From NCBI RefSeq assembly GCF_020921035.1, contig NC_063152.1, positions 35,260,494-35,324,493 of the forward strand: a DNA stretch of 64,000 nucleotides, read 5' to 3'. The translations under genes and the position numbers were made by a program. The notes below the pieces were generated by a model that was not told the DNA's origin, ran no database searches, and was given only the letters and a program-made list of their open reading frames with translations. This document shows, one piece after another, positions 1-64,000 of the stretch. How positions within the stretch are numbered: the first letter of the stretch is position 1; the number at the start of each line of letters is the position of its first letter. This DNA comes from Rhodamnia argentea. Taxonomy: Eukaryota; Streptophyta; Magnoliopsida; Myrtales; Myrtaceae.

Positions 1-534
1 AGAGATCGGCCGCCGCCGACAGCTTTGATGTGGTCGTCAGTATTTCGTGGAGGCGATCATTGGTCCCGGTTCGAAATAATACCAAAGCAAGCTCAGATCT
101 TGGAGGGGTTTTGAAGCATTTCGATTGGGATTGGGACTTTGATGCGAGATCAATCGATCCAATGTGGCAAATTATCAATTCACGGGTTCAATTTTCAGCG
201 TTGGCGCCACCCATCTTGGCTCAGCTCGATGACTTTTTTTTTTTTTTCCAAAGGGTTAGTTCTATACCTGATTCATAACTCGAAAATTTTTAATAATGTT
301 TTTTATCGTAAGAGAGGTTCGGGCAAAAAATTTTTAGGTTCGAAACCTTACCACCTGGCCAGCCCCCTTGCTTCTCTACGGTTCGACCCGATCAATCCGT
401 TTAGAATCACTCCCCGATCGAGTCTAAGGCAGCATACCCACGAAGACAAACACGACCTAACACAAAAGTTTCCTGCGAAACACGCACTATCAAGCTTTGC
501 TAAAAACTTCACGAGCAAGGTTACAAATAGCTAT
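1..534. other. No gene recognised
   Basis: Mixed-composition sequence with a T run near 234-248. The open frames are short, overlapping and without recognisable domains. I see no RNA gene or clear repeat boundary. Confidence 0.5.
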
Positions 535-955
535 GGAGAATGACACGAATAGTCCATAAACTTTAGCGTAGCATGTATTATGATTCCCTAAAATTTTAAT
601 TTATTCAATTTGATCTTTAAATTGTAGCTCAATGTGTAATGTAATATCTAAATTTTTAATTTGTTCAATGTGATTATGTTACGTTTGCTACATATTTAAT
701 TTAATCCCTAAACTATAAGAAAATGTCTAGTGTTAGTACTGAACTTGAATTAATGAAAAGACAATATTGAATATTTTCGTATAGTTGAGAAACTAAGCTA
801 AACATGTTCCAAAAGTTTAATGACCACATTCAACAAATCGAAATTTCAGGAGTCACGTTGTATATTGAACTACAATCACATTGAATAAATTAAAAATTCA
901 AGAATCATATTATGCATTAGACTAAATTTCGAGTCATTTGTGTTGTTGTTATCCC
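535..955. repeat. Foldback MITE, family 1 (copy 1)
   Basis: The two halves are inverted copies of each other. The left arm begins near gacacgaatagtccataaac. The right arm, read in reverse complement, begins aacaacacaaatgactcg and continues with the same alternation of 'Aatttttaatttattcaat'-type blocks. The element is AT-rich, has no coding capacity and is about 420 bp long. The same arms occur at 53,859-54,184 and 59,771-60,181. It is most simply a non-autonomous DNA transposon with long terminal inverted repeats; the superfamily cannot be told by eye. No clean target-site duplication was seen. Confidence 0.7.
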
Positions 956-3011
956 TGAATAGCAACGACTTGGTTTAAAAAGCAAGAAGAGAGAAGAGGG
1001 GCTGATGATTTCTCCCCGGATTTCTCCCCCGAAGGCCCAACGTGGGTTCCATACCATCACCAACACTCCTTGAATTTGCTCTGCTTTTGGCACAAGTTGC
1101 GCCCTTGACGAAGACCCAATTCACCACCCCACCAATCAGCCAATCCACATCAAGAGCAGCGGGTGGTTGAGGAGGGCTGGCCATTTTGGGAATGCTTTTG
1201 ATGATGGCCATGAAGGGTGGTGGCATTTTCAATGTGCAGATTCCTGTTTCTGGCCATGCCGTCCTTCTCCATCAACCCGTCAAGCACGGACGAGCACGCT
1301 GGCTGTCGTTGGGGGGGTTTGAAGTGAAATGGCGGAGTCAAACGGGGACTGCCTCGGATCAATCCTCGCCAAGACACCCATGTCGTGTCTGATGTTTTGC
1401 CCCTCTCTGTGCACTCAGGGTGAGAAGTGAGAATAACAGTGGTTTCTGAGTAGTTGGCGATGTCCGCATGCTGAATAGGGGGCGATGACAAGTCCCTTCC
1501 CTTATTGATTTGCATTGTCTCTCTCCTTCTTACGTAGCAAATTGAATGCTGGTGAAAATTCAGTTTGAGTGGATCCCTAGTTCGATGTCCTTCACTTATA
1601 TCAGTTGCAGTCTTGCAAGTATTTACGTGTTCGATTCCCTGTAATGACTGAAAGTGAGAAGGAAAGACGGGCGGGGCACCCCGGGAGGGCGGGGCGGGGG
1701 GGAGGGGTGTGGACTTGTTTGGGGCTTGACGGGTCTTTGCTACGTTGTAATTGTTCATATTGTCGATCGAGCGCTGCATTTCATCAGCATCATCGTCTAT
1801 ACTTAGACCAGGAATTATTCGCAACAGTCTATAGAATACGAAATAATGTTCTAGTTTCTTAGCTTATACATACCAACTTGATCTGAAAATGAAAATTTGG
1901 CTTTCTTTGTCCTCAGTTCAAGGATTTTTCTCTTATTCATGCTTTGACCTAGGTGATGGGATGATGATATTGAGGATGTTCAATTCTTGCTTGTGCTGTT
2001 TTGTGTTATATTAGGCGTCATGGTATGGTTGTTTCTTTGTATCGCATTTACCTGAACGCGCATCTCTTGAATGTTTCTATCCCGAGGCAAGTTCTATCCG
2101 TAATTAATGTCGCCTTCTGAATTTTTATCCGGTTAGATCGATTATCTTATTTTTCAATGATTAATGTATTCTTACGGAACTCGACATAAATGCATCCTTC
2201 CGGTCACTTGAAGAGAGTTGGTTGTCGATTGCTAGTATGCTTTTTCTGCATTGTGCATGTTCGGGCACAAACTCTAAATCAAATAAGGAAATCACCTTGC
2301 GTTTGAATTACGGTTTATCGGGGCATACTGCATTACGATTATCACGGGCGGACTGATGCGCATGTAAATGGGTCCGGGACGGGGCCTTCTTTTGTTATAG
2401 CTAACAGTCTCTTCTTGTCAAGTAGAGCTAGTGGAAAGCACATGAATTTGCTCGCCATCTTCGAATAACGCGAGCAAGAAATGAGATTCGATGATGGAGA
2501 CGTTCCTAGAAGACCCTTGCAAGATCTGGAACATATGAACGGAGATTTGGGATGACGTCGAGAGGAAGGAAGAAGTAAAACTTAACGAGGTTGCGAAAAT
2601 GTAGGTGGACTTGAATGAAAGACGCGACCTGATGATGAAGTATCCTTCACAAAATGCATCTCTTTAGCTAGCAACGGTGGCTACTCTTGCCTCCTACATG
2701 AGCTGTTGATGAGAAGAACACGAATACACAAAAGAGAGAGAAATAAATTCCAAATTGCCCTTTGCATAGGCTTTACACAGAAAACATACAAGCTTAGCTT
2801 TACAATTTTTTAACTCTATCACTCTTTAATTCTCTCACTCAATATATGCTTCGAAGGCTTTAACTTAAGAAAAGCAATTCATGATATATTTATGGAGTAA
2901 TTTCTCCGCCACTTTGCCGACTTCAATATGAAAAAAAAAAAAAGTTTTCTTTAAAAGTGAAAGAAACCAACTTGAAAATAAATGAACATTTAGGCTCAGA
3001 AAAAGGTGGGC
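956..3011. other. Gene-poor region, one unassigned open frame
   Basis: About 2 kb without a recognisable gene. A 224-codon minus-strand frame (1150-1824) crosses a GC-rich patch, but it shows no domain, signal or intron structure I can identify and is probably fortuitous. The stretch around 1744-1775 weakly resembles 3705-3735, suggesting a dispersed repeat fragment. The rest is AT-rich and featureless. Confidence 0.4.
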
Positions 3012-3096
3012 TGGGGTGAGAGAGGCTCGAACTCTCGACCTCAGGATAACTCAGAAGCTATGAGACCTACGCGCTAGCCAACTGCGCCACCACCCC
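3012..3096 (-). tRNA. trnM: Elongator tRNA-Met (CAT) with short intron
   Basis: Read on the minus strand, the sequence folds as a standard tRNA. The acceptor stem GGGGTGG pairs with TCACCCC, followed by discriminator A. The D-arm A box is GGCGCAGTTGGCTAGCG, and the B box GGTCGAGAGTTCGAGCCTC contains the TTCGA T loop. The anticodon CAT lies at 3062-3060. An intron of about 11 nt (GCTTCTGAGTT) follows the base after the anticodon, as is known for plant elongator tRNA-Met. Internal promoters look intact, so this is probably a working nuclear gene. It stands alone here, not in a tRNA cluster. Confidence 0.93.
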
Positions 3097-4142
3097 GATC
3101 TGCTCTCTGAATAATAAAAGATACTTAGCTTAATAATTCACGTAGTCGTTCAATCAAATTTCCTAAGCCGACAGGCAAAACCCCTCGCCTTCGACCCAAA
3201 GTAGCTGTTGCGGTATTAATTAGTCCCCCCAAATGAAGTGGAAGAGTAATTGTAATTGCAACAATGCTCGGTACATTTCCATTGGAGCGCTCTCTTAGTA
3301 TTCACTAATTTCTCAACAATGTAATTCTTATGTGATATGATGTCCACATAAAATGCTTTCTTCTTACATATGCCAACTTTCTTTCAACAATTATGAAGTA
3401 GATTACATTCTCGTTAATTTGGTTCAATCCCGACATATACAAACAAGCAGATTACATTCTCGTTAACATTTTTGAGGAGTCGTTTTGCCGGTAAATAAGT
3501 TTTTTTTTTCTATTCTATCTTTAACTCTCATCTCTTTGATTTTTGTTGTACGTCTTTGCAGGCGCTGGAGTTAAACCCCATACCTATGATACTAGTATCC
3601 CACCCCTCAATCCCTATACTAGTAGGGCCGCATGCTTATTGGCTCTTGTGAGATTATTAATAGTACCTTTTTTTTTTTAGAATGTTAATAAAGTTCAAAA
3701 TCCGTTGTAATTGTTTATATTGTCAATGAGTGCCGCAAAAATTGGATTAGTATCTTTGGTAACATAATTCTGTATGTGTATTAATTTAGCTTAGGCAAGT
3801 AGAATTAGCCCTTTAGATTTCAATTTTTTGTGAAAATGGTGGGAAGGTTAACCCTTTTGTCAAACCGCAGAATTTAACCTTTGATCGAAAATAAATTAGG
3901 ATTTTATCAGTTTCTGATTTTATGTAGACATTAAATTTAAGGATGGTTTGAAATTTAATTATCCAAATCCGATTGAAGAAAGGAAGCCGCTAGCATAATA
4001 GCATTTGTCATCTTGGATGATGACGATGCATTGTGGGCCATAATTTCTATTTTGAAGGAATGGAAAACCATTCAAAAAGGTCAATCGATTCGAAGTGCCG
4101 ATGCTTTAATAGAAGTCTTGCTAAACTGTGACTGTCTTAATT
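3097..4142. other. Intergenic, nothing recognised
   Basis: AT-rich DNA with a T run near 3668. No gene, RNA or well-bounded repeat is visible. Confidence 0.4.
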
Positions 4143-4188
4143 ATTTTAAAGATATGTGCCCAAAAAAAAAAACTATTTTAAAGATATG
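4143..4188 (+). repeat. Mini retroposition scar: oligo(A) insert in 14-bp repeats
   Basis: The 14-mer attttaaagatatg occurs at 4143-4156 and again, identical, at 4175-4188. Between them are only 18 bp: TGCCC, a run of 11 A, and CT. Direct repeats of this length around a 3' oligo(A) are the hallmark of target-primed reverse transcription. The insert is too short to name its source. Confidence 0.65.
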
Positions 4189-4209
4189 CATACGGGAAAA
4201 TTCAAAAAA

Positions 4210-5120
4210 GGAAAAAAGTGAACCTGCCGGCCGGCCCATGAGGGACCACCCAGGCCCTTCCTCTTCTTCTTTCGATTTTATTTCGGCCCATGAGCAGCCC
4301 CCATCCGGCCTGGCCCACTCCCCCTCCTTCCTCTTTCCACAGAGCTTGTGGCACCAGCCACAGCGGAGGACGTTCGAGCAGGATAGAGAGAGCGACCGAC
4401 CGGTTGAGTTATTCTTCGCAGCTCCAGCCGAGACTCGAACGGCCGCCTCTCACCCGCCCTCGACGGCGTCCAGACGACGGTCCTCCAGGTCTCGGCCGTT
4501 TCCGGTAGGTTTCGTTTTGTTTATCGCAGGGTGTTCTCGGTCCCGAGGATTCCAGCACGGGGACGCTGCGGAACGGATGGCCGCGACTCGAAGTCGTCTC
4601 TGGCTCGTTCCCGGTTGTCGTTCCCTGGCCGAATAGGGACTTCTTCACTCCACGCTTCCCGCACATCGCGTCCTCTTCGCGCTTGAGCCGAGAGTCTGGT
4701 TTTAGTTTTCTTCTTTGTTCGCATGCTTTCGTGTTACATGCTCGAACGGTTACTTGCCGCCGATGATTCGTTTGCAATATTTGCTTGAATCTATGAAAAA
4801 ATCGATCGTTTTCCTCTTTTTTTTACTGCCCACCAAATGCTCGAGGACATGTTTGAATGAGTTTGTTTCTGTTTTCAATGCGTTCTGTTCGTGGCCGTGA
4901 GACCGAGTTGATTGATGGTCGACGGAGCCGGTGACGGCTGATGAGCGCGGCACGGCGAGGATCGGGAGCGTCCGACGGTGACTGTGGTACCAGTATTAGA
5001 GGGGATGGCGCGCGTTGGGCTTGTTCCGGCAGTTGACGCCGGAGGCGGTGGCGGTGGCCTAGCGAAGCCAGAGTCAGGTCGGGTCGGCGGCCGTTTGGGT
5101 TTTTGGTTCAAGGGTTTTAG
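4210..5120 (+). promoter_or_regulatory. Orphan promoter / 5' exon-like GC block
   Basis: This block is far richer in C+G than its surroundings. It carries three GGCCCA motifs (near 4234, 4286 and 4312), the reverse of TGGGCC, the site II element common in promoters of plant housekeeping genes. It then has an exon-like stretch ending in a good donor (ccg|gtaggt at about 4504) followed by a T-rich intron-like sequence. No coding exon follows; the DNA becomes AT-rich repeat after 5280. It could be the 5' end of a decayed or truncated gene, a real non-coding first exon, or captured DNA. Confidence 0.3.
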
Positions 5121-5719
5121 TTTAGTTTAGTGTAATGGGCTTGGGTTTATGAGTTCTGGGCTTATGTGGTTCTGATTTGGAATAGATATTTGGGTCGAAA
5201 TAGGCATTATGTTTAATTTGACTTTGGGCTTCTTTGCGGACCTGACCCGGTTCGGGTCCGAGAACCCGACCGGTCCAATCTTATATAATTAATTAAATTA
5301 ATCAGATAATAATTAAAAAAATTCGTAAACAATTCGAAACAATTAAAATATTAAAAAATAAAAATTTGAAAAATTATAATAATAATAAAAATTTAAAAAA
5401 AATTGAAAATGATTTAGAAAAAGGCGGATTGGGATGATAAATCTTAGTGCTAGCTCATGGGATTATATCCCGGGAGTTCCCACATGGCCGTGTATATTCT
5501 TTGCCCGACTTGTATGGGGTTTTCATGTTTCGCAGTCATTTCGTTCCTTGGGTGTTTACTTATCGTACCGCTTTTCAATAAATTATTTTGTTAATTTATT
5601 GTTATAGATTAGATTAGGACTAGTTTAGATTATAAATGAAGATGAATTCATAAAAACATTTGCATGTCAACTTCGAAACGATTGTAGTACCTTTAGGCTT
5701 TAATTAATCAACTAATTAG
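5121..5719. other. AT-rich intergenic, nothing recognised
   Basis: The composition drops sharply to A/T-dominated sequence around 5280-5400, then to average. No gene or RNA is visible. Confidence 0.4.
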
Positions 5720-6345
5720 ATGGTATCGAAATGGTGCTAATTAGATGATTAGCGTGATTAAGTCCTCGCGTAGGAATCGTGATGACCCTTCTGTGTCTCG
5801 ATTAATTTCTAGTCAACCCCAATTTTCTATTGATGATTCTTAGAAATACTTAAGTTATAAAGCATTTAAAATGAAATCCAAAGTGGTGCGTGGTATGGGC
5901 TTGGGAGTGCGCCTAAATCGATGGGCCATTTGGCCCGCCTTTGGGAATATCCTTAAACCTAGTTCCCTTTTCGGCCGTGTTGGAAAAAATAGGTTGCGAC
6001 ACATTGCCATTTTAAGTAAACAATCAACTACTCAAGGATACCGAAAGGCCGTTAATTAGACAATTAACTTAAATAAGTCTCCGTCCCTAGAACTTTGGTT
6101 GTTGAACCAAAGTTATTCTCCCTTACTTTGGTCGGGTTCCTAGCCAATCGCAAAAAATGGTTAGTGGCGACTCTTAGAAATACTTAGGCCGTTAAATAAC
6201 TAAAACGAAATCTCACAAACTGTCGCACAAGATATGGGACTTGAGAGAGCCCGAGCCTAAATTGATAGGCTATTCAACCCGCTTTTGGGAAATACCCCTA
6301 AATCTATAATCATTTCTCCCTTTACGTGGCAAATTTAGGTTGCGA
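5720..6345. repeat. Diverged tandem duplication, old repeat (possible LTR-type origin)
   Basis: Two diverged copies of about 290 bp follow one another (about 5720-6005 and 6050-6345). Both contain ttagaaatactta, then a 'gggcttggga / gggacttgag' block, a 'cccgccTTTGGGAATAtcc'-like block and ggttgcga. The phrase ggttagtggcgactct resembles the primer-site neighbourhood of some plant Ty3/gypsy elements, so a very old, broken element is possible. No coding parts are seen. Confidence 0.35.
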
Positions 6346-6726
6346 AAATACTCAAGTTTAAGATCCACTTGTATAAGAGTTAACAAACATGAAGTCATAT
6401 TTTGATCGAGTTAAACTAAAACTCTGGACTCGAACTCGAACCCTCATAGCCCCGAAATATAGAAGTAATGTTTACAAAAATATGTACTTAATTAAAGCAC
6501 AGAGAATTGCAATCATCTAAATAGGCTCGTGGATGTTTTTCCAAACTCAATCCCAATTCCAACTTTTGCGGAAGAATCGAGTTGAATTCGAGTAATTTTG
6601 CGAATCGAATTCGTAATTTTAAGTATCGTAATGGTTTTTGTTTTATTTAATGGAAGTGCAATCTTGGTACCGCGCAATGTGTAAATCTACCCCCGCGCTC
6701 TCAAGGTTTATTTTTTTTGGTACAGA

Positions 6727-9522
6727 ATGCTGAGAGCAACGAGAGGAATTTGGAAGCAACAGCCCCATTGCTTGTTCAACCTCCAGAGTCTCCTCGCTCT
6801 CTCTCCCCGCATGGCTGCTCCTCCTCCCGCTTCCCCTTCTAGGGTTTCTGCTTCTTCCTTCTCCGCTGGGCCGCCGCCGAAGCGCGTGGGCACCCACAAC
6901 GGCAGCTTCCACTGCGACGAGGCCCTCGGCTGCTTCATGATTCGCCTCACCAGCAAGTTCTCCGACGCCGAAATCGTCCGCACCAGAGACCCCCAGGTCT
7001 TTCCCCTCCTTCCTTTTGCTTCTACCCCTATTCGTCTTCTTGGACTTTTTCAGAGAAAAACAAAGATGCGAAATTGAAATAGAAAAAAAAAATGGTATCT
7101 TTAGTAGCTCAACGGGTGAAAGCAGCCATCTTTTGGCTATTGTTTTACGGGTTTATGCTAACACTTGGTTCCGAGTGTCTCTTGGCCAGAATGATTGTGT
7201 GTTGTTGTTCTTATGTGATGTGTCATTGAAATTAATTGAAGTGGAGAATGCAGGTGCTGGAGGGTCTTGATGCTGTACTTGATGTTGGGGGCGTGTACGA
7301 TCCGAGTAGAGACCGGTATGATCATCACCAGAAAGGTTTTGAGGAGGTATTTGGGCATGGGTTTTCCACCAAGCTCAGCAGTGCTGGTTTAGTTTACAAG
7401 GTACTAGTTGGACCTGAGTGGTTACCGCATTTTTTTTTGGTCGAATTACCGCGTTTTCATTAGGCTAGCTTTTGTTGTTTCAGTTTTTCGTTTTCGCATT
7501 GAGGGTGGTCTTGATTTTGTCGATTGTTAACATGGTTTGTTTCTTATACTTCCCATGTTCAGCATTTTGGGAAGGAGATAATAGCTAAGGAGCTTCAGGT
7601 CGATGAAAATCATCCGGATGTGCAACGGCTGTTTCTTGCTGTGTATAAGAGCTTCATGGAGGTACGTGTTTTTGCTTCTGACTTGTTTTTCTTTCCGTCT
7701 TTGGATGCTTACTGACTGAATCAAATAGCTGGCTTTTCCCTCTGATCATTAGCACAGAACTGTGTGGTTGGAATTTCACATGTGCTTTTGCTGGGGTATA
7801 ATCTCTGTTGGCAAACATAAATCAGTTTGGCTTTGGCCATTCATTTGTATTAGTGGCATCGATAGAAAGGCTGTGGAACTTTATCATGCTTTATTATGCG
7901 CAAGAGACATCTCTTTACTTAGCTCCAGAAAATAGTGTGGTTGAGTTGGGATTTGAATCGGGAATCGTAAATGTCATTGTCCCAGTTGTGAATCGTAAGA
8001 TTGTTTAAATAGTGGATGAATTGTTGGGTAAAAGTTATTTGACATTTAAGCTTGATAGTAATACATAACATCCTTATGTAGAGCCTGAGCACCACAACTC
8101 TTGCTTGCTTGTCCTTGCTATTTTCAGACATCTACTTATCTGCACCTTGCTCAGTCTGTTTCTTGGGGTTCTATTATCTTACTGATTCATAAATGCATGT
8201 TAAGACATTCTTTGCTGGTTGATGAGTTTGATCTTTTAAATTGATAATGGCAGGCAATTGATGCTATTGACAACGGAATAAATCGGTATGACACCGACCT
8301 GCCTCCAAGATATGTGAATAACACGCATTTGTCTTCAAGAGTCGGAAGACTGAATCTGGACTGGATTGATCCTGATCAATCTTCGAAGAAGGAGAATGAG
8401 GCATTTCAGCAGGCTATGTCCTTGGCTGGCAGCGAATTTTTAGATGTAAAGTTTTACTTCTTAATGGCGGTATAACTGTTATCAGTCGTTTTAACAACTC
8501 CTATGCTGATTCTCTTACCTTTTCGTTTGATTTTCAGAGTGTACGATTCCATACAAGGTCGTGGTTACCAGCAAGGTCCATTGTAATGGAGTGTCTTGCA
8601 GCCAGATATGGTATTGATTCAAGTGGAGAAATTATGGTTTTAAATCGATTTTGTCCCGTAAGTAACTGAATCTTTTATGATGTCGACTCGTGAACATGCT
8701 TGAGAATCGATTAATTGTTTTGATAGAACTGGATTTTGTATGCAAATGAGTTATATCATAAGTTATTAAGCTATACTTTCTTTTGTTTCTCATCTGATGA
8801 CTAATACTCCTTGATAGTTATCAGCCATGTACTTTTGTCTAATATGTTTGATTTGATCTATCTTTGTAGTGGAAGCTTCATTTGTTTGAGCTCGAGGAGG
8901 AGATGAAAATTGAACCTTCCATCAAATATGTGCTTTATCAGGTACCAAATTGAACCCTTTGGGCCATTTGATGACTTGCTGTGTAGACATAGATTTACAT
9001 GGAGAATTTTGTCTTGCTTTGTGGCTATAGCGAGTGTCCACTTTAGTTCATGGGTGAATGAATCACTTTAAGGGTGGTATACCACTTGCCAGTCGAGTCA
9101 AAGAAATCAAGGTCATAAGTGGATCAAAGCTAATATTCTGTGGATGCATCTCGTTAATGCAAATGCTCCTTGTTGCACCACGACCAAGAGCCGTTTTTCT
9201 TTTCTTTCCTTTTTGTTAAGCTTTGCTCTTAGTAGTAGAACGGAAATTGATAATGTGAGTACTTTTTGAACAAACAGTGATGTCTCTTCATGTGCAGGAT
9301 GACCGGAGCAAAAACTGGCGGGTGCAGGCAGTTGCAATGGCTCCTGACAGATTCGAAAGCCGGAAGGCTCTTCCAGCTCAGTGGCGTGGTCTGAGAGATG
9401 ACGAACTCTCCAAAGAGTCGGGCATCCCTGGCTGTGTATTCGTCCACATGAGTGGGTTCATTGGCGGGAATCATACTTATGAGGGCGCTCTTGCGATGGC
9501 CAGAGGCGGTTTAAAGCTCTAA
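6727..9522 (+). CDS. MYG1: MYG1 family exonuclease (UPF0160, DHH-like)
   Basis: Seven exons, all with GT..AG borders and all in phase 0: 6727-6996, 7254-7400, 7563-7661, 8254-8445, 8538-8657, 8870-8941 and 9298-9522, giving 374 residues, the usual family length. MYG1 proteins are metal-dependent 3'-5' exonucleases of mitochondria and nucleus in animals and yeast; the plant role is little known. Conserved motifs seen are [10 protein letters not shown] (57-66), DVGGVYD (100-106), DHHQ (113-116) and the C-terminal [18 protein letters not shown]. The basic, acid-poor N-terminus ([10 protein letters not shown]...) looks like a mitochondrial presequence. A second in-frame ATG at 6811 (Met29) would give a form without it. 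The first ATG was chosen because it opens the exon in frame with a plausible presequence. Confidence 0.93.
7422..7457 (-). repeat. Mini retroposition scar in MYG1 intron 2
   Basis: ttaccgcatttt (7422-7433) is repeated as ttaccgcgtttt (7446-7457). Between them lie a few T and GGTCGAA, which reads TTCGACC followed by oligo(A) on the minus strand. The exact edge is blurred by the T run. Confidence 0.5.
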
Positions 9523-10595
9523 GAGGAAAGAAGATTGGATTAACACAGTCTCGTGGGAGGCGAGCTTCATAGAGCGTCGTGTTAGCTAGCAACCTGTGCT
9601 CGTATTCCCTTGCGATTTTCCTTATCTCCCAATGCCCCTGTAACTTTAAGTGGAGATTCATTTGATTGGATTGGTCACTTCATAAGGGACAATTGCTACA
9701 AAAGGAGAGCAGGATTGGCGATGGAATTTTTTATGTGGGTCGGGTAGAGATCGGCCCTTAATTCAGCTTTTACACAACATGCTGCATGGACTCTTCTTTG
9801 ATGTCCTCTAGCTTACTTCTTTACATTGGCAAGTCCCGTAGCTGGCTCAATTTGGGAAGAAAGTGAAAAAAAGGATTACAATGATGCGATCATGCGAGCT
9901 CTTGAAACAGTTCCAGAGGAATAAGGTTGATGTGACGGTGAAAATTGATTCGAGATAAATGAGACTATAAAAATTGATTGAAAAAAACACGTTTGCTTTC
10001 TATTTGACAGAATTAAAAGGACGCTTTTGCTCGGGCAATACATGACAAACTCGCAGGTGACTCGCCATCTGATATTCTGACTTCTGATCTCCTCACAGAC
10101 ACAACATATGGCGGCCACCAACTACCACTGTTGCTGCTGCCGTTGCTATGCTGTTTGACTTGCTGAAAGATCTGAGGAACAGGGTGTCACAAGGTGTCAG
10201 GTGAGTTGGACGTGGGGCTGTGCCGCGATGCCATCATTGAGGACATGAAGAGGTTCGGGATGGGGTTGGAGGATCCGAGCAGCAGCAGCGACCGCGAGAG
10301 GGTGGATGGGAAGGAAAGGATGCTGATGAGAAGTGCCGGAGTGAGTGAGAGAATGGAAGTTGAATGGCATTTCAAGCTGCAGAAGAAAAAAAAAATCCTG
10401 AGTTTTTCCCTGTTTTTGGTCATTTCAAGCAATTTTGTAAATTTCTGTAGTAATTATTCTGGAGAAACGCTGAATCAGATAAATTTGCTTACTTTCCTTG
10501 ACTGAGGAAGAAATGGCCAACGGCCGAGGCAGTAACATTGCAAAGAGTCGACTGATGTTTAATTACACTTCATGACACACCACTGGATGGCCATT
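9523..10595. other. MYG1 3' flank and short intergenic region
   Basis: The first 200-300 bp are probably the MYG1 3' UTR. A 103-codon plus-strand frame (10194-10505) has a codon-like, charged N-terminal half but no domain I recognise and no supported splice partner. The tail end faces the 3' end of the convergent MTA gene. Confidence 0.4.
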
Positions 10596-13500
10596 CTAGC
10601 TCACTATGTCGACCTCCGTAGCTCCAGAAACTGCAGGTTCTGAAAACTGGGCGGAAGCAGACTTGGGTTCCGCCGCTGCAAACGGACTCCTCATTTGAGC
10701 AGCAGCAGCAGCCGAGTCTACTTCCATTGCTGAAGCCCTTGGAGGAGACGGCGGTTGCACCTCGACATCAGGGTAAGCCGCCTTAAATCTCGCCCGCAGC
10801 CCTTCTTCTACTAATCGCGCGCCGTTCAGCTGATTACCAAGAGACAACCACCTGAAAAACAGACAGAGAACATCAAAAGAGACCTCAAGGCAACGATGAT
10901 ATACATGACAAGGGAGCCCTTCACCTTGGAAGAGTGACAGTCCTAAGGTTCTGGGCAAAAAACATGCATTACCCACTTAATAATCACTCTGAAATTGTTT
11001 GTTCATCAAATATGCACAGTTGTCCAAAATGCCTAGACTCTTCCACCATTCATTGTCCATAAGAGGAATATGCAAGTTTCAATTTTCTTCAGCAGCTTAT
11101 TCTTAATTCCAAAAATTGAGGACAGTAAATTTAAAAACAATACCCTCCATGAGTGTTGTGCATGCGAGCAAACAACTCTAATTTTCTCGTCCTTGGACTA
11201 ATCCTCTCCAGCATTGGATACATCTGCAAAAACAGTGCTTTTGTTAGCTTACAACAGATAATCTGCATTCTTTAATATTTGAAAAACTCGAAAGATGTGG
11301 CTTCTGCAGTGCACGAGTTAGGTTGCACAGGCATCTTCAACACATTTTTTTAAGATCGTAAAAAGTGCTATCAGCAAACCCAGAAGACAGTACAAAAACA
11401 GATTTCATGCAGTTTGGATCAGTTCCAAGAATTAGTGTCCGTGTAATTCACTAACCTCATCTGGCTTACGGCTAGTCTCTCGAACCTCAGCGACAATGAC
11501 GTCAGTATCAATGTTCCTGTTTACTTCAGGATTCCCCTTAATACCAACAAGGCAATGCTCTTTGCTGTGATTGAGCCAATGGCCCGTGCGACCCGTTCTA
11601 ATGATCCGCTGAAGCTGATTGGTCTTCACCCAGATGATTTCCTCAACACGCTTGTACCCCCAAAGTTCCAAACTGTAACATGTGGATAGAATGATTATGC
11701 AAGAGCAAGATAAATGATAGACAGCACGATTCCATTCACAAATAGCATTGTGAGCTCTAACGTCAGGTCCCTTTAGAAATGACAAAGCATCACTTACTAG
11801 TATAGTTTTAGCGGAATTCAACAAATCTGAACAACTGGACAGCCACTACCTCATCTAGTAGTGACTTCCACACAAGCACCTATGCAAACTCCGTGGAGTT
11901 TATCACTATGTATCTAGCCTTTCTTTTCCCATGGTATCTAGCCTTTCTTTTCCCATGGAAAGACTTTATCAGTCAAATAACAAAGGCACATGCACTTACT
12001 TAATAAGTAAAATAAAAAACACAAATTCACTAAAAATGTTGTGAATCAAATCAGTCCATCCTTCAACCAAAAAAAAATAAAAAATCAGTCCATCCAAACA
12101 GACAAGCACATACCATTCACGTCCTAGCTCCATGGCACGTCCAGTGACCCACAGAAAAATCAGGCCATCAGTCTGCAATGCAGGAACATTGAGATTTCGC
12201 ATCTCATCATCCGCCATTGTCCCATAAGGCAATTCCATATGTATGTCCCATGGAGGATCTGCCATTATAACACCGAATTGCCCTATCACATCCATTCTAA
12301 AGTTCCGGATATCACAATTGATCCACTGTGCTTCACCAAGTTCTACTTCTGAGCAGTATTCTGCACGCAGTGGCTTCAATGGCTTGGGAGGTGCTGCTGC
12401 TGCCCCCATCATCATTGGTGGCGCATCTGGTGTTGGGTCAAGCTCGTAATGAACATATTTGCATGTCTATGGAAAAGAAAAAATCAATTAGATTAATTAA
12501 AGCTGCAACCAAGGATGCCCAAGGAACAAAGATAGAGATGAAAAAGACCTTCATGTGCCGGCAAGTATCAAGGAAAGAACAATCCCCTAAGTTGACGTCA
12601 GTATGTGGAGCAATTATTCGCCGAAAATGAACCTGGAAGAAGATTTTTTCTTAAGGTAAATACAGAATCTGAAAACAATGAAACAATGGTGAAGTAGTCA
12701 CAAGAGCACAGCATGGGGAAGAAAAAACAAAAGCTTGCGGAGGCTCAACGTCTCAGTTTACATGTCTTTATAACAGGAGAACAACACATTTCAAAACACC
12801 TAAAATTGCTAACTATAATTTGCAGATGTATTGGTCCGTTTCAACCTTTGTTCCTTCAAACAAGCCGTTTGAAGACATAGCTCTTAAGTTTGTTTTCTTT
12901 CTTCACATTTACCTTACGGGCACAACAAGTATATGATTACACCATCATTTTAGATGGTGCACAATACAAGCTTAAGTCAGAAAGGACAAAGACCCAAGTA
13001 CCCTAGAAACGACCACTGACATTACAAAGGCACAGATGTGATATGTATTCAATTTGTCCCAGTTTGATTGTGGAAGGCAAAGAGGGTGTCTTCGAATGAA
13101 GAATTTTGACTGAGGGATGAAAAGGCTGAGGGTATGTTTTAAGGAGAAAACCAACACTAATACTAATAGTCCCTAAATACATGCAAAATCAAAAAAGAGC
13201 ATATGAAGCAAACAGCAGTCTCTAAGCTGGTTAATAATGCAGAAAAATTTCGTAGAAGCAGCCATTCATAGGAAAGATATGTACACAGACAATAGCCCAG
13301 CAAGTAAAGGCTTGCAACTTGGAGCTGCATTCATTGTTGCTCTTGCACCACCATAGCAGCTAGTAGGGGTTTGGTACCTTCTAATAATTACTTAGAAGCT
13401 GTTTGCTTGTTTAAGACTTCCATTTTGGAATTACTACTGGCAAAAAGGGAAGTAAAAATATCTCAGTGTGAATGTGATGCTCTCCCAGATAAGAAACACT

Positions 13501-15111
13501 TAGAAGCCAAATGACACCATCAGCTCCTTAAAAAACTGACAGAATCACAAAAGTTCACTGTACACAGCCTAGCCATAGAGAATGAATCCAGCAACCAAAG
13601 TATTTGCTATCACAATTACTTAACAAACAACCACCAAACACAATCTGTTGTGTACCTTTTCACACGCTATAAAGGACCTAGATTGGCGTCTGCAATCTTC
13701 TTTAGTGAGTGACAAGCAGTATTCCTTCAACTGCGACCCACCCTTTGTTTTAAACTGCAACACAAGCATTCAATAAAGACCTTGATCAGATAAGCTATCA
13801 CATTCACCGAAATATAACTCCAAATACAAAATGGAAAAGCTTCCAGACAATGCTATTGCCGAAGCAGAACAAAGCATCCATAGAGTCAACCAAAAGCAAC
13901 ATAAATCTCAATACCTTGGCAGCCACTGCCGTTTCCCTTGCAGTCGGCCGGTGAATCAAGTCCAGAAGCTCCTCTCCAGTTTTCGACTTCTGCATTTCTC
14001 TGAAAGACTTCTTTTTCAACAATGCCTCGAGATCCTTCATATCATCCTCTTCTGTCCTTGGCTTCTGAGACAATCCGTTTGGATTCAGCCCCAAAGGAGG
14101 TCTATGCATCAGAGGAATGCTGATTCCTCTAGGAATTGCCATCATGCCCATTACTCTAGGCACACCGCGAGGTCCCATCAATGCTCCAGGCGGTCCACCT
14201 CCCGGAAACATTGGTGGGACCCCTAAATTGTGCGAGTCACCACTGGCTCCCGTCCACATGTCCTGCATTGGCCTAACTGGCCCTCCCATTCCGAAGATCC
14301 CGCCATTCACATCAGCTCCACTATTATCAATCCCCTGCCCACCACGATTCTGATTATGATTAGCATTATCATGCCCTGAACTCGGTTCCTGCTGCTGTTG
14401 CTGCCGCTGATCCTGCCCACTCTCCGGTAATTCCTTCAAAAGCCGAGTCCTGTCAATCCCCAAAACCATCACCCGAGACTTCCCGCTCACCACAAACTCC
14501 CCCAACTCAACCCCACCGTTATCCTCTGCCATCGAGCGCAGCGCCATCTCCACCGCCAATATTGCGCCTGATTCTCCGCCCACCTCCAGCAACGCTGCTT
14601 TCTCCACCGGGGTTGCATGCTGGTCGTTCTCGAGCTTCCTTAACACCGTCGACGAGTCGATCGCGGTGAACGGAATCCGCTCTAGCAGGCACACCGCCAC
14701 CATTGACCTGACAACGGACAAGGGGCTGTTGCTCTCATCAAGCGAGAATTTTTTGCTCTCCGACCGAGGCATCAGGTTCAGCTCTACTGCCCCCTTCGGA
14801 TTCGAGGATCTGGGGAGGGCGGCATTGTCGGGGGTCGGTGGACGATTCGGGTCGATGGGTTTCCTGGGGAGGCGATTAGGGTCGGGGAGAGGCGGGATGG
14901 GGGTGAAAGGGCGGTGGTTGAAGGCGGAGACGACCTTGAGGGAGAGGTCGATGGAGGAGACGAGGTCGGGGAATAGGGGCTGGAGAGAAGCGAGCAGTTG
15001 GAGTTGGGTATTGCTGGTGGAGTGAATCCGCGACTCGAGCTGCGAAACCATGTCCTTCACGGTGGTGGTGGCGACGACGGCGTCTTCTTTGCCGTCCGAT
15101 TGGGTCTCCAT
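10596..15111 (-). CDS. MTA: N6-adenosine methyltransferase MTA (METTL3 orthologue)
   Basis: Catalytic subunit of the nuclear mRNA m6A writer, working with MTB, FIP37, VIR and HAKAI. Seven exons (minus strand): 15111-13915, 13754-13656, 12632-12549, 12466-12114, 11672-11456, 11223-11144 and 10851-10596, giving 761 residues. The start at 15111 (METQSDG) matches the conserved METES-type start of Arabidopsis MTA. Visible parts: an N-terminal helical region; a Pro/Gly/Met-rich linker; a cysteine/histidine zinc-binding region (about 412-470); the MT-A70 domain with the catalytic DPPW motif (530-533), the GTMADDEM and [12 protein letters not shown] blocks; and a conserved [20 protein letters not shown] segment. 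The C-terminus carries the plant [11 protein letters not shown] motif. The frame stays open 46 codons upstream to an ATG at 15249. A repeat-derived promoter lies next to it. Confidence 0.95.
12048..12095 (+). repeat. Mini retroposition scar in an MTA intron
   Basis: aaatcagtccatcc (12048-12061) is repeated exactly at 12082-12095. The 20-bp insert between them reads TTCAACC followed by A-rich tail. It lies in the intron between MTA exons 4 and 5 and leaves splice sites untouched. Confidence 0.75.
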
Positions 15112-15259
15112 TGGTGGCGTTCGTGGAGTCTCAGGCTCGTGTGTGAAGGAAGATTGAGGTCTGATCTGAGGAACGATGAGGAAGCTTTTGGCGGTTCGAA
15201 GGGTGTAAGGTTTTAGGCAAGAAAAGGACAGGAGTTTTAGGGTGCGCATGATGTTAACA

Positions 15260-16020
15260 TGAATTTCTTCACCAAAAACGATTTTGATAACGTGACTTCT
15301 TAAATAGAAATTTATTTGATAACAAATTGTATAAAAAAATTATTTCTAAAATGAATTTTCATTTCTAAAGTTATTTTTTCTTCGATTTGAGAAGTTAAAA
15401 AAATAACTTTTCCAACTCATCAAATAATTCTCGCCCCACTTTTTTTTCGATCATACTCACCTCCGTCGACCTTTGCTGTTGCCGACCATCGTCAACCGCC
15501 GCCCTTCGTCGACTTCTACAGACTGCTGCCCACAATCACCGCCAACCGCCAACTATCGCTTGCCCCCGCCCATTGCGGACCTCCACCGAACGCCATCCAC
15601 CGCGACTACCCGCTAACCGCCCCAACAACGACCCATCATCGACCTTCATTGGGTGTCGCCCGCCACCGCCGCCAACCACCACCTCTGACCATGCTACCAA
15701 CCATCAACCATGGGATCGCCCACCATCGTTGAGTCGTTGTCTTCGGCCATCGGAATAAAAAATAAATAATAAAAATTATTTTTTAGAGAAATTTAAAAAG
15801 TTTAAAAATGAAATAGAAAATTTTCGGCCGCCTATAATAATTTTTCATATAAGATTTTGTGTTAGTAATATTTCAGAAGTATAACTAACTTTTCAATCGT
15901 TACCAAATAAATTTCTTTGATCAGAAATAACTTAGGGAGTAGAAATAGAAAAATCAACTTTTACTTACAAGGAGAAGTAAAAAAAATCAATTTTTGATCA
16001 GAAATGTTACCATACATGCC
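15260..16020. repeat. AT-arm / GC-core foldback element next to MTA
   Basis: AT-rich arms flank a CG-rich core (about 15430-15750) made of degenerate ccgccgacc-type repeats. The left-arm block gaaatttatttgataaca is matched by gaaatttatttggtaacg when the right arm is reverse-complemented, so the arms are inverted repeats. There is no coding capacity; the open frame in the core is low-complexity. The element starts about 150 bp upstream of the MTA start codon, so it occupies the proximal promoter. Confidence 0.6.
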
Positions 16021-16375
16021 ACCATGCGTGCCCTTAGTTTCTTGATCTGCACTTATTTGGTGTCAAAACTATTTTTCGAATGATTTAAACATCAACTCCG
16101 ATTTGATATGCCAAACAATATTAAAATATTTTTCGATCCACGTGGCTCGTCCGGATGCCCCATTAGAATTAATGATCTTAAAATGCCGTCGTTTCATACG
16201 TGATTTTTCAAATTCAACTTTTCTTCGAACCTTGAATCTCACAATAGATGACTCGGGAAGAAAATTTAGCCTCATACTCAAACCCAAACCTCACAAAGTA
16301 GTTTTGGAGCAAAAATAGCAACTAAAACTTACAATAGAAATTTAGTTATTCAACATGTACGAGGATCCCCGCTAA

Positions 16376-16422
16376 GCATTCATGGCCGAGTGGTTAAACC
16401 GCCCAACTCAGAAGTGGCGAAT
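16376..16422 (+). pseudogene. Organelle-type trnI-CAU 5' fragment
   Basis: About 47 bp match from memory the first two-thirds of plastid trnI(CAU): acceptor 5' side GCATTCATGGC, D arm GAGTGGTTAAAC, then CGCCCAACTCAGAAGTGGCG around the anticodon arm. The anticodon itself is changed and the T arm and 3' acceptor are missing. It is therefore a dead fragment, probably a relic of organelle DNA transferred to the nucleus. Mitochondrial copies of plastid tRNAs are an alternative source. Confidence 0.55.
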
Positions 16423-16783
16423 AGTTAACAGAAGAGACTTGATTGCATCAATTGATAAGTTTTAAAATTTGATCGCACTTTTCGTAAGTTTTAGGACACA
16501 ATTAAATAATCACAACAAGTTTTAAAAATTTTCAGTGCGCTTATTCATCGTTTTTTTTAACTAAAACATTCTTATTAACAAGAAATCAAATGGCAATTTC
16601 CCTTGCGCGAAATTCTCGATCCGCCGTTCGTGGTTCCGGGTCGTTCTAGGACGAATGCGAACTTAAAGTGGGACGACACTGTGAGTAAATTTCATCGGTT
16701 TTGAGCTTAGCTTGCGTTTCTGTGGATCAATTTGAAACTGCGGAGGATGTACCAAGAAGTCCACTTTAGCAAGTGCACAGAAC

Positions 16784-16855
16784 CGGGCCCAGGACCTGGC
16801 CCAGTATCAGGATCGGGCCCGGGCCCAAGCCCAAGCTCAAGCCCAAGCCCTACCA
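16784..16855 (+). promoter_or_regulatory. Site II-rich proximal promoter of SAP18
   Basis: A 70-bp run of GGGCCCA and AGCCCAA units, the reverse of TGGGCC and TGGGCT (site II, TCP-factor targets typical of housekeeping promoters), lies 120-190 bp before the SAP18 start codon. It is also a simple-sequence patch, so its binding role is inferred from motif and position. Confidence 0.5.
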
Positions 16856-16972
16856 ATTTCGGGACTAAGCTCTAAAACCTTGATCGTGTGATTTCTGTGG
16901 GAGAGTGAACAGACGCCGGAGTGACAGAGATCCAGAGTCGAAGAAGAAGGAAGAAGCTTCAAGAAATCTGAC

Positions 16973-19900
16973 ATGGCAGAGCCGCCGAAGAGGCAAGGAG
17001 GTGGAGGAGGAGGACGGCCTCTGCCTCCGCCCGGGAGAGGCGGTCCTCCGATGATGCCGCCCCCTCGCCCTCGCTTCGAGCCCGTCGAGCGAGAAAAGGT
17101 TTATCTCTCAGAGCATCTACTTCTAGTCGCGCACATCGTGCGTTTGTCTTGCTTCGTTCTGCGAGAATGTCGTGAATCTGTGTCTTGCATCTCCCATGAC
17201 GCCTTCTCTCTTATGCATCTCTGTCATTCTCAATCGCCATATTCGCAGACGTTGGTACTGTATTAGGGCGTGGTTTGCTCTAGGGTTTAGTTTTGGGGCT
17301 AGGAGTATGACGCGGTGTATGGCCTGTGGGCGTTCATCTAGAGCTTTGGATGAAATTCATTGGGAGTCTCTCTATTTCTCTCATGTTTTGGTATCCTGAA
17401 GGTTTAGCAAAGTGGTGGGAGAGGTTTTTGGTGATTACTCGGGTGGGTTTCGTAGCCTGTTACCATCAAGTCGCACATTGTAGTAGTGGTTAGCTTAGTG
17501 GGATTCTAAATTTCTTATCGAAAAAGCTTGAGAAGCCTTTGTTTCGTTTCGTTTGATAGGTAAAGATGATGTGTTAGACTCAATTAATGGTGCATGGGCT
17601 GCAGCATGAAGGGGGTCTATGATAGAGGAAAAATGGTTTATTTGGTCTTTTTTAGGACTTCTGTAACTGATAATTTTTCCTGTTTTGAAATGCAGACATG
17701 TCCGTTATTGCTTCGAGTTTTTACCAAGGTATGCTTATGCTCTTTTTTTGTCTCTTTTTCACTTTGCACATGTGGAGTCATTCGTGTTAAGCCACTAAAA
17801 ATGTTGAAGTTAATGGCTTATGAGAAGTGTTAAGCCTAGAAGGTATTCCTTTGTCTAGCTGGTTGAATTGTCATAATCAGAAGCTAGCAGCTTAAAATAG
17901 TAGAGTGAGAAAGAAGTGACCCAGAAGATGTATGAAAATTGCATCATCCTTGACTACAACATTTTCTAGTTGTCTAGGAATAGCATAACGTATGCTGGCC
18001 AATTGCTTCATTCCGGAGTTAATAGGTTCCTGGTTGAACTTTTACTCTTTATTCTTTCTTCGATGATGAAATAATGTTACTGTCATCATTCATCTTTCTT
18101 TTTGATTTGTGTGATTCTACTGGTAAGGTTCTTCCCCAGTTTACCCACCCCCCCCCCCCCAACCCAAAAAAAAGGGGTATCAGAAACAATTAAGGAACAA
18201 AAGAGTATGCATCAGCAAGTTGAAGAGGCCATTGCAGACATATTAACACTCTCTTTCAGCCATATAAGTGAATCGAACTGCATTTGACACAAGCACCTTT
18301 ATGGTTGCTTGGAGGTATTGTTGTTCTAGAGTACATGCCTTGCAGCAGCGCATCTATGTGCACTCTTTATACATCTGGATGTGGTGATGCTCTTCCATTT
18401 GATAAAACATCGCTGTTCACTGAAATTATACGGTGATGCAGCTATGATGCTGCGACATAGTTACATGTCACTGTTTGCTAGTGAGAGCTTTAGAGCTGTG
18501 AAACTCTCTTGCGTCCTTTTCCATGATGTCTCTCTGCTCCTACAATAATTTAATTCGCAAAGGAAGGACAAAGATGACTACGTTTTCGTTAACTGTTCAC
18601 CATATGTTGGGGTGGTTATCTTGTTGGTTTATTTATCTGAGGTGTTTGTCATAGGTGGCATATACCATGAACTTTACTTATTTGCTATGTGTCAATTGAA
18701 TTTAAAAGCTCGGGGGCCATCATTCCAAGGAAGACTTTGCAGTGAGAGGCAAAGAGCCCAAAGATGAGGTTCAGATTTATACATGGAAAGATGCTACTTT
18801 GCGCGAGTTGACGGACCTGGTATGCATTCCCGCGTGACTTTGTTTCATTATTAGTACCCTGTCTATGCAAGTCCATGCATTTGATATTAGTCATATATGG
18901 AATCTGTAGATTTCATACTGTACATTGCCACTAACGAACTGCGCTTCTGTGAGAATTTAAATTTAGCATTACCAATTAGGTTTGCATGTAAAAGGATGAA
19001 GCAGGTTTTCTATTCTGTTTAAGGTTTAGACAAGAGGGGAAAAGGATTCTGGGAGCGGGAAATGCGGCTTACTAAGCTGCTTTAGATCCCTTAGAGTTAT
19101 TGAAGAGCATGGTCAAGGTAACTGGTTGAGGTACAGGAAAAAGTATGAATAAAGGGGATGAGATGCTTTTATTGTTGCAATAATTTAGTCATAATTTGCA
19201 TTTGGGTTACGTGGAAAGCCAGATCATAATTGAGAACATGTAGGGATTCTTTCTCTAAGGTTTTCAGCTGAGAGATCGTTACGAGACAAACAGATGAGCA
19301 AGTCAAAGGGTCCTGGCTTGCAAGTGCTAGAGGGGCATAAAGTTGGTGTTGGCATGTTGCTTGCATATCTTTGCTACATTTTCATTTAGCTTGTTAGGTG
19401 CTGGGAGGTACTTCTTTATTTTCTTGGCGGTCTGTTTGTTTTAGCTTTAACAGGGTACTTTGTTTTTCCCTCTAAAATTCTGAAAGTAGTGCTTATGTAT
19501 AATCTACCACTTTGTAGGTAAAAGAGGTTGCTCCAGAAGCCAGGAGAAGGGATGCAAAATTGTCATTTGCTTTTGTTTATCCAGATAAAAATGGTCGTTT
19601 TGTGGTTAGAGAGGTGATTCTCTCTCTCTCTTTTTCTCTCTCTCTCTCTCTCACACACACACGTGCGCGGGCACACGCACCCTGCACACCCATTCACTCC
19701 GTATCCACACAGCGCACCCACACACCTTCACCCACAAACACGTCTCTGTTGACGAAAGCTGTGTTTCTTAGGTTCTGTATAGTATGGTCTGTTGGCATTT
19801 ATAATCGTATTCAATGTTACTTTTAACGGATTGGTCTAGCTATGTTTTTTCGACTGTGATTAATGGATTCTTTTTAACCATCAATCACTCTCTTACATGT

Positions 19901-20620
19901 ATCACTGGTGCAAATATAGCCTCGTGTTCATTTGTATCAGCAGTTCTTCTAGTTTGCTGTCTGTCTGCCACTGTAACCTCTGAAATTTTTTCTCTCATCC
20001 ATTGGGCTATTATCTTTAAAATGTATGACACAAGGAAGAAGTGCATATTGTTGTCTAGTATGATTTTAAGAAAATAAAGAATTGACTGCAAATGGGATCC
20101 AAAGTGTCCGGGTAGATAAAAGAAACTTCTACGAATATCTCACGATCCTGGGTCCTGGGTGTAGTTGATGTATACAAATTCATGACAGCAAGATGCTTTG
20201 GAATCGATAGATATTCACTGCTGGGGGTAAAGATTGATCAGCTCTTATAGCTTCTTTAATGTTCGTTTTCGGAGAATAGGGAGATAAAATGCTTGTAAAT
20301 TCAATCATACTTTATACCTAACGGATATATTTCCTATGCATATATGCATGAAAAATTTGAGCTGCGTCTCTTGAAATGCCTAAACTCAAGAGGCTTCGTT
20401 AATGACACACCCTTGTTTCATGAAGGTGGGAAAGACCTTTTCTTACGGCAATGGGAGACGACTAGACGATGCGAAGACATTGGCTGAACTGAGCTTTCAG
20501 GTGAGATATCACCCTCTTGGACGTCACACTTACCCAACTTACAATCCGGATATGTCACTGAAGAAGCCTTTTGTTGTGTCTTGACAGATTGGAGACTATC
20601 TGGATGTGGCAATTCTGTAA
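16973..20620 (+). CDS. SAP18: SAP18, histone deacetylase complex / ASAP subunit
   Basis: Six exons, each a whole number of codons: 16973-17098, 17696-17728, 18709-18819, 19518-19613, 20426-20500 and 20588-20620, giving 157 residues. SAP18 is a small ubiquitin-fold protein. It links Sin3-type histone deacetylase complexes to repressors and, with SR45/Acinus, forms the ASAP complex at exon junctions. Residues 1-42 are a low-complexity Gly/Pro/Arg leader. The fold follows: TCPLLLRVFTK, GGHHSKEDFAVRGKEPKDEV, IYTWKDATLRELTDLVKEV, RRRDAKLSFAFVYPD and the terminal IGDYLDVAIL, all strongly conserved in plants. Exon 2 is only 33 bp. The introns contain a poly(C) tract (about 18146-18160) and a CT/CA microsatellite. 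Confidence 0.95.
19617..19663. repeat. Compound (CT)n(CA)n microsatellite
   Basis: Sits in SAP18 intron 4, starting four bases after the exon 4 donor, followed by further CA-rich sequence to about 19740. Confidence 0.85.
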
Positions 20621-21244
20621 CGAAGCGTTATCCTTATCCTTATGTTTTGTTTGGCCTAAGTTATAGGTTGGATTGCCTGTGACGACTTATTTGTGTTACC
20701 ACATTTGTTAGATCCTCCGGGGTAAAATGTGTTAAGAGGACTTCGAAGCATCTCTATTCATCAGAATTTCTGGACTCGAGAGCTTGAAATGCTGGTCATC
20801 GTGGCCTTCGAATCCCTAATAGGTGCTGGCTAATGGTTTGGTTCCGTCCGGGACCAAGTTACCCAACTGCGTGGGTGAATACACTTTTGCTTTGCGGTTG
20901 ACGGATTTCTAACTTTTTCTTAAATGAGAACACCTGATTTTTTCCAGAATTTGGGTGAAGATTTTAGATTTTGGTGGCTTTGCCAAGTGGGTTCGAGATT
21001 CTGTGGCGAAGTTGGTTACATAATTTTTACGATTTGCATCATTTTTAACAAAATTTAAAGTAAATGTTTCTTCACCATTTTCTTTATTGTGCAAATTTCT
21101 TTGTTCGTTTGAGGAGATACGTTCTTGGAAAAGCAAAACTTGAATATGAGAAAAAGAAACGCTCGACTCCGATAGAACTAGCTGTGGTACGATTATATAA
21201 ACGACTCTTCAGCAAGACCTCGTATCAAAGTCAGAAAAGTAAAG
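20621..21244. other. SAP18 3' flank, otherwise nothing recognised
   Basis: The first 200-300 bp are probably 3' UTR. The rest is AT-rich with no gene seen. Confidence 0.4.
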
Positions 21245-21870
21245 AAAAAGTTACAAATGTTTTTGTATTTGTATCAATTTAATTTTAATCTTTTTAATTT
21301 GATTAATTTAATTTTAAATTTTTTAACGATATATTAATTTAATTTTAAATTTGTCAATTGCGCAATTTATTTCTAAAATTTTTTGACGTCATGCTAATTT
21401 TTTGGTACATGTTGATAGGAAATAGTTGATGAGGGGTCTCGTATGTGTTAACTGTCTTACCTGTCATTATCGACCGATATTGACGTAAATGATTTTTTAT
21501 AAAATTATTTTATTGTTATTTTCTCTTTTTATCATTTTGCCTTTCCTTTTCTTGTGGTTTTTTTTCCAACCCTGTGACGGTGAACCAGAGTGTTGAGGCC
21601 CTGGTCGGCCCAAGGTTGGAAAAAGAACAGAGAAAATAAGACAAAAAAAAAAAAAAAATTAAAAAATGCAAAAGTTGTCCACGGGAGCTTTAATTATGTC
21701 ATGTAGGATGGACATTTATTAGATCGCTATATCAGTAATTTTTGATTAAAATTAATCGAAAGGATGAAATTGATCGATCGTCAAAAGATTTGATTTTAAA
21801 TTGGTCAAATCAAAAGATTTTAAATTAAATTAATACAAATACATAGGTTTACAATATTTTTGATAATTTT
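21245..21870. repeat. AT-arm foldback element with short core
   Basis: The left arm (tttgtatttgtatcaattta, about 21261) is matched on the right by the reverse complement of taaattaatacaaatacat (about 21827-21845). Both arms continue for more than 150 bp. The core (about 21560-21620) holds a small hairpin, ttttccaacc...ggttggaaaa. There is no coding capacity. Confidence 0.6.
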
Positions 21871-22089
21871 TTCGATTGAAGTCACGAATTCCCCAATGAT
21901 GTATTAAACTTTCGTGCACGCCATAGATGCATGATTCACTTGAAGTGAGCGATTTTTGATCCGGTTCAGTTCTCTTCAAGAATTGAGAACCGAATCGATG
22001 GTCTCGATTCACAATTTCGAAATCGGGATCAAATTCGATTCTCGAACGGTCCAATAAAATAGATAAAATGTCCAATAATCAAGGGAAAA

Positions 22090-22856
22090 GAACACTAATG
22101 TTTCGTAAAACAAAAGTTTTCATGAAAAACATTTTTCTCAATTTCTAGTATCTGAAAAGTAAAAAATATGTGATCAAAGAAAATATTTTTTAATTAATAA
22201 AAAATTTCATTCTAAAAATGAAGAAAATGATTTTCTTCTGAAAAACCGGAAATCATTTTCCCCATGTTTGTCGCTGCTACTTTCTCTTGGGAACCGCCCT
22301 CGCTCACCATCATCGACGTCAATCAGACGCTGGTCCGTCCACATGTGATCTCCAACTGCAGACGCCTCTCCACCTCCTCCTCCTTCGATCTATCCTCCAA
22401 TCGCAGCCACGCCTCCGCCCGATTCGCCCCCAGGCTGGTCCACGACTTCTCCTCGCTACTGAGCCTCATCGCCCTCGCTCTCCTCCTCCTCCTCCCGCGG
22501 GCGAGCCTCGCGTCGAGAGGTGGCGACGAGCTTGCTTACCCCCGGCCACTCCCGGTGGAGTTCACCTCCGGCGGCGACACTGGTCGGTCCCGCCCTCTCA
22601 CTCATCGTCGGAGGCAACTGTTGGGGCTCCACGATCGCGAAGGACGCGTTCGATACAAGAATTTGTCGCCTTCTGCAACTTCTTCGTGGTTCGCTTCGGA
22701 AATCGGTCGCATTCCGGCTCAATTCGAAGGGGCAATGGCATCGGGGTAGAGAATTTGTCCGGGAGGAAGGATTTGACTGGTGAGGCAATCTAGGGTATGG
22801 GATTGAGGAGTGAATTTGCGATTTCAGGGGAGGGGATTTGGGTAGGGTTTGGTCTG

Positions 22857-22895
<39 letters not shown>

Positions 22896-23115
22896 AGGGT
22901 GATGAAAAGACTCTGCATTTGTTGACATGCTTTTGGAAAATATTTTAGGAAAATAATATATTTTTCTTCTTAAATAACGAAAAATGTTTATTTATTTATT
23001 TATTTTTATATTTCAATCAAAATTCCGAAATATATTATCATTTTTCTAGAAAATGACTTCTTAAAAAACATTTTTCAGAAATATCTATCTTTTTTCGCAA
23101 AACAAAAACAGCCCA
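22090..23115. repeat. Foldback element with 600-bp GC-rich core
   Basis: AT-rich outer arms (about 22090-22262 and 22925-23115) contain inverted gaaaaacatttttc-type and ggaaaatattttc-type blocks. They enclose a GC-rich core (22262-22860) with several overlapping open frames of 80-168 codons in both strands. The core ends in a (GA)n run (about 22860-22893). The layout recalls Mutator-like elements carrying captured gene pieces. The core encodes no protein I recognise, so capture is only a possibility. Confidence 0.45.
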
Positions 23116-24051
23116 AATGAAGCAACAAGTTTAATTTTCATACAATTTCATTTTATTTGGCTTCGTGAATGATAAAATTATAATGCGAGTAGAGAAATTG
23201 TAGGAGCAACAATTAAATAAAGAGAAAGAGCAAGCTAAGGAGAAAAAAAATCCAAAAACAAAAAAAAAAGGTTTAAAATCGACCCTTTCGATTCGGTCGA
23301 TTCAATCCGATCTTGTACTCCTAAAATGAAAAATCGGATCACTTGATCATCGGTATCGATTTTAAGGGATTGGGAAATGAATCGCCATCCTCCGAAACTG
23401 GGAAAACTGGACCATCGATCAGATCCGATCCAATCAGAACCAATTCTGATTTGATTGGTCTAAATTGCTCGCCTCTACGTTCCAACGGTTCCCTATCTCT
23501 TCACCAGGGGGAATGTGGCCAACTAGAAGAAGTTGCCGACAAGCAGCAGCACTACAGCGTGAAACGACGTCGTTAACTGGTAATCCATCTTAATCAACAA
23601 ATCAGACGTTCTGGAAGATATAGTCGGAGGCGAAGAGGCCCCCTGAAAGTGATCGCTTTCTCTTCTCTCTTCTCTCTCTCTCTCTCTCCAATGTCCATTT
23701 CCTGAAATTTTCTACTCACACTCTCCCGATTCGCCTTCGCCCGCACTTCACCAACACTCCTCGCCGCTCGCTCCCGTCGCTTTCCGAATCCCGCCCGAAG
23801 AAGAACGGCCTCTTCGCGACGGGATTGCGTCACCACCCTCTCCAATCTCCGCCTCGAGATCGCTCCATGATTTGAGCTGTACACGTGCGGACTCCGTCCC
23901 CTCCCTCGCGTCCCCTTTCTTTCCCTCCGTCGCTCTCGTTGCGTGCGCTCGGCGCGCGATTCCGACGTTCCGGCGACTGATTCTTGCATTGTCGCGGTTT
24001 TACAGGTTCTTTTCTTTTCTTTTCTTTTTTTTAATCCGTTTTGGCGGTGCG
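23116..24051 (+). promoter_or_regulatory. GAUT1 upstream region and 5' UTR
   Basis: AT-rich until about 23500, then a C/T-rich leader with a CT microsatellite (about 23660-23689) typical of plant 5' UTRs. An in-frame ATG at 23872 would add 60 residues to GAUT1 if that RNA is unspliced, but the extension is hydrophobic and not conserved in the family. A pyrimidine-rich ttttacag|g at about 24005 could be an acceptor of a 5' UTR intron. Transcript ends cannot be placed by eye. Confidence 0.4.
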
Positions 24052-27000
24052 ATGGCGTTGAAGCGAGGAGCATCCGGCGTCGGGATCTGTCGGAGCAGGA
24101 GCGGGGGATCGCGGCTGGTTCTCGTCGTGCTCGCCTTCTTCTGTGTGCTCTCGCCGCTGCTTTTCTACTTCGGCAAAGGCCTCCACGCCGGCTCCGCTCA
24201 CGGTCAGTGCTTGTTGCGTTGGAACTCGCGATTTCTGTTACTCCTTTTGCAGTGTCTATTTTGCGTTTGGCATTGCCGTTGAGTAGGATGTGCAGATCTC
24301 GCTTGGTGATGAGATAGGTGATTTTTTGAGCTTTTCCTTTTCCCTTGCGGTAGTGGACTTGACCTTGCATGTGTTGTGTATTTTTCTGATCTCTAATGTC
24401 TGTGATGATTGGGGTTATAGATCATCGAGGAGTTGCTCCTGAACGAGGAAGTATGCTATGGATGACTTTATTATCTAAATGACTGGATGGTGCTTACAAC
24501 ATTGAAGTAAATAGATTCGATTGTGATGGATAGGCAATGACGTACTATGAGGTAGTGAGAAGTAGATTCCCATACGCCTAAATACATTATCACAGATTGA
24601 AGTTTAAGTTGAGGTTTAGTGTCAGCCAACTCTTTAGCAACCTTTATACTTCTGCAGCTAGGTTCATAAACCTGAATTAGTGCCCCCTATTGTAGATTGC
24701 TGATGGCCGTATTATATATGACCCCAAGATTACGCGAACCATTTTGAAAGCAACTTTGATGTTAGGTAGCAACATGGTCTGCAAGAAGGAAGAATAGGAT
24801 CAGAAAGAGGCGATGCCTTTGCTTGAAGCCTTTTTAGAATGTCTACAAGGACAGTTTTAGGGGTTCCCTTTGTTCTAGGCAAGATAATATTCTAAAAAGT
24901 TGAAATCTCAAATGGAGACTGGTTCTACCATCCAGAGTGTATCCTTCATGAGTTTGGTGGTGGTATTTCATGGGTCTGAATTGCCCACTTAATATGGTTC
25001 ATTGGTTGGTCATCATTAAATAGAGGAGCATGTTAACATTCATTATTTTTCTTTTCGATATGGAAAAGAAAAGACTACTACAAGGCACCAAGGGGGTGCA
25101 GATGGATATACAAGAAGAGATCAGATCCCAAAGAGCTAAAGACAAATCATCTCCGATGTCAATTAAAGCATTGACATCCACACATATTTTCCACTATACA
25201 ATAAGTGTAAGACTTCAACCAACTTCCAATAATTTCAAAAACGGGCATCTCCTATCTGAAGAAAGCTCTCAGATCCCGCTCTTCCAAATCGACCAAAGAA
25301 CATCAAGAGGCATTGAAGAGAACCATCTTTCCTTTACGCGAGGCCACAGAAGATAATGCCAAGCCCATAATCCTCGTTAAGTAGATCCTCCGATAACCCA
25401 ATATAGCTCATGCAGGGATAAGAGGCTGCCCATATCATTCTTGTCCACATACAGTGAAGGAGGAGATTCCTCATAGTCTTTGCTTCTCTTTTGCAAAAGA
25501 AGCATCTATTGACCAGCACAATCCCTCATCTCTGCAAATTGTCTAACCAACAATCTTCTTTTTGAGCAAATTTTAGTAAGACTTTTCAGAAGAAGTTCCA
25601 TCTCTACCACAAATCAAAGACAAAGTGACGACAGAAGAGAATTCTTAGAGTTGTACAGCAAATTTAAGAACTGACAAAACCTTTAAGTTCTCAATTTTGG
25701 GTTTGTCTCCAAAACTCGATCTTCCAAGTAATTCTCTGTTTGGAGGAATGATAGCAATCAGACACAAGGTCCTCCTTGTTTCTAGTGCTGTCAAAGAGGT
25801 CAGGGAAATGTTGACAAGATGTATTTCACCCAGTGTCGAGCCAAAAGTGTATCTACTTACCATCTCCCACAATAAACTCGCTCCACTCATCTCTATTGAT
25901 TCCATTCTGTTCCTAAATGTTAATATCTACAGGTGGTGTGCTGATGCGATGACTTAGAAACAATTTCAAATAGATTGTATCTGTATAATGAATAGTTTTA
26001 CAGTGACCAAATGATGATATGTCTTTGAGGAAAAATGTGGTTTCAAAAACAGCCTTATAGCAGTTCTTTTTCTGCTAATCTGCATTATAATTGAAAACAA
26101 GAATTATCGGTACGTAAACTTTGTGAAGTTAGCCGGCCCTTTCAATGGAACGGGTTGTGGAAGTAAGATTTCTGAATGTCTGTTAGCAAAGAAGTTTGTC
26201 ATCATGTTGAAGCCGGATCTGGGCAACAAGTTACATTTTTTGAAACTGAAGAAACTGAAGAAATGGAGGATGTCCAGGGTTTTTGGTTGTTTTCCCATCC
26301 TGACATCACTGTATGGAAATATGCTGGTCAAGAGTATTTTCATTAATTATGGTGGAGTTTCCAAGGGTGAGAGCGTCGTGTCACAGCGGTGTGAGAGAAT
26401 GGGGCTGAAATGAAATTGTTGTCAGAAATAGACAACCAAGCTAGTTGGTCAATTGCCATTCTTATTCAGTGGCTTTTGATTTTTTTGGGCTGTATCAGAA
26501 AAAGATAGGATTCATCCATCCTGTAGAGTACAGTTTGAATGGCTTCCTATTATTATAAATTCTGTGTTGATCTATGAGAAAGGGATTTTCCATCCCATTT
26601 GTACATCATTCTTTTTTACAGTTGACCATGAGAATGAAAACGCTAGTTTCATTCTCCGTACTAGTTCCATTTGAACCTAAGTTCTACTTCCTGTACAGTT
26701 CAGTTTGGATAGCGTAATATTATTATCACTCTCATGTCCATCTATGTAGTCCCAAATCAAACGTTAGAAAATTAATTAACCTTCCATTTGTCACAGTTAA
26801 CCATGAGAATGAGAATGCTAATTTCCCATTCTTTGCTTCCCATTTTTGTTCCATTCGAACCAAAGTCTTGCTTTCTTATAAGCCCAACTTAGTAGTAAGC
26901 CTCTGTATCGTACCTGGGAAATGATGAACTGGTTGGGGCTGATATTAGGAAATTACCACTTTCAGTTATAACCTGTGAACTTTTTTGAATTTCCTATGGT

Positions 27001-30000
27001 TATACATGCTGTGGTGATGCAGTGTTTTACCTCTTATGAGCTTACGTGTTTCCATCTACAATTTTCATCCAATAAAGATGACTCATGTTTCCAAATTCCC
27101 CCTTTTGCAGGTGATGATGATACCTCAAATGGTTCAGGCAAGGAGGTATGCTTTTCATATGTATTTTAATGCTTCAAGATCTTCTGCTATTTAATTGTGC
27201 TAATGTACAAAGTACTTGGATCTGTAGAATATTGATTGGCGAGAGAGGATGGCATTGCAACATCTTTCATCTCTTTTTTCTAAAGAGGTAACATTCAAAT
27301 TTGATGACTTTCACTTGAGCTGCTTCTTTAGGATTGCTGGTAGCTATGTAATAGCATTGAGATATGTTGCCATGGCAATTATGTTCTGCCTCTTTAATGC
27401 AGGTACTTGACGTCATCACGTCCAATATAGATGATTCAAATCCTTTAAGTCTTGATAGTTTCAGAAAAAGCAACATGTCTGCGTCATGGAATATAGATGG
27501 AGCACAGGCATCATTTGAGAATAAGGTTATAATCTTTCATTGGTCAATACCTTAATTGGCTTCTTATGTGACTAATCTGTTAACATAACTATGACCTCTG
27601 TTTAATCATGCCATTCTGGATTTTTTTCTCCTTCCTATGAAGCCTAAGAAGTCAGCTGCCGATATGAAACAACAAACACCAAAGGGCATGGTGAATGATT
27701 CTTCAGGTAGATTCTTTTAACTGCAATTTTTGGATGTACCCTTGGAAACTTTCTGATCTTTGTTTATGTCCTCTTGCAGATGAACAATCACAATTTGTGG
27801 ATTCACCTGCAAAGCTTGCTCGTAGGGTAATTTTTTTGGTTAATGAGAACTTCTGTAATCATGATCCACTATTCCCTATTTTGTCCCAAGGACCAGAGTT
27901 TTTCCATCAAGTTGTAAATCAAGATGGGAACATCTGTATTGGGAGTTGGATTTTTAATGACTGCTTTTAGTGTCACTGTTTACAATCTGCTTACTTGTTT
28001 CCAACTTTCTATCTATGACCACTTCTGCAGCAACTTAGAGAGAAAAGACGTCTAAAGCGTGCGGCTGAGTTGGTGCAACAAGACGAGGAAGTAACAGTTA
28101 AACTTGAAAATGCTGCCATTGAAAGATCCAAGTCAGTTGACTCTGCTGTTTTGGGAAAGTATAGCATTTGGAGGAAAGAGAACGAGAATGAGAACACTGA
28201 TTCAACCATACGGTTTATGCGGGACCAAATGATAATGGCAAGGGTGTATTTAACCATTGCAAAGATGAAAAACAAGCTTGACTTATACCAAGAATTGCAA
28301 ACTCGAATCAAAGAAAGTCAGCGTGCTTTAGGGGAGGCAAGTGGTGATGCTGATCTGCATCACAGGTACTGAAATCGTCTTGTAAGTTTTATGATTTCCT
28401 CAAATATTTCTGTTCCTGTGATGTGGGATAATGGTACTCACCTTACTATTTGACATTTTTCGCGTAGTGCACCTGAGAGAATGAAGGCTATGGGCCAAGT
28501 TCTGTCGAAAGCTAGAGAGCAGTTGTATGATTGCAAATTAGTCACTGGAAAACTGAGAGCTATGCTGCAAACAGCAGATGAACAAGTTAGAAGTTTGAAA
28601 AGGCAGAGCACATTCCTTAGTCAACTGGCTGCTAAAACAATTCCAAATGCAATTCACTGTTTGTCTATGCGTTTGACCATTGAATACTATCTGCTCTCTC
28701 CTAAGAAGAGAAAGTTCCCTAGAAGTGAAAACTTGGAAAACCGTGATCTTTACCACTATGCTCTCTTCTCTGACAATGTTTTGGCTGCATCAGTAGTTGT
28801 CAACTCGACTGTTATGAATTCAAAGGTGAGAATGAATTCTGATTTTCTTTGTGTTTACAATGCACCATCGGGATTTATTTCTTCCTTTTTCTTTCAAGAA
28901 GAATAAGGCATGCCTCAGTCGTGATAACTCTGAGAAAATCTTTGTAATGAAACTTTTGAACCCAACAATCATGAGATTCGATATTGATCTCATAGTGGAC
29001 TAATATTTCCTACTTTTTGTCCTTGAATATCTTAACTGACTGGACCTCTTACCAGAAAATAGTTCATGTTTGGACTGCAGGATCCTTCAAAACATGTGTT
29101 CCATCTTGTTACTGATAGACTTAACTATGGGGCAATGAACATGTGGTTTCTGCTAAATCCTCCTGGAAAAGCAACGATCCATGTTGAGAATGTTGATGAG
29201 TTTAAGTGGCTTAACTCATCATATTGCCCAGTTTTGCGTCAACTGGAGTCAGCTGCAATGAAAGAATATTATTTTAAAGCAGATCATCCGACCACACTTT
29301 CATCAGGGTCTTCCAATCTCAAGTATCGGAACCCGAAGTATCTCTCAATGCTTAACCATTTACGGTTCTATCTTCCACAGGTCTACCCTAAGTTGGATAA
29401 AATTCTTTTTCTTGATGATGATATTGTTGTCCAGAAGGACTTGACTGGATTATGGTCAGTTAATCTGCATGGGAAAGTAAATGGCGCTGTGGAAACCTGT
29501 GGTGAGAGCTTTCATCGTTTTGACAAGTACCTGAACTTTTCGAATCCTCACATTGCGAGAAACTTTGACCCAAATGCTTGTGGATGGGCTTATGGCATGA
29601 ACATGTTTGATCTTAAGGAGTGGAAAAGGAAGGATATCACTGGCATATATCACAAGTGGCAAAATATGGTGAGTCAATTACCATTCCTTCTGTTTCCTTT
29701 CTCCCATTTCCCTTTTCATTTTGGGCGAATGAACTGAAGCATTATACTCACAATTTTCGTTATTAATCATGGGCTAACTCCAGAGGTTTACCCTTTGGAA
29801 ACTGATAACCATGTCACTTATATCTTGGATGTTTGGACCATAGATCAGGATCTGCTTGTCACGTCGACACCTACTGTTTGAATTTTTGTTTGTTAAATAT
29901 ATCGCCTCAGTTATTGTCCACGCATTATTGCAATGCAAGTTTCTTTAGTGAAAGTGAAGTGACTAGTTTTAGGGTTTTTTGACATTGTTCTTCCCCTCTC

Positions 30001-30331
30001 CACACCAAAAAAAGAAAAAAGGAAAAAGAACTGACTGTTTTCTTTTTGGCTATAGAATGAAGATAGGGTTCTTTGGAAGCTTGGAACACTGCCGCCAGGG
30101 TTGATCACATTTTACGGGTTGACGCATCCTCTTGATAAGTCATGGCATGTGCTTGGTCTAGGTTACAACCCAAGTATTGATCGCTCAGAGATTGATAATG
30201 CAGCCGTGATTCATTACAATGGAAATATGAAACCATGGCTCGAGTTAGCCATGACAAAGTATCGACCGTACTGGACCAAGTACATAAAATACGATCATCC
30301 CTATCTGCGGACCTGCAACTTGAGTGACTGA
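24052..30331 (+). CDS. GAUT1: Galacturonosyltransferase 1 (pectin homogalacturonan synthase)
   Basis: GT8 enzyme of the Golgi that adds galacturonic acid to homogalacturonan; the Arabidopsis protein works in a complex with GAUT7. Ten exons: 24052-24202, 27111-27145, 27228-27287, 27403-27525, 27643-27706, 27780-27826, 28031-28365, 28468-28825, 29081-29668 and 30056-30331, giving 678 residues (Arabidopsis about 673). The MALKRG start is shared with Arabidopsis GAUT1. Seen: a type II membrane anchor (about 21-43); a basic stem (REKRRLKR, about 162-170); a variable coiled region; the catalytic DDD of LDDDIVVQKD (503-505); CGWAYGMNMFDL; and the HYNGNMKPW nucleotide-sugar motif. Intron 1 is 2.9 kb and carries a LINE relic. 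At the position where Arabidopsis GAUT1 is cut (Met167/Arg168), this protein has Lys-Arg. Confidence 0.95.
25040..25930 (-). mobile_element. L1-type LINE relic, 3' part of ORF2, in GAUT1 intron 1
   Basis: On the minus strand, NRCFFCKREAKTMRNLLLHC (about 25510-25450) is the reverse-transcriptase zinc-binding region (CxxC...HC) that ends plant L1 ORF2. It is preceded by a stretch resembling 'W..G.G..I.FW.D.W' (about 25900-25770) and followed in another frame by LMFFGRFGRAGSESF, like the usual 'LWxIWxERNxRxF'. The frames are broken by stops and shifts, and the 5' two-thirds is missing. A short A-rich tail is possible near 25,040. The element is old and inert, antisense to GAUT1. Confidence 0.6.
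26510..26875. repeat. Diverged direct duplication in GAUT1 intron 1
   Basis: Two copies of about 180 bp lie in tandem. Each carries gtacagtt near its start and then ccatgagaatga(g/a)aa, gctaatttc / gctagtttc, and a ttccatt(t/c)gaacc(t/a)aa block (about 26627-26680 and 26803-26866). The 'gagaatgagaatg' wording recalls common plant MITE remnants, but no ends can be fixed. Confidence 0.45.
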
Positions 30332-33300
30332 ACATGGCAAAGAAATCCAAGGTACAGTTGAATGCTCTCTCTACTTCAGGGTAAAGGATTACTACCATTT
30401 TCTATGCCTGAGAAGGGATTAAGATTCTGTTGATGCTGGGGTTTCTTCTTTTCCACATTGTTTAAATTGCTTCACGATTCATTGAATTCATTCTCACTGT
30501 CCCTTACCCGTTGAATGTTGGTCATGTTGAACATCCCACTTGACCTGTAAGACCTCACTGATATAGTCCATCCAGCACAATGCCTAACATGGGGTGTAAT
30601 GAACAAATACTTCACAATCCTTGTGATTGAATTGGAAAACTCGCTTTATTCTTTAGACGTTTGTTAGTTCTGAGGGATCATGTAAAAGTCGTTAGACTTG
30701 TTTGGTTTCCTGTTGTCTGTTTTCTTCGTATTTGTCGTCTAAATAGAGCTCTTGCTGCATCTGGGGTACTACTTTTGTTACTCTTTCTTAGGGAGTTCAA
30801 ATCACATGCTTGTCCTTAGAAGGCACTACATTGAGGTGGTTGCAGCCGTTCATGCATGTGATTAGTTGACTGGTGCTTTTAGCACGATCTTGCCTTTTTT
30901 GTCTCATGCATAATTTCCCCTCTAGCAAACCGTTAGAATTTGTCAATTGTGTCCTTGATGTATCAGCCATTATTCTTGTCTACCTGGAACGCACGAAAGG
31001 GACTTGTCAAGTTCCATATCTGAAGAAGCAAGTCATGGGGAAGTGAATAACACTCAGGACGACATCTTCTGTTCTATTGAAACCTAGTAAAAGCCAAATG
31101 TTCAGACGACTTCACAATAGCATAGTACTCAAAACGCCTAAATGCAAGTTCCCAGTTCGGCTTTGAGCTCGGGGAAGCCATAAATTTCTTGGCAACCTAG
31201 ACCCATGTCGTTCCGCAAAGAAATTTGGTAAGATGTCATGTTGTGTTACTAACTTTAGGGATTTAGAATTGAACATTTCATAGTTTAAATTGTCATTCTG
31301 ATGGATGAAATTTCCCAGAATTTTAGGGCTTTTTGTTCATCTCTGAACAATGATTAGACCGTGTTAATTTTTTTTTTTTTGTACTAACATAAACGAGAGA
31401 GAGGGAGAGAGATAAAATCGATGCATCAAACTTTAGAGCTTTCCTTCGATTCGATATTTCAATTGTTCGTGCGTGTATTCTTAGTTCAAAATTGAATTAA
31501 ACGATCTCAGTAAGGTTTCGAAGGTTAGATAGTAATCTCGCATTTTTCTTAATAAGCTAAGACACTTCTTTCAGCTCTTGCTCGTGCTTGCTTCAGAAAA
31601 CTTTAGAAATAGAAGAATCCCTTGTTATATCGTCGATGGAAGTTTTTTTTTTTTTCCTTTTTGGTTTTGGGGGGGGGGATGGTGTGTGGGTGTGTCAAAG
31701 TCCTCGATGGAGTTGGAGAGCCGAAGATAATGGTCCGTTCCAAAGCCAAGAGCCCAAGGGGCGGAATCCTCTTCGACACGAGCGTACGTTACAGCTAGAG
31801 AGTGCTACATGATATTCACCAAGACTTGAACATGACGCTGTTTGTCGTTCGTGCATGAAAGCTGCTTTTTGTTGCTAACGACGCCGTTTAGGCGAAGGTA
31901 GCCTTAGTCACGTGAACCAACCATGTAGTCGAGAGGCCCGAGTCTAGAAGCCGCTACATCAGTTGAACCCAACTGCAGCCGTGTATTATTATTATTATTA
32001 TTATTATTTTATTATTATTTTGAAAAAAAAAACAAGATGTTTTAAGACTTGATTAGATACTTGAGAAAGCTTTTGGACCACTCGTAAGAATTTTTGGACT
32101 TTCACGATGATTATTTCAATTTCATATTGAGTCGGATAGTTTTTTGTCCCATCTTTATACAACCGTAAAACCATTCACAAGATCATCAAGCTTCAATCTA
32201 TCTTTTGACTAATTCGGATGAACACTAACAAGAATCGCAAGCCCTAACCACAAGTATAATTGCTTGATTGTATTAAACTAAATTCCGTCTATGCAAATCA
32301 TTACATACATGTATATAAACTCAAAAATTACCTAAGGTCTTGTTTGGTTAACGGGAAACCAACATCTGGGAATGAAAATAATAGGAATTGGAATGAACAA
32401 TGAGGAATCGGAATGATAATCGATCTTCAAATCATCATCTCTTGGAATAAGAGTAATCTATTTATGTCCTGTTATTGCAGTTTTATTTTCCATAAGTAAG
32501 TATAAGCAAAAAATTAGAAATTCAAAATAAGCGATGCATCGTGATGCTAGGAACATATAATACTGTTGGCGAGAGCTCTGCGATAGACAGTCGTGTTTGC
32601 TGCTTCACATTCTTTCCTACATTTGATTGGACAGAGTTGACGAAAGAATTTTTCTGAACTGTTCCAAAAAAAAAAAAATAGAATATTAGGACCCCTGGGG
32701 TACTTTTACTTATGAAGTCAAACTATAACAGGGTGGAGCGGATCTTAGCAGTAATTATATTCCTTCCGGTGAAGCAGCCATAGCTAGCTGCATACGGTCA
32801 TGCGTTTTCTTGTTAGCCTCAATCTTCTCCCATAGCTTCCATCTCGAATCCTCCTACCGCAGCAAGTCGAATGAACTCCTTTGTTCCTATAGCTAGATAA
32901 AATCTCCGAGTTATCGCAGTCCCGCATCGATTGTCGACTAACTTCACGGATTTTAACCGAAAGTGATCGCTGCCGGACACTTCATCCTTCCATGGAAGTG
33001 ATGTGATTCTTTTGTTTTGTCTTCCTTTTTCTTTGGCCCCTCTCTTATTCTTATTCTGTCTTTCTTGCACAAGACCAGCTTTTTCTTAGCCCACTTTGCG
33101 TTATACTTCTTCTTTTCCCCCGCTGTAGATGGTCTGAACCTGATAAGAATTCCAGATCTCTTTGCTCCCCATTACCGAAGCTTTCATCACACCTGCCCAG
33201 ATTACATCTCCAAGTGGAAAGAACAGTGCGCACGGATCGCGCCGCTGTACCAAAAAGGGTGTGATTTGAACATAAATAGCTTCTGGGGTGGAAGCTGTAA

Positions 33301-34029
33301 CTCATTTTCATGATCAGAATCTTCTTGTCCGAACATAAAATTTTAAATAATATCCTTCAAATGGCTTATCGAATCCGCCTTAGCTTTTTTTATCAGCATG
33401 ATGCTGTGACAAACCATCACTTTGTGAGGTGCTACTGATGGGTCATGGCATCTGTTGGCTAGTCAAGAATCAGTAATTTACAGATCAAATCCTTTCGCAG
33501 CTCGCTTTTGTGCAAAGCCATATTAGGAGAAGCAATCCTTTATTAGTGTGCGAATTCTCAGAAAACCTTTTTCTTTCTTTTGGACCGGAAAGTCCCGGAA
33601 CTTCGTTTTTGATAATTTGCGATGGATCCGCATACCACGTATCCTGAGGTTCCAATCTGGGAAAGCTTTCTTTGTTCTTACGCAATTCCTTTCTGCATTT
33701 TTACAGTCAGTTAGACTCATTGTTCAATCCCTAACTTAGTTACGGAGTCATGTGGTGAAGTGATGAGATGTGTCTTCTCCATTTTCGCACTTGGCAATCA
33801 CGTGGAGAACGACGAACTTTGGCTGAATCATATTGCAGATAAGAGGGGAGTGAGATGGCCAACTTACATGAGCTTGTCTCTCCTCCCTTCTAGACCGAAA
33901 AGAAACACAAGCACGTGAACTCGACACATAAGAGATTGGACATACGACAGCCTCCGAAGTGAGAGTGACTGCAAGTGAGTGCATAGATATTTAGTATCTC
34001 GGAAGAGTTAAGGATAGCCGAGTATCATT
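30332..34029. other. GAUT1 3' flank and long intergenic region
   Basis: The first 400 bp or so are probably GAUT1 3' UTR. The region also holds a T run near 31,370, a (ATT)n microsatellite (about 31984-32020) and a 'cttgtttggttaacggg...ggaatgaaaat' MITE-like remnant near 32,340. Open frames of 80-100 codons at 32.8-33.3 kb on both strands show no domain I recognise. Confidence 0.4.
31630..31713 (-). repeat. Mini retroposition scar with C-rich 3' end
   Basis: tcgtcgatggaagt (31630-31643) is imperfectly repeated as tcctcgatggagtt (about 31701-31714). The insert of about 57 bp on the minus strand begins CTTTGAC, runs through a CCC-rich stretch and ends in oligo(A). It is the longest of the set, and its direct repeats are imperfect. 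Confidence 0.4.
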
Positions 34030-34408
34030 TGTTGGATGTGGTTCATACTCCACATTGATAGGAAAGCACGAGATCCCGCTCCTCGCTGAGCAACCGAGGT
34101 ACGAAGTAGCTGCCTTGGCAAGGTCTCAAGAGGGAGCGCTTTCTAGACACTAGAAGGCTTTTATAGTTTAAATCCGTGTTTTATTAATAGTTTGGGCTTG
34201 AGCCGATGGATAGCTACTTCTCTATATTAACTATTTCTCTTGTAATTGAGGGTTGCAATGTAATAAAGAGGTAAAAGATGTTGATTATAGTGAAATTCCT
34301 CTGCTGATGTAGCCTTTGTTTAAGGGTGAATTGAGATAAATTGTGTGTCAATTTCTCTTTTTCACTTTTGCGCTTTATTTCGTTGTGATTGTGCGCCGAA
34401 TCCTAACA
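34030..34408. mobile_element. Solo LTR, probably Copia-type
   Basis: A 379-bp unit begins TGTTGGATGTGG and ends TCCTAACA, giving the TG..CA inverted ends of an LTR. The flanking bases tcatt (left) and ttatt (right) are a near-matching 5-bp target duplication. No internal parts lie on either side, so this looks like the single LTR left by recombination. Copia is inferred from the start sequence; moderately old. Confidence 0.5.
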
Positions 34409-36182
34409 TTATTGCGGTGGTTTCTATGCACACAAGGCTGGATCGATTCTCCAACAGCCCTCAGCTTTAGTCCACTAAGACAGCGTTTAAACTTTAAAAA
34501 AAGGGGCTCTTAATCCTTGATTTGATCACCTTTTGCCCATTACTTGTTGTTGCCTTGTTGGGAAATGCAAGATGCCCACTCATCTGTGTTCATGAGGGAA
34601 CCAATCCTGGGGAGTCCAGATTAAATTCTTCATCCAAATTATGAATTAAGTGGTGTCCTGTTCTTGTGCTCACTTTTCCGGGTCGGGTTTGTATTGCCTC
34701 GGGGCAGATTTTATTGATAAAGCTGCGATTTCCATCTATGCCATGATCGATCAAGGCGGGCTCGAATTGGCGTTCTTGATGTCATGAAAAAAAAAAGGGC
34801 TTTTGTTTTAAGACAAGTTACCATGACATCCTCTTTTTTCCTGAGGGAAAGGAAAAAACATGTTTGTTGTTTTGTCATTTGTGCTTTCAAAGCAAGTGGC
34901 AAAGGATCCGACATTCCTAGCCATTGAATTTGGCTGTCTCCATAAGAATGGTCAAAGAGATCAGAACTGGCCTGGCCTCAGGTCTCTTCTTGACAATACT
35001 CGAAAGTATTATCTTCCTGACAGGTTGTGTATCCTTGTAAAAGTGTCTTGTCGAGGCCCGGAAATTTCTCTTGGCCGCATGTTTTTCTTCCTCCTCTAGT
35101 GATGAGAAGAAAAGCACAGTCTCACTTGGTTTGGTGGTCACATCTGTGACAGAAGTTGATATCTAATCAAAGAGGCATCAAATTATCGTCTGCTTTTGTT
35201 GTCACAGGTTTTGTTTTCTTGGCCAGCATTGTCTTCCATTTTCTAACTTGCTCTATTGTCATTGTGAACCTCTCAAGTCTCAAGAGATGTTGCAAGGGTT
35301 GACCCAGCAAATGTAGAAGGTAAAATGTTTTTTCAAAAAGGAGGTTTATGCAGTCAAGCATAGAAACTCTTTCTTAAGTCAATTCATCAGGAGATTTCCA
35401 GTTGCGCCTAATTTAGTGCGCATAGAACTCTAATCTTAAGGGGAAAGTATTCGCTAAATCAAGCCTAATTCTTTGTTAATCAAGTCAGGCATTGCTAATT
35501 GGGTCCTCCCTCCTCCTCTTGCCTGTACGATAAGGTCAAAAGAAGGCTTCACTTGATGCGTCTTTCGCAGAGAAAGCCAATGCGACTCGGAGACTCCTGT
35601 CTCTGCATACTCCTAGCTCTTCAGTATGCAATTGGCTCGCTTCGCCCCTCCGACCCGTGACTAATTTTTCTCACAGAATATGGCTCTAGTTGTATCTGCA
35701 ACAACACCTGTTTACATACCAAGGAGGAGTTCAAACAGCTGATTACATTGAATCCAGTAAGGGAATAAACAAACGAACACTTGAAGAGGAGGTTCGAAAG
35801 GCACAAAAAACAGAACAAGTAGTTGGTGGGCTTCTGGCATCCGAGGAAGAGAACCTCCTTCTTGATAGACCTTATTGTGCTATTTTTAAGGGCTGAAGAG
35901 AATGAACCGAGTGTTTCATTGCCAGCTTTTCGGCTACTGTCTTGAGTCCAAAGCACAGAGTACTTTGAATACTGGTTTTGATTGCAAATGGGTCAATGTC
36001 AAGTCTCTAGTCTTGTTGCATCTACTGCACTGGAAGTGACTCAAAATTAAAAAGGGGATTTTCCAATTGGGTGTATGATTTGGATGGAGAGAGGGAGTAA
36101 AAGGAATGACGCAACAGTTAAAACAATAAGATTCCAATATTTGTTCACGACCTCCCCAATGAACGGCCTTGGCTTTTCCCTC

Positions 36183-36223
<41 letters not shown>

Positions 36224-36328
36224 CTTCCCCTTATTAAACTCACCATCTCATTCCTTTCTCTCCCTCAAATCAACTTAGCCAACCTTCTCTGGTTTTCAAA
36301 GCCCCACACCAGTTGCAGCATCACAAAA
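34409..36328 (+). other. Intergenic and GA20ox upstream region
   Basis: No gene recognised up to about 36,000. The last 300 bp are the GA20ox promoter and leader, including a (CT)n microsatellite (36186-36219) about 110 bp before the start codon, probably in the 5' UTR. No riboswitch or strong regulatory motif could be assigned. Confidence 0.45.
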
Positions 36329-37784
36329 ATGTCAAAGTGTTGCATGCCAATGCCTCCTCTTCAGCCTCCATTGCCAATGGGGGAGTTAATGAGAACCGAA
36401 AGCAAACATTGCCCGGTTTTCGATGCTTCCGTTCTTCAGCACCAACCCAACATACCTTCCCAATTCGTTTGGCCCGACGAAGAAAAGCCATCCTCGACCA
36501 AGGCGCCGGAACTTGTAGTCCCCCTGGTCGATTTAGGGGGGTTCCTCTCTGGAGACCCGGCCGCTGTGTCGAAAGCATCTTGGCAAGTGAACGACGCGTG
36601 CAGGAAACATGGGTTTTTCCTAGTCGGGAATCACGGGGTCGGTCTGAGCCTCATAAACAAGGCTCATGAGAATGTGGATATCTTCTTTAGGATGCAACTC
36701 TCCATGAAGCAAAGAGCTCAGAGGAAGCCCGGCGAGCACTGGGGCTACGCGAGTAGCTTCACCGGCAGGTTCTCCTCCAAACTTCCGTGGAAGGAAACCC
36801 TTTCGTTCTGCTATTCTGCTGATGGTCAATCGTCGGAAACCATTGAGAAGTACTTCTTGAATGTCATGGGAGAGGATTTTCGAGAGTTCGGGTAAGATAA
36901 ACTTCGCGTTCGACTCATTATGCACTTTGGAGGCACATGTCAATTCTTTTTGCAAACGGACTAATTAGGATGACCGATTTTAGCTGTATAACAATCGGTA
37001 CTAAGTCATCGAATATAAATGGAGCAAACGGACTAAGCGATTGGCATTCCAATCTTCAATTTACACTAGATAAGAAATCATCTTCTTGGTTTCGTTCAGG
37101 GAGACATGCCAGGAATATTGTGAAGCAATGAGCAACCTCTCCCTAGGAATCATGGAGCTCCTAGGGACAAGCCTAGGAATTGGACGGTCGCACTTCAGGG
37201 AATTCTTCAGAGGGAACGACTCGATAATGAGACTAAACTACTATCCACCGTGTCAGGCGCCTGACCAAACTCTAGGAACTGGCCCCCATTGCGATCCCAC
37301 CTCTCTAACCATTCTCCACCAGGACCAAGTGAGCGGGCTCCAAGTGTTTGTCGACGGGAAGTGGTGCTCAGTCAGCCCAAATCCCGACGCCTTCGTCATC
37401 AACATCGGCGACACATTCATGGTATGTAATCTAAGCCCGCCAACTCAATCGTGCGCCAAGTGAAAACATTCTTAGATCCTCCTAATCGAAGTGTATGCGG
37501 CCTTTGTGCTTGTCCAGGCTCTATCGAATGGGATCTACAAGAGCTGCTTGCACAGGGCAGTGGTGAATGCTCAAGCAGTGAGGAAGTCTCTGGCTTTCTT
37601 CCTGTGCCCAAGAAGGGACAAGGTGGTGACTCCACCGAGTCAACTAGTTGATAGACAGGACTCAGGAAGAATATACCCAGACTTTACATGGCCGACTTTC
37701 CTAGATTTCACTCAGAAGCACTACAGGGCTGACACAAGAACCCTTGACGCCTTTTCCGATTGGCTTCGAGAGCGATGCAATTGA
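36329..37784 (+). CDS. GA20ox: Gibberellin 20-oxidase (2-oxoglutarate Fe(II) dioxygenase)
   Basis: Cytosolic enzyme that oxidises C20 stepwise (GA12 to GA9, GA53 to GA20), the rate-limiting step for bioactive gibberellin. Three exons, 36329-36891, 37100-37421 and 37518-37784, give 383 residues, and the three-exon plan is the family standard. Diagnostic motifs: LPWKETLSF (152-160), the GA20ox substrate signature; NYYPPCQ (234-240), the 2-oxoglutarate motif; iron ligands His251, Asp253 and His307; and RKS (Arg317, Ser319) binding the co-substrate. All are intact, so the gene should be functional. Which of the several GA20ox paralogues it is cannot be decided. Family members are usually repressed by gibberellin feedback; nothing in the promoter shows this directly. 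Confidence 0.95.
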
Positions 37785-38234
37785 CGGAGGCGCAAAGCAA
37801 ACTGTTCCGATTATAAGCGGCCCTTTTCTTTTGTCTCTTCGTTTCTCTTGTCGTTGTGCTAATTTGGAGTACCTTCAGGTATAAATACATATATGCGGCA
37901 CAGTGCTCATGTTTTGCAAGAAAATCTATGGCTTCTGATGTGGCATGCGAGGTGCTTTTCATGGCTTCCTGATAAACTAGTTTCCTAGGTGAATGAGTGT
38001 GCCATTCGTTTCGTGGTACATCTAATGATCTTAAGAGGGTACAGCGACTGGATCTGACCCATTTCGAAGCGAAGAAGAAGAAGAAGATGCGTATCCACCT
38101 AATGCTCTCAGCGCCGTATTCTGCAGCATCTAAAATGTCAGAAGAAGGAATTAAAATTACGCGCTCTCACGAATCAAGGATGCGCACGCATAATTTTGAA
38201 GTTCCAAAGCTAAAAATTACTGTTACGTTGAAAC

Positions 38235-38398
38235 ATGCTTCTGGGAATTAATTCCAGTTTTCAAGTATATATTCCAGAACCACTCTCTCACTATCGAGTT
38301 CATTTCTGTTCCCTTCGTCGTCCTAGAAGCTGCTTCTTACTCAGGCTCCATAGCCCCGGCGATCGCTCTCTGCCCTCGTTGGACTGGGTCGTTACAGT
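38235..38398 (-). mobile_element. LTR fragment related to the array's gypsy relic
   Basis: The right part ends ggactgggtcgttaca and is preceded by gccctcgtt, cctagaagc and ttattccag-like blocks, in the same order as in the LTRs at 55355-55749 and 61414-61808. No internal region is present. It is a broken, old LTR piece of the same Ty3/gypsy group. Confidence 0.45.
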
Positions 38399-39063
38399 CA
38401 CTTACTTTGTGCGTATCACGATCTGACAGGGAAACGAGGTAATACAAGTATCTCCAAAGTGCTTCTTACTGTTGTCCTTACACATATCGCTTCCCGATCG
38501 GCGTTGCTGTGGGGCGACGCACCGAAAATGGGTGGGGGGCGAGGGAAATGGCATTCGAGTAGAGAATCAAGGAGAAGATCTGGTGGGCCGCGAGGGCGAC
38601 AATGGCGACTGAGGAGGGAGATAAAAGAGGAAACTGGAAAAGGGACAGAAACCGACCGCGGGAGGGCCGAGAGTGGAGCAACAGAAAAGACACGACATGG
38701 GAAGGTTGATCGCGAAAGCGTAGCCACGAACGATTGCAAAGAGGGGAGCTTCGCCTTTTCCCTTCCGTAAGAGAAGAGGCAGAAAAAAAAGGTGTGACTT
38801 GAAAATTTGTCGGAAGCCACTTTTTTTCGGAGGTGTGATGTTTGATGGATGTTGGGAGGGTCCTAACCATTTCTGATTAGGCAGTCGAGAAACTATGAAA
38901 AAGTTTGGGTTGGTCTATGTCAGTTCGGTCCGTGCAAGTAGCTTCTAACTTTTTGTCGAGCTCCGATGTGGGCACGACAGACATATATGTAGGACCATTT
39001 TCCTAGCGCAGCACTTTCGAACTTAGATTGCGAAAACAGGTCAGTTCAATTGACTTTACGAAC

Positions 39064-39838
39064 CGGAAAAAAGTACCCCAAAAAAAAAAAAAGAAGTCCT
39101 CGGATTATTGCATAGATGCCAATTCAATTTTGAACATTTCAATTGGACTAATTTAGTTACGAACCTTTCCATAATGGTACCAATCTAGTCCATTCGGCTA
39201 ATTTTGAGCTGGCAATCACTAAAGTAAATGTTGGTCATTCTATGCGGCACGGCGGGGAGTTAATGTTGATTTTTTTTTTATATTTTATATTTTTCATTTC
39301 TTTTTTTCTTTTCTATTTTGTCTTTCCTTTTTTGTTTGCCGGTGGTAGGTGAGGCTGGTCTCGCCTAGGCGACGATCGGCCGCACTTGAGCAAGGGCGAG
39401 CATCGGCAAGGTTGACCCTTGCCTTGGCCAAGGCGGTCTTGTTGGGCATCGCTTGGGTGAGGTTTGGCGACGCATTGCCGAGCGAGGCCACCCCCGGCCT
39501 TGGAGACGATTGGCCTTCGACAGATTTGGTGAGGTGGGCCTCGTCGGCCATGGTATGTGGCTAGCTACCGGAAAATAGAAAAGGGGAAGAAAAAAGAAAT
39601 AAATAAATAATAAAAAAATGTTAGTATTATTAAAAAATTTATCCACGTCGGTGTCAATTGTGTCACATGTAGGACAACTTGCGTCCATGTTAGCAATTTC
39701 CGGCCAAAATTAACTGGATAGATTGAATTTGTATCAATGTGAAAAGGTTTGGGACTAAATTAGTTCGATTGAAAGGTTTAGTATTATATTGGTATCAATA
39801 CGATAGGTTTAAGACTTTTTTTTTTTGGAACTTTTCCC
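39064..39838. repeat. Foldback element with long AT arms and GC core
   Basis: The ends mirror each other: ggaaaaaagtacccc plus an A run on the left, and an A run preceded by gggaaaagttcc when the right end is reverse-complemented. Then come aagtctta/aagtcctc and ggactaatttag/gaactaatttag blocks over about 170 bp. The core (39340-39560) is GC-rich, with repeated gcctcg/gccaagg wording. There is no transposase. It is a non-autonomous DNA element; the superfamily is unsure and no clear target duplication was found. Confidence 0.7.
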
Positions 39839-41825
39839 CTTTTCAAATTATAACATGCTAATCAATGTCTTTATACTCATTTACGATAGCATGTGGTAGT
39901 GTCATATAACATGACGGGTATACGCTTAGTTTCAACTTCATTTTGATTTTAGATAATTCGATGACACTCCGTCTATTGTCCTCCACAAAAAAAACATCCC
40001 GAATCGAATACGCAATATAAGATGATTCCATCCATGGAACCTGTTGTCTTTGCTCCCTTAATGTTGTGATAATGCTTTCGAGAAACTACCTTCATTTTCT
40101 AAAGGGGTCATTGAGGTCTTCAACAAATCGTCGAATACACCTCCAATCATTCAAGTAGTCCCGTCTAATCGGGAACTGAGTTCGATTTGGAATACCAAAT
40201 CATTCAAATCCACGCCAAAGGACAGTACTCCCCAACTTAGGAACATGACTATGGGCTAATCACTCCACAATCAAACAAGGGTTTTACTTAAGAGACCCAC
40301 AAAGAAAAACTCACACAAGTAGGGCACATCACCAATGCAGTCATAGGGTCACTTCAACTCAAAATCGAAGAGTGGGGTCCCGACTCCCACCCATGAAAAC
40401 TTTCCTAAGTTGGCACCAATCCACTGTTCCAACACGAGACGTTTCGATGTTTCATTGGCGATCCGGCAGAGACACGATGCAGTGGGGGCAAAGTAAAGAA
40501 CCCGTCTGCCAGTAAGAACAGAGCAGAACAGAACAAAAGAGATCCCACTTTCGAGTCTTTTGACTCGTTGTCGTTAAGACAAGACATGAGCGGCTTTTCT
40601 CCCGACGACACGCGGAATTGAGGCTCTTGTCCGTCGAGGATGGTACTTGCACCATCTTCCGTGCATTCATCGTCTAAATGCAATCCCATTCATGCAAATC
40701 TGAATACATCCGAAGCTAACTGTAGCTTGATTAGACGAAGTCTGTGTCCATTGAAAATACGTCTCGAGTTCGAGCACGGTCCAAAATCGGAAACCTATGT
40801 GAGGAGTGTCCTCGTTTTGAAGAGAATCCAAGTGGCAATCTCTTGGGAATTACACCCCGAAGCAATAGGGTGCTGAATCCGATTAAATCATGAGGTAAGA
40901 TTATGGTAATTCCTTGTTGAGATTGAGAGATCGTTTCATGACGGCGCTCTATTAAGCAATCCGGGATGTCCTTGTATGCCTTCTTGCAGTATTTCCCATA
41001 CAACGGCCTCCTTTTCTATATGGACTGTGGGGCTAAATATCGTGTGGAGTTGCTTGATGTAATGTGGGGTTGGGAAATACTAAGAGTGACTCGAGTGTGG
41101 TTGCAATTTCTGTTGTACCGCTTGATCTCCGGTGGTATTCTTTGTTAATCTCTCCGCAGACTTAGGTCACATCGATCGAACCACGTAAATTATCCGATTT
41201 ATTTCATCGATTGATTCGAGACGTACTCAATTCCATGCTCCCGACACGCACGACGATCACCTTGAGAAGCGACGACGGGACGAGTGCCGGAATTTATTCT
41301 GGGGACTGCTTTCTTTTTCTATGTGAAGTTGTTCTCTTAGTCTTAGGTAGATCAAGCAAGTCGTACACGATTCTTGCACAGCAAATTGGGCAAACAACGG
41401 TAAGGATGGAGTAGAAGATGGGATCGTCTATGTGAATACGTGTCGATTTCGAAACTTGAGATGTGCTCCATCACAGTGTCCACCACTTATGAAGAATGGT
41501 GATGTTCTGATTTGAACTGCATCATCTTATGGAATTCGAATAAATTAAGTGTTCTCCATAAAGAAAAAGCTCATCAGCATTTAGAATTTGAAACAAAAAA
41601 AATACACTAGTAATCCACAGATGCTAAACCTTATACTCCTTTTTCGACGAACCCCGAAAAATAAAAAATCGTACTTCTTTTGCTACGAACCGGATTTTCG
41701 GCCGGCGATTCGCCCGGCATGTCTTTATTCGCGGTTTCGAATCGTTGATAGTGTCGATCGGAGGGGATGTGATGCAAGAGAAGAGCTGAGGGTTGTCGAA
41801 TTTTTTTCATTTCTAACTTCATCAA
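39839..41825. other. Intergenic, nothing recognised
   Basis: Several 60-107 codon frames occur on both strands (40.4-41.9 kb) without domain, intron structure or start context. No RNA gene was seen. Confidence 0.4.
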
Positions 41826-42064
41826 ATATCGTATGTCAACCCATCCATCGGTGGCCGCGATGGTTTGAGCCCGGTTCCTTTCACGAGAGGTCCCGGGTTC
41901 TAAACTCGTAGGCGTCGGTGATTTAAGCGGGGGTTATGGGGGTGGGATCTTTGCGCTAGCCACCCCCAAGGACTAGTCGTGCTTCACCGCTTGTTTGAGC
42001 CATAGCTCACCGGCCGCGCGGATACCTTGGTTACCAAAATATATATATATATATCGTATGTCAA
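41826..42064 (+). mobile_element. tRNA-derived SINE with 14-bp target duplications
   Basis: The body is 41840-42050 (211 bp). The flanking 14-mer atatcgtatgtcaa is identical at 41826-41839 and 42051-42064, an intact target-site duplication. The head contains an A box-like TGGCCGCGATGG (about 41852) and a B box-like GGTCCCGGGTTCTAAACTC (about 41890-41908), spaced as in tRNA genes. The 3' end reads cttggttaccaaaa followed by (AT)n. With no coding capacity, it is a plant SINE copied by LINE machinery. The perfect duplications suggest a fairly recent insertion. Confidence 0.85.
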
Positions 42065-42329
42065 GTATTCCAAAGATTAAACTGTAAGTCAAGGAAATAT
42101 AGCAAAAATTTGAATTTCCTGTAATTTTTTTTTTCAGATATAATGTTAGCCTAAGAACACAACGAGATATAAAAATTATAATAAATGAAAAAAATAAAAA
42201 TTCTAGAGCACTTTTTTCTTATTATTTCTGAATATTTCTTCAATTTATTTGGCTCAAGTTTCGTCTTTCAATTCTATTATATGCATCGATCACAACACTT
42301 AACAAAGGAATAAAAAAAAACTACTTAAA

Positions 42330-42720
42330 CCGGGAAAAACTACCAAAAAAGTCTTAAACATATTGCAATTATGGTAATTTAGTCTTACATATTTTTTTTT
42401 GCCAATTCAATCCATTTAAATGGCCAGCATTGACATGGACTTTTTAAAATAATATTCTAATAATTTTTTAAGTTTTTATGATTTTTTTATTCTTTTCTTT
42501 TCTTTTCTTTAGTTTTTTTTTTCAAACACTTAGGGCCGGAGAGGATTGCCGTCCGACCCCCGCCGGCCGTAGGCGAGGTCTAGGATGCCTTGGCCGGATC
42601 CGGCCAAGCGAGGGTGTCTCCGTCCTCGCCTAGACCGTGCGAGGGTTGCAACCGCCTCCCCTGATCTAGGCGAGCAAGGCCATCGCCCTCGCCCGTGGCC
42701 GGCGGGGTCGTGATGAAGAT
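42330..42720. repeat. Half foldback element (left arm and GC core)
   Basis: gggaaaaactaccaaaaaag, aagtcttaaacatattgcaa and tgccaattcaatcc correspond to the arm of the element at 39064-39838. A GC core with gcctcgcc-type words follows (42530-42715). The right arm is absent, so the copy is truncated. Confidence 0.55.
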
Positions 42721-45000
42721 AAGATGTCTTTTCTATTTACCTTTACAAACCAGAAGCTGAATTTACGTATTTACTAAAAGCTCCCGTCTTTGGTCATTCC
42801 TAAGTTAAATAAATGAGTCGATTATTTCAAACGTATTTGAATTGTTACATTAACTGAAAAAGTTATAGCGTAATAAACTAAAGCTCGTGGACTTTTGTCT
42901 TTACCGACATATTTGCAAGTTGTCAATGTTAAATTAAGTGAGGCTTGAATTGACTTATTATAATCGTTATTCTCGATGATAATTCAAGTCTGAAAAAGAT
43001 GTTCTAAAATAAGTTGTAACGTTTACCACTTTCATTTTTTATACAAATTGCAAGTTTAAATTTATTTTTTATTCGTTGTAGCTTTGAGGTAACATGGTCA
43101 ATATAATCCTCATAGTCAAAAGCAGAAAATTTAATGAATAAGTATTTGAAATAAGCTTTAATGTGTAGAGTTTTTATTTATTTTTTTGGCCCAAAATCAT
43201 AATTTGCGTCAATTATTTGGAGCTTCTGAGAATGTTGATATCGAAGGAAAAAGCTGTAGCACAGCAAATTAAAACCTATGAACTATATCATTATCAATCT
43301 TTTTAAAATGCATCATCCCTAATTCATTTTTTTTTTCTAATTGCAAATGTTCTATCGAGTACCCGCCTGGGGTATTTTAACCCTTTTTTTTTATCGGCTC
43401 AAACCGAACTTTTCACCATTTCATCCGAGTCTAAGTCGCTAATTAATTGGGCAAAGCACGGTGTCGGACAGCGTAACATGGTGTTAGGGATGAGTTTGAG
43501 GTTGACATGAAATTGCTTTGAACCAAGTGTGTCGTCCGGCAAGAGATTAACTACAGATTCGAGTCCTGATCTGTTGTATTCATCATCCACAATTAGCGCG
43601 ATTAATCAAGTCACTAAAAATTTGCAGCTCATGCATGCACGTACGTACAAGTAAAGAACACAATAGAAACAACAAACGAAGGACTCCAGCAACGTACACT
43701 TCCCCACTTTTCACATTGCTATCGCCATCGGTTTTGTTCTTTGTTTTGGTTAATTAACTAAATATTCGTTTCAGCCACTCTAATCGCTATCTAGGGTTTT
43801 CAAGGCGGCTTGTGGAATCCTTGGAAATATTACTTTTTTTTATTATTATTAATGGGCATCTCCATGTTTCATGCAAGGCCATAAGCTTTGTGGATAAACA
43901 TGGAATCAAAGGGGAAGAAGGAGATAGTGGAAAAGACAAGTTTAAGTCTACAATGGTTCCTCAAAAAACATCTTGTGTTTGTTCTTTTTCGTTGAAGTTG
44001 ATCATGGTCCCTTCTAGAAGTTTGGTATTGATTAGCGTTGAGTACAATGGATCGATTGAATTGGGAACCGCCTAGATCGGACCAAACCAACGGGTTCGGT
44101 TTGGTTCCCGAAGGCTCCAATCCGATTCCCTATTCGAGGGGAGAATCGGGCCTCCCGGACGAGACCAAATAATGTTATTTTTAATAAAATTCCTAAATAT
44201 AAACATGTACCTAAACCTAAGATGCTTAGTATGCTTAGTATAACTTTCGGGTTTAGCAACAATATGATGCAATTAATGAGAGGTGGTTTGAGTATTTCCT
44301 TAACGAGAAAATTTTCACGATAAATCAAAAAAAAAAAAAAATACGACCAATCCAATAATTGGACAGCCCAGGAATCGAACTGGACAGGAGACCAATATTA
44401 TTCCCTACTAATGATTAGAATTTATTTTGTAAAGAGCTTCTTACCTGGGTTTCGAACGAGTTTGGGCAGCATCGTATGGCCCATTCATGGACCATGGCCA
44501 GATCAACCACATTTTTGGTTCTCATTCTTGGTGTCTCGATCCAATCACGATCTTTCGAATTAGAGATCATACGGATCATCAATCAGAGCCCCAACGGACA
44601 ATTACTTCGAAGTATGATTTGCTTAATTCTCTACATCAATGGTATGATTTCTACACAAAGTAAGTGTTCATCAAGTCGTATTGTAGATAGGGTGGCTGTT
44701 TTCAGTTCGATCTTTTATCAGGCTTGAGAGTTTGCATTCAGATCCGGTGATTTGTACAGCAGCTTGTGACAAGTTTGGCTGGTGGGACTGAGAGAGATCG
44801 AGGCGGTGCTAATGTCACGAAAAGAGATCATCTTTATTCACAACCCGTCGCAGTTAAGCAACTGTGGCGTGAAGGCCCCGCTAGCGATACACGGGACGGG
44901 AGTTATATAGCACAGGATGTAGCCGGTGTCAAAGCGGATAGATGGAGTACTGGTTTAAAGCATGAACCAAACAGCATCTAAATACCACTCTATCCAAGTC
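42721..45000. other. AT-rich intergenic, nothing recognised
   Basis: Mostly A/T-rich with T and A runs. A gaaccg/cggttcgg-rich patch at 44,050-44,165 resembles patches at 21,950-22,060 and 23,280-23,470 and is probably an unclassified dispersed repeat. No gene seen. Confidence 0.4.
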
Positions 45001-45555
45001 ATTACCAGAAAAAGAGAACTATAAAAACTCAATAATGGAGGAGTTCCAGAACGTAACATTAAAGCTAGAGCTACAGCACACAACACAGGATCTAATGCTC
45101 TTATCTTCATTTTCATGGAGAAGTGTTCAGTAATCAACATGTCCATTTCCAGAGTCTTGAGACCCAACGACAAATGCGACAGTTAAAACAAGGCCTGCCC
45201 AGTGTCATAACTCATCGTCTCTTTCCATCCTCAGCTTCTTCATAGCACTGACACAGACTGTCAAACGAACAGTTGGATTCCGCCACTTCTGGCAAGGGAC
45301 AATAGGACGAACCCAGAACATGGAAGAATATAATCAATAATCAAGTCGGCTCCTCTTCAAGATTGCTGTATTATTATCATCTTGTGGCTACAGATGGTTG
45401 GTTACCCCCATGATACACGCTTGTAGTGATGTAAAACAAATGCCATCAAGGACATTTTGAGACCAAAGTATGTATAAAGGCAGCTTCAGGTAAAGCCAGC
45501 TGAATCTAGTTTAGTAGTGGTAACAGAGCCAATATACACTGGCGGAGCAGTTGGT

Positions 45556-47824
45556 TCACTCTTCTAACACAGGGGAAAGCAAGGGCTTATCTGAAAAGAA
45601 AGCTTCCAAGTTCCCGACAACAAGATCGCATAAATCCGATAAGGATTCTGCAGTAAAAACAGCTGTATGTGGAGATAATACGACATTATCAAGAGCAAGG
45701 AGCTCTTCAGGAACATTGGGCTCATTCTCAAACACATCTAAGCCGGCACCTCCAAGCTCTCCCTGGACTAGAAGTTGCACCATGTCCTTTTCATCGATAA
45801 TTGATCCACGCCCAATGTTAACTATCACACCTCCCTTCCCCAAAGCTAATAGTACTTCCCTATTGATCATGTGGTGGGTTTGCTCATTCAGGCCACAACA
45901 GATTACAAGGACATCACAGTTAGTGGCGAGCTCGCGTACATCAGAGTAGAAGGGGTACAAAACTGGCTTCTTTTTCCTTGAGTTATACAAAACGGCACAT
46001 CCAAAGGCCTCAAGCCTTTTAGCAACTTCTAGGCCAATCCTTCCCAATCCAACAACTCCGGCTCTCTTGCCACCTAGCTGCAAGTGAAATTGCCACCACA
46101 GGCATAGAAGATACAATTTACATTTCATGTATAACTGAGACAATAAGATCGAGTTGTATAAAATGGAAGGAAGGAGTTCTCCCTGAATTATGAAAATAAA
46201 AGACGACTTTCTATTCTACATCTACACCTCATTAGTAACAGAAAATCACACAATAATGAGTTAAGCCAACCAGTTCAGAGGACCTTATGTTATGCCACAT
46301 CTGTTATTGACCCTAAATGGAATGTCTAAGTGTACTTCACAGTCAAATCCATCAGTATTGACATTCTCAAGACAAGACAAAACGTTCATAATTTCAATTT
46401 CCTTGCTATCTAATACCGTATGCCAGGGCCATAAAACATGGAGTCAACCATATTAAAGCATTTGCACCATTGAATTTATTAAGCCAAACCAGGAGATGCT
46501 CAAGACCGGTAACTCTGATGAGCAACATATCAGACCAAACTCCCCATCAAAGAAAAATCTTGTGGCCACATCATCTTTCCTAAACGAAGAATTCACCTAT
46601 TATATTTACTGTTGGTAAACCAAAATTTAAAAAATTTAGGAAGTTGAATGTGTTAGAGTTGAACGAAGGAAAATAACATAATCCAATCTTTCCAAAGATC
46701 ACCCATTAATAGAGAGGTCATTTTGGCAGTCATGACAAAAAATCTTTTTATGCATCTAGACACAGTCTACCTTAAATTACTAGTGTTAGGCCCTACAAGA
46801 TTTCAGAGGTCCTGAGGTCCATGATAAATAGAAGATAAAACCTTCGTATGCATCATAGCATGGCCAACCCAAAGAGCTAAAGGTCTCTACTTAGGGGCTG
46901 GCTCATTGACTCAGTATAAACATCCTCCACCATTTTTTTTTTTGGCTGAAAACATACTCCACCTGATCAGCCAATTAATAGTACAATAATCTGTAAAACA
47001 CTTCTACCTCAATAACAAGTAGAAACTATGCTGTCCTATTCAGCTATTCTTTCTCCAGAATTAGACCAATACAGAGCACATCGCAGCTCAATTCATAATC
47101 ATCAATCTCTCCACAGTCTAGAGACCAAAGCTTTAACAAAATGTAACAGCGCACATAATCATCAGTGGCAAAACTCAGTTGTCAAATTATCGGTCACTAA
47201 AATGCGGACTCTTGCACGTTCCATTAAAGCTCGCATTCACTTAATTCTCCTCTCACGATTGCTAAACGCTCATCCAAACAACTATTAATGCCAAAAAGTC
47301 GTCACAGACAGGTAAATAGATTGAGCAAGCACTGATACCTTCGAACCGTGTGCGAAATCTCCCTCACTACTCCACAATCCCTGCCTGACGTACCGGTCGC
47401 CCGCCGAGACCTTCCTCAGCACGTCGATGAGCAGTCCGACGGCCAAATCCGCCACTTCCTCGGAGTACACGTCCCCGGCGCTGGCGATCGCGATCCCCCG
47501 CCTCCGGCACTCGGCGAGGTCGATGTGGTTGAGGCCCGCGCTGGTGGTGACGACGAGGCGGACCTCCGGGAGCCGCCGGAGCATGTCGGCGGTGACCGGA
47601 GCCCCGCCGGAGGTGAGGATGGCCTCGGCGGAGCGGGCGTCGGCGGAGGAGAGGAAGTCGTGGAGGGGGAGCGACGATTCCCAGGGCTTGAGGAAGTGGA
47701 AGTTGTCGGGGAGGGGGCGGTTGAGGAGGGTGAAGTGGGGAGGGTGTCGGAGGAGGAGGACGCGCGGCGGGGGGCGGCGGTGGAGGGGCGGAGGAGCGCC
47801 GTCGTGGTGGGGGTGGGAGGCCAT
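45556..47824 (-). CDS. D-2-hydroxyacid dehydrogenase (HPR3/HPPR-like), copy A
   Basis: NAD(P)H-dependent reductase of 2-oxoacids such as hydroxypyruvate, glyoxylate or hydroxyphenylpyruvate; Arabidopsis relatives are the HPR2/HPR3/HPPR group. Two exons: 47824-47339 (162 codons) and 46077-45556, giving 335 residues, with a phase-0 intron of 1261 bp. Exon 1 encodes most of the substrate-binding lobe ([32 protein letters not shown]). Exon 2 begins at the Rossmann GxGxxG (VGLGRIG) and holds the catalytic triad Arg252 (NIGRGS), Glu281 (FENEP) and His299 (SPHT). All are intact, and no peroxisomal signal is seen. It is the most diverged unit of the array, lacking the MITE and gypsy relic of B and C. 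Substrate preference cannot be told from sequence. Confidence 0.92.
46918..46963 (-). repeat. Mini retroposition scar in copy A intron, empty in B and C
   Basis: aaacatcctccacc (46918-46931) is repeated as aaacatactccacc (46950-46963) around an 18-bp insert that reads TCAGCC plus 11 A and T on the minus strand. Paralogous introns have the single uninterrupted aaacatcctccacc (B at 52644, C at 58620), so the insertion polarity is certain. Confidence 0.9.
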
Positions 47825-49844
47825 GGGAAGTCAAAGAAATGAGGGATTTGAGAGGCGTGTCCCGGTCGAATAGAGAGAGAGACGGGGAGGAATTTTGTTG
47901 CCGATGCTAGTGAGAGGGACTGAGAGGAATCAGGTGCCACAACACAATATGTATGGCGGCCCGCCATGAACTCGCGTGGATTATTCTTGTCGGTTCGAAT
48001 CACCGTTCATACACTTCTACGGTCATAAAGTTTTACTTTGATGTCAAATTGATGAAAATGTACAGCATCCTTTCGATTTTTAAGTTAGATTGAATCAAGT
48101 TTGCCCGTTTGATAAATTTGCATCTTACTTGCCGTTCCAAAAATAATTTATTTATGACGTAAATACGGAGCTCTCCCTTTTTTATACTAAAAGTCGGTAA
48201 AAATGTGTGAAATTCCCGATTGTCTCAAGTAAAATCGTGTCGGATCAAAATTTATCCATCCGTAGGTTGTCATGACATTCAATTCATTCTCATTTTATTT
48301 TAAGTATGGTGGTCTTTAAATCCAGTTTAAGCAAGACTGGTTTATTATGTTGGAATACTAATTAGGGGGTTAAGGCCAAGGGCGCCCAACGGCCGGGTTG
48401 TCCGGTCCTGAGATGGATGGTGCGGCCAATAAATGGGTGGTGTTCGTTTCTTGTATTAGGGCCATATTTAATTATTTATATATAAATATATACATTGAAA
48501 AATTGAAACAAAGATTAAGTTTTTTCGCCTCCCAGACTTTTGTTATTTTATTTTTTGGTATTTTTTTGTTTTTGGTGTTGTTTTATCATGTATGGCTTAT
48601 TTGGTATTGATTTGAAATTTTGATCAAGTTCAATCATAAAAGTCATATAGTTTATTATGTCGGCATACTAATCGACTTTGAACGAGCATAATTCGACATT
48701 TAAATAACTCTCAATTAAAAAAATACAAAGGAAGCCATCAAATCACTAAACAGTCAAACGTGGAGAAGCGCACCTTCCTCTTTGACTCTCGAGTCCAATT
48801 CAATCAGATTAGGCAAAGAGAAGTAGTACCTGTTCTTTCCTATCATAGGACACTGAAAATGCTACCTGGACTTTTAGTTTTAGTACATGGGGGCAGCTTG
48901 AGGTTGTCGGATGATCGGTCCAAATCGAACTTCCATGCTGAGCTCCTTTGTTGTGTAACATGGTTGATTAGTGTGGTGGTTCGCGATTGTTGCAGTACCA
49001 AGCATGTTTGTAACATAACATCCGATCGGATTCTTCTCTAATCAATTATCTGGTGATAAGGAAGATTAACAAAAAATGGACAAGAGAGACTAGATAAGTT
49101 GGGCTTCTCCGGTTGCGCAACTTTACTCGACAGATAAATCGTACGAAGAAATGTTGCAATTTGGCTTCATTAGGTTTCTCATCTATATCGTTGAAGATGT
49201 GTTTGATGAAAAGAGAGAGTGAACGGTGATAAAGAAAATCGCGATGAAACTGAAAAAAAAAAAAACAAAAGGATGAAAAGGTTAAGGGAACAAAACGATG
49301 TTACTGAAAGCCTAAGGGTGGGTTTTTTTCGTCAAAAATGCGGTTAACGAGTGCCTTTTGAGATATTGATTAATGATAATTTCGTTTCCAGACATAACTC
49401 TGAGAAAGACGTGCATCGAAAAGGATGGGACTTCCGGCATCGTTGATCAATTGACACTTGACAGGATTCCATTCCGATTTCCGTTACCTAATCTGGTTGT
49501 GCGTGGTGGAGGATTTATCGAACTAGTCACCTAACCTTTCATTAGCTCGATTAAAGTGATTCAAAAGTCCAAAGCATTTGAGACCCTGTTCAACCACCAG
49601 CATGTACGATGTTACAAAACTAAGAGGCACTCACGCCCAAGAACATCATCGAGGTGGAAAAGGGAAAGTCGGGTCGATTTGGATCGATTCTCGGCGAGGC
49701 GCCGACCGCCTTTCGATGTTTACCCGCGGCGCTCGCGACCCCCGCACCCATCCTTTTGCTTTCCCTGCTTTTTCACAATTAGGTCCCCCTCCTCCCCAAT
49801 TGACTCTTCCGTTCTCTCTCACAGGCTGACGATCCTCAAAAGAA
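47825..49844. other. Copy A upstream region
   Basis: Contains the 5' flank of copy A, AT-rich DNA, and from about 48,660 blocks homologous to the far 3' flanks of copies C and D (for example gaacgagcataattcgacat near 48,681). A short GC-rich block (49655-49830) of unknown origin abuts the relict gene end. No gene seen. Confidence 0.45.
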
Positions 49845-50310
49845 AACGTGATGGTAAAGAAGTTCCAGAACATCAAGATTAGAGCTAGAGCTACAAATAC
49901 AAAACACAGGATCTACTGATACCATCTTCATTTTCGTGGAGAAGTGTTCAGTAGTCAACATGTCCCCATTCTAAAGTCTTGCACCCAATGACATGCGTGA
50001 CAGTTGAAACAAGGCTTACCCCACCCGATGACATTGTGGAAAGGATTAACAAATACAACAGGAAGAAACCATCACAGGGAAGAATATAATCAGTAGCTAG
50101 GAGGCCGCGGATAGTGGGTTAGACGCACCAAACACGGATTGCAGTGATAGTGATGCAAAATGGATGCCATCAAGGCACCCCATATTGAGTCGGAAGACTG
50201 CTTCAGGTAAAGCCAGCTGAATCTAGTTGAGGAGTGGTAACAGAGCCAATGTAGACCGGTGGAGCAGTCAGGTTCACTCATCTAACACAGGAGAAAGCAA
50301 GAGCTCATTT
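49845..50310 (-). pseudogene. Relict 3' end of a reductase gene
   Basis: Matches the 3' flank of the array genes (gagaagtgttcagtagtcaa, cttcaggtaaagccagctga) and then the last coding bases. On the minus strand, 50310-50274 encodes [11 protein letters not shown] and a stop, as in copy D. Homology ends abruptly at 50310; all the rest of the gene is missing. It is a leftover of a lost unit between A and B. Confidence 0.85.
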
Positions 50311-50619
50311 ACTGGCTAGGATCCTCCGGTGAGCCACATAGGTACCACGTATGATTTTCGATGAAGGTCATCGGAATTGACACTGAAATAACCATTTTTC
50401 AAAAAAATTGATACTTAAGTGATTCAGAAAAAAAAATATATTAACATTAAAGTGAGCGCCGTATATAAATATTGACACTCCATGTGCCCTTTTGCTCTCG
50501 AATTAGCCTCCATCAAGAAGGCACCGACCATTGCAACTACAAGAAAAGCAGATGCCCCACTTCGTACGACTCTGCTAATCCTCAAAAAATGCATTTTCAA
50601 TAAAACAAAGGTTGGTTTG

Positions 50620-50680
50620 GACCAACATCTAGAGTTTTTTTTTTTTTTTTTTTTGGGGGGTCAAAGACCAGCATCTAGAG
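50620..50680 (-). repeat. Mini retroposition scar, 20-T run
   Basis: gaccaacatctagag (50620-50634) is repeated as gaccagcatctagag (50666-50680). Between them are 20 T, GGGGGG and TCAAA, which reads TTTGACCCCCC followed by 20 A on the minus strand. Confidence 0.75.
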
Positions 50681-51230
50681 TTCATTTCCTCTCAAAGTGC
50701 AAGCTTTTCAGAGCACATTTGCCACCAACGAGAACGCAATGATAAAGAAGTTTCAGGACATTAACATTAGAGAGCTTGAGAGCTACAGTACCCGACACAG
50801 GATCTCATGATAATTTCTTTATTTTCATGGAAACGTGTTCAGAAATCAACATGTCCCCACTCTGGAGGCTGTTAAAGCAAGGCCTACCCGGCATTTCAAT
50901 TCACCATCACTTCCCCTCCTCGGCTTCTTTGTAGCACCCGACAGACTTTCGAGCAATCAGTTGGCTTTCGCTGATTGTGGAAAGGATTGAACAAATTCAG
51001 CAGGGCGAAACCATCGAGTGTTGGCTCCTTTTTTAGATGGCCGTATTATTGCAATCCCATGGCCAAAGAGAGCTGGTTAGCTGCACCAAACACTGCTTGG
51101 AGTGATGCAAAACAGATGCCATCAGGGCAAACTTATTGGGGCCCTAGTATGTAGAAAGACTGCTTCAGGTAAAGCCAACTGAATCTAGTTTAGTAGTGGT
51201 AACAGAGCCAATACCAGTGGAGCAGTCAGT

Positions 51231-53507
51231 TCACTCATATAACACGGGGGAAAGCAAGGGCTTATTCGAAAAGAAAGCTTCCAAGTTCCCGACGACGAGA
51301 TCGCATAAATCTGATAAGGTTTCCGGGGTATAAACAGCTGTATGCGGCGATAACACGACACTGTCAAGAGCAAGGAGCTCTTCAGGAACACTGGGCTCAT
51401 TCTCAAACACATCTAAGCCAGCGCCTCCAAGCTCTCCCTGGACTAGAAGTTGCACCATTTCCTTTTCATCGATAATTGATCCATGCCCAATGTTAACAAT
51501 CACACCTTCCTTCCCCAAAGCTAATAACACTTCCCTGTTGATCATGTGGTGGGTTTGCTCAGTCAGGCCGCAACAGATTACTAGGGCATCGCAGTTAGTG
51601 GCGAGCTCATAGACATTGGAATAGAAAGCATACGAAACGTGTAGCTTTTTCTTCCTTGACTGATATGAAATGGCACATCCAAAGGCTTCAAGCCTTTTAG
51701 CAACCTCTAGGCCAATCCTCCCCATGCCAACAATTCCGACTCTCTTGCTGCCCAGCTGCAAGTGAAATTACCACCACAAGCAGAGAATATATGAGTTACA
51801 CTTCATGTATAAGAGAAAAATAAGATCAAGTCACATGTAACTTCTCACTGAATCAAGGAAATAAACGATGGCATACTATTCTACATCTACACCTCACCAG
51901 TAACAGAAAACCACACAAGCATGAGTTGAGTCAACCAGTTCAGAGGGCCTAATGTTATGCTGCATCTGTTACTCGCCCTAAATGGATTGCCCAAGTGTCT
52001 TCAAAGTCAAATCCATCAGCATAAAATGTGTCAAGGGAGGATAAATTATTCATAATTTCAATTGCTTTCCAATGAAATACTTTATCCCATGGCTGAAAAA
52101 CATGGAGCAACCCATATGGCAATTTGACAACAAAATCAATAATTGCACCATTGAATTTCCTAAGCCAAGCCAGGGGATGCACAAGGGCATATGAATCTGT
52201 CGGACAACATATCAGACCGAACTCCCCATCAAAGCTGAATCTTAGGAACTAAACATCTACCTTAAATGGAAGATCTAATCTATCACATTCACTGTCATAA
52301 TCAGACCCATGAACACTAGATAAATAAAATGTTATAAAAACCTTTAGGAAGTTGAACGCGTTACACTTGAACAGAGGGAAATAACTAAATCCAGTCTTTC
52401 AAAAGATCATCTATTAATAGAGAGGTTTTTTTCGCCCATCATGACAAAAAAAGCTTTTTATGCATCTAGACACAGTCTTTATACCTTAAATTACTAGCGT
52501 TCACCCCCCATGAGAAGTCTAAGGTCCATAATAACTAGAAGATAGACTCTCTGTTCTGATCATAGCTTTTTCTCATCAAACAATCATGATTGGCCAGCCC
52601 AAAGAGCTAGAGGTCTGGACTTAGGGGATTGTTCCCTCGGTATAAACATCCTCCACCTGATCATAAGTGCGGCAGTCTACTTCTATCTCAAGAAACAAGT
52701 AAAAACTATGCTGTCCTATTAAACTATTCTTTCTCCAGGAGTCTCCATTCACAGCACATCGCGCCGTTTGTCAAATGATAGAGTTTACCTGAAATACTCA
52801 TCATTCTCCCTACAGTCTAAAGTCCAAAGCTTTAACATAATGTAATGGCGCACATAATCATCAATGGCGAAACTCAGGTCTCAAATTGTCGATTACTTAC
52901 TAAAATGCTGACTCTTGCACATTCAATTAAAGCTCACTTTCACTTAATTCTCCTTATCCAGAAAATTATTGACGTCGAAAATCCTCACAGACAGATAAAT
53001 AGAGCAAGCGAGCATTAAAACCTTCGATCCGAGTGCAAATTCACCCTCACTACCCCAAAATCCACGCCTCAAGTACCGGTCGCTCGCCGAGAGCTTCCTC
53101 AGCACGTCGATCAGCAGTCCGACCGCCAAATCCGCCACGGCGTCCGTGTACGCGTCCCCCGAGCAGGCGATCGCGATCCCCCGCCTCCGGCACTCGGCCA
53201 GGTCGATGTGGTTGAGGCCCGCGCTGGTGGTGACGACGAGGCGGGCCTCTGGGAGCCGCCGGAGCATGTCGGCGTTGATCGGGTCTCTGCCGGAGGTGTA
53301 GATCGCCTCGGCGGCGCGGGCGTCGGGGGAGGAGAGGAAGTCGTCGAAGGAGAGCGGCGATTCCCATGGCTTGAGGAAGTGGAAGTTGTCGGGGAGGGGA
53401 CGGTTGAGGAGGGAGAAGTGGTGGGGGTTACGGAGGAGGAGGACGCGCGGTAGAGAACGGCGGTGGAGGGGCGGAGGAGCGCCGTCGTTTTTGGGTTGAG
53501 AGGCCAT
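51231..53507 (-). CDS. D-2-hydroxyacid dehydrogenase, copy B (catalytic Arg lost)
   Basis: Same two-exon structure: 53507-53022 and 51755-51231, 336 residues, with intact frames and splice sites and a 1266-bp intron. The start at 53507 (MASQPKND) aligns with A and C; an in-frame ATG 23 codons upstream (53576) is not conserved. The NAD-binding GMGRIG, Glu282 (FENEP) and His300 (SPHT) are present. The invariant Arg of the N-x-x-R-G motif is His253 (NIGHGS), by a CGT to CAT change. In this family that Arg binds the substrate carboxyl/keto group (Arg240 in E. coli SerA), so the protein probably cannot reduce 2-oxoacids normally. Other changes (GRDPIN for GGAPVT in exon 1) suggest relaxed constraint or a changed role. 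Confidence 0.88.
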
Positions 53508-53858
53508 GGGAAAGTCAAAGTAGGGATTGAGAGGAGTGTCCGGTCGAAGGTAGAGAAAGAGATTTTGTATTGCCATAGCTCGGGAAAGGTGATGGAGACT
53601 CCGAGGAATTTGGCGCCATTACATTATGGGGGCCCACTGCCTTGAGTTCATCTGCTATAATAAAAATATATAAATTCATCTCGATTTTTTAAGTAAATTT
53701 ATAGTTGGGAAGTTCACACATTAGATGAATTTCGTGTCATGTTTCGTCACAGTTGTTCGTGTCATATCATATCAAGCATAAATTATTCTCCATGCTAATA
53801 ATGCAAAGGTCTCTTTTTTTCTCAAAAAGTAGATAAGAATGTGCGTGTTTCTTATGCG

Positions 53859-54184
53859 GTAAAATAACACAAATGGTCCATGAACTTTGACCGAATATAT
53901 AATGCTGATCCCTGAATTTTTAATTTGACAAATATGAGCTCTGAACTTTTAGAATATGTTCAACTTAGTCATTGAATTACATGAAGATATTCAAGATAGT
54001 TCATTGAACAAATAATTCTTTGGAATCAAGAAAATATTCGTCAAACCACATTGGTCAAATTAAAAATTTATGGATCATATTATACATTGTGTTAAAGTTC
54101 ATGAACCATATTGATCAAATTAAAAGTTCATGGACTACATTACACATTAGATCACAATTCAAAAACTATTTGTGTCATTATCCC
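53859..54184. repeat. Foldback MITE, family 1 (copy 2), 5' of reductase B
   Basis: The left end aaaataacacaaatggtccat is mirrored by the right end actatttgtgtcattatccc. The arms match those at 535-955 and 59771-60181. It lies about 350 bp upstream of copy B's start codon, the position that copy 3 holds before gene C. Confidence 0.75.
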
Positions 54185-54245
54185 TTCTTACACCTTTGGA
54201 TTTGGTATTGTCTGTTTTGATCGGTATCATCTCAAGAATGCTCTC

Positions 54246-55749
54246 ACTTAAGCACGCTTAACATTAGATTCTAATGCTAAGCGTTGTTACGCTACGTCAA
54301 AAATCGCATCTTGTGAGTTATTTTCAATTTCAAATAGTCTTCTTCTCTTTTCAAGATTCATTCCCTACTAATTAAATTTCACCCAAGTAGCAAAGAAGGT
54401 AGGCTATGCTCTACAAGCTACACTCTATCCTCTTCCCAAAGAGCATTTATCCTTTGATTTGAAAGACGGGCGTTAAAAGGGGGGTTAAAAGGGGAGAAAA
54501 CCCATTTTTTTGCTTCTTCTATTGAGAAACCAAAGGCCCTCCTGTCATTGTTTTAGTGATTCGTATAGCTAAATCTTAGGACATTTTCCCCAACTCAATG
54601 CACAATTCAATCTGTTCCATCCCATTCACCATCCTAGGAACCGCTCCATTTCCGGGCTCTCTTGCCCTGGATATTACTCCCAGCTCTTGTCGGATCGAGT
54701 TGTTGCAAGCCCTCTAGCTTCCACATGGTTCGTGCTTGAATCGCACACCTACTAGAGGTTTCTCATTATGATATTCTTTTGGTTCAAAATGTATTAGCTA
54801 ATATGGTGCCCATAATAATTAATCTCTCTATCATGAGGAAAAGATGGTAAATCCTTAGGAAATAAATCTAAAAACTCTCTAAAACACAAACATTTTCCAG
54901 CTTTATGATATAATTTTTTGTGTCTTTTACACAAGGCAAATTATCACAACAACTCTTTTTCAATAGTTCCTCGATCGCAAAGCTGAGATTATTCTTGGAA
55001 AAGCACTTTTACAATTTTTCAAAATAGAGAATTTCGTTAATTTGAAAGTCGAAAGAGAACTCACTTTGAATAGCAAACAGAGGTAGCATGAGGTAGGGAT
55101 AACAAATTCAATCCTAAGATAACATCAAAATCTTATACATTCACCTCTATTATATCTTTGGGCAATGCTATATTGTCAATATGTAGCAAACATTTCTTGA
55201 ACACAAGATCCGAAAATAAAGAAATCATTGGATGCAAAATGAAACATACACCTTAGTGCCAAACAAAATATGTCGCATAAATTATCACACAACCCCATAA
55301 CATCCCATAAAGTCTAAAAAAAAAAAAAAAATAGCCTAAGCCCCGATATCATATTGTGACACTCTTGGATTAACTCACTCAAGATATTGTGTGATTTGAC
55401 ATGTCCCATACCGAATCTTACAATTTTATCCTTTGATCCATATTGAATCTTACGGTTTTGTCCTTTGATGTATAGATAGGCACTTTCCTAGGATTTAACT
55501 GACCCTGTTAGTGCTTTCAACTGAGCACACTTGACATGTCAAGCATTGTTGTCGTTATGTCAAAATACACCTCTTGTACGTTATTTCCAGTTTCACATAT
55601 AGAATCAATAAATTCTCCCCATATTTATTGCATAATTCATTTCATTCATTCCCCATTTGTTATCTTAGAAGCCTCTCGGGACCCGCTCCTTGTCCAAGCC
55701 CTCTTGCCTCGACAATTGCTTCTTGCCCTCGTTGGACCGGGTTGTTACA
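54246..55749 (-). mobile_element. Ty3/gypsy LTR element relic between B and C
   Basis: Lies on the minus strand. A 395-bp LTR (55355-55749; ends TGTAAC...GTCACA in that orientation) is followed by a primer-site-like atatgatatcggggctta, resembling the initiator tRNA-Met site. The second LTR copy (about 54246-54707) is incomplete. The short internal region has a faint protease-like stretch near 55,050-55,165. It is old and clearly broken at many points. The same element sits at 60240-61808, so it inserted before the tandem duplication. Confidence 0.65.
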
Positions 55750-57142
55750 CTACTATTCTCAAATAATCGTGTAGTGTCAGTTTAGAATTTCCCCTCAATA
55801 AATTTTTGTCTTGTTGAACCCACATTATCATGTCACTTACAAACATTGTTACCTTCAAAGCTAGGTTCAAACAAGACTACTTTCCAACATTCGCTTGCCA
55901 ATGTATTTTCAATGAGCACAATTCAATATTTGACAACATGCGTCGCGCTCAACTCTCATTTAAAAAGAAATCATCTAATCACTAAATATTCGATCGTTAC
56001 GAAATTAGTTTTGCCCGTACCTCTCGAGTACGTTGTAATCAGATTTGGCAAAGAGTCAAAAAGAAAACATTAAAATCTTGGTGGGCTTGAGATTTGAATC
56101 AGTTGGACCCGAGCCGATTGACTAAATTCAACTGTGATTGAACGTACGAACTTAGTAGGGACCAAGAGCAATGATGTGTCTGGTCCATGCATGCTAGTTG
56201 GTCCAAATGCTACGTGGACTTGGTACATGGGAATATTGACGTCGTCCGATCGATGTTACTTTGCCATGTCTTCGTTACTCAGTTTTGTATATGGTGATCA
56301 GGATCGTCGGTCATGACTCCGGCAATACCAAAACGCATTTGTACTGTATATTCAGTAGGCTTCTTTTCAATTAACTGTGTGCTAACAACAAATATCAAGA
56401 TCAACAAAACGGGAAAAGACAGACGTGATAGGATGGGTTTCTCTCGACTGCGCAACTGACTTAACCCTTAAAATGCACGATGAAATTTTATGATTTCACC
56501 TTCATTAGGCTTCTCGCCTTGAAGTTTTAGGATGCGTCGAAGAAGTAAGCCAAGAAAAATAAAATTGAGAAGAAAGAAAAAAAAAAGAGCAATGGATTAG
56601 AATTTCGCGCATATTTTGTTTATAGACATAAGGGAATAATAACAATGTGCCTGTTTTACTTTACCAAAAAAGAAAAAGAAAAAAACAATGCGTCTGTTTT
56701 TGTTAAGGTATCTGATTAACGAATACCTCCGTGGAACTGGCTAATTATTACTCGATACGGCCTCCTACTATCATTTTCATGGAGAAGTGTTCAGTAATCG
56801 ACATGTCCCCATTCCGGAGACTTGCACCCAAGGACGAATGTAACCGTTAAAGCAAGGCCTTACCCGGCATTTCGATTCATCATCTCTTTCCTTCCTCGGC
56901 TTCCTTCGTAGCACCTGACAGACTATCGAGCAATCAGTTGGCTTTCGCCGATTGTTGAAAGGATTGAACAGATACAACAGGATGAAACCATCGCGTGTTG
57001 GCTCCTTTTCGAGATGATCTTATTATTGCAATCCCGTGGCCACAGAGAGCTGGCTTAGCTGCACCAAACACTGCTTGCAGTGATGCAAAACAGATGCCAT
57101 CAAGGCAAACATATTGAGACCACAGTATGGTGAAAGACTGCT
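55750..57142. other. Copy C downstream flank
   Basis: Homologous to the flanks beyond copies A and D (catttaaaaagaaatcatct, ttaggcttctcgcc) and then the 3' UTR region of copy C (from about 56,770). No separate gene seen. Confidence 0.5.
56641..56700 (+). repeat. Mini retroposition scar, empty in copy D flank
   Basis: aacaatgtgcctgtttt (56641-56657) is repeated as aacaatgcgtctgtttt (56684-56700) around a 26-bp insert, ACTTTACC plus an A-rich tail. The paralogous site near 62,686 has a single aacaacgtgtccgtttt without insert. Confidence 0.8.
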
Positions 57143-59446
57143 TCAGGTAAAGCCAACTGAATCTGGTTTAGTAGTGGTAACAGAGCCAATACCGGCGGAG
57201 CAGCCGGTTCGCTCATATAACACAGGGGAAAGCAAGGGCTTATTCGAAAAGAAAGCTTCCAAGTTCCCGACGACGAGATCGCATAAATCTGATAAGGTTT
57301 CCGGGGTATAAACAGCTGTATGCGGTGATAACACGACATTATCAAGAGCAAGGAGCTCTTCAGGAACACTGGGCTCATTCTCAAACACATCTAAGCCAGC
57401 GCCTCCAAGCTCTCCCTGGACTAGAAGTTGCACCATTTCCTTTTCATCAATAATTGATCCACGCGCAACGTTAACAATCACACCTTCCTTCCCCAAAGCT
57501 AATAGCACTTCCCTGTTGATCATGTGGTGGGTTTCCTCAGTCAGGCCACAACAGATTACGAGGGCATCGCAGTTAGTGGCGAGCTCATAGACATTGGAAT
57601 AGAAAGCATACGAAACGTATGGCTTTTTCTTCCTTGACTGATATGAAATGGCACATCCAAAGGCTTCAAGCCTTTTAGCAACCTCTAGGCCAATCCTCCC
57701 CAATCCAACAATTCCGACTCTCTTGCCACCCAGCTGCAAGTGAAATTACCACCACAAGCAGAGAATATATGAGTTACACTTCATGTATAAGTGAAAAATA
57801 AGATCAAGTCACATGTAACTTCTCCCTGAATCATGGAAACAAATGACAACGTCCTATTCTACATGTACACCTCCCTAGTAACAGAAAACCACACAAGCAT
57901 GAGTTGAGTCAACCAGTTCAGAGGGCCTAATGTTATGCCGCATCTGTTACTCGCCCTAAACAGAATGTCCAAGTGTCTTCAAGTCAAATCCATCAGCATA
58001 AAATTTGTCAAGGAAGGATAAATTATTCATAATTTCAATTGCCTTCCTATGAAACACTTTATCCCATGGCTGTAAAACATGGAGCAACCCATATTGCAAT
58101 TTGACAACAAAATCAGTAATTGCACCGTTGAATTTACTAAGCCAAGCCAGGGGATGCACAAGAGCATATAACTCTGTCGGACAACATATCAGACCGAACT
58201 CCCCATCAAAGCTAAATCTTAGGAACTAAACATCTGCCTTAAATGGAAGATCTAACCTATCATTTTCACTGTTATAATCGGACCCATGAACACCAGACAA
58301 ATAAAAAGTTTTAAAAACTTTACAAAGTTGAATGCATTACAGTTGAACAAAGGGAAATAACTAAATCCAATCTTTCAAAAGATCATCTATTCATAGAGAG
58401 GTTTTTTCGCCCATCATGACAAAAAAGCTTTTTTATGCATCTATACACAGTATTTACACCTTAAATTACTAGTGTTACCCCCCCACGAGAAGTCTGAGGC
58501 CCATAATAACTCTAAGATAGACTTTTCTTCCTAAAGATAGACTTTTTCTCGTCACACATTCATGATTGACCAGCCCAAAGAGCTAAAGGTCTGGACTTAG
58601 GGGCTCTTTCGCTCGGTATAAACATCCTCCACCTGATTATAAAGTGCAGCAATCTAATTCTAACTCAATAGACAAGTAACAACTAAACTATACCGTCCTG
58701 TTCAACAATTCTTTCTCCAGAAGTCGATCCATTCAAAGCACGTAGCAACATTCGTCAAATGATCATGTTTACCTAAGATACTCATCATTCTCCCTACAAT
58801 CATCAGTGGCGAAACTCAGTTCTTAAATTGTAGACTACTAAAATGCTGACTCTTGCACATTCAATTAAAGCTCGCTTTCACTTAATTCTCCTTTATCCAG
58901 AAAATTATTGATATCGAAAATCCTCACTGACAGATACATAGAGCAAGCAAGCATTAAAACCTTCGATCCGAGTGCAAATTCACCCTCGCTACTCCACAAT
59001 CCACGCCTCAAGTACCGGTCGCCCGCCGAGAGCTTCCTCAGCACGTCGATCAGCAGTCCGACCGCCAAATCCGCCACGGCATCCGTGTACGCGTCCCCCG
59101 AGCAGGCGATCGCGATCCCCCGCCTCCGGCACTCGGCCAGGTCGATGTGGTTGAGGCCCGCGCTGGCGGTGACTACAAGGCGGGCCTCCGGGAGCCGCCG
59201 GAGCATGTCGGCAGTGACCGGAGCTCCACCGTAGGTGAGGATCGCCTCGGCGGCGCGGGCATCGGGGGAGGAGAGGAAGTCGTCAAAGGGGAGCGGCGAT
59301 TCCCATGGCTTGAGGAAGTGGAAGTTGTCAGGGAGGGGACGGTTGATGAGGGAGAAGTGATGGGGCTTGCGGAGGAGGAGGACGCGCGGCGGGGAACGGC
59401 GGTGAAGGGGCGAAGGAGCGCCGTCGTTTTGGGCGTGAGAGGCCAT
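57143..59446 (-). CDS. D-2-hydroxyacid dehydrogenase, copy C (stop lost, longer tail)
   Basis: Exons 59446-58961 and 57733-57143, 358 residues; intron 1227 bp. The catalytic set is complete: GLGRIG, Arg253 (NVARGS), Glu282 and His300. In A, B and D the protein ends in (E/Y/D)E then TGA. Here that TGA is CGA, so the frame runs through former 3' UTR to the next TGA at 57143-57145, adding [20 protein letters not shown] and two more residues. The tail has no known targeting signal. Reading and splicing are otherwise clean, so it should be an active reductase unless the tail harms folding or the transcript. It is the closest relative of copy B. Confidence 0.9.
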
Positions 59447-59770
59447 GGGAAAGTCAAAGACTCAAAGGTAGTGATTGAGAGGAGTGTCCGGTCGAAGGTA
59501 GAGATTCCAGAGCTCGGGAAAGGCGATGGAGACTCCGAGGAATTTGGCGCCATTACATTATGGGGGCCCACTGCCATGAATTTCGCGTAAATAAATTTAT
59601 CCTTGGGGAGTTCGCACGTTAGATGAATTTCGCATCATATTCGTACCAGTTCTTCATGTCATGTCATGTCATATCATATCATCTGAAGGATAAATCATTC
59701 TCGATGCTAAAACAAAGCCTCTTTTCCCACAAAATGCAAATTGGAATGTGTGTGTTGCTATTTCTTATAT

Positions 59771-60181
59771 GGCAAAATAACACAAATGATTCTTAAATTT
59801 TTACTTAATGTATAATGTGATTTTTAAACTTTTAATTTGATCAATATGATCCCAAAAATTTTGAAACATGTTCAACTTAGTTCCCGAACTTAATAACTTT
59901 TAGAATATATTCAATTTAGGAATATATTTAATATAGTTCTTCCATTGATTCATGTTTAGGGATTAAAATGAATATGTTCTAAAAGTTATTAAGTTCGAGA
60001 ACTAAGTTGAACTAAGTTAAACACGTTCCAAAAGGTCGGGGACCATAATGGTTAAATTAAAATTTTATGGACCACATTGCTCATTAAGTCAAAGTTCAAG
60101 GACCATATTAGTTAAATTAAAAATTTAGAGACTACATTACATATTGAATCAAATTTCATGGTCTATTTGTGTCATTGTCCC
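59771..60181. repeat. Foldback MITE, family 1 (copy 3), 5' of reductase C
   Basis: It runs from ggcaaaataacacaaatgat to gtctatttgtgtcattgtcc, with arms that pair over most of their length. The central part (about 59,900-59,990) itself forms a perfect-looking inverted pair (ttctaaaagttattaagttc and its complement). It lies about 325 bp before gene C. Confidence 0.8.
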
Positions 60182-60239
60182 TTCTTATAACTCTGGATCG
60201 GGTATTGTTTGTTTTGATTGTTATCATCTCGAAAGTACT

Positions 60240-61808
60240 CTTACCTAAGCACGCTTAACATTATGGTTCTAATGCTAAGTGTTGTTACGTCAAAAAGCAC
60301 ATCTTGTAAGTTATTTTCAATTTCAAATATATAATCTAAGGACATTTTCCCCTACACAATGCACGATTCAATTTGTTCCACCCCATTCGCCATCCTAGGA
60401 ACCGCTCCATATTCGGACTCTTTTGCCCCGCAGATTACTCCCGGTTCTCGTGGGACCGGGTCGTTATAGGCTGTCCAACTTCCACATGGTTCGTGCCCGA
60501 ATCACACGCCTACTATAGGGTTCAAAATGTATTCGCCAATGTGGTGCCCCATAACAATTAATCTCTCTATCATGAAGAAAAGACGGTTAATCCTTAGGAA
60601 ATAAATCTAAAAACTCCCTCAAACGCCAACATTTTTCAGCTTTACGACATCATTTCTCGTGTCTTTTACGCAAGCCAAATAACCACAACAACCCTTTTTT
60701 CAACAGTCTCCTCGTTTGCAAAGTTGAGATCACTCTTTGAAAAGCGCTTTTACAATTTTTCGAAATAGAGAATTTCCGTTAATTTGAAAGTCGAAAGAGA
60801 ACTCACTTTGAATAGCAAACAAGGGTAGCATGAGGCAAGGATAACAAATTCAATCCTAAGACAACATCGAAATCTTATGCATTCACCTCTACTATAACTT
60901 TAGGCAATCCTATATCGTCAATTCGTAGCAAACATTCTTTGAACACAAGATCCAGAAATTAAGAAATCACCGGTATGACCATATGAGTATCAACACGCAA
61001 TTCACCTTTTTTGCCACACAAAGTAGACCACTTTTCTGATGTAATTTCAATTGTCTAGAAGTATATGACACGACTTTATCATTCTGCATAGAAACACAGC
61101 CGAAATCTCTTTAAAAGCCGACGCTAGCTATCCTTTCAATTGTTGGAAACCGACAAACTCAACTCCCTTTGAAGTTACGTTACGTAAGTGGATCAACAAT
61201 ACCTCGATAACGACTCGATTGCCTTTAGTATTCTCACAAAGCGAAGCAAGCATCTTCGAATCAGAATCCTTGATTACATGAAGGCAAAATGAAACATGCA
61301 ACTTAGTGCCAAACAAAATATGACGCGTAAATTATCACACAACCGCACAACATCCCATAAAGTATAAATAAATAGATAAAAAAAATTACGCAGTCTAAGC
61401 TATGATATCATATTGTGACACCTTTGGATTAATTCACTCAAGATATTGTGTGATTTGACATGTCCCATACCGAGCCTTACAGTTTTGTCCTTTGATCCTT
61501 ATTGAACTTTTCGATTTTGTCCTTTAAAGTATAAATAGGTACTTTCCTAATATTCCACTCATCCCCGTTTGTGCTTTCAACTAAGCACACTTAACATTGT
61601 CAAGTGTTGTCGTTACGTCAAAATACATCTATTATAAAGTTATTTCCTGTTTCACATAAAGGATCCACAAACTCTCCTCATATTTAGTGCATTATTCATT
61701 TCATTCATGCGCCATTTGCCATCCTAGAAGCCTGCCGAAAACCGCTCCTTGTCCTAGCCCTCTCGCCTTGGCAATCACTTCCCGCCCTCGCCGGATTGGG
61801 TCGCTACA
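60240..61808 (-). mobile_element. Ty3/gypsy LTR element relic between C and D
   Basis: The same element as at 54246-55749, in the same orientation and relative place. LTR 61414-61808 (395 bp), incomplete second LTR about 60240-60468. Internal remnants: an RNase H-like bit near 61,030-61,110 and a protease-like bit near 60,795-60,905. It is broken in several places and old, and keeps slightly more internal sequence than its duplicate. Confidence 0.65.
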
Positions 61809-63269
61809 ATGTTGTTCTCAAATAACCGTGTCGTGTAAACTAGGAATTTCCCCTCAATAGATTTTCGTCTTGTTGAATTCACATTATCATGTTACTTACA
61901 AACATCGTCACCATTAAAGCTAGGTTCAGCGATACTCCTTCTAACATTCGCGTACCGATCGATTTTGAACGAGCACAATTCAACATTCGGTAACATGAGT
62001 CGCATTCAAACTCTCATTTAAAAAGAAATCAATCAATGTCTAAATATTCGAACGTTACGAAATCAATTTTGCACGTACCTCTTGAGTCCATCGCAATCAG
62101 ATTGGGCAAAGAGACAACAAGAGAACATTAAATTTTGGTGTATTCGAGATTTAAATCAGTTGGACCCGAGTAGATTTGACTAAATTCAAATGTGTTTGAA
62201 TGCATGAACTTCAGTAGGGTTACTAAGAGCATTGATGTGTCCATACATGCTAGTGGTCCAAATGCTACTTGGACTTCGGGACATCAGTTGTCCCATCGAC
62301 ATTGCTCTGCCATGTCTTCGCTGCTATGTTTTTGTATATGGTCATCATTATTGGAGGTCATGAATTGTTTATTGCATTGCCAAAAGGTACTAGTTCTATA
62401 AATTTCAGCTGGCTTCTTTTCAATTAACTATGTGCTAACATCAAGATTAACGAAAAGGAAACATACAGACGTGATGGGATGGATTTCTCAATTGCGCAAC
62501 CAATCTAACCCTTAAAGTGTACGTAGAAATTCTAAGATTTTCCTTCATTAGGCTTCTCGCCTATGAGTTTTAGGATGAGTTTGGTTTAAAAAAGCAAACT
62601 ATAAAGAAGAAAAACGAGAAGAAAGAAAAAACAGCGATGAAATGGAATCATGCACAGATTTTGTTTACAGGCATGAGAGAATGATAACAACGTGTCCGTT
62701 TTTGTTAAGGTGTCTGATTAACGCATACCTCCGAGGAACTGGTTAAACATTGCTCAATAATACCTCCCCAGTATCATTAGATCTAGAGAGCTAGAATACA
62801 CAACACAGGATTTGATGATACTGTCTTCATTTTCGCCGAAAAGTGTTCAGTAATCAACATTTTTCCAATGACAAATGCGACAGTTAAAACAAGGCCTACC
62901 CCGGTATCACGATTCATCATCTCTTCACTTCCTCGGCTTCGAAAGAGAATCGAGCAGCTGAACAGAGAGTAGCATCTGACAGACTATCGTACAAATCAGT
63001 TGGCTTTCGCCGATTCTGCAAAGGATTGACAACAAATCCAACAGGAATGAAACCATCGCAGGGAAGAAAATAATCGACAGTTGAGTTGGCTCCTTTTCGA
63101 GATGATCGTATTATTACCATCCCGTGGCCACAGACGGTTGGTTAGCCGCACCAAACACGCTTGTAGCAATGCAAAACAGCTCCCATCAAGGCACCCGTCA
63201 AGGCACACATCTTGAGACCACTGTATGCAGCGGTAACGGAGCCAATACAGCCCGGCGGAGCAGTCGGGT
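61809..63269. other. Copy D downstream flank
   Basis: Homologous to 55750-57142: the same order of blocks, including the empty insertion site near 62,686 and the 3' UTR-like part from about 62,790. No separate gene. Confidence 0.5.
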
Positions 63270-63794
63270 TCACTCATCCAACACAGGGGAAAGCAAGGGC
63301 TTATTTGAAAAGAAAGCTTCCAAATTCCCAATGACCAGATCGCATAGATCCGAAAAGGATTCCGGGGTAAAAGCAGCTGTATGTGGGGATAATACGACAT
63401 TATCAAGAGCAAGGAGCTCTTCAGGAACTTTGGGCTCATTCTCAAACACATCTAAGCCGGCTCCTCCAAGCTCCCCTTGGACTAGAAGTTGCACCATTTC
63501 CTTTTCATCGATAATTGATCCACGCCCAATGTTAACAATCACACCGTCCTTCCCCAAAGCTAATAGCACTTCCCTATTGATCATGTGGTGGGTTTGCTCA
63601 TTTAGGCAGCAGCAGATTACGAGGGCATCGCAGTTAGCGGCGAGCTCATAGACATTGGAATAGAAAGCATACGAAGCGTGTGGCTTTTTCTTCCTTGACT
63701 GATATGAAATGGCACATCCAAAGGCCTCAAGCCTTTTAGCAACTTTTAATCCGATGCTTCCCAATCCGACAATTCCGACTCTCTTGCCTCCCAG
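63270..63794 (-). CDS. D-2-hydroxyacid dehydrogenase, copy D (exon 2 only in window)
   Basis: Exon 2 encodes 174 residues from the conserved intron position ([10 protein letters not shown]) to VLDE and TGA. Exon 1 should lie about 1.2 kb further on, beyond the window edge. The catalytic Arg (NIGRGS), Glu (FENEP) and His (SPHT) are present. The nucleotide-binding loop reads GLGSIG where A, B and C have G(L/M)GRIG, and CCGL is CCCL; both changes are tolerated in other family members. The terminal LDE matches the relict between A and B better than the LEE or LYE of the others. Confidence 0.88.
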
Positions 63795-64000
63795 CTGCAA
63801 GTGAAATCATCGCCACAAGCAGAGAAGATAGAATTTACACTTCATGTATAACTGAGACAATAAGATCAAGTGGTATAAAATGGAACAATTCTACCTGAAT
63901 TATGGAAATAAATGACGACATACTATTCTAAATCCATACCGCACTAGCGACAGAAAATCACGCTGGCATGAGTTAAGTCAACCAGTTCAGAGGGCATTAT

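Follow-up and report, generated by a model that had tools for sequence, protein, structure and literature searches.

Oligo(A) runs preceded by CC and flanked by short direct repeats recur in a 64,000-nt stretch of Rhodamnia argentea DNA (GCF_020921035.1, NC_063152.1, positions 35,260,494-35,324,493, forward strand; hereafter the window). They raise the question of whether such minute inserts are scars of retroposition and, if so, what sets their length. An earlier note on this DNA had proposed that seven sites share one plan in either orientation. All seven were read and scanned, and the plan holds for six of them, which are clean insertions, in both orientations, with a body of 5-11 nt, oligo(A) and a target site duplication (TSD) of 12-20 bp (Table 1). 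The seventh, 31644, is a loose fit and an outlier, because it combines a 45-nt body with a TSD of 11 bp that carries one mismatch.

Table 1. Short insertions of the window and their empty sites (window positions).
Feature	Position	Strand	Structure	TSD and remarks
Micro-insertion 4157	4139..4188	+	TSD 4139-4156, body TGCCC 4157-4161, A11 tail from 4162, TSD 4171-4188	18 bp, 1 mismatch; AA of 3' TSD common to tail
Micro-insertion 7434	7422..7457	-	TSD 7446-7457, body TTCGACC 7439-7445, A9 tail, TSD 7422-7433	12 bp, 1 mismatch
Micro-insertion 12062	12048..12095	+	TSD 12048-12061, body TTCAACC 12062-12068, tail from 12069, TSD 12082-12095	14 bp, perfect; A tail interrupted
Looser relative 31644	31630..31711	-	TSD 31701-31711, 45-nt body 31656-31700, A13 tail, TSD 31630-31640	Imperfect, score 8.5; body begins CTTTGACACACC, then C-rich
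Micro-insertion 46932	46918..46963	-	TSD 46950-46963, body TCAGCC 46944-46949, A11 tail, TSD 46918-46931	14 bp, 1 mismatch; body up to TTTTCAGCC if TSD end assigned to insert
Micro-insertion 50635	50620..50682	-	TSD 50666-50682, body TTTGACCCCCC 50655-50665, A20 tail 50635-50654, TSD 50620-50636	17 bp, 1 mismatch; long C run precedes tail
Micro-insertion 56658	56638..56700	+	TSD 56638-56657, body ACTTTACC 56658-56665, tail from 56666, TSD 56681-56700	20 bp, 3 mismatches; A tail interrupted
Empty site of 46932	52641..52664		Paralogous sequence	Target single-copy, no insert
Second empty site of 46932	58617..58640		Paralogous sequence	
Empty site of 56658	62683..62710		Paralogous sequence	

Insertions in the window and their controls

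A TSD score of at least 9 together with a body of at most 12 nt was found at 6 of the 18 CC-preceded A>=6 runs of the window (5 at a score of at least 11), against 4 of the 139 other A>=6 runs (2 at a score of at least 11; Fisher p = 1.6e-4 at score 9). When the flanks were re-paired in 200 shuffles, the mean was 0 against the 6 observed, and 30 second-order Markov-shuffled windows likewise contained 0 such sites. CC-A alone is not diagnostic, because 12 of the 18 CC-A runs in the window have no such TSD. Among all 256 untargeted A>=8 runs, with CC not required, a TSD score of at least 9 was reached in 37, compared with 7.8 expected, and since their bodies span 0-69 nt, some A-run TSDs fall outside the micro class. 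Rfam and ARAGORN each reported one tRNA in the window, and it is the same one.

Empty sites were sought by comparing 85 sites against the sequences gathered for the analysis, and were located for 4 loci, namely two of the seven window inserts (46932 and 56658) and two loci elsewhere. Those in the window lie in tandem paralogs.

LINE origin of the inserted bodies

The earlier note had suggested matching the insert 3' ends to LINEs of the same genome, and for the window inserts the agreement is partial. Among the window bodies, TTCGACC alone is identical to a LINE 3' end (that of locus L048), and TTCAACC is one base off, as CpG decay of TTCGACC would be expected to leave it; TGCCC, TCAGCC and CTTTACC found no match among the 3' ends of 30 LINE loci. 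Genome-wide searches spanned 346.7 Mb of this one genome and were confined to sequence analysis. Four LINE-end 7-mers, three of them picked from LINE ends before the search, each occur 448-1101 times before A10, whereas the reversed controls occur 3-8 times and two permuted controls 4 and 20 times. The counts are 1101 versus 8 reversed for TTCGACC-A10, 1001 versus 3 for CCTTACC-A10 (permuted TCTCACC-A10, 20), 448 versus 7 for TTGGACC-A10 (permuted TGGTACC-A10, 4) and 509 versus 6 for TCCGACC-A10. Over all reversed controls the enrichment is 22- to 334-fold, and for two of the 7-mers it is 50- and 112-fold over permuted ones. The earlier proposal had been tied to enrichment over shuffled controls and to non-random insert 3' ends, and both are present, the latter as four 7-mers that are LINE 3' ends of this genome.

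In LINE copies of this genome that carry zf-RVT, all four 7-mers are found before the A tail; of 30 such loci, 11 have one of them as their exact end, and 2 more have one with an extra C. In the five LINE frames scanned, zf-RVT was detected in 5, RVT_1 in 4 and RVT_3 (RNase H-like) in 4. RVT_3 is missing from the CCTTACC-type frame, and 7-nt scars derive from both types. A LINE origin of the micro-insertions is well supported; the name L1-clade is presumptive and was given on the grounds of domain content, the A tail and what is established about such elements. An idea based on the tRNA 3' CCA was dropped because the bodies match LINE ends.

Break repair is known to leave short direct repeats with filler, and 31644 and the 12 CC-A runs of the window without a clean micro TSD might be read as such filler-bearing tandem duplications, as simple-repeat growth or as chance direct repeats. 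Filler is not expected to produce the four LINE-end 7-mers at hundreds of sites and with the oligo(A) consistently on one side, the controls are near zero, and the empty sites show insertion. For the class as a whole this origin is thus refuted, and it would be surprising if it had any general role; individual old sites, 31644 among them, may nevertheless have arisen in this way. The 7-mer enrichment, the TSDs and the empty sites instead support the LINE-type machinery making extreme 5'-truncated copies that had been suggested, although the single common 3' end attributed to it gives way to several LINE 3'-end types.

Length of the copied body

We counted a sampled site as a micro-insertion if its body was at most 12 nt and its TSD score at least 8, which applied to 83 of 113 sites after the removal of duplicates (1 of 40 TTGGACC sites, L180 against L179, and 4 of 38 TTCRACC loci). 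The other 30 are without a recognised short-body TSD, the TCCGACC class contributing 9 of its 20. When 94 of the 113 were subjected to the TSD test, 68 passed (59 at a score of at least 10), with a re-paired null of 0.4-2.1% at score 8. In these 68 sites the TSD has a median length of 16 bp (5-95% range 11-19), and its first base is A in 60 and its second base A in 55, as at L1-type endonuclease sites, a preference raised to some extent by TSD matches that may run into the A tail. The tails have a median of A13, but poly(A) is here a matter of selection because the patterns demanded A7 or A10 after the body.

Among the 83 bodies, 35 have a templated length of exactly 7 nt, 34 a range that includes 7, and 14 a length of at least 8 nt. 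A body of about 7 nt is found in all four 3'-end classes, so that the lengths cluster there and do not vary among short truncations as the earlier note had implied. In the CCTTACC class the end is best given as 7-8 and not strictly 7, because a templated A stands at -8 in 25 of 44 sites among the matches listed. The body (SD 1.2) varies less than the tail (SD 2.7), and the two are uncorrelated (Spearman 0.11, p 0.36, n = 68); a constant total cDNA length was accordingly dropped as an explanation. The RNase H domain was also dropped as a cause, because the CCTTACC-type frame is without RVT_3 and yet the class length is similar.

The 7-mer searches are blind to bodies under 7 nt save via side tests, in which shorter bodies were rare and longer ones a minority. 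A CC-A12 search without a 7-mer gave 10 micro sites in 41, with bodies of 4-9 nt; these 41 are the 48 sites listed from C1:21512 to C1:999113 less 7 already counted elsewhere, and the fuller count is 14 of 48, L005, L069, L089 and L109 being micro as well. Of 100 listed GGACC-A10 matches, 76 are full TTGGACC and 5 TGGACC alone, with a mixed position -8. Incomplete 7-mers showed a micro TSD in 4 of 20 sites, 2 of them with bodies under 7. This sample comprised 8 of the 10 GGACC sites listed on C1 and 12 of the 16 TTACC sites listed up to C1:4383343; L197, one of the 20, repeats L129, and of the four sites left out as already covered elsewhere, two (CTTTACC in L015 and L135) are micro. In the other direction, the longer TACTTACCTTACC-A10 (body of at least 13 nt) occurs 147 times, compared with the 1001 CCTTACC-A10; for longer copies this is a lower bound because the pattern is exact. 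The truncation is thus sharply placed near 7 nt, and most of the sampled four-class sites are micro scars.

Bodies are uniform within each class, which would also suit a minute non-autonomous element of its own (a micro-SINE) whose tiny RNA is copied by LINE proteins. But the 7-mer of every class is also the terminal 7 nt of some of the 30 LINE copies, two permuted versions occur just 20 and 4 times, and a 7-nt body is too small for a promoter; an RNA-derived body with a Pol III promoter, as a SINE would have, is not seen in the 83 sites, whose bodies reach at most 12 nt. We regard this origin as very improbable. Longer ordinary LINE insertions with the same 3' ends do exist, and loss of their inner part could in principle leave the same remnant, but the deletion would have to stop exactly at the TSD edge each time, and 41 of the 68 micro sites have perfect TSDs, which makes later deletion scarcely credible.

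The micro-insertions are very probably made by target-primed reverse transcription of L1-type LINEs, with synthesis in most cases breaking off after about 7 nt of the element. The LINE endonuclease would nick where the duplicated strand begins AA, and the oligo(A) tail of the LINE RNA would be primed at the nick. The reverse transcriptase (RT) would then copy the A tail plus some 7 nt of the LINE 3' end before synthesis ends, and joining of this stub to the staggered upstream cut would leave the final 7 nt of the LINE and A(n) between TSD copies of mostly 11-19 bp. Early exit is the commonest outcome among the sampled sites with four LINE 3'-end types, and synthesis would appear to meet a barrier that is fixed relative to the body/A junction. 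Such a barrier could be the RT-RNA particle or a bound factor holding the RNA just upstream, or RNA trimmed to the RT leading edge. No RNA feature common to the LINE ends accounts for the stop. A hairpin road-block, though conceivable, was set aside because single-sequence folds and two alignments of LINE ends contain no shared stem ending at -8, and covariation support is absent in both alignments (terms 0.29 and -0.29). The 11 aligned GACC-type ends have a GATGCCC-N7-GGGC-like hairpin 43-52 nt upstream, and the 7 aligned TTACC-type ends a long hairpin farther upstream and a weak outer stem that stops 10-14 nt short of the tail. Weak stems predicted in L041, L043 and L057 come closer, to 6 nt from it.

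The reason for the 7 nt may lie in a stop of the RT or in RNA that was already short. On the first reading, which we put forward tentatively as a plausible one, the plant L1 RT would have a built-in early checkpoint at which it usually stops after the tail and about 7 nt, the product still being finished as a clean insertion. Most LINE-caused mutations here, and perhaps in many flowering plants, would then be unannotated scars of about 20 bp plus TSD. On the second, the RT-bound LINE RNA would be degraded or cleaved to the RT leading edge about 7 nt ahead and the RT would run off the stub, so that the insertion is still LINE-made and its length is set before cDNA synthesis. An RT occupies some 7 nt of template in front of its active site. 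The end point fixed relative to the body/A junction and uncorrelated with tail length is consistent with such a template, as are the mixed base -8 in the TTGGACC class, which a footprint edge would give, and the finding that 13 of 83 sites have one or two additional non-templated nt at the 5' junction, of the sort that run-off RTs add. These bases may also stem from stalled ends or repair, and the short LINE RNAs are hypothetical; pre-shortening is possible but rather doubtful.

Significance and known systems

One review considers poor processivity an unlikely cause of an early end, since non-LTR RTs show high processivity in vitro, and reports speculation on a conflict with host factors (PMC4859970). 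A fixed end point in several LINE 3'-end classes offers a precise, countable read-out of this early RT step. LINE activity in such genomes would then be undercounted, because a 7-nt body would escape similarity searches; by implication, small indels that combine a TSD with an A run would in their thousands be retroposition events, usable as insertion markers. In the open-licence literature searched, judged by titles and abstract openings, we found no description of fixed-length micro LINE insertions. We see here, in one genome, a process that is itself known but whose dominant product is quantised and, as far as that search went, undescribed.

Several known retroposons come close. Tailless retropseudogenes are described as retroposons of truncated RNA for which L1 RT is the probable guide (PMC3747384), but they are without poly(A) and stem from truncated tRNA and tRNA-related SINE RNA, whereas the sampled sites carry A tails (a selection criterion). 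Arabidopsis Sadhu elements, LINE-mobilised, non-coding retroposons with poly(A) and TSDs of 7-16 bp, include 5'-truncated copies that their authors read as abortive retrotransposition (PMC2848041); unlike the micro-insertions, they have internal sequence of their own and a full length of about 900 bp. A poly(T)-only insertion in human NF1, for which its authors consider either severe truncation of an Alu or L1 or a processed pseudogene (PMC3219598), is retroposition with almost no body, as here, but it is presented as a single disease case and not as a recurrent fixed-length class. Human L1 insertions have target-primed reverse transcription and 5' truncation in common with the micro-insertions, and a long-read study gives them median lengths of 1240 bp when they are germline polymorphisms and 394 bp when they are somatic (PMC12016303). 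Truncated LINE family members measure 100 to 1,000 bp according to a review (PMC3747384). With plant L1-clade LINE insertions, the micro-insertions share the poly(A) tail, the TSD length, A at the TSD start, the 3' end sequence and source copies with RVT_1 and zf-RVT; what sets them apart is a predominant body length of about 7 nt.

Micro-insertions and empty sites in the window

Six of the seven sites that the earlier note had described in the window as sharing one plan (a direct repeat of 12-17 bp around a tiny insert that finishes in CC and oligo(A)) are clean micro-insertions, with target-site duplications (TSDs) of 12-20 bp and 0-3 mismatches, and the remaining site at 31644 is only a possible relative of them. 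A short-body TSD with a score of at least 9 accompanied 6 of the 18 CC-A6+ runs of the window against 4 of its 139 other A runs, and as a control on this count none was obtained with re-paired flanks or in 30 Markov windows.

Insertion is directly shown by empty sites. The window holds several copies of 2-hydroxyacid dehydrogenase-like genes (5 frames), thus providing paralogous flanks, and three of these are empty; for the other five window sites a full paralog is absent from the sequence examined. When 85 sites were compared within the sequence examined, the locus pairs L107-L108 and L206-L111 of the same genome proved to be empty-site pairs likewise. The genes lie in tandem at 45000-63800 and are of the D-isomer type, each of the 5 frames scanned matching PF02826 or PF00389, and further frames in the window resemble them.

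At 50655-50665 and 31656-31700 in the window, and at five loci of the genome (L022, L133, L144, L148 and L149), C runs of varied length separate the body from the A tail, which looks like growth of the CC end. The window also carries a tRNA gene that is perhaps intron-bearing.

Features of the window (body, element letters 5' of the A tail)
Feature	Position	Strand	Body	Remarks
tRNA gene	3012-3096	-		ARAGORN, anticodon undecided (cata); Rfam 48.7 bits
Clean micro-insertion	4157		5 nt	
Clean micro-insertion	7434		7 nt	
Clean micro-insertion	12062		7 nt	A tail interrupted
Possible relative	31644		45 nt, C-rich	TSD 11 bp, 1 mismatch
Clean micro-insertion	46932		6 nt	
Clean micro-insertion	50635		11 nt	
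Clean micro-insertion	56658		8 nt	A tail interrupted
Empty-site paralog of 46932	52641-52664			single target copy, insert absent
Empty-site paralog of 46932	58617-58640			single target copy, insert absent
Empty-site paralog of 56658	62683-62710			single target copy, insert absent

LINE 3' ends and genome-wide counts

The proposal that such inserts are extreme 5'-truncated LINE copies is upheld by TSDs, by the empty sites and by LINE-end 7-mers followed by A10, which occur far above controls; the suggested matching of 3' ends to LINEs of the same genome succeeded too for four 7-mers. zf-RVT is a plant-LINE domain. Its 150 scored matches, among 907 candidates, were spread over 11 contigs, and at 30 zf-RVT loci the 3' ends read were CCTTACC at 5 (and 1 with an extra C), TCCGACC at 3, TTGGACC at 2 and TTCGACC at 1 (and 1 with an extra C), together with others (e.g., TCTGACC, TCCGAC, TTGACC and ATGACCC); some of the 30 had no clear A tail. 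CCTTACC, TTGGACC and TCCGACC were thus taken from LINE ends beforehand and searched as predictions.

Across 346,658,060 bases in 74 contigs, a genome-wide pattern search gave 1973 matches for TTCRACC-A7 against 88 for the reversed pattern. With A10, TTCGACC gave 1101 (8 reversed), CCTTACC 1001 (3), TTGGACC 448 (7) and TCCGACC 509 (6), and two permuted 7-mers with ACC kept gave only 20 and 4; for CC-A12 overall the counts were 15,403 against 3,916.

We sampled the heads of the listings on contig C1, a single-contig, non-random sample of the genome, in which 83 of 113 sites were micro-insertions (body no longer than 12 nt, TSD score 8 or more). By class these were 23 of 34 for TTCRACC (the first 8 of the A7 list and first 30 of the A10 list, 4 in both), 16 of the first 20 for CCTTACC, 33 of 39 for TTGGACC (39 distinct among the first 40) and 11 of the first 20 for TCCGACC. 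Multiplying the four A10 counts by these fractions, the TTCGACC one coming from a sample that also held TTCAACC and A7 sites, extrapolates to a rough estimate of 2,200 micro-insertions for these 7-mers with A10 alone.

In a TSD test of 94 of the 113 sites, 68 passed (median length 16), against 0.4-2.1% with re-paired flanks, and 59 did so at the stricter score of 10. Perfect TSDs were found at 16/18 TTGGACC and 13/16 CCTTACC micro sites, and at 9/23 TTCRACC and 3/11 TCCGACC ones; these unequal shares suggest classes of probably different ages, and a habit that has persisted. Among 256 untargeted runs of at least eight A in the sequence examined, 37 had a TSD score of at least 9 (7.8 expected) and 19 of at least 12 (0.8 expected). 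Since bodies there spanned 0-69 nt and part of the rows were low-complexity sequence, this class does not account for every A run with direct repeats.

Body length and the probable end point of copying

The templated length was exactly 7 at 35 of the 83 micro sites, a range spanning 7 at 34 where the base that comes next in the LINE recurs at the end of the TSD, and at least 8 at 14; 13 of the 83 carried 1-2 non-templated extra bases. Because a 7-mer search hides shorter bodies, three side tests were made. With CC-A12 as the sole requirement, 10 of 41 sites from the first Mb of C1 were micro, with bodies of 4-9. Among 100 listed GGACC-A10 matches, 76 had the full TTGGACC, 5 just TGGACC and the other 19 neither. 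Base -8 (the eighth before the tail) at the TTGGACC sites was T in 28, A in 26, C in 12 and G in 10. Among 100 listed TTACC-A10 matches, 44 had CCTTACC, 9 CTTACC only and 16 CTTTACC; base -8 was the templated A in 25 of the 44, making a length of 8 nt frequent as well in the CCTTACC class. Of 20 sites without a full 7-mer, 4 were micro, 2 of them with a body under 7.

Longer copies appear fewer than those of about 7 nt, TACTTACCTTACC-A10 giving 147 matches (a lower bound, the pattern being exact) against 1001 for CCTTACC-A10. Of the first 100 listed, which stop short of contig C7, 42 lie on contig C6, where G000:C6:0.15-0.89 Mb is a same-way LINE cluster (23 TACTTACCTTACC-A10 places that are all minus-strand and, in that orientation too, many zf-RVT matches). 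Body and tail lengths were uncorrelated (Spearman 0.11, n=68, in tails selected for length and possibly altered since insertion), and thus the end point seems to be set by position along the RNA rather than by how long the cDNA is overall.

Five LINE frames scanned contained zf-RVT (5), RVT_1 (4) and the RNase H-like RVT_3 (4), and TSDs mostly start with AA, which is what L1-type nicking and A priming predict; target-primed reverse transcription is therefore well supported. The LINE reverse transcriptase would copy the tail and about 7 nt of the element before synthesis ends, and we consider LINE origin and early end, taken jointly, highly probable. The early end may reflect RNA blocked just upstream, the reading that we prefer to RNA cut back as far as the reverse transcriptase's leading edge. 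No common hairpin or stem was predicted at the stop, apart from stems 6 nt before the tail in L041, L043 and L057 and a weak outer stem 10-14 nt before it in TTACC-type ends. In GACC-type LINEs (L039, L042-L048, L055, L058 and L065) a hairpin resembling GATGCCC-N7-GGGC lies 43-52 nt upstream of the A tail, and TTACC-type LINEs have a different, longer one upstream; neither has covariation support.

In L006 (~1128-1140), an insert that begins or ends in poly(T) and has CCTTACC-A8 at its opposite end sits within a single direct repeat of 15-16 bp and resembles a tiny inverted (twin-priming) product, and in L113 (~120-320) several short A-tailed inserts are nested or repeated within one array.

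Relation to known LINE products

LINE copies truncated at the 5' end, target-primed events that abort, and a human insertion of poly(T) alone have been described before (PMC3747384, PMC2848041, PMC3219598, PMC12016303, PMC4859970, PMC6895275). The open-licence literature searched yielded no account of a fixed 7-nt LINE product outnumbering longer copies. The dominance of such a product, seen here in one genome, is apparently undescribed and falls within known LINE retroposition.
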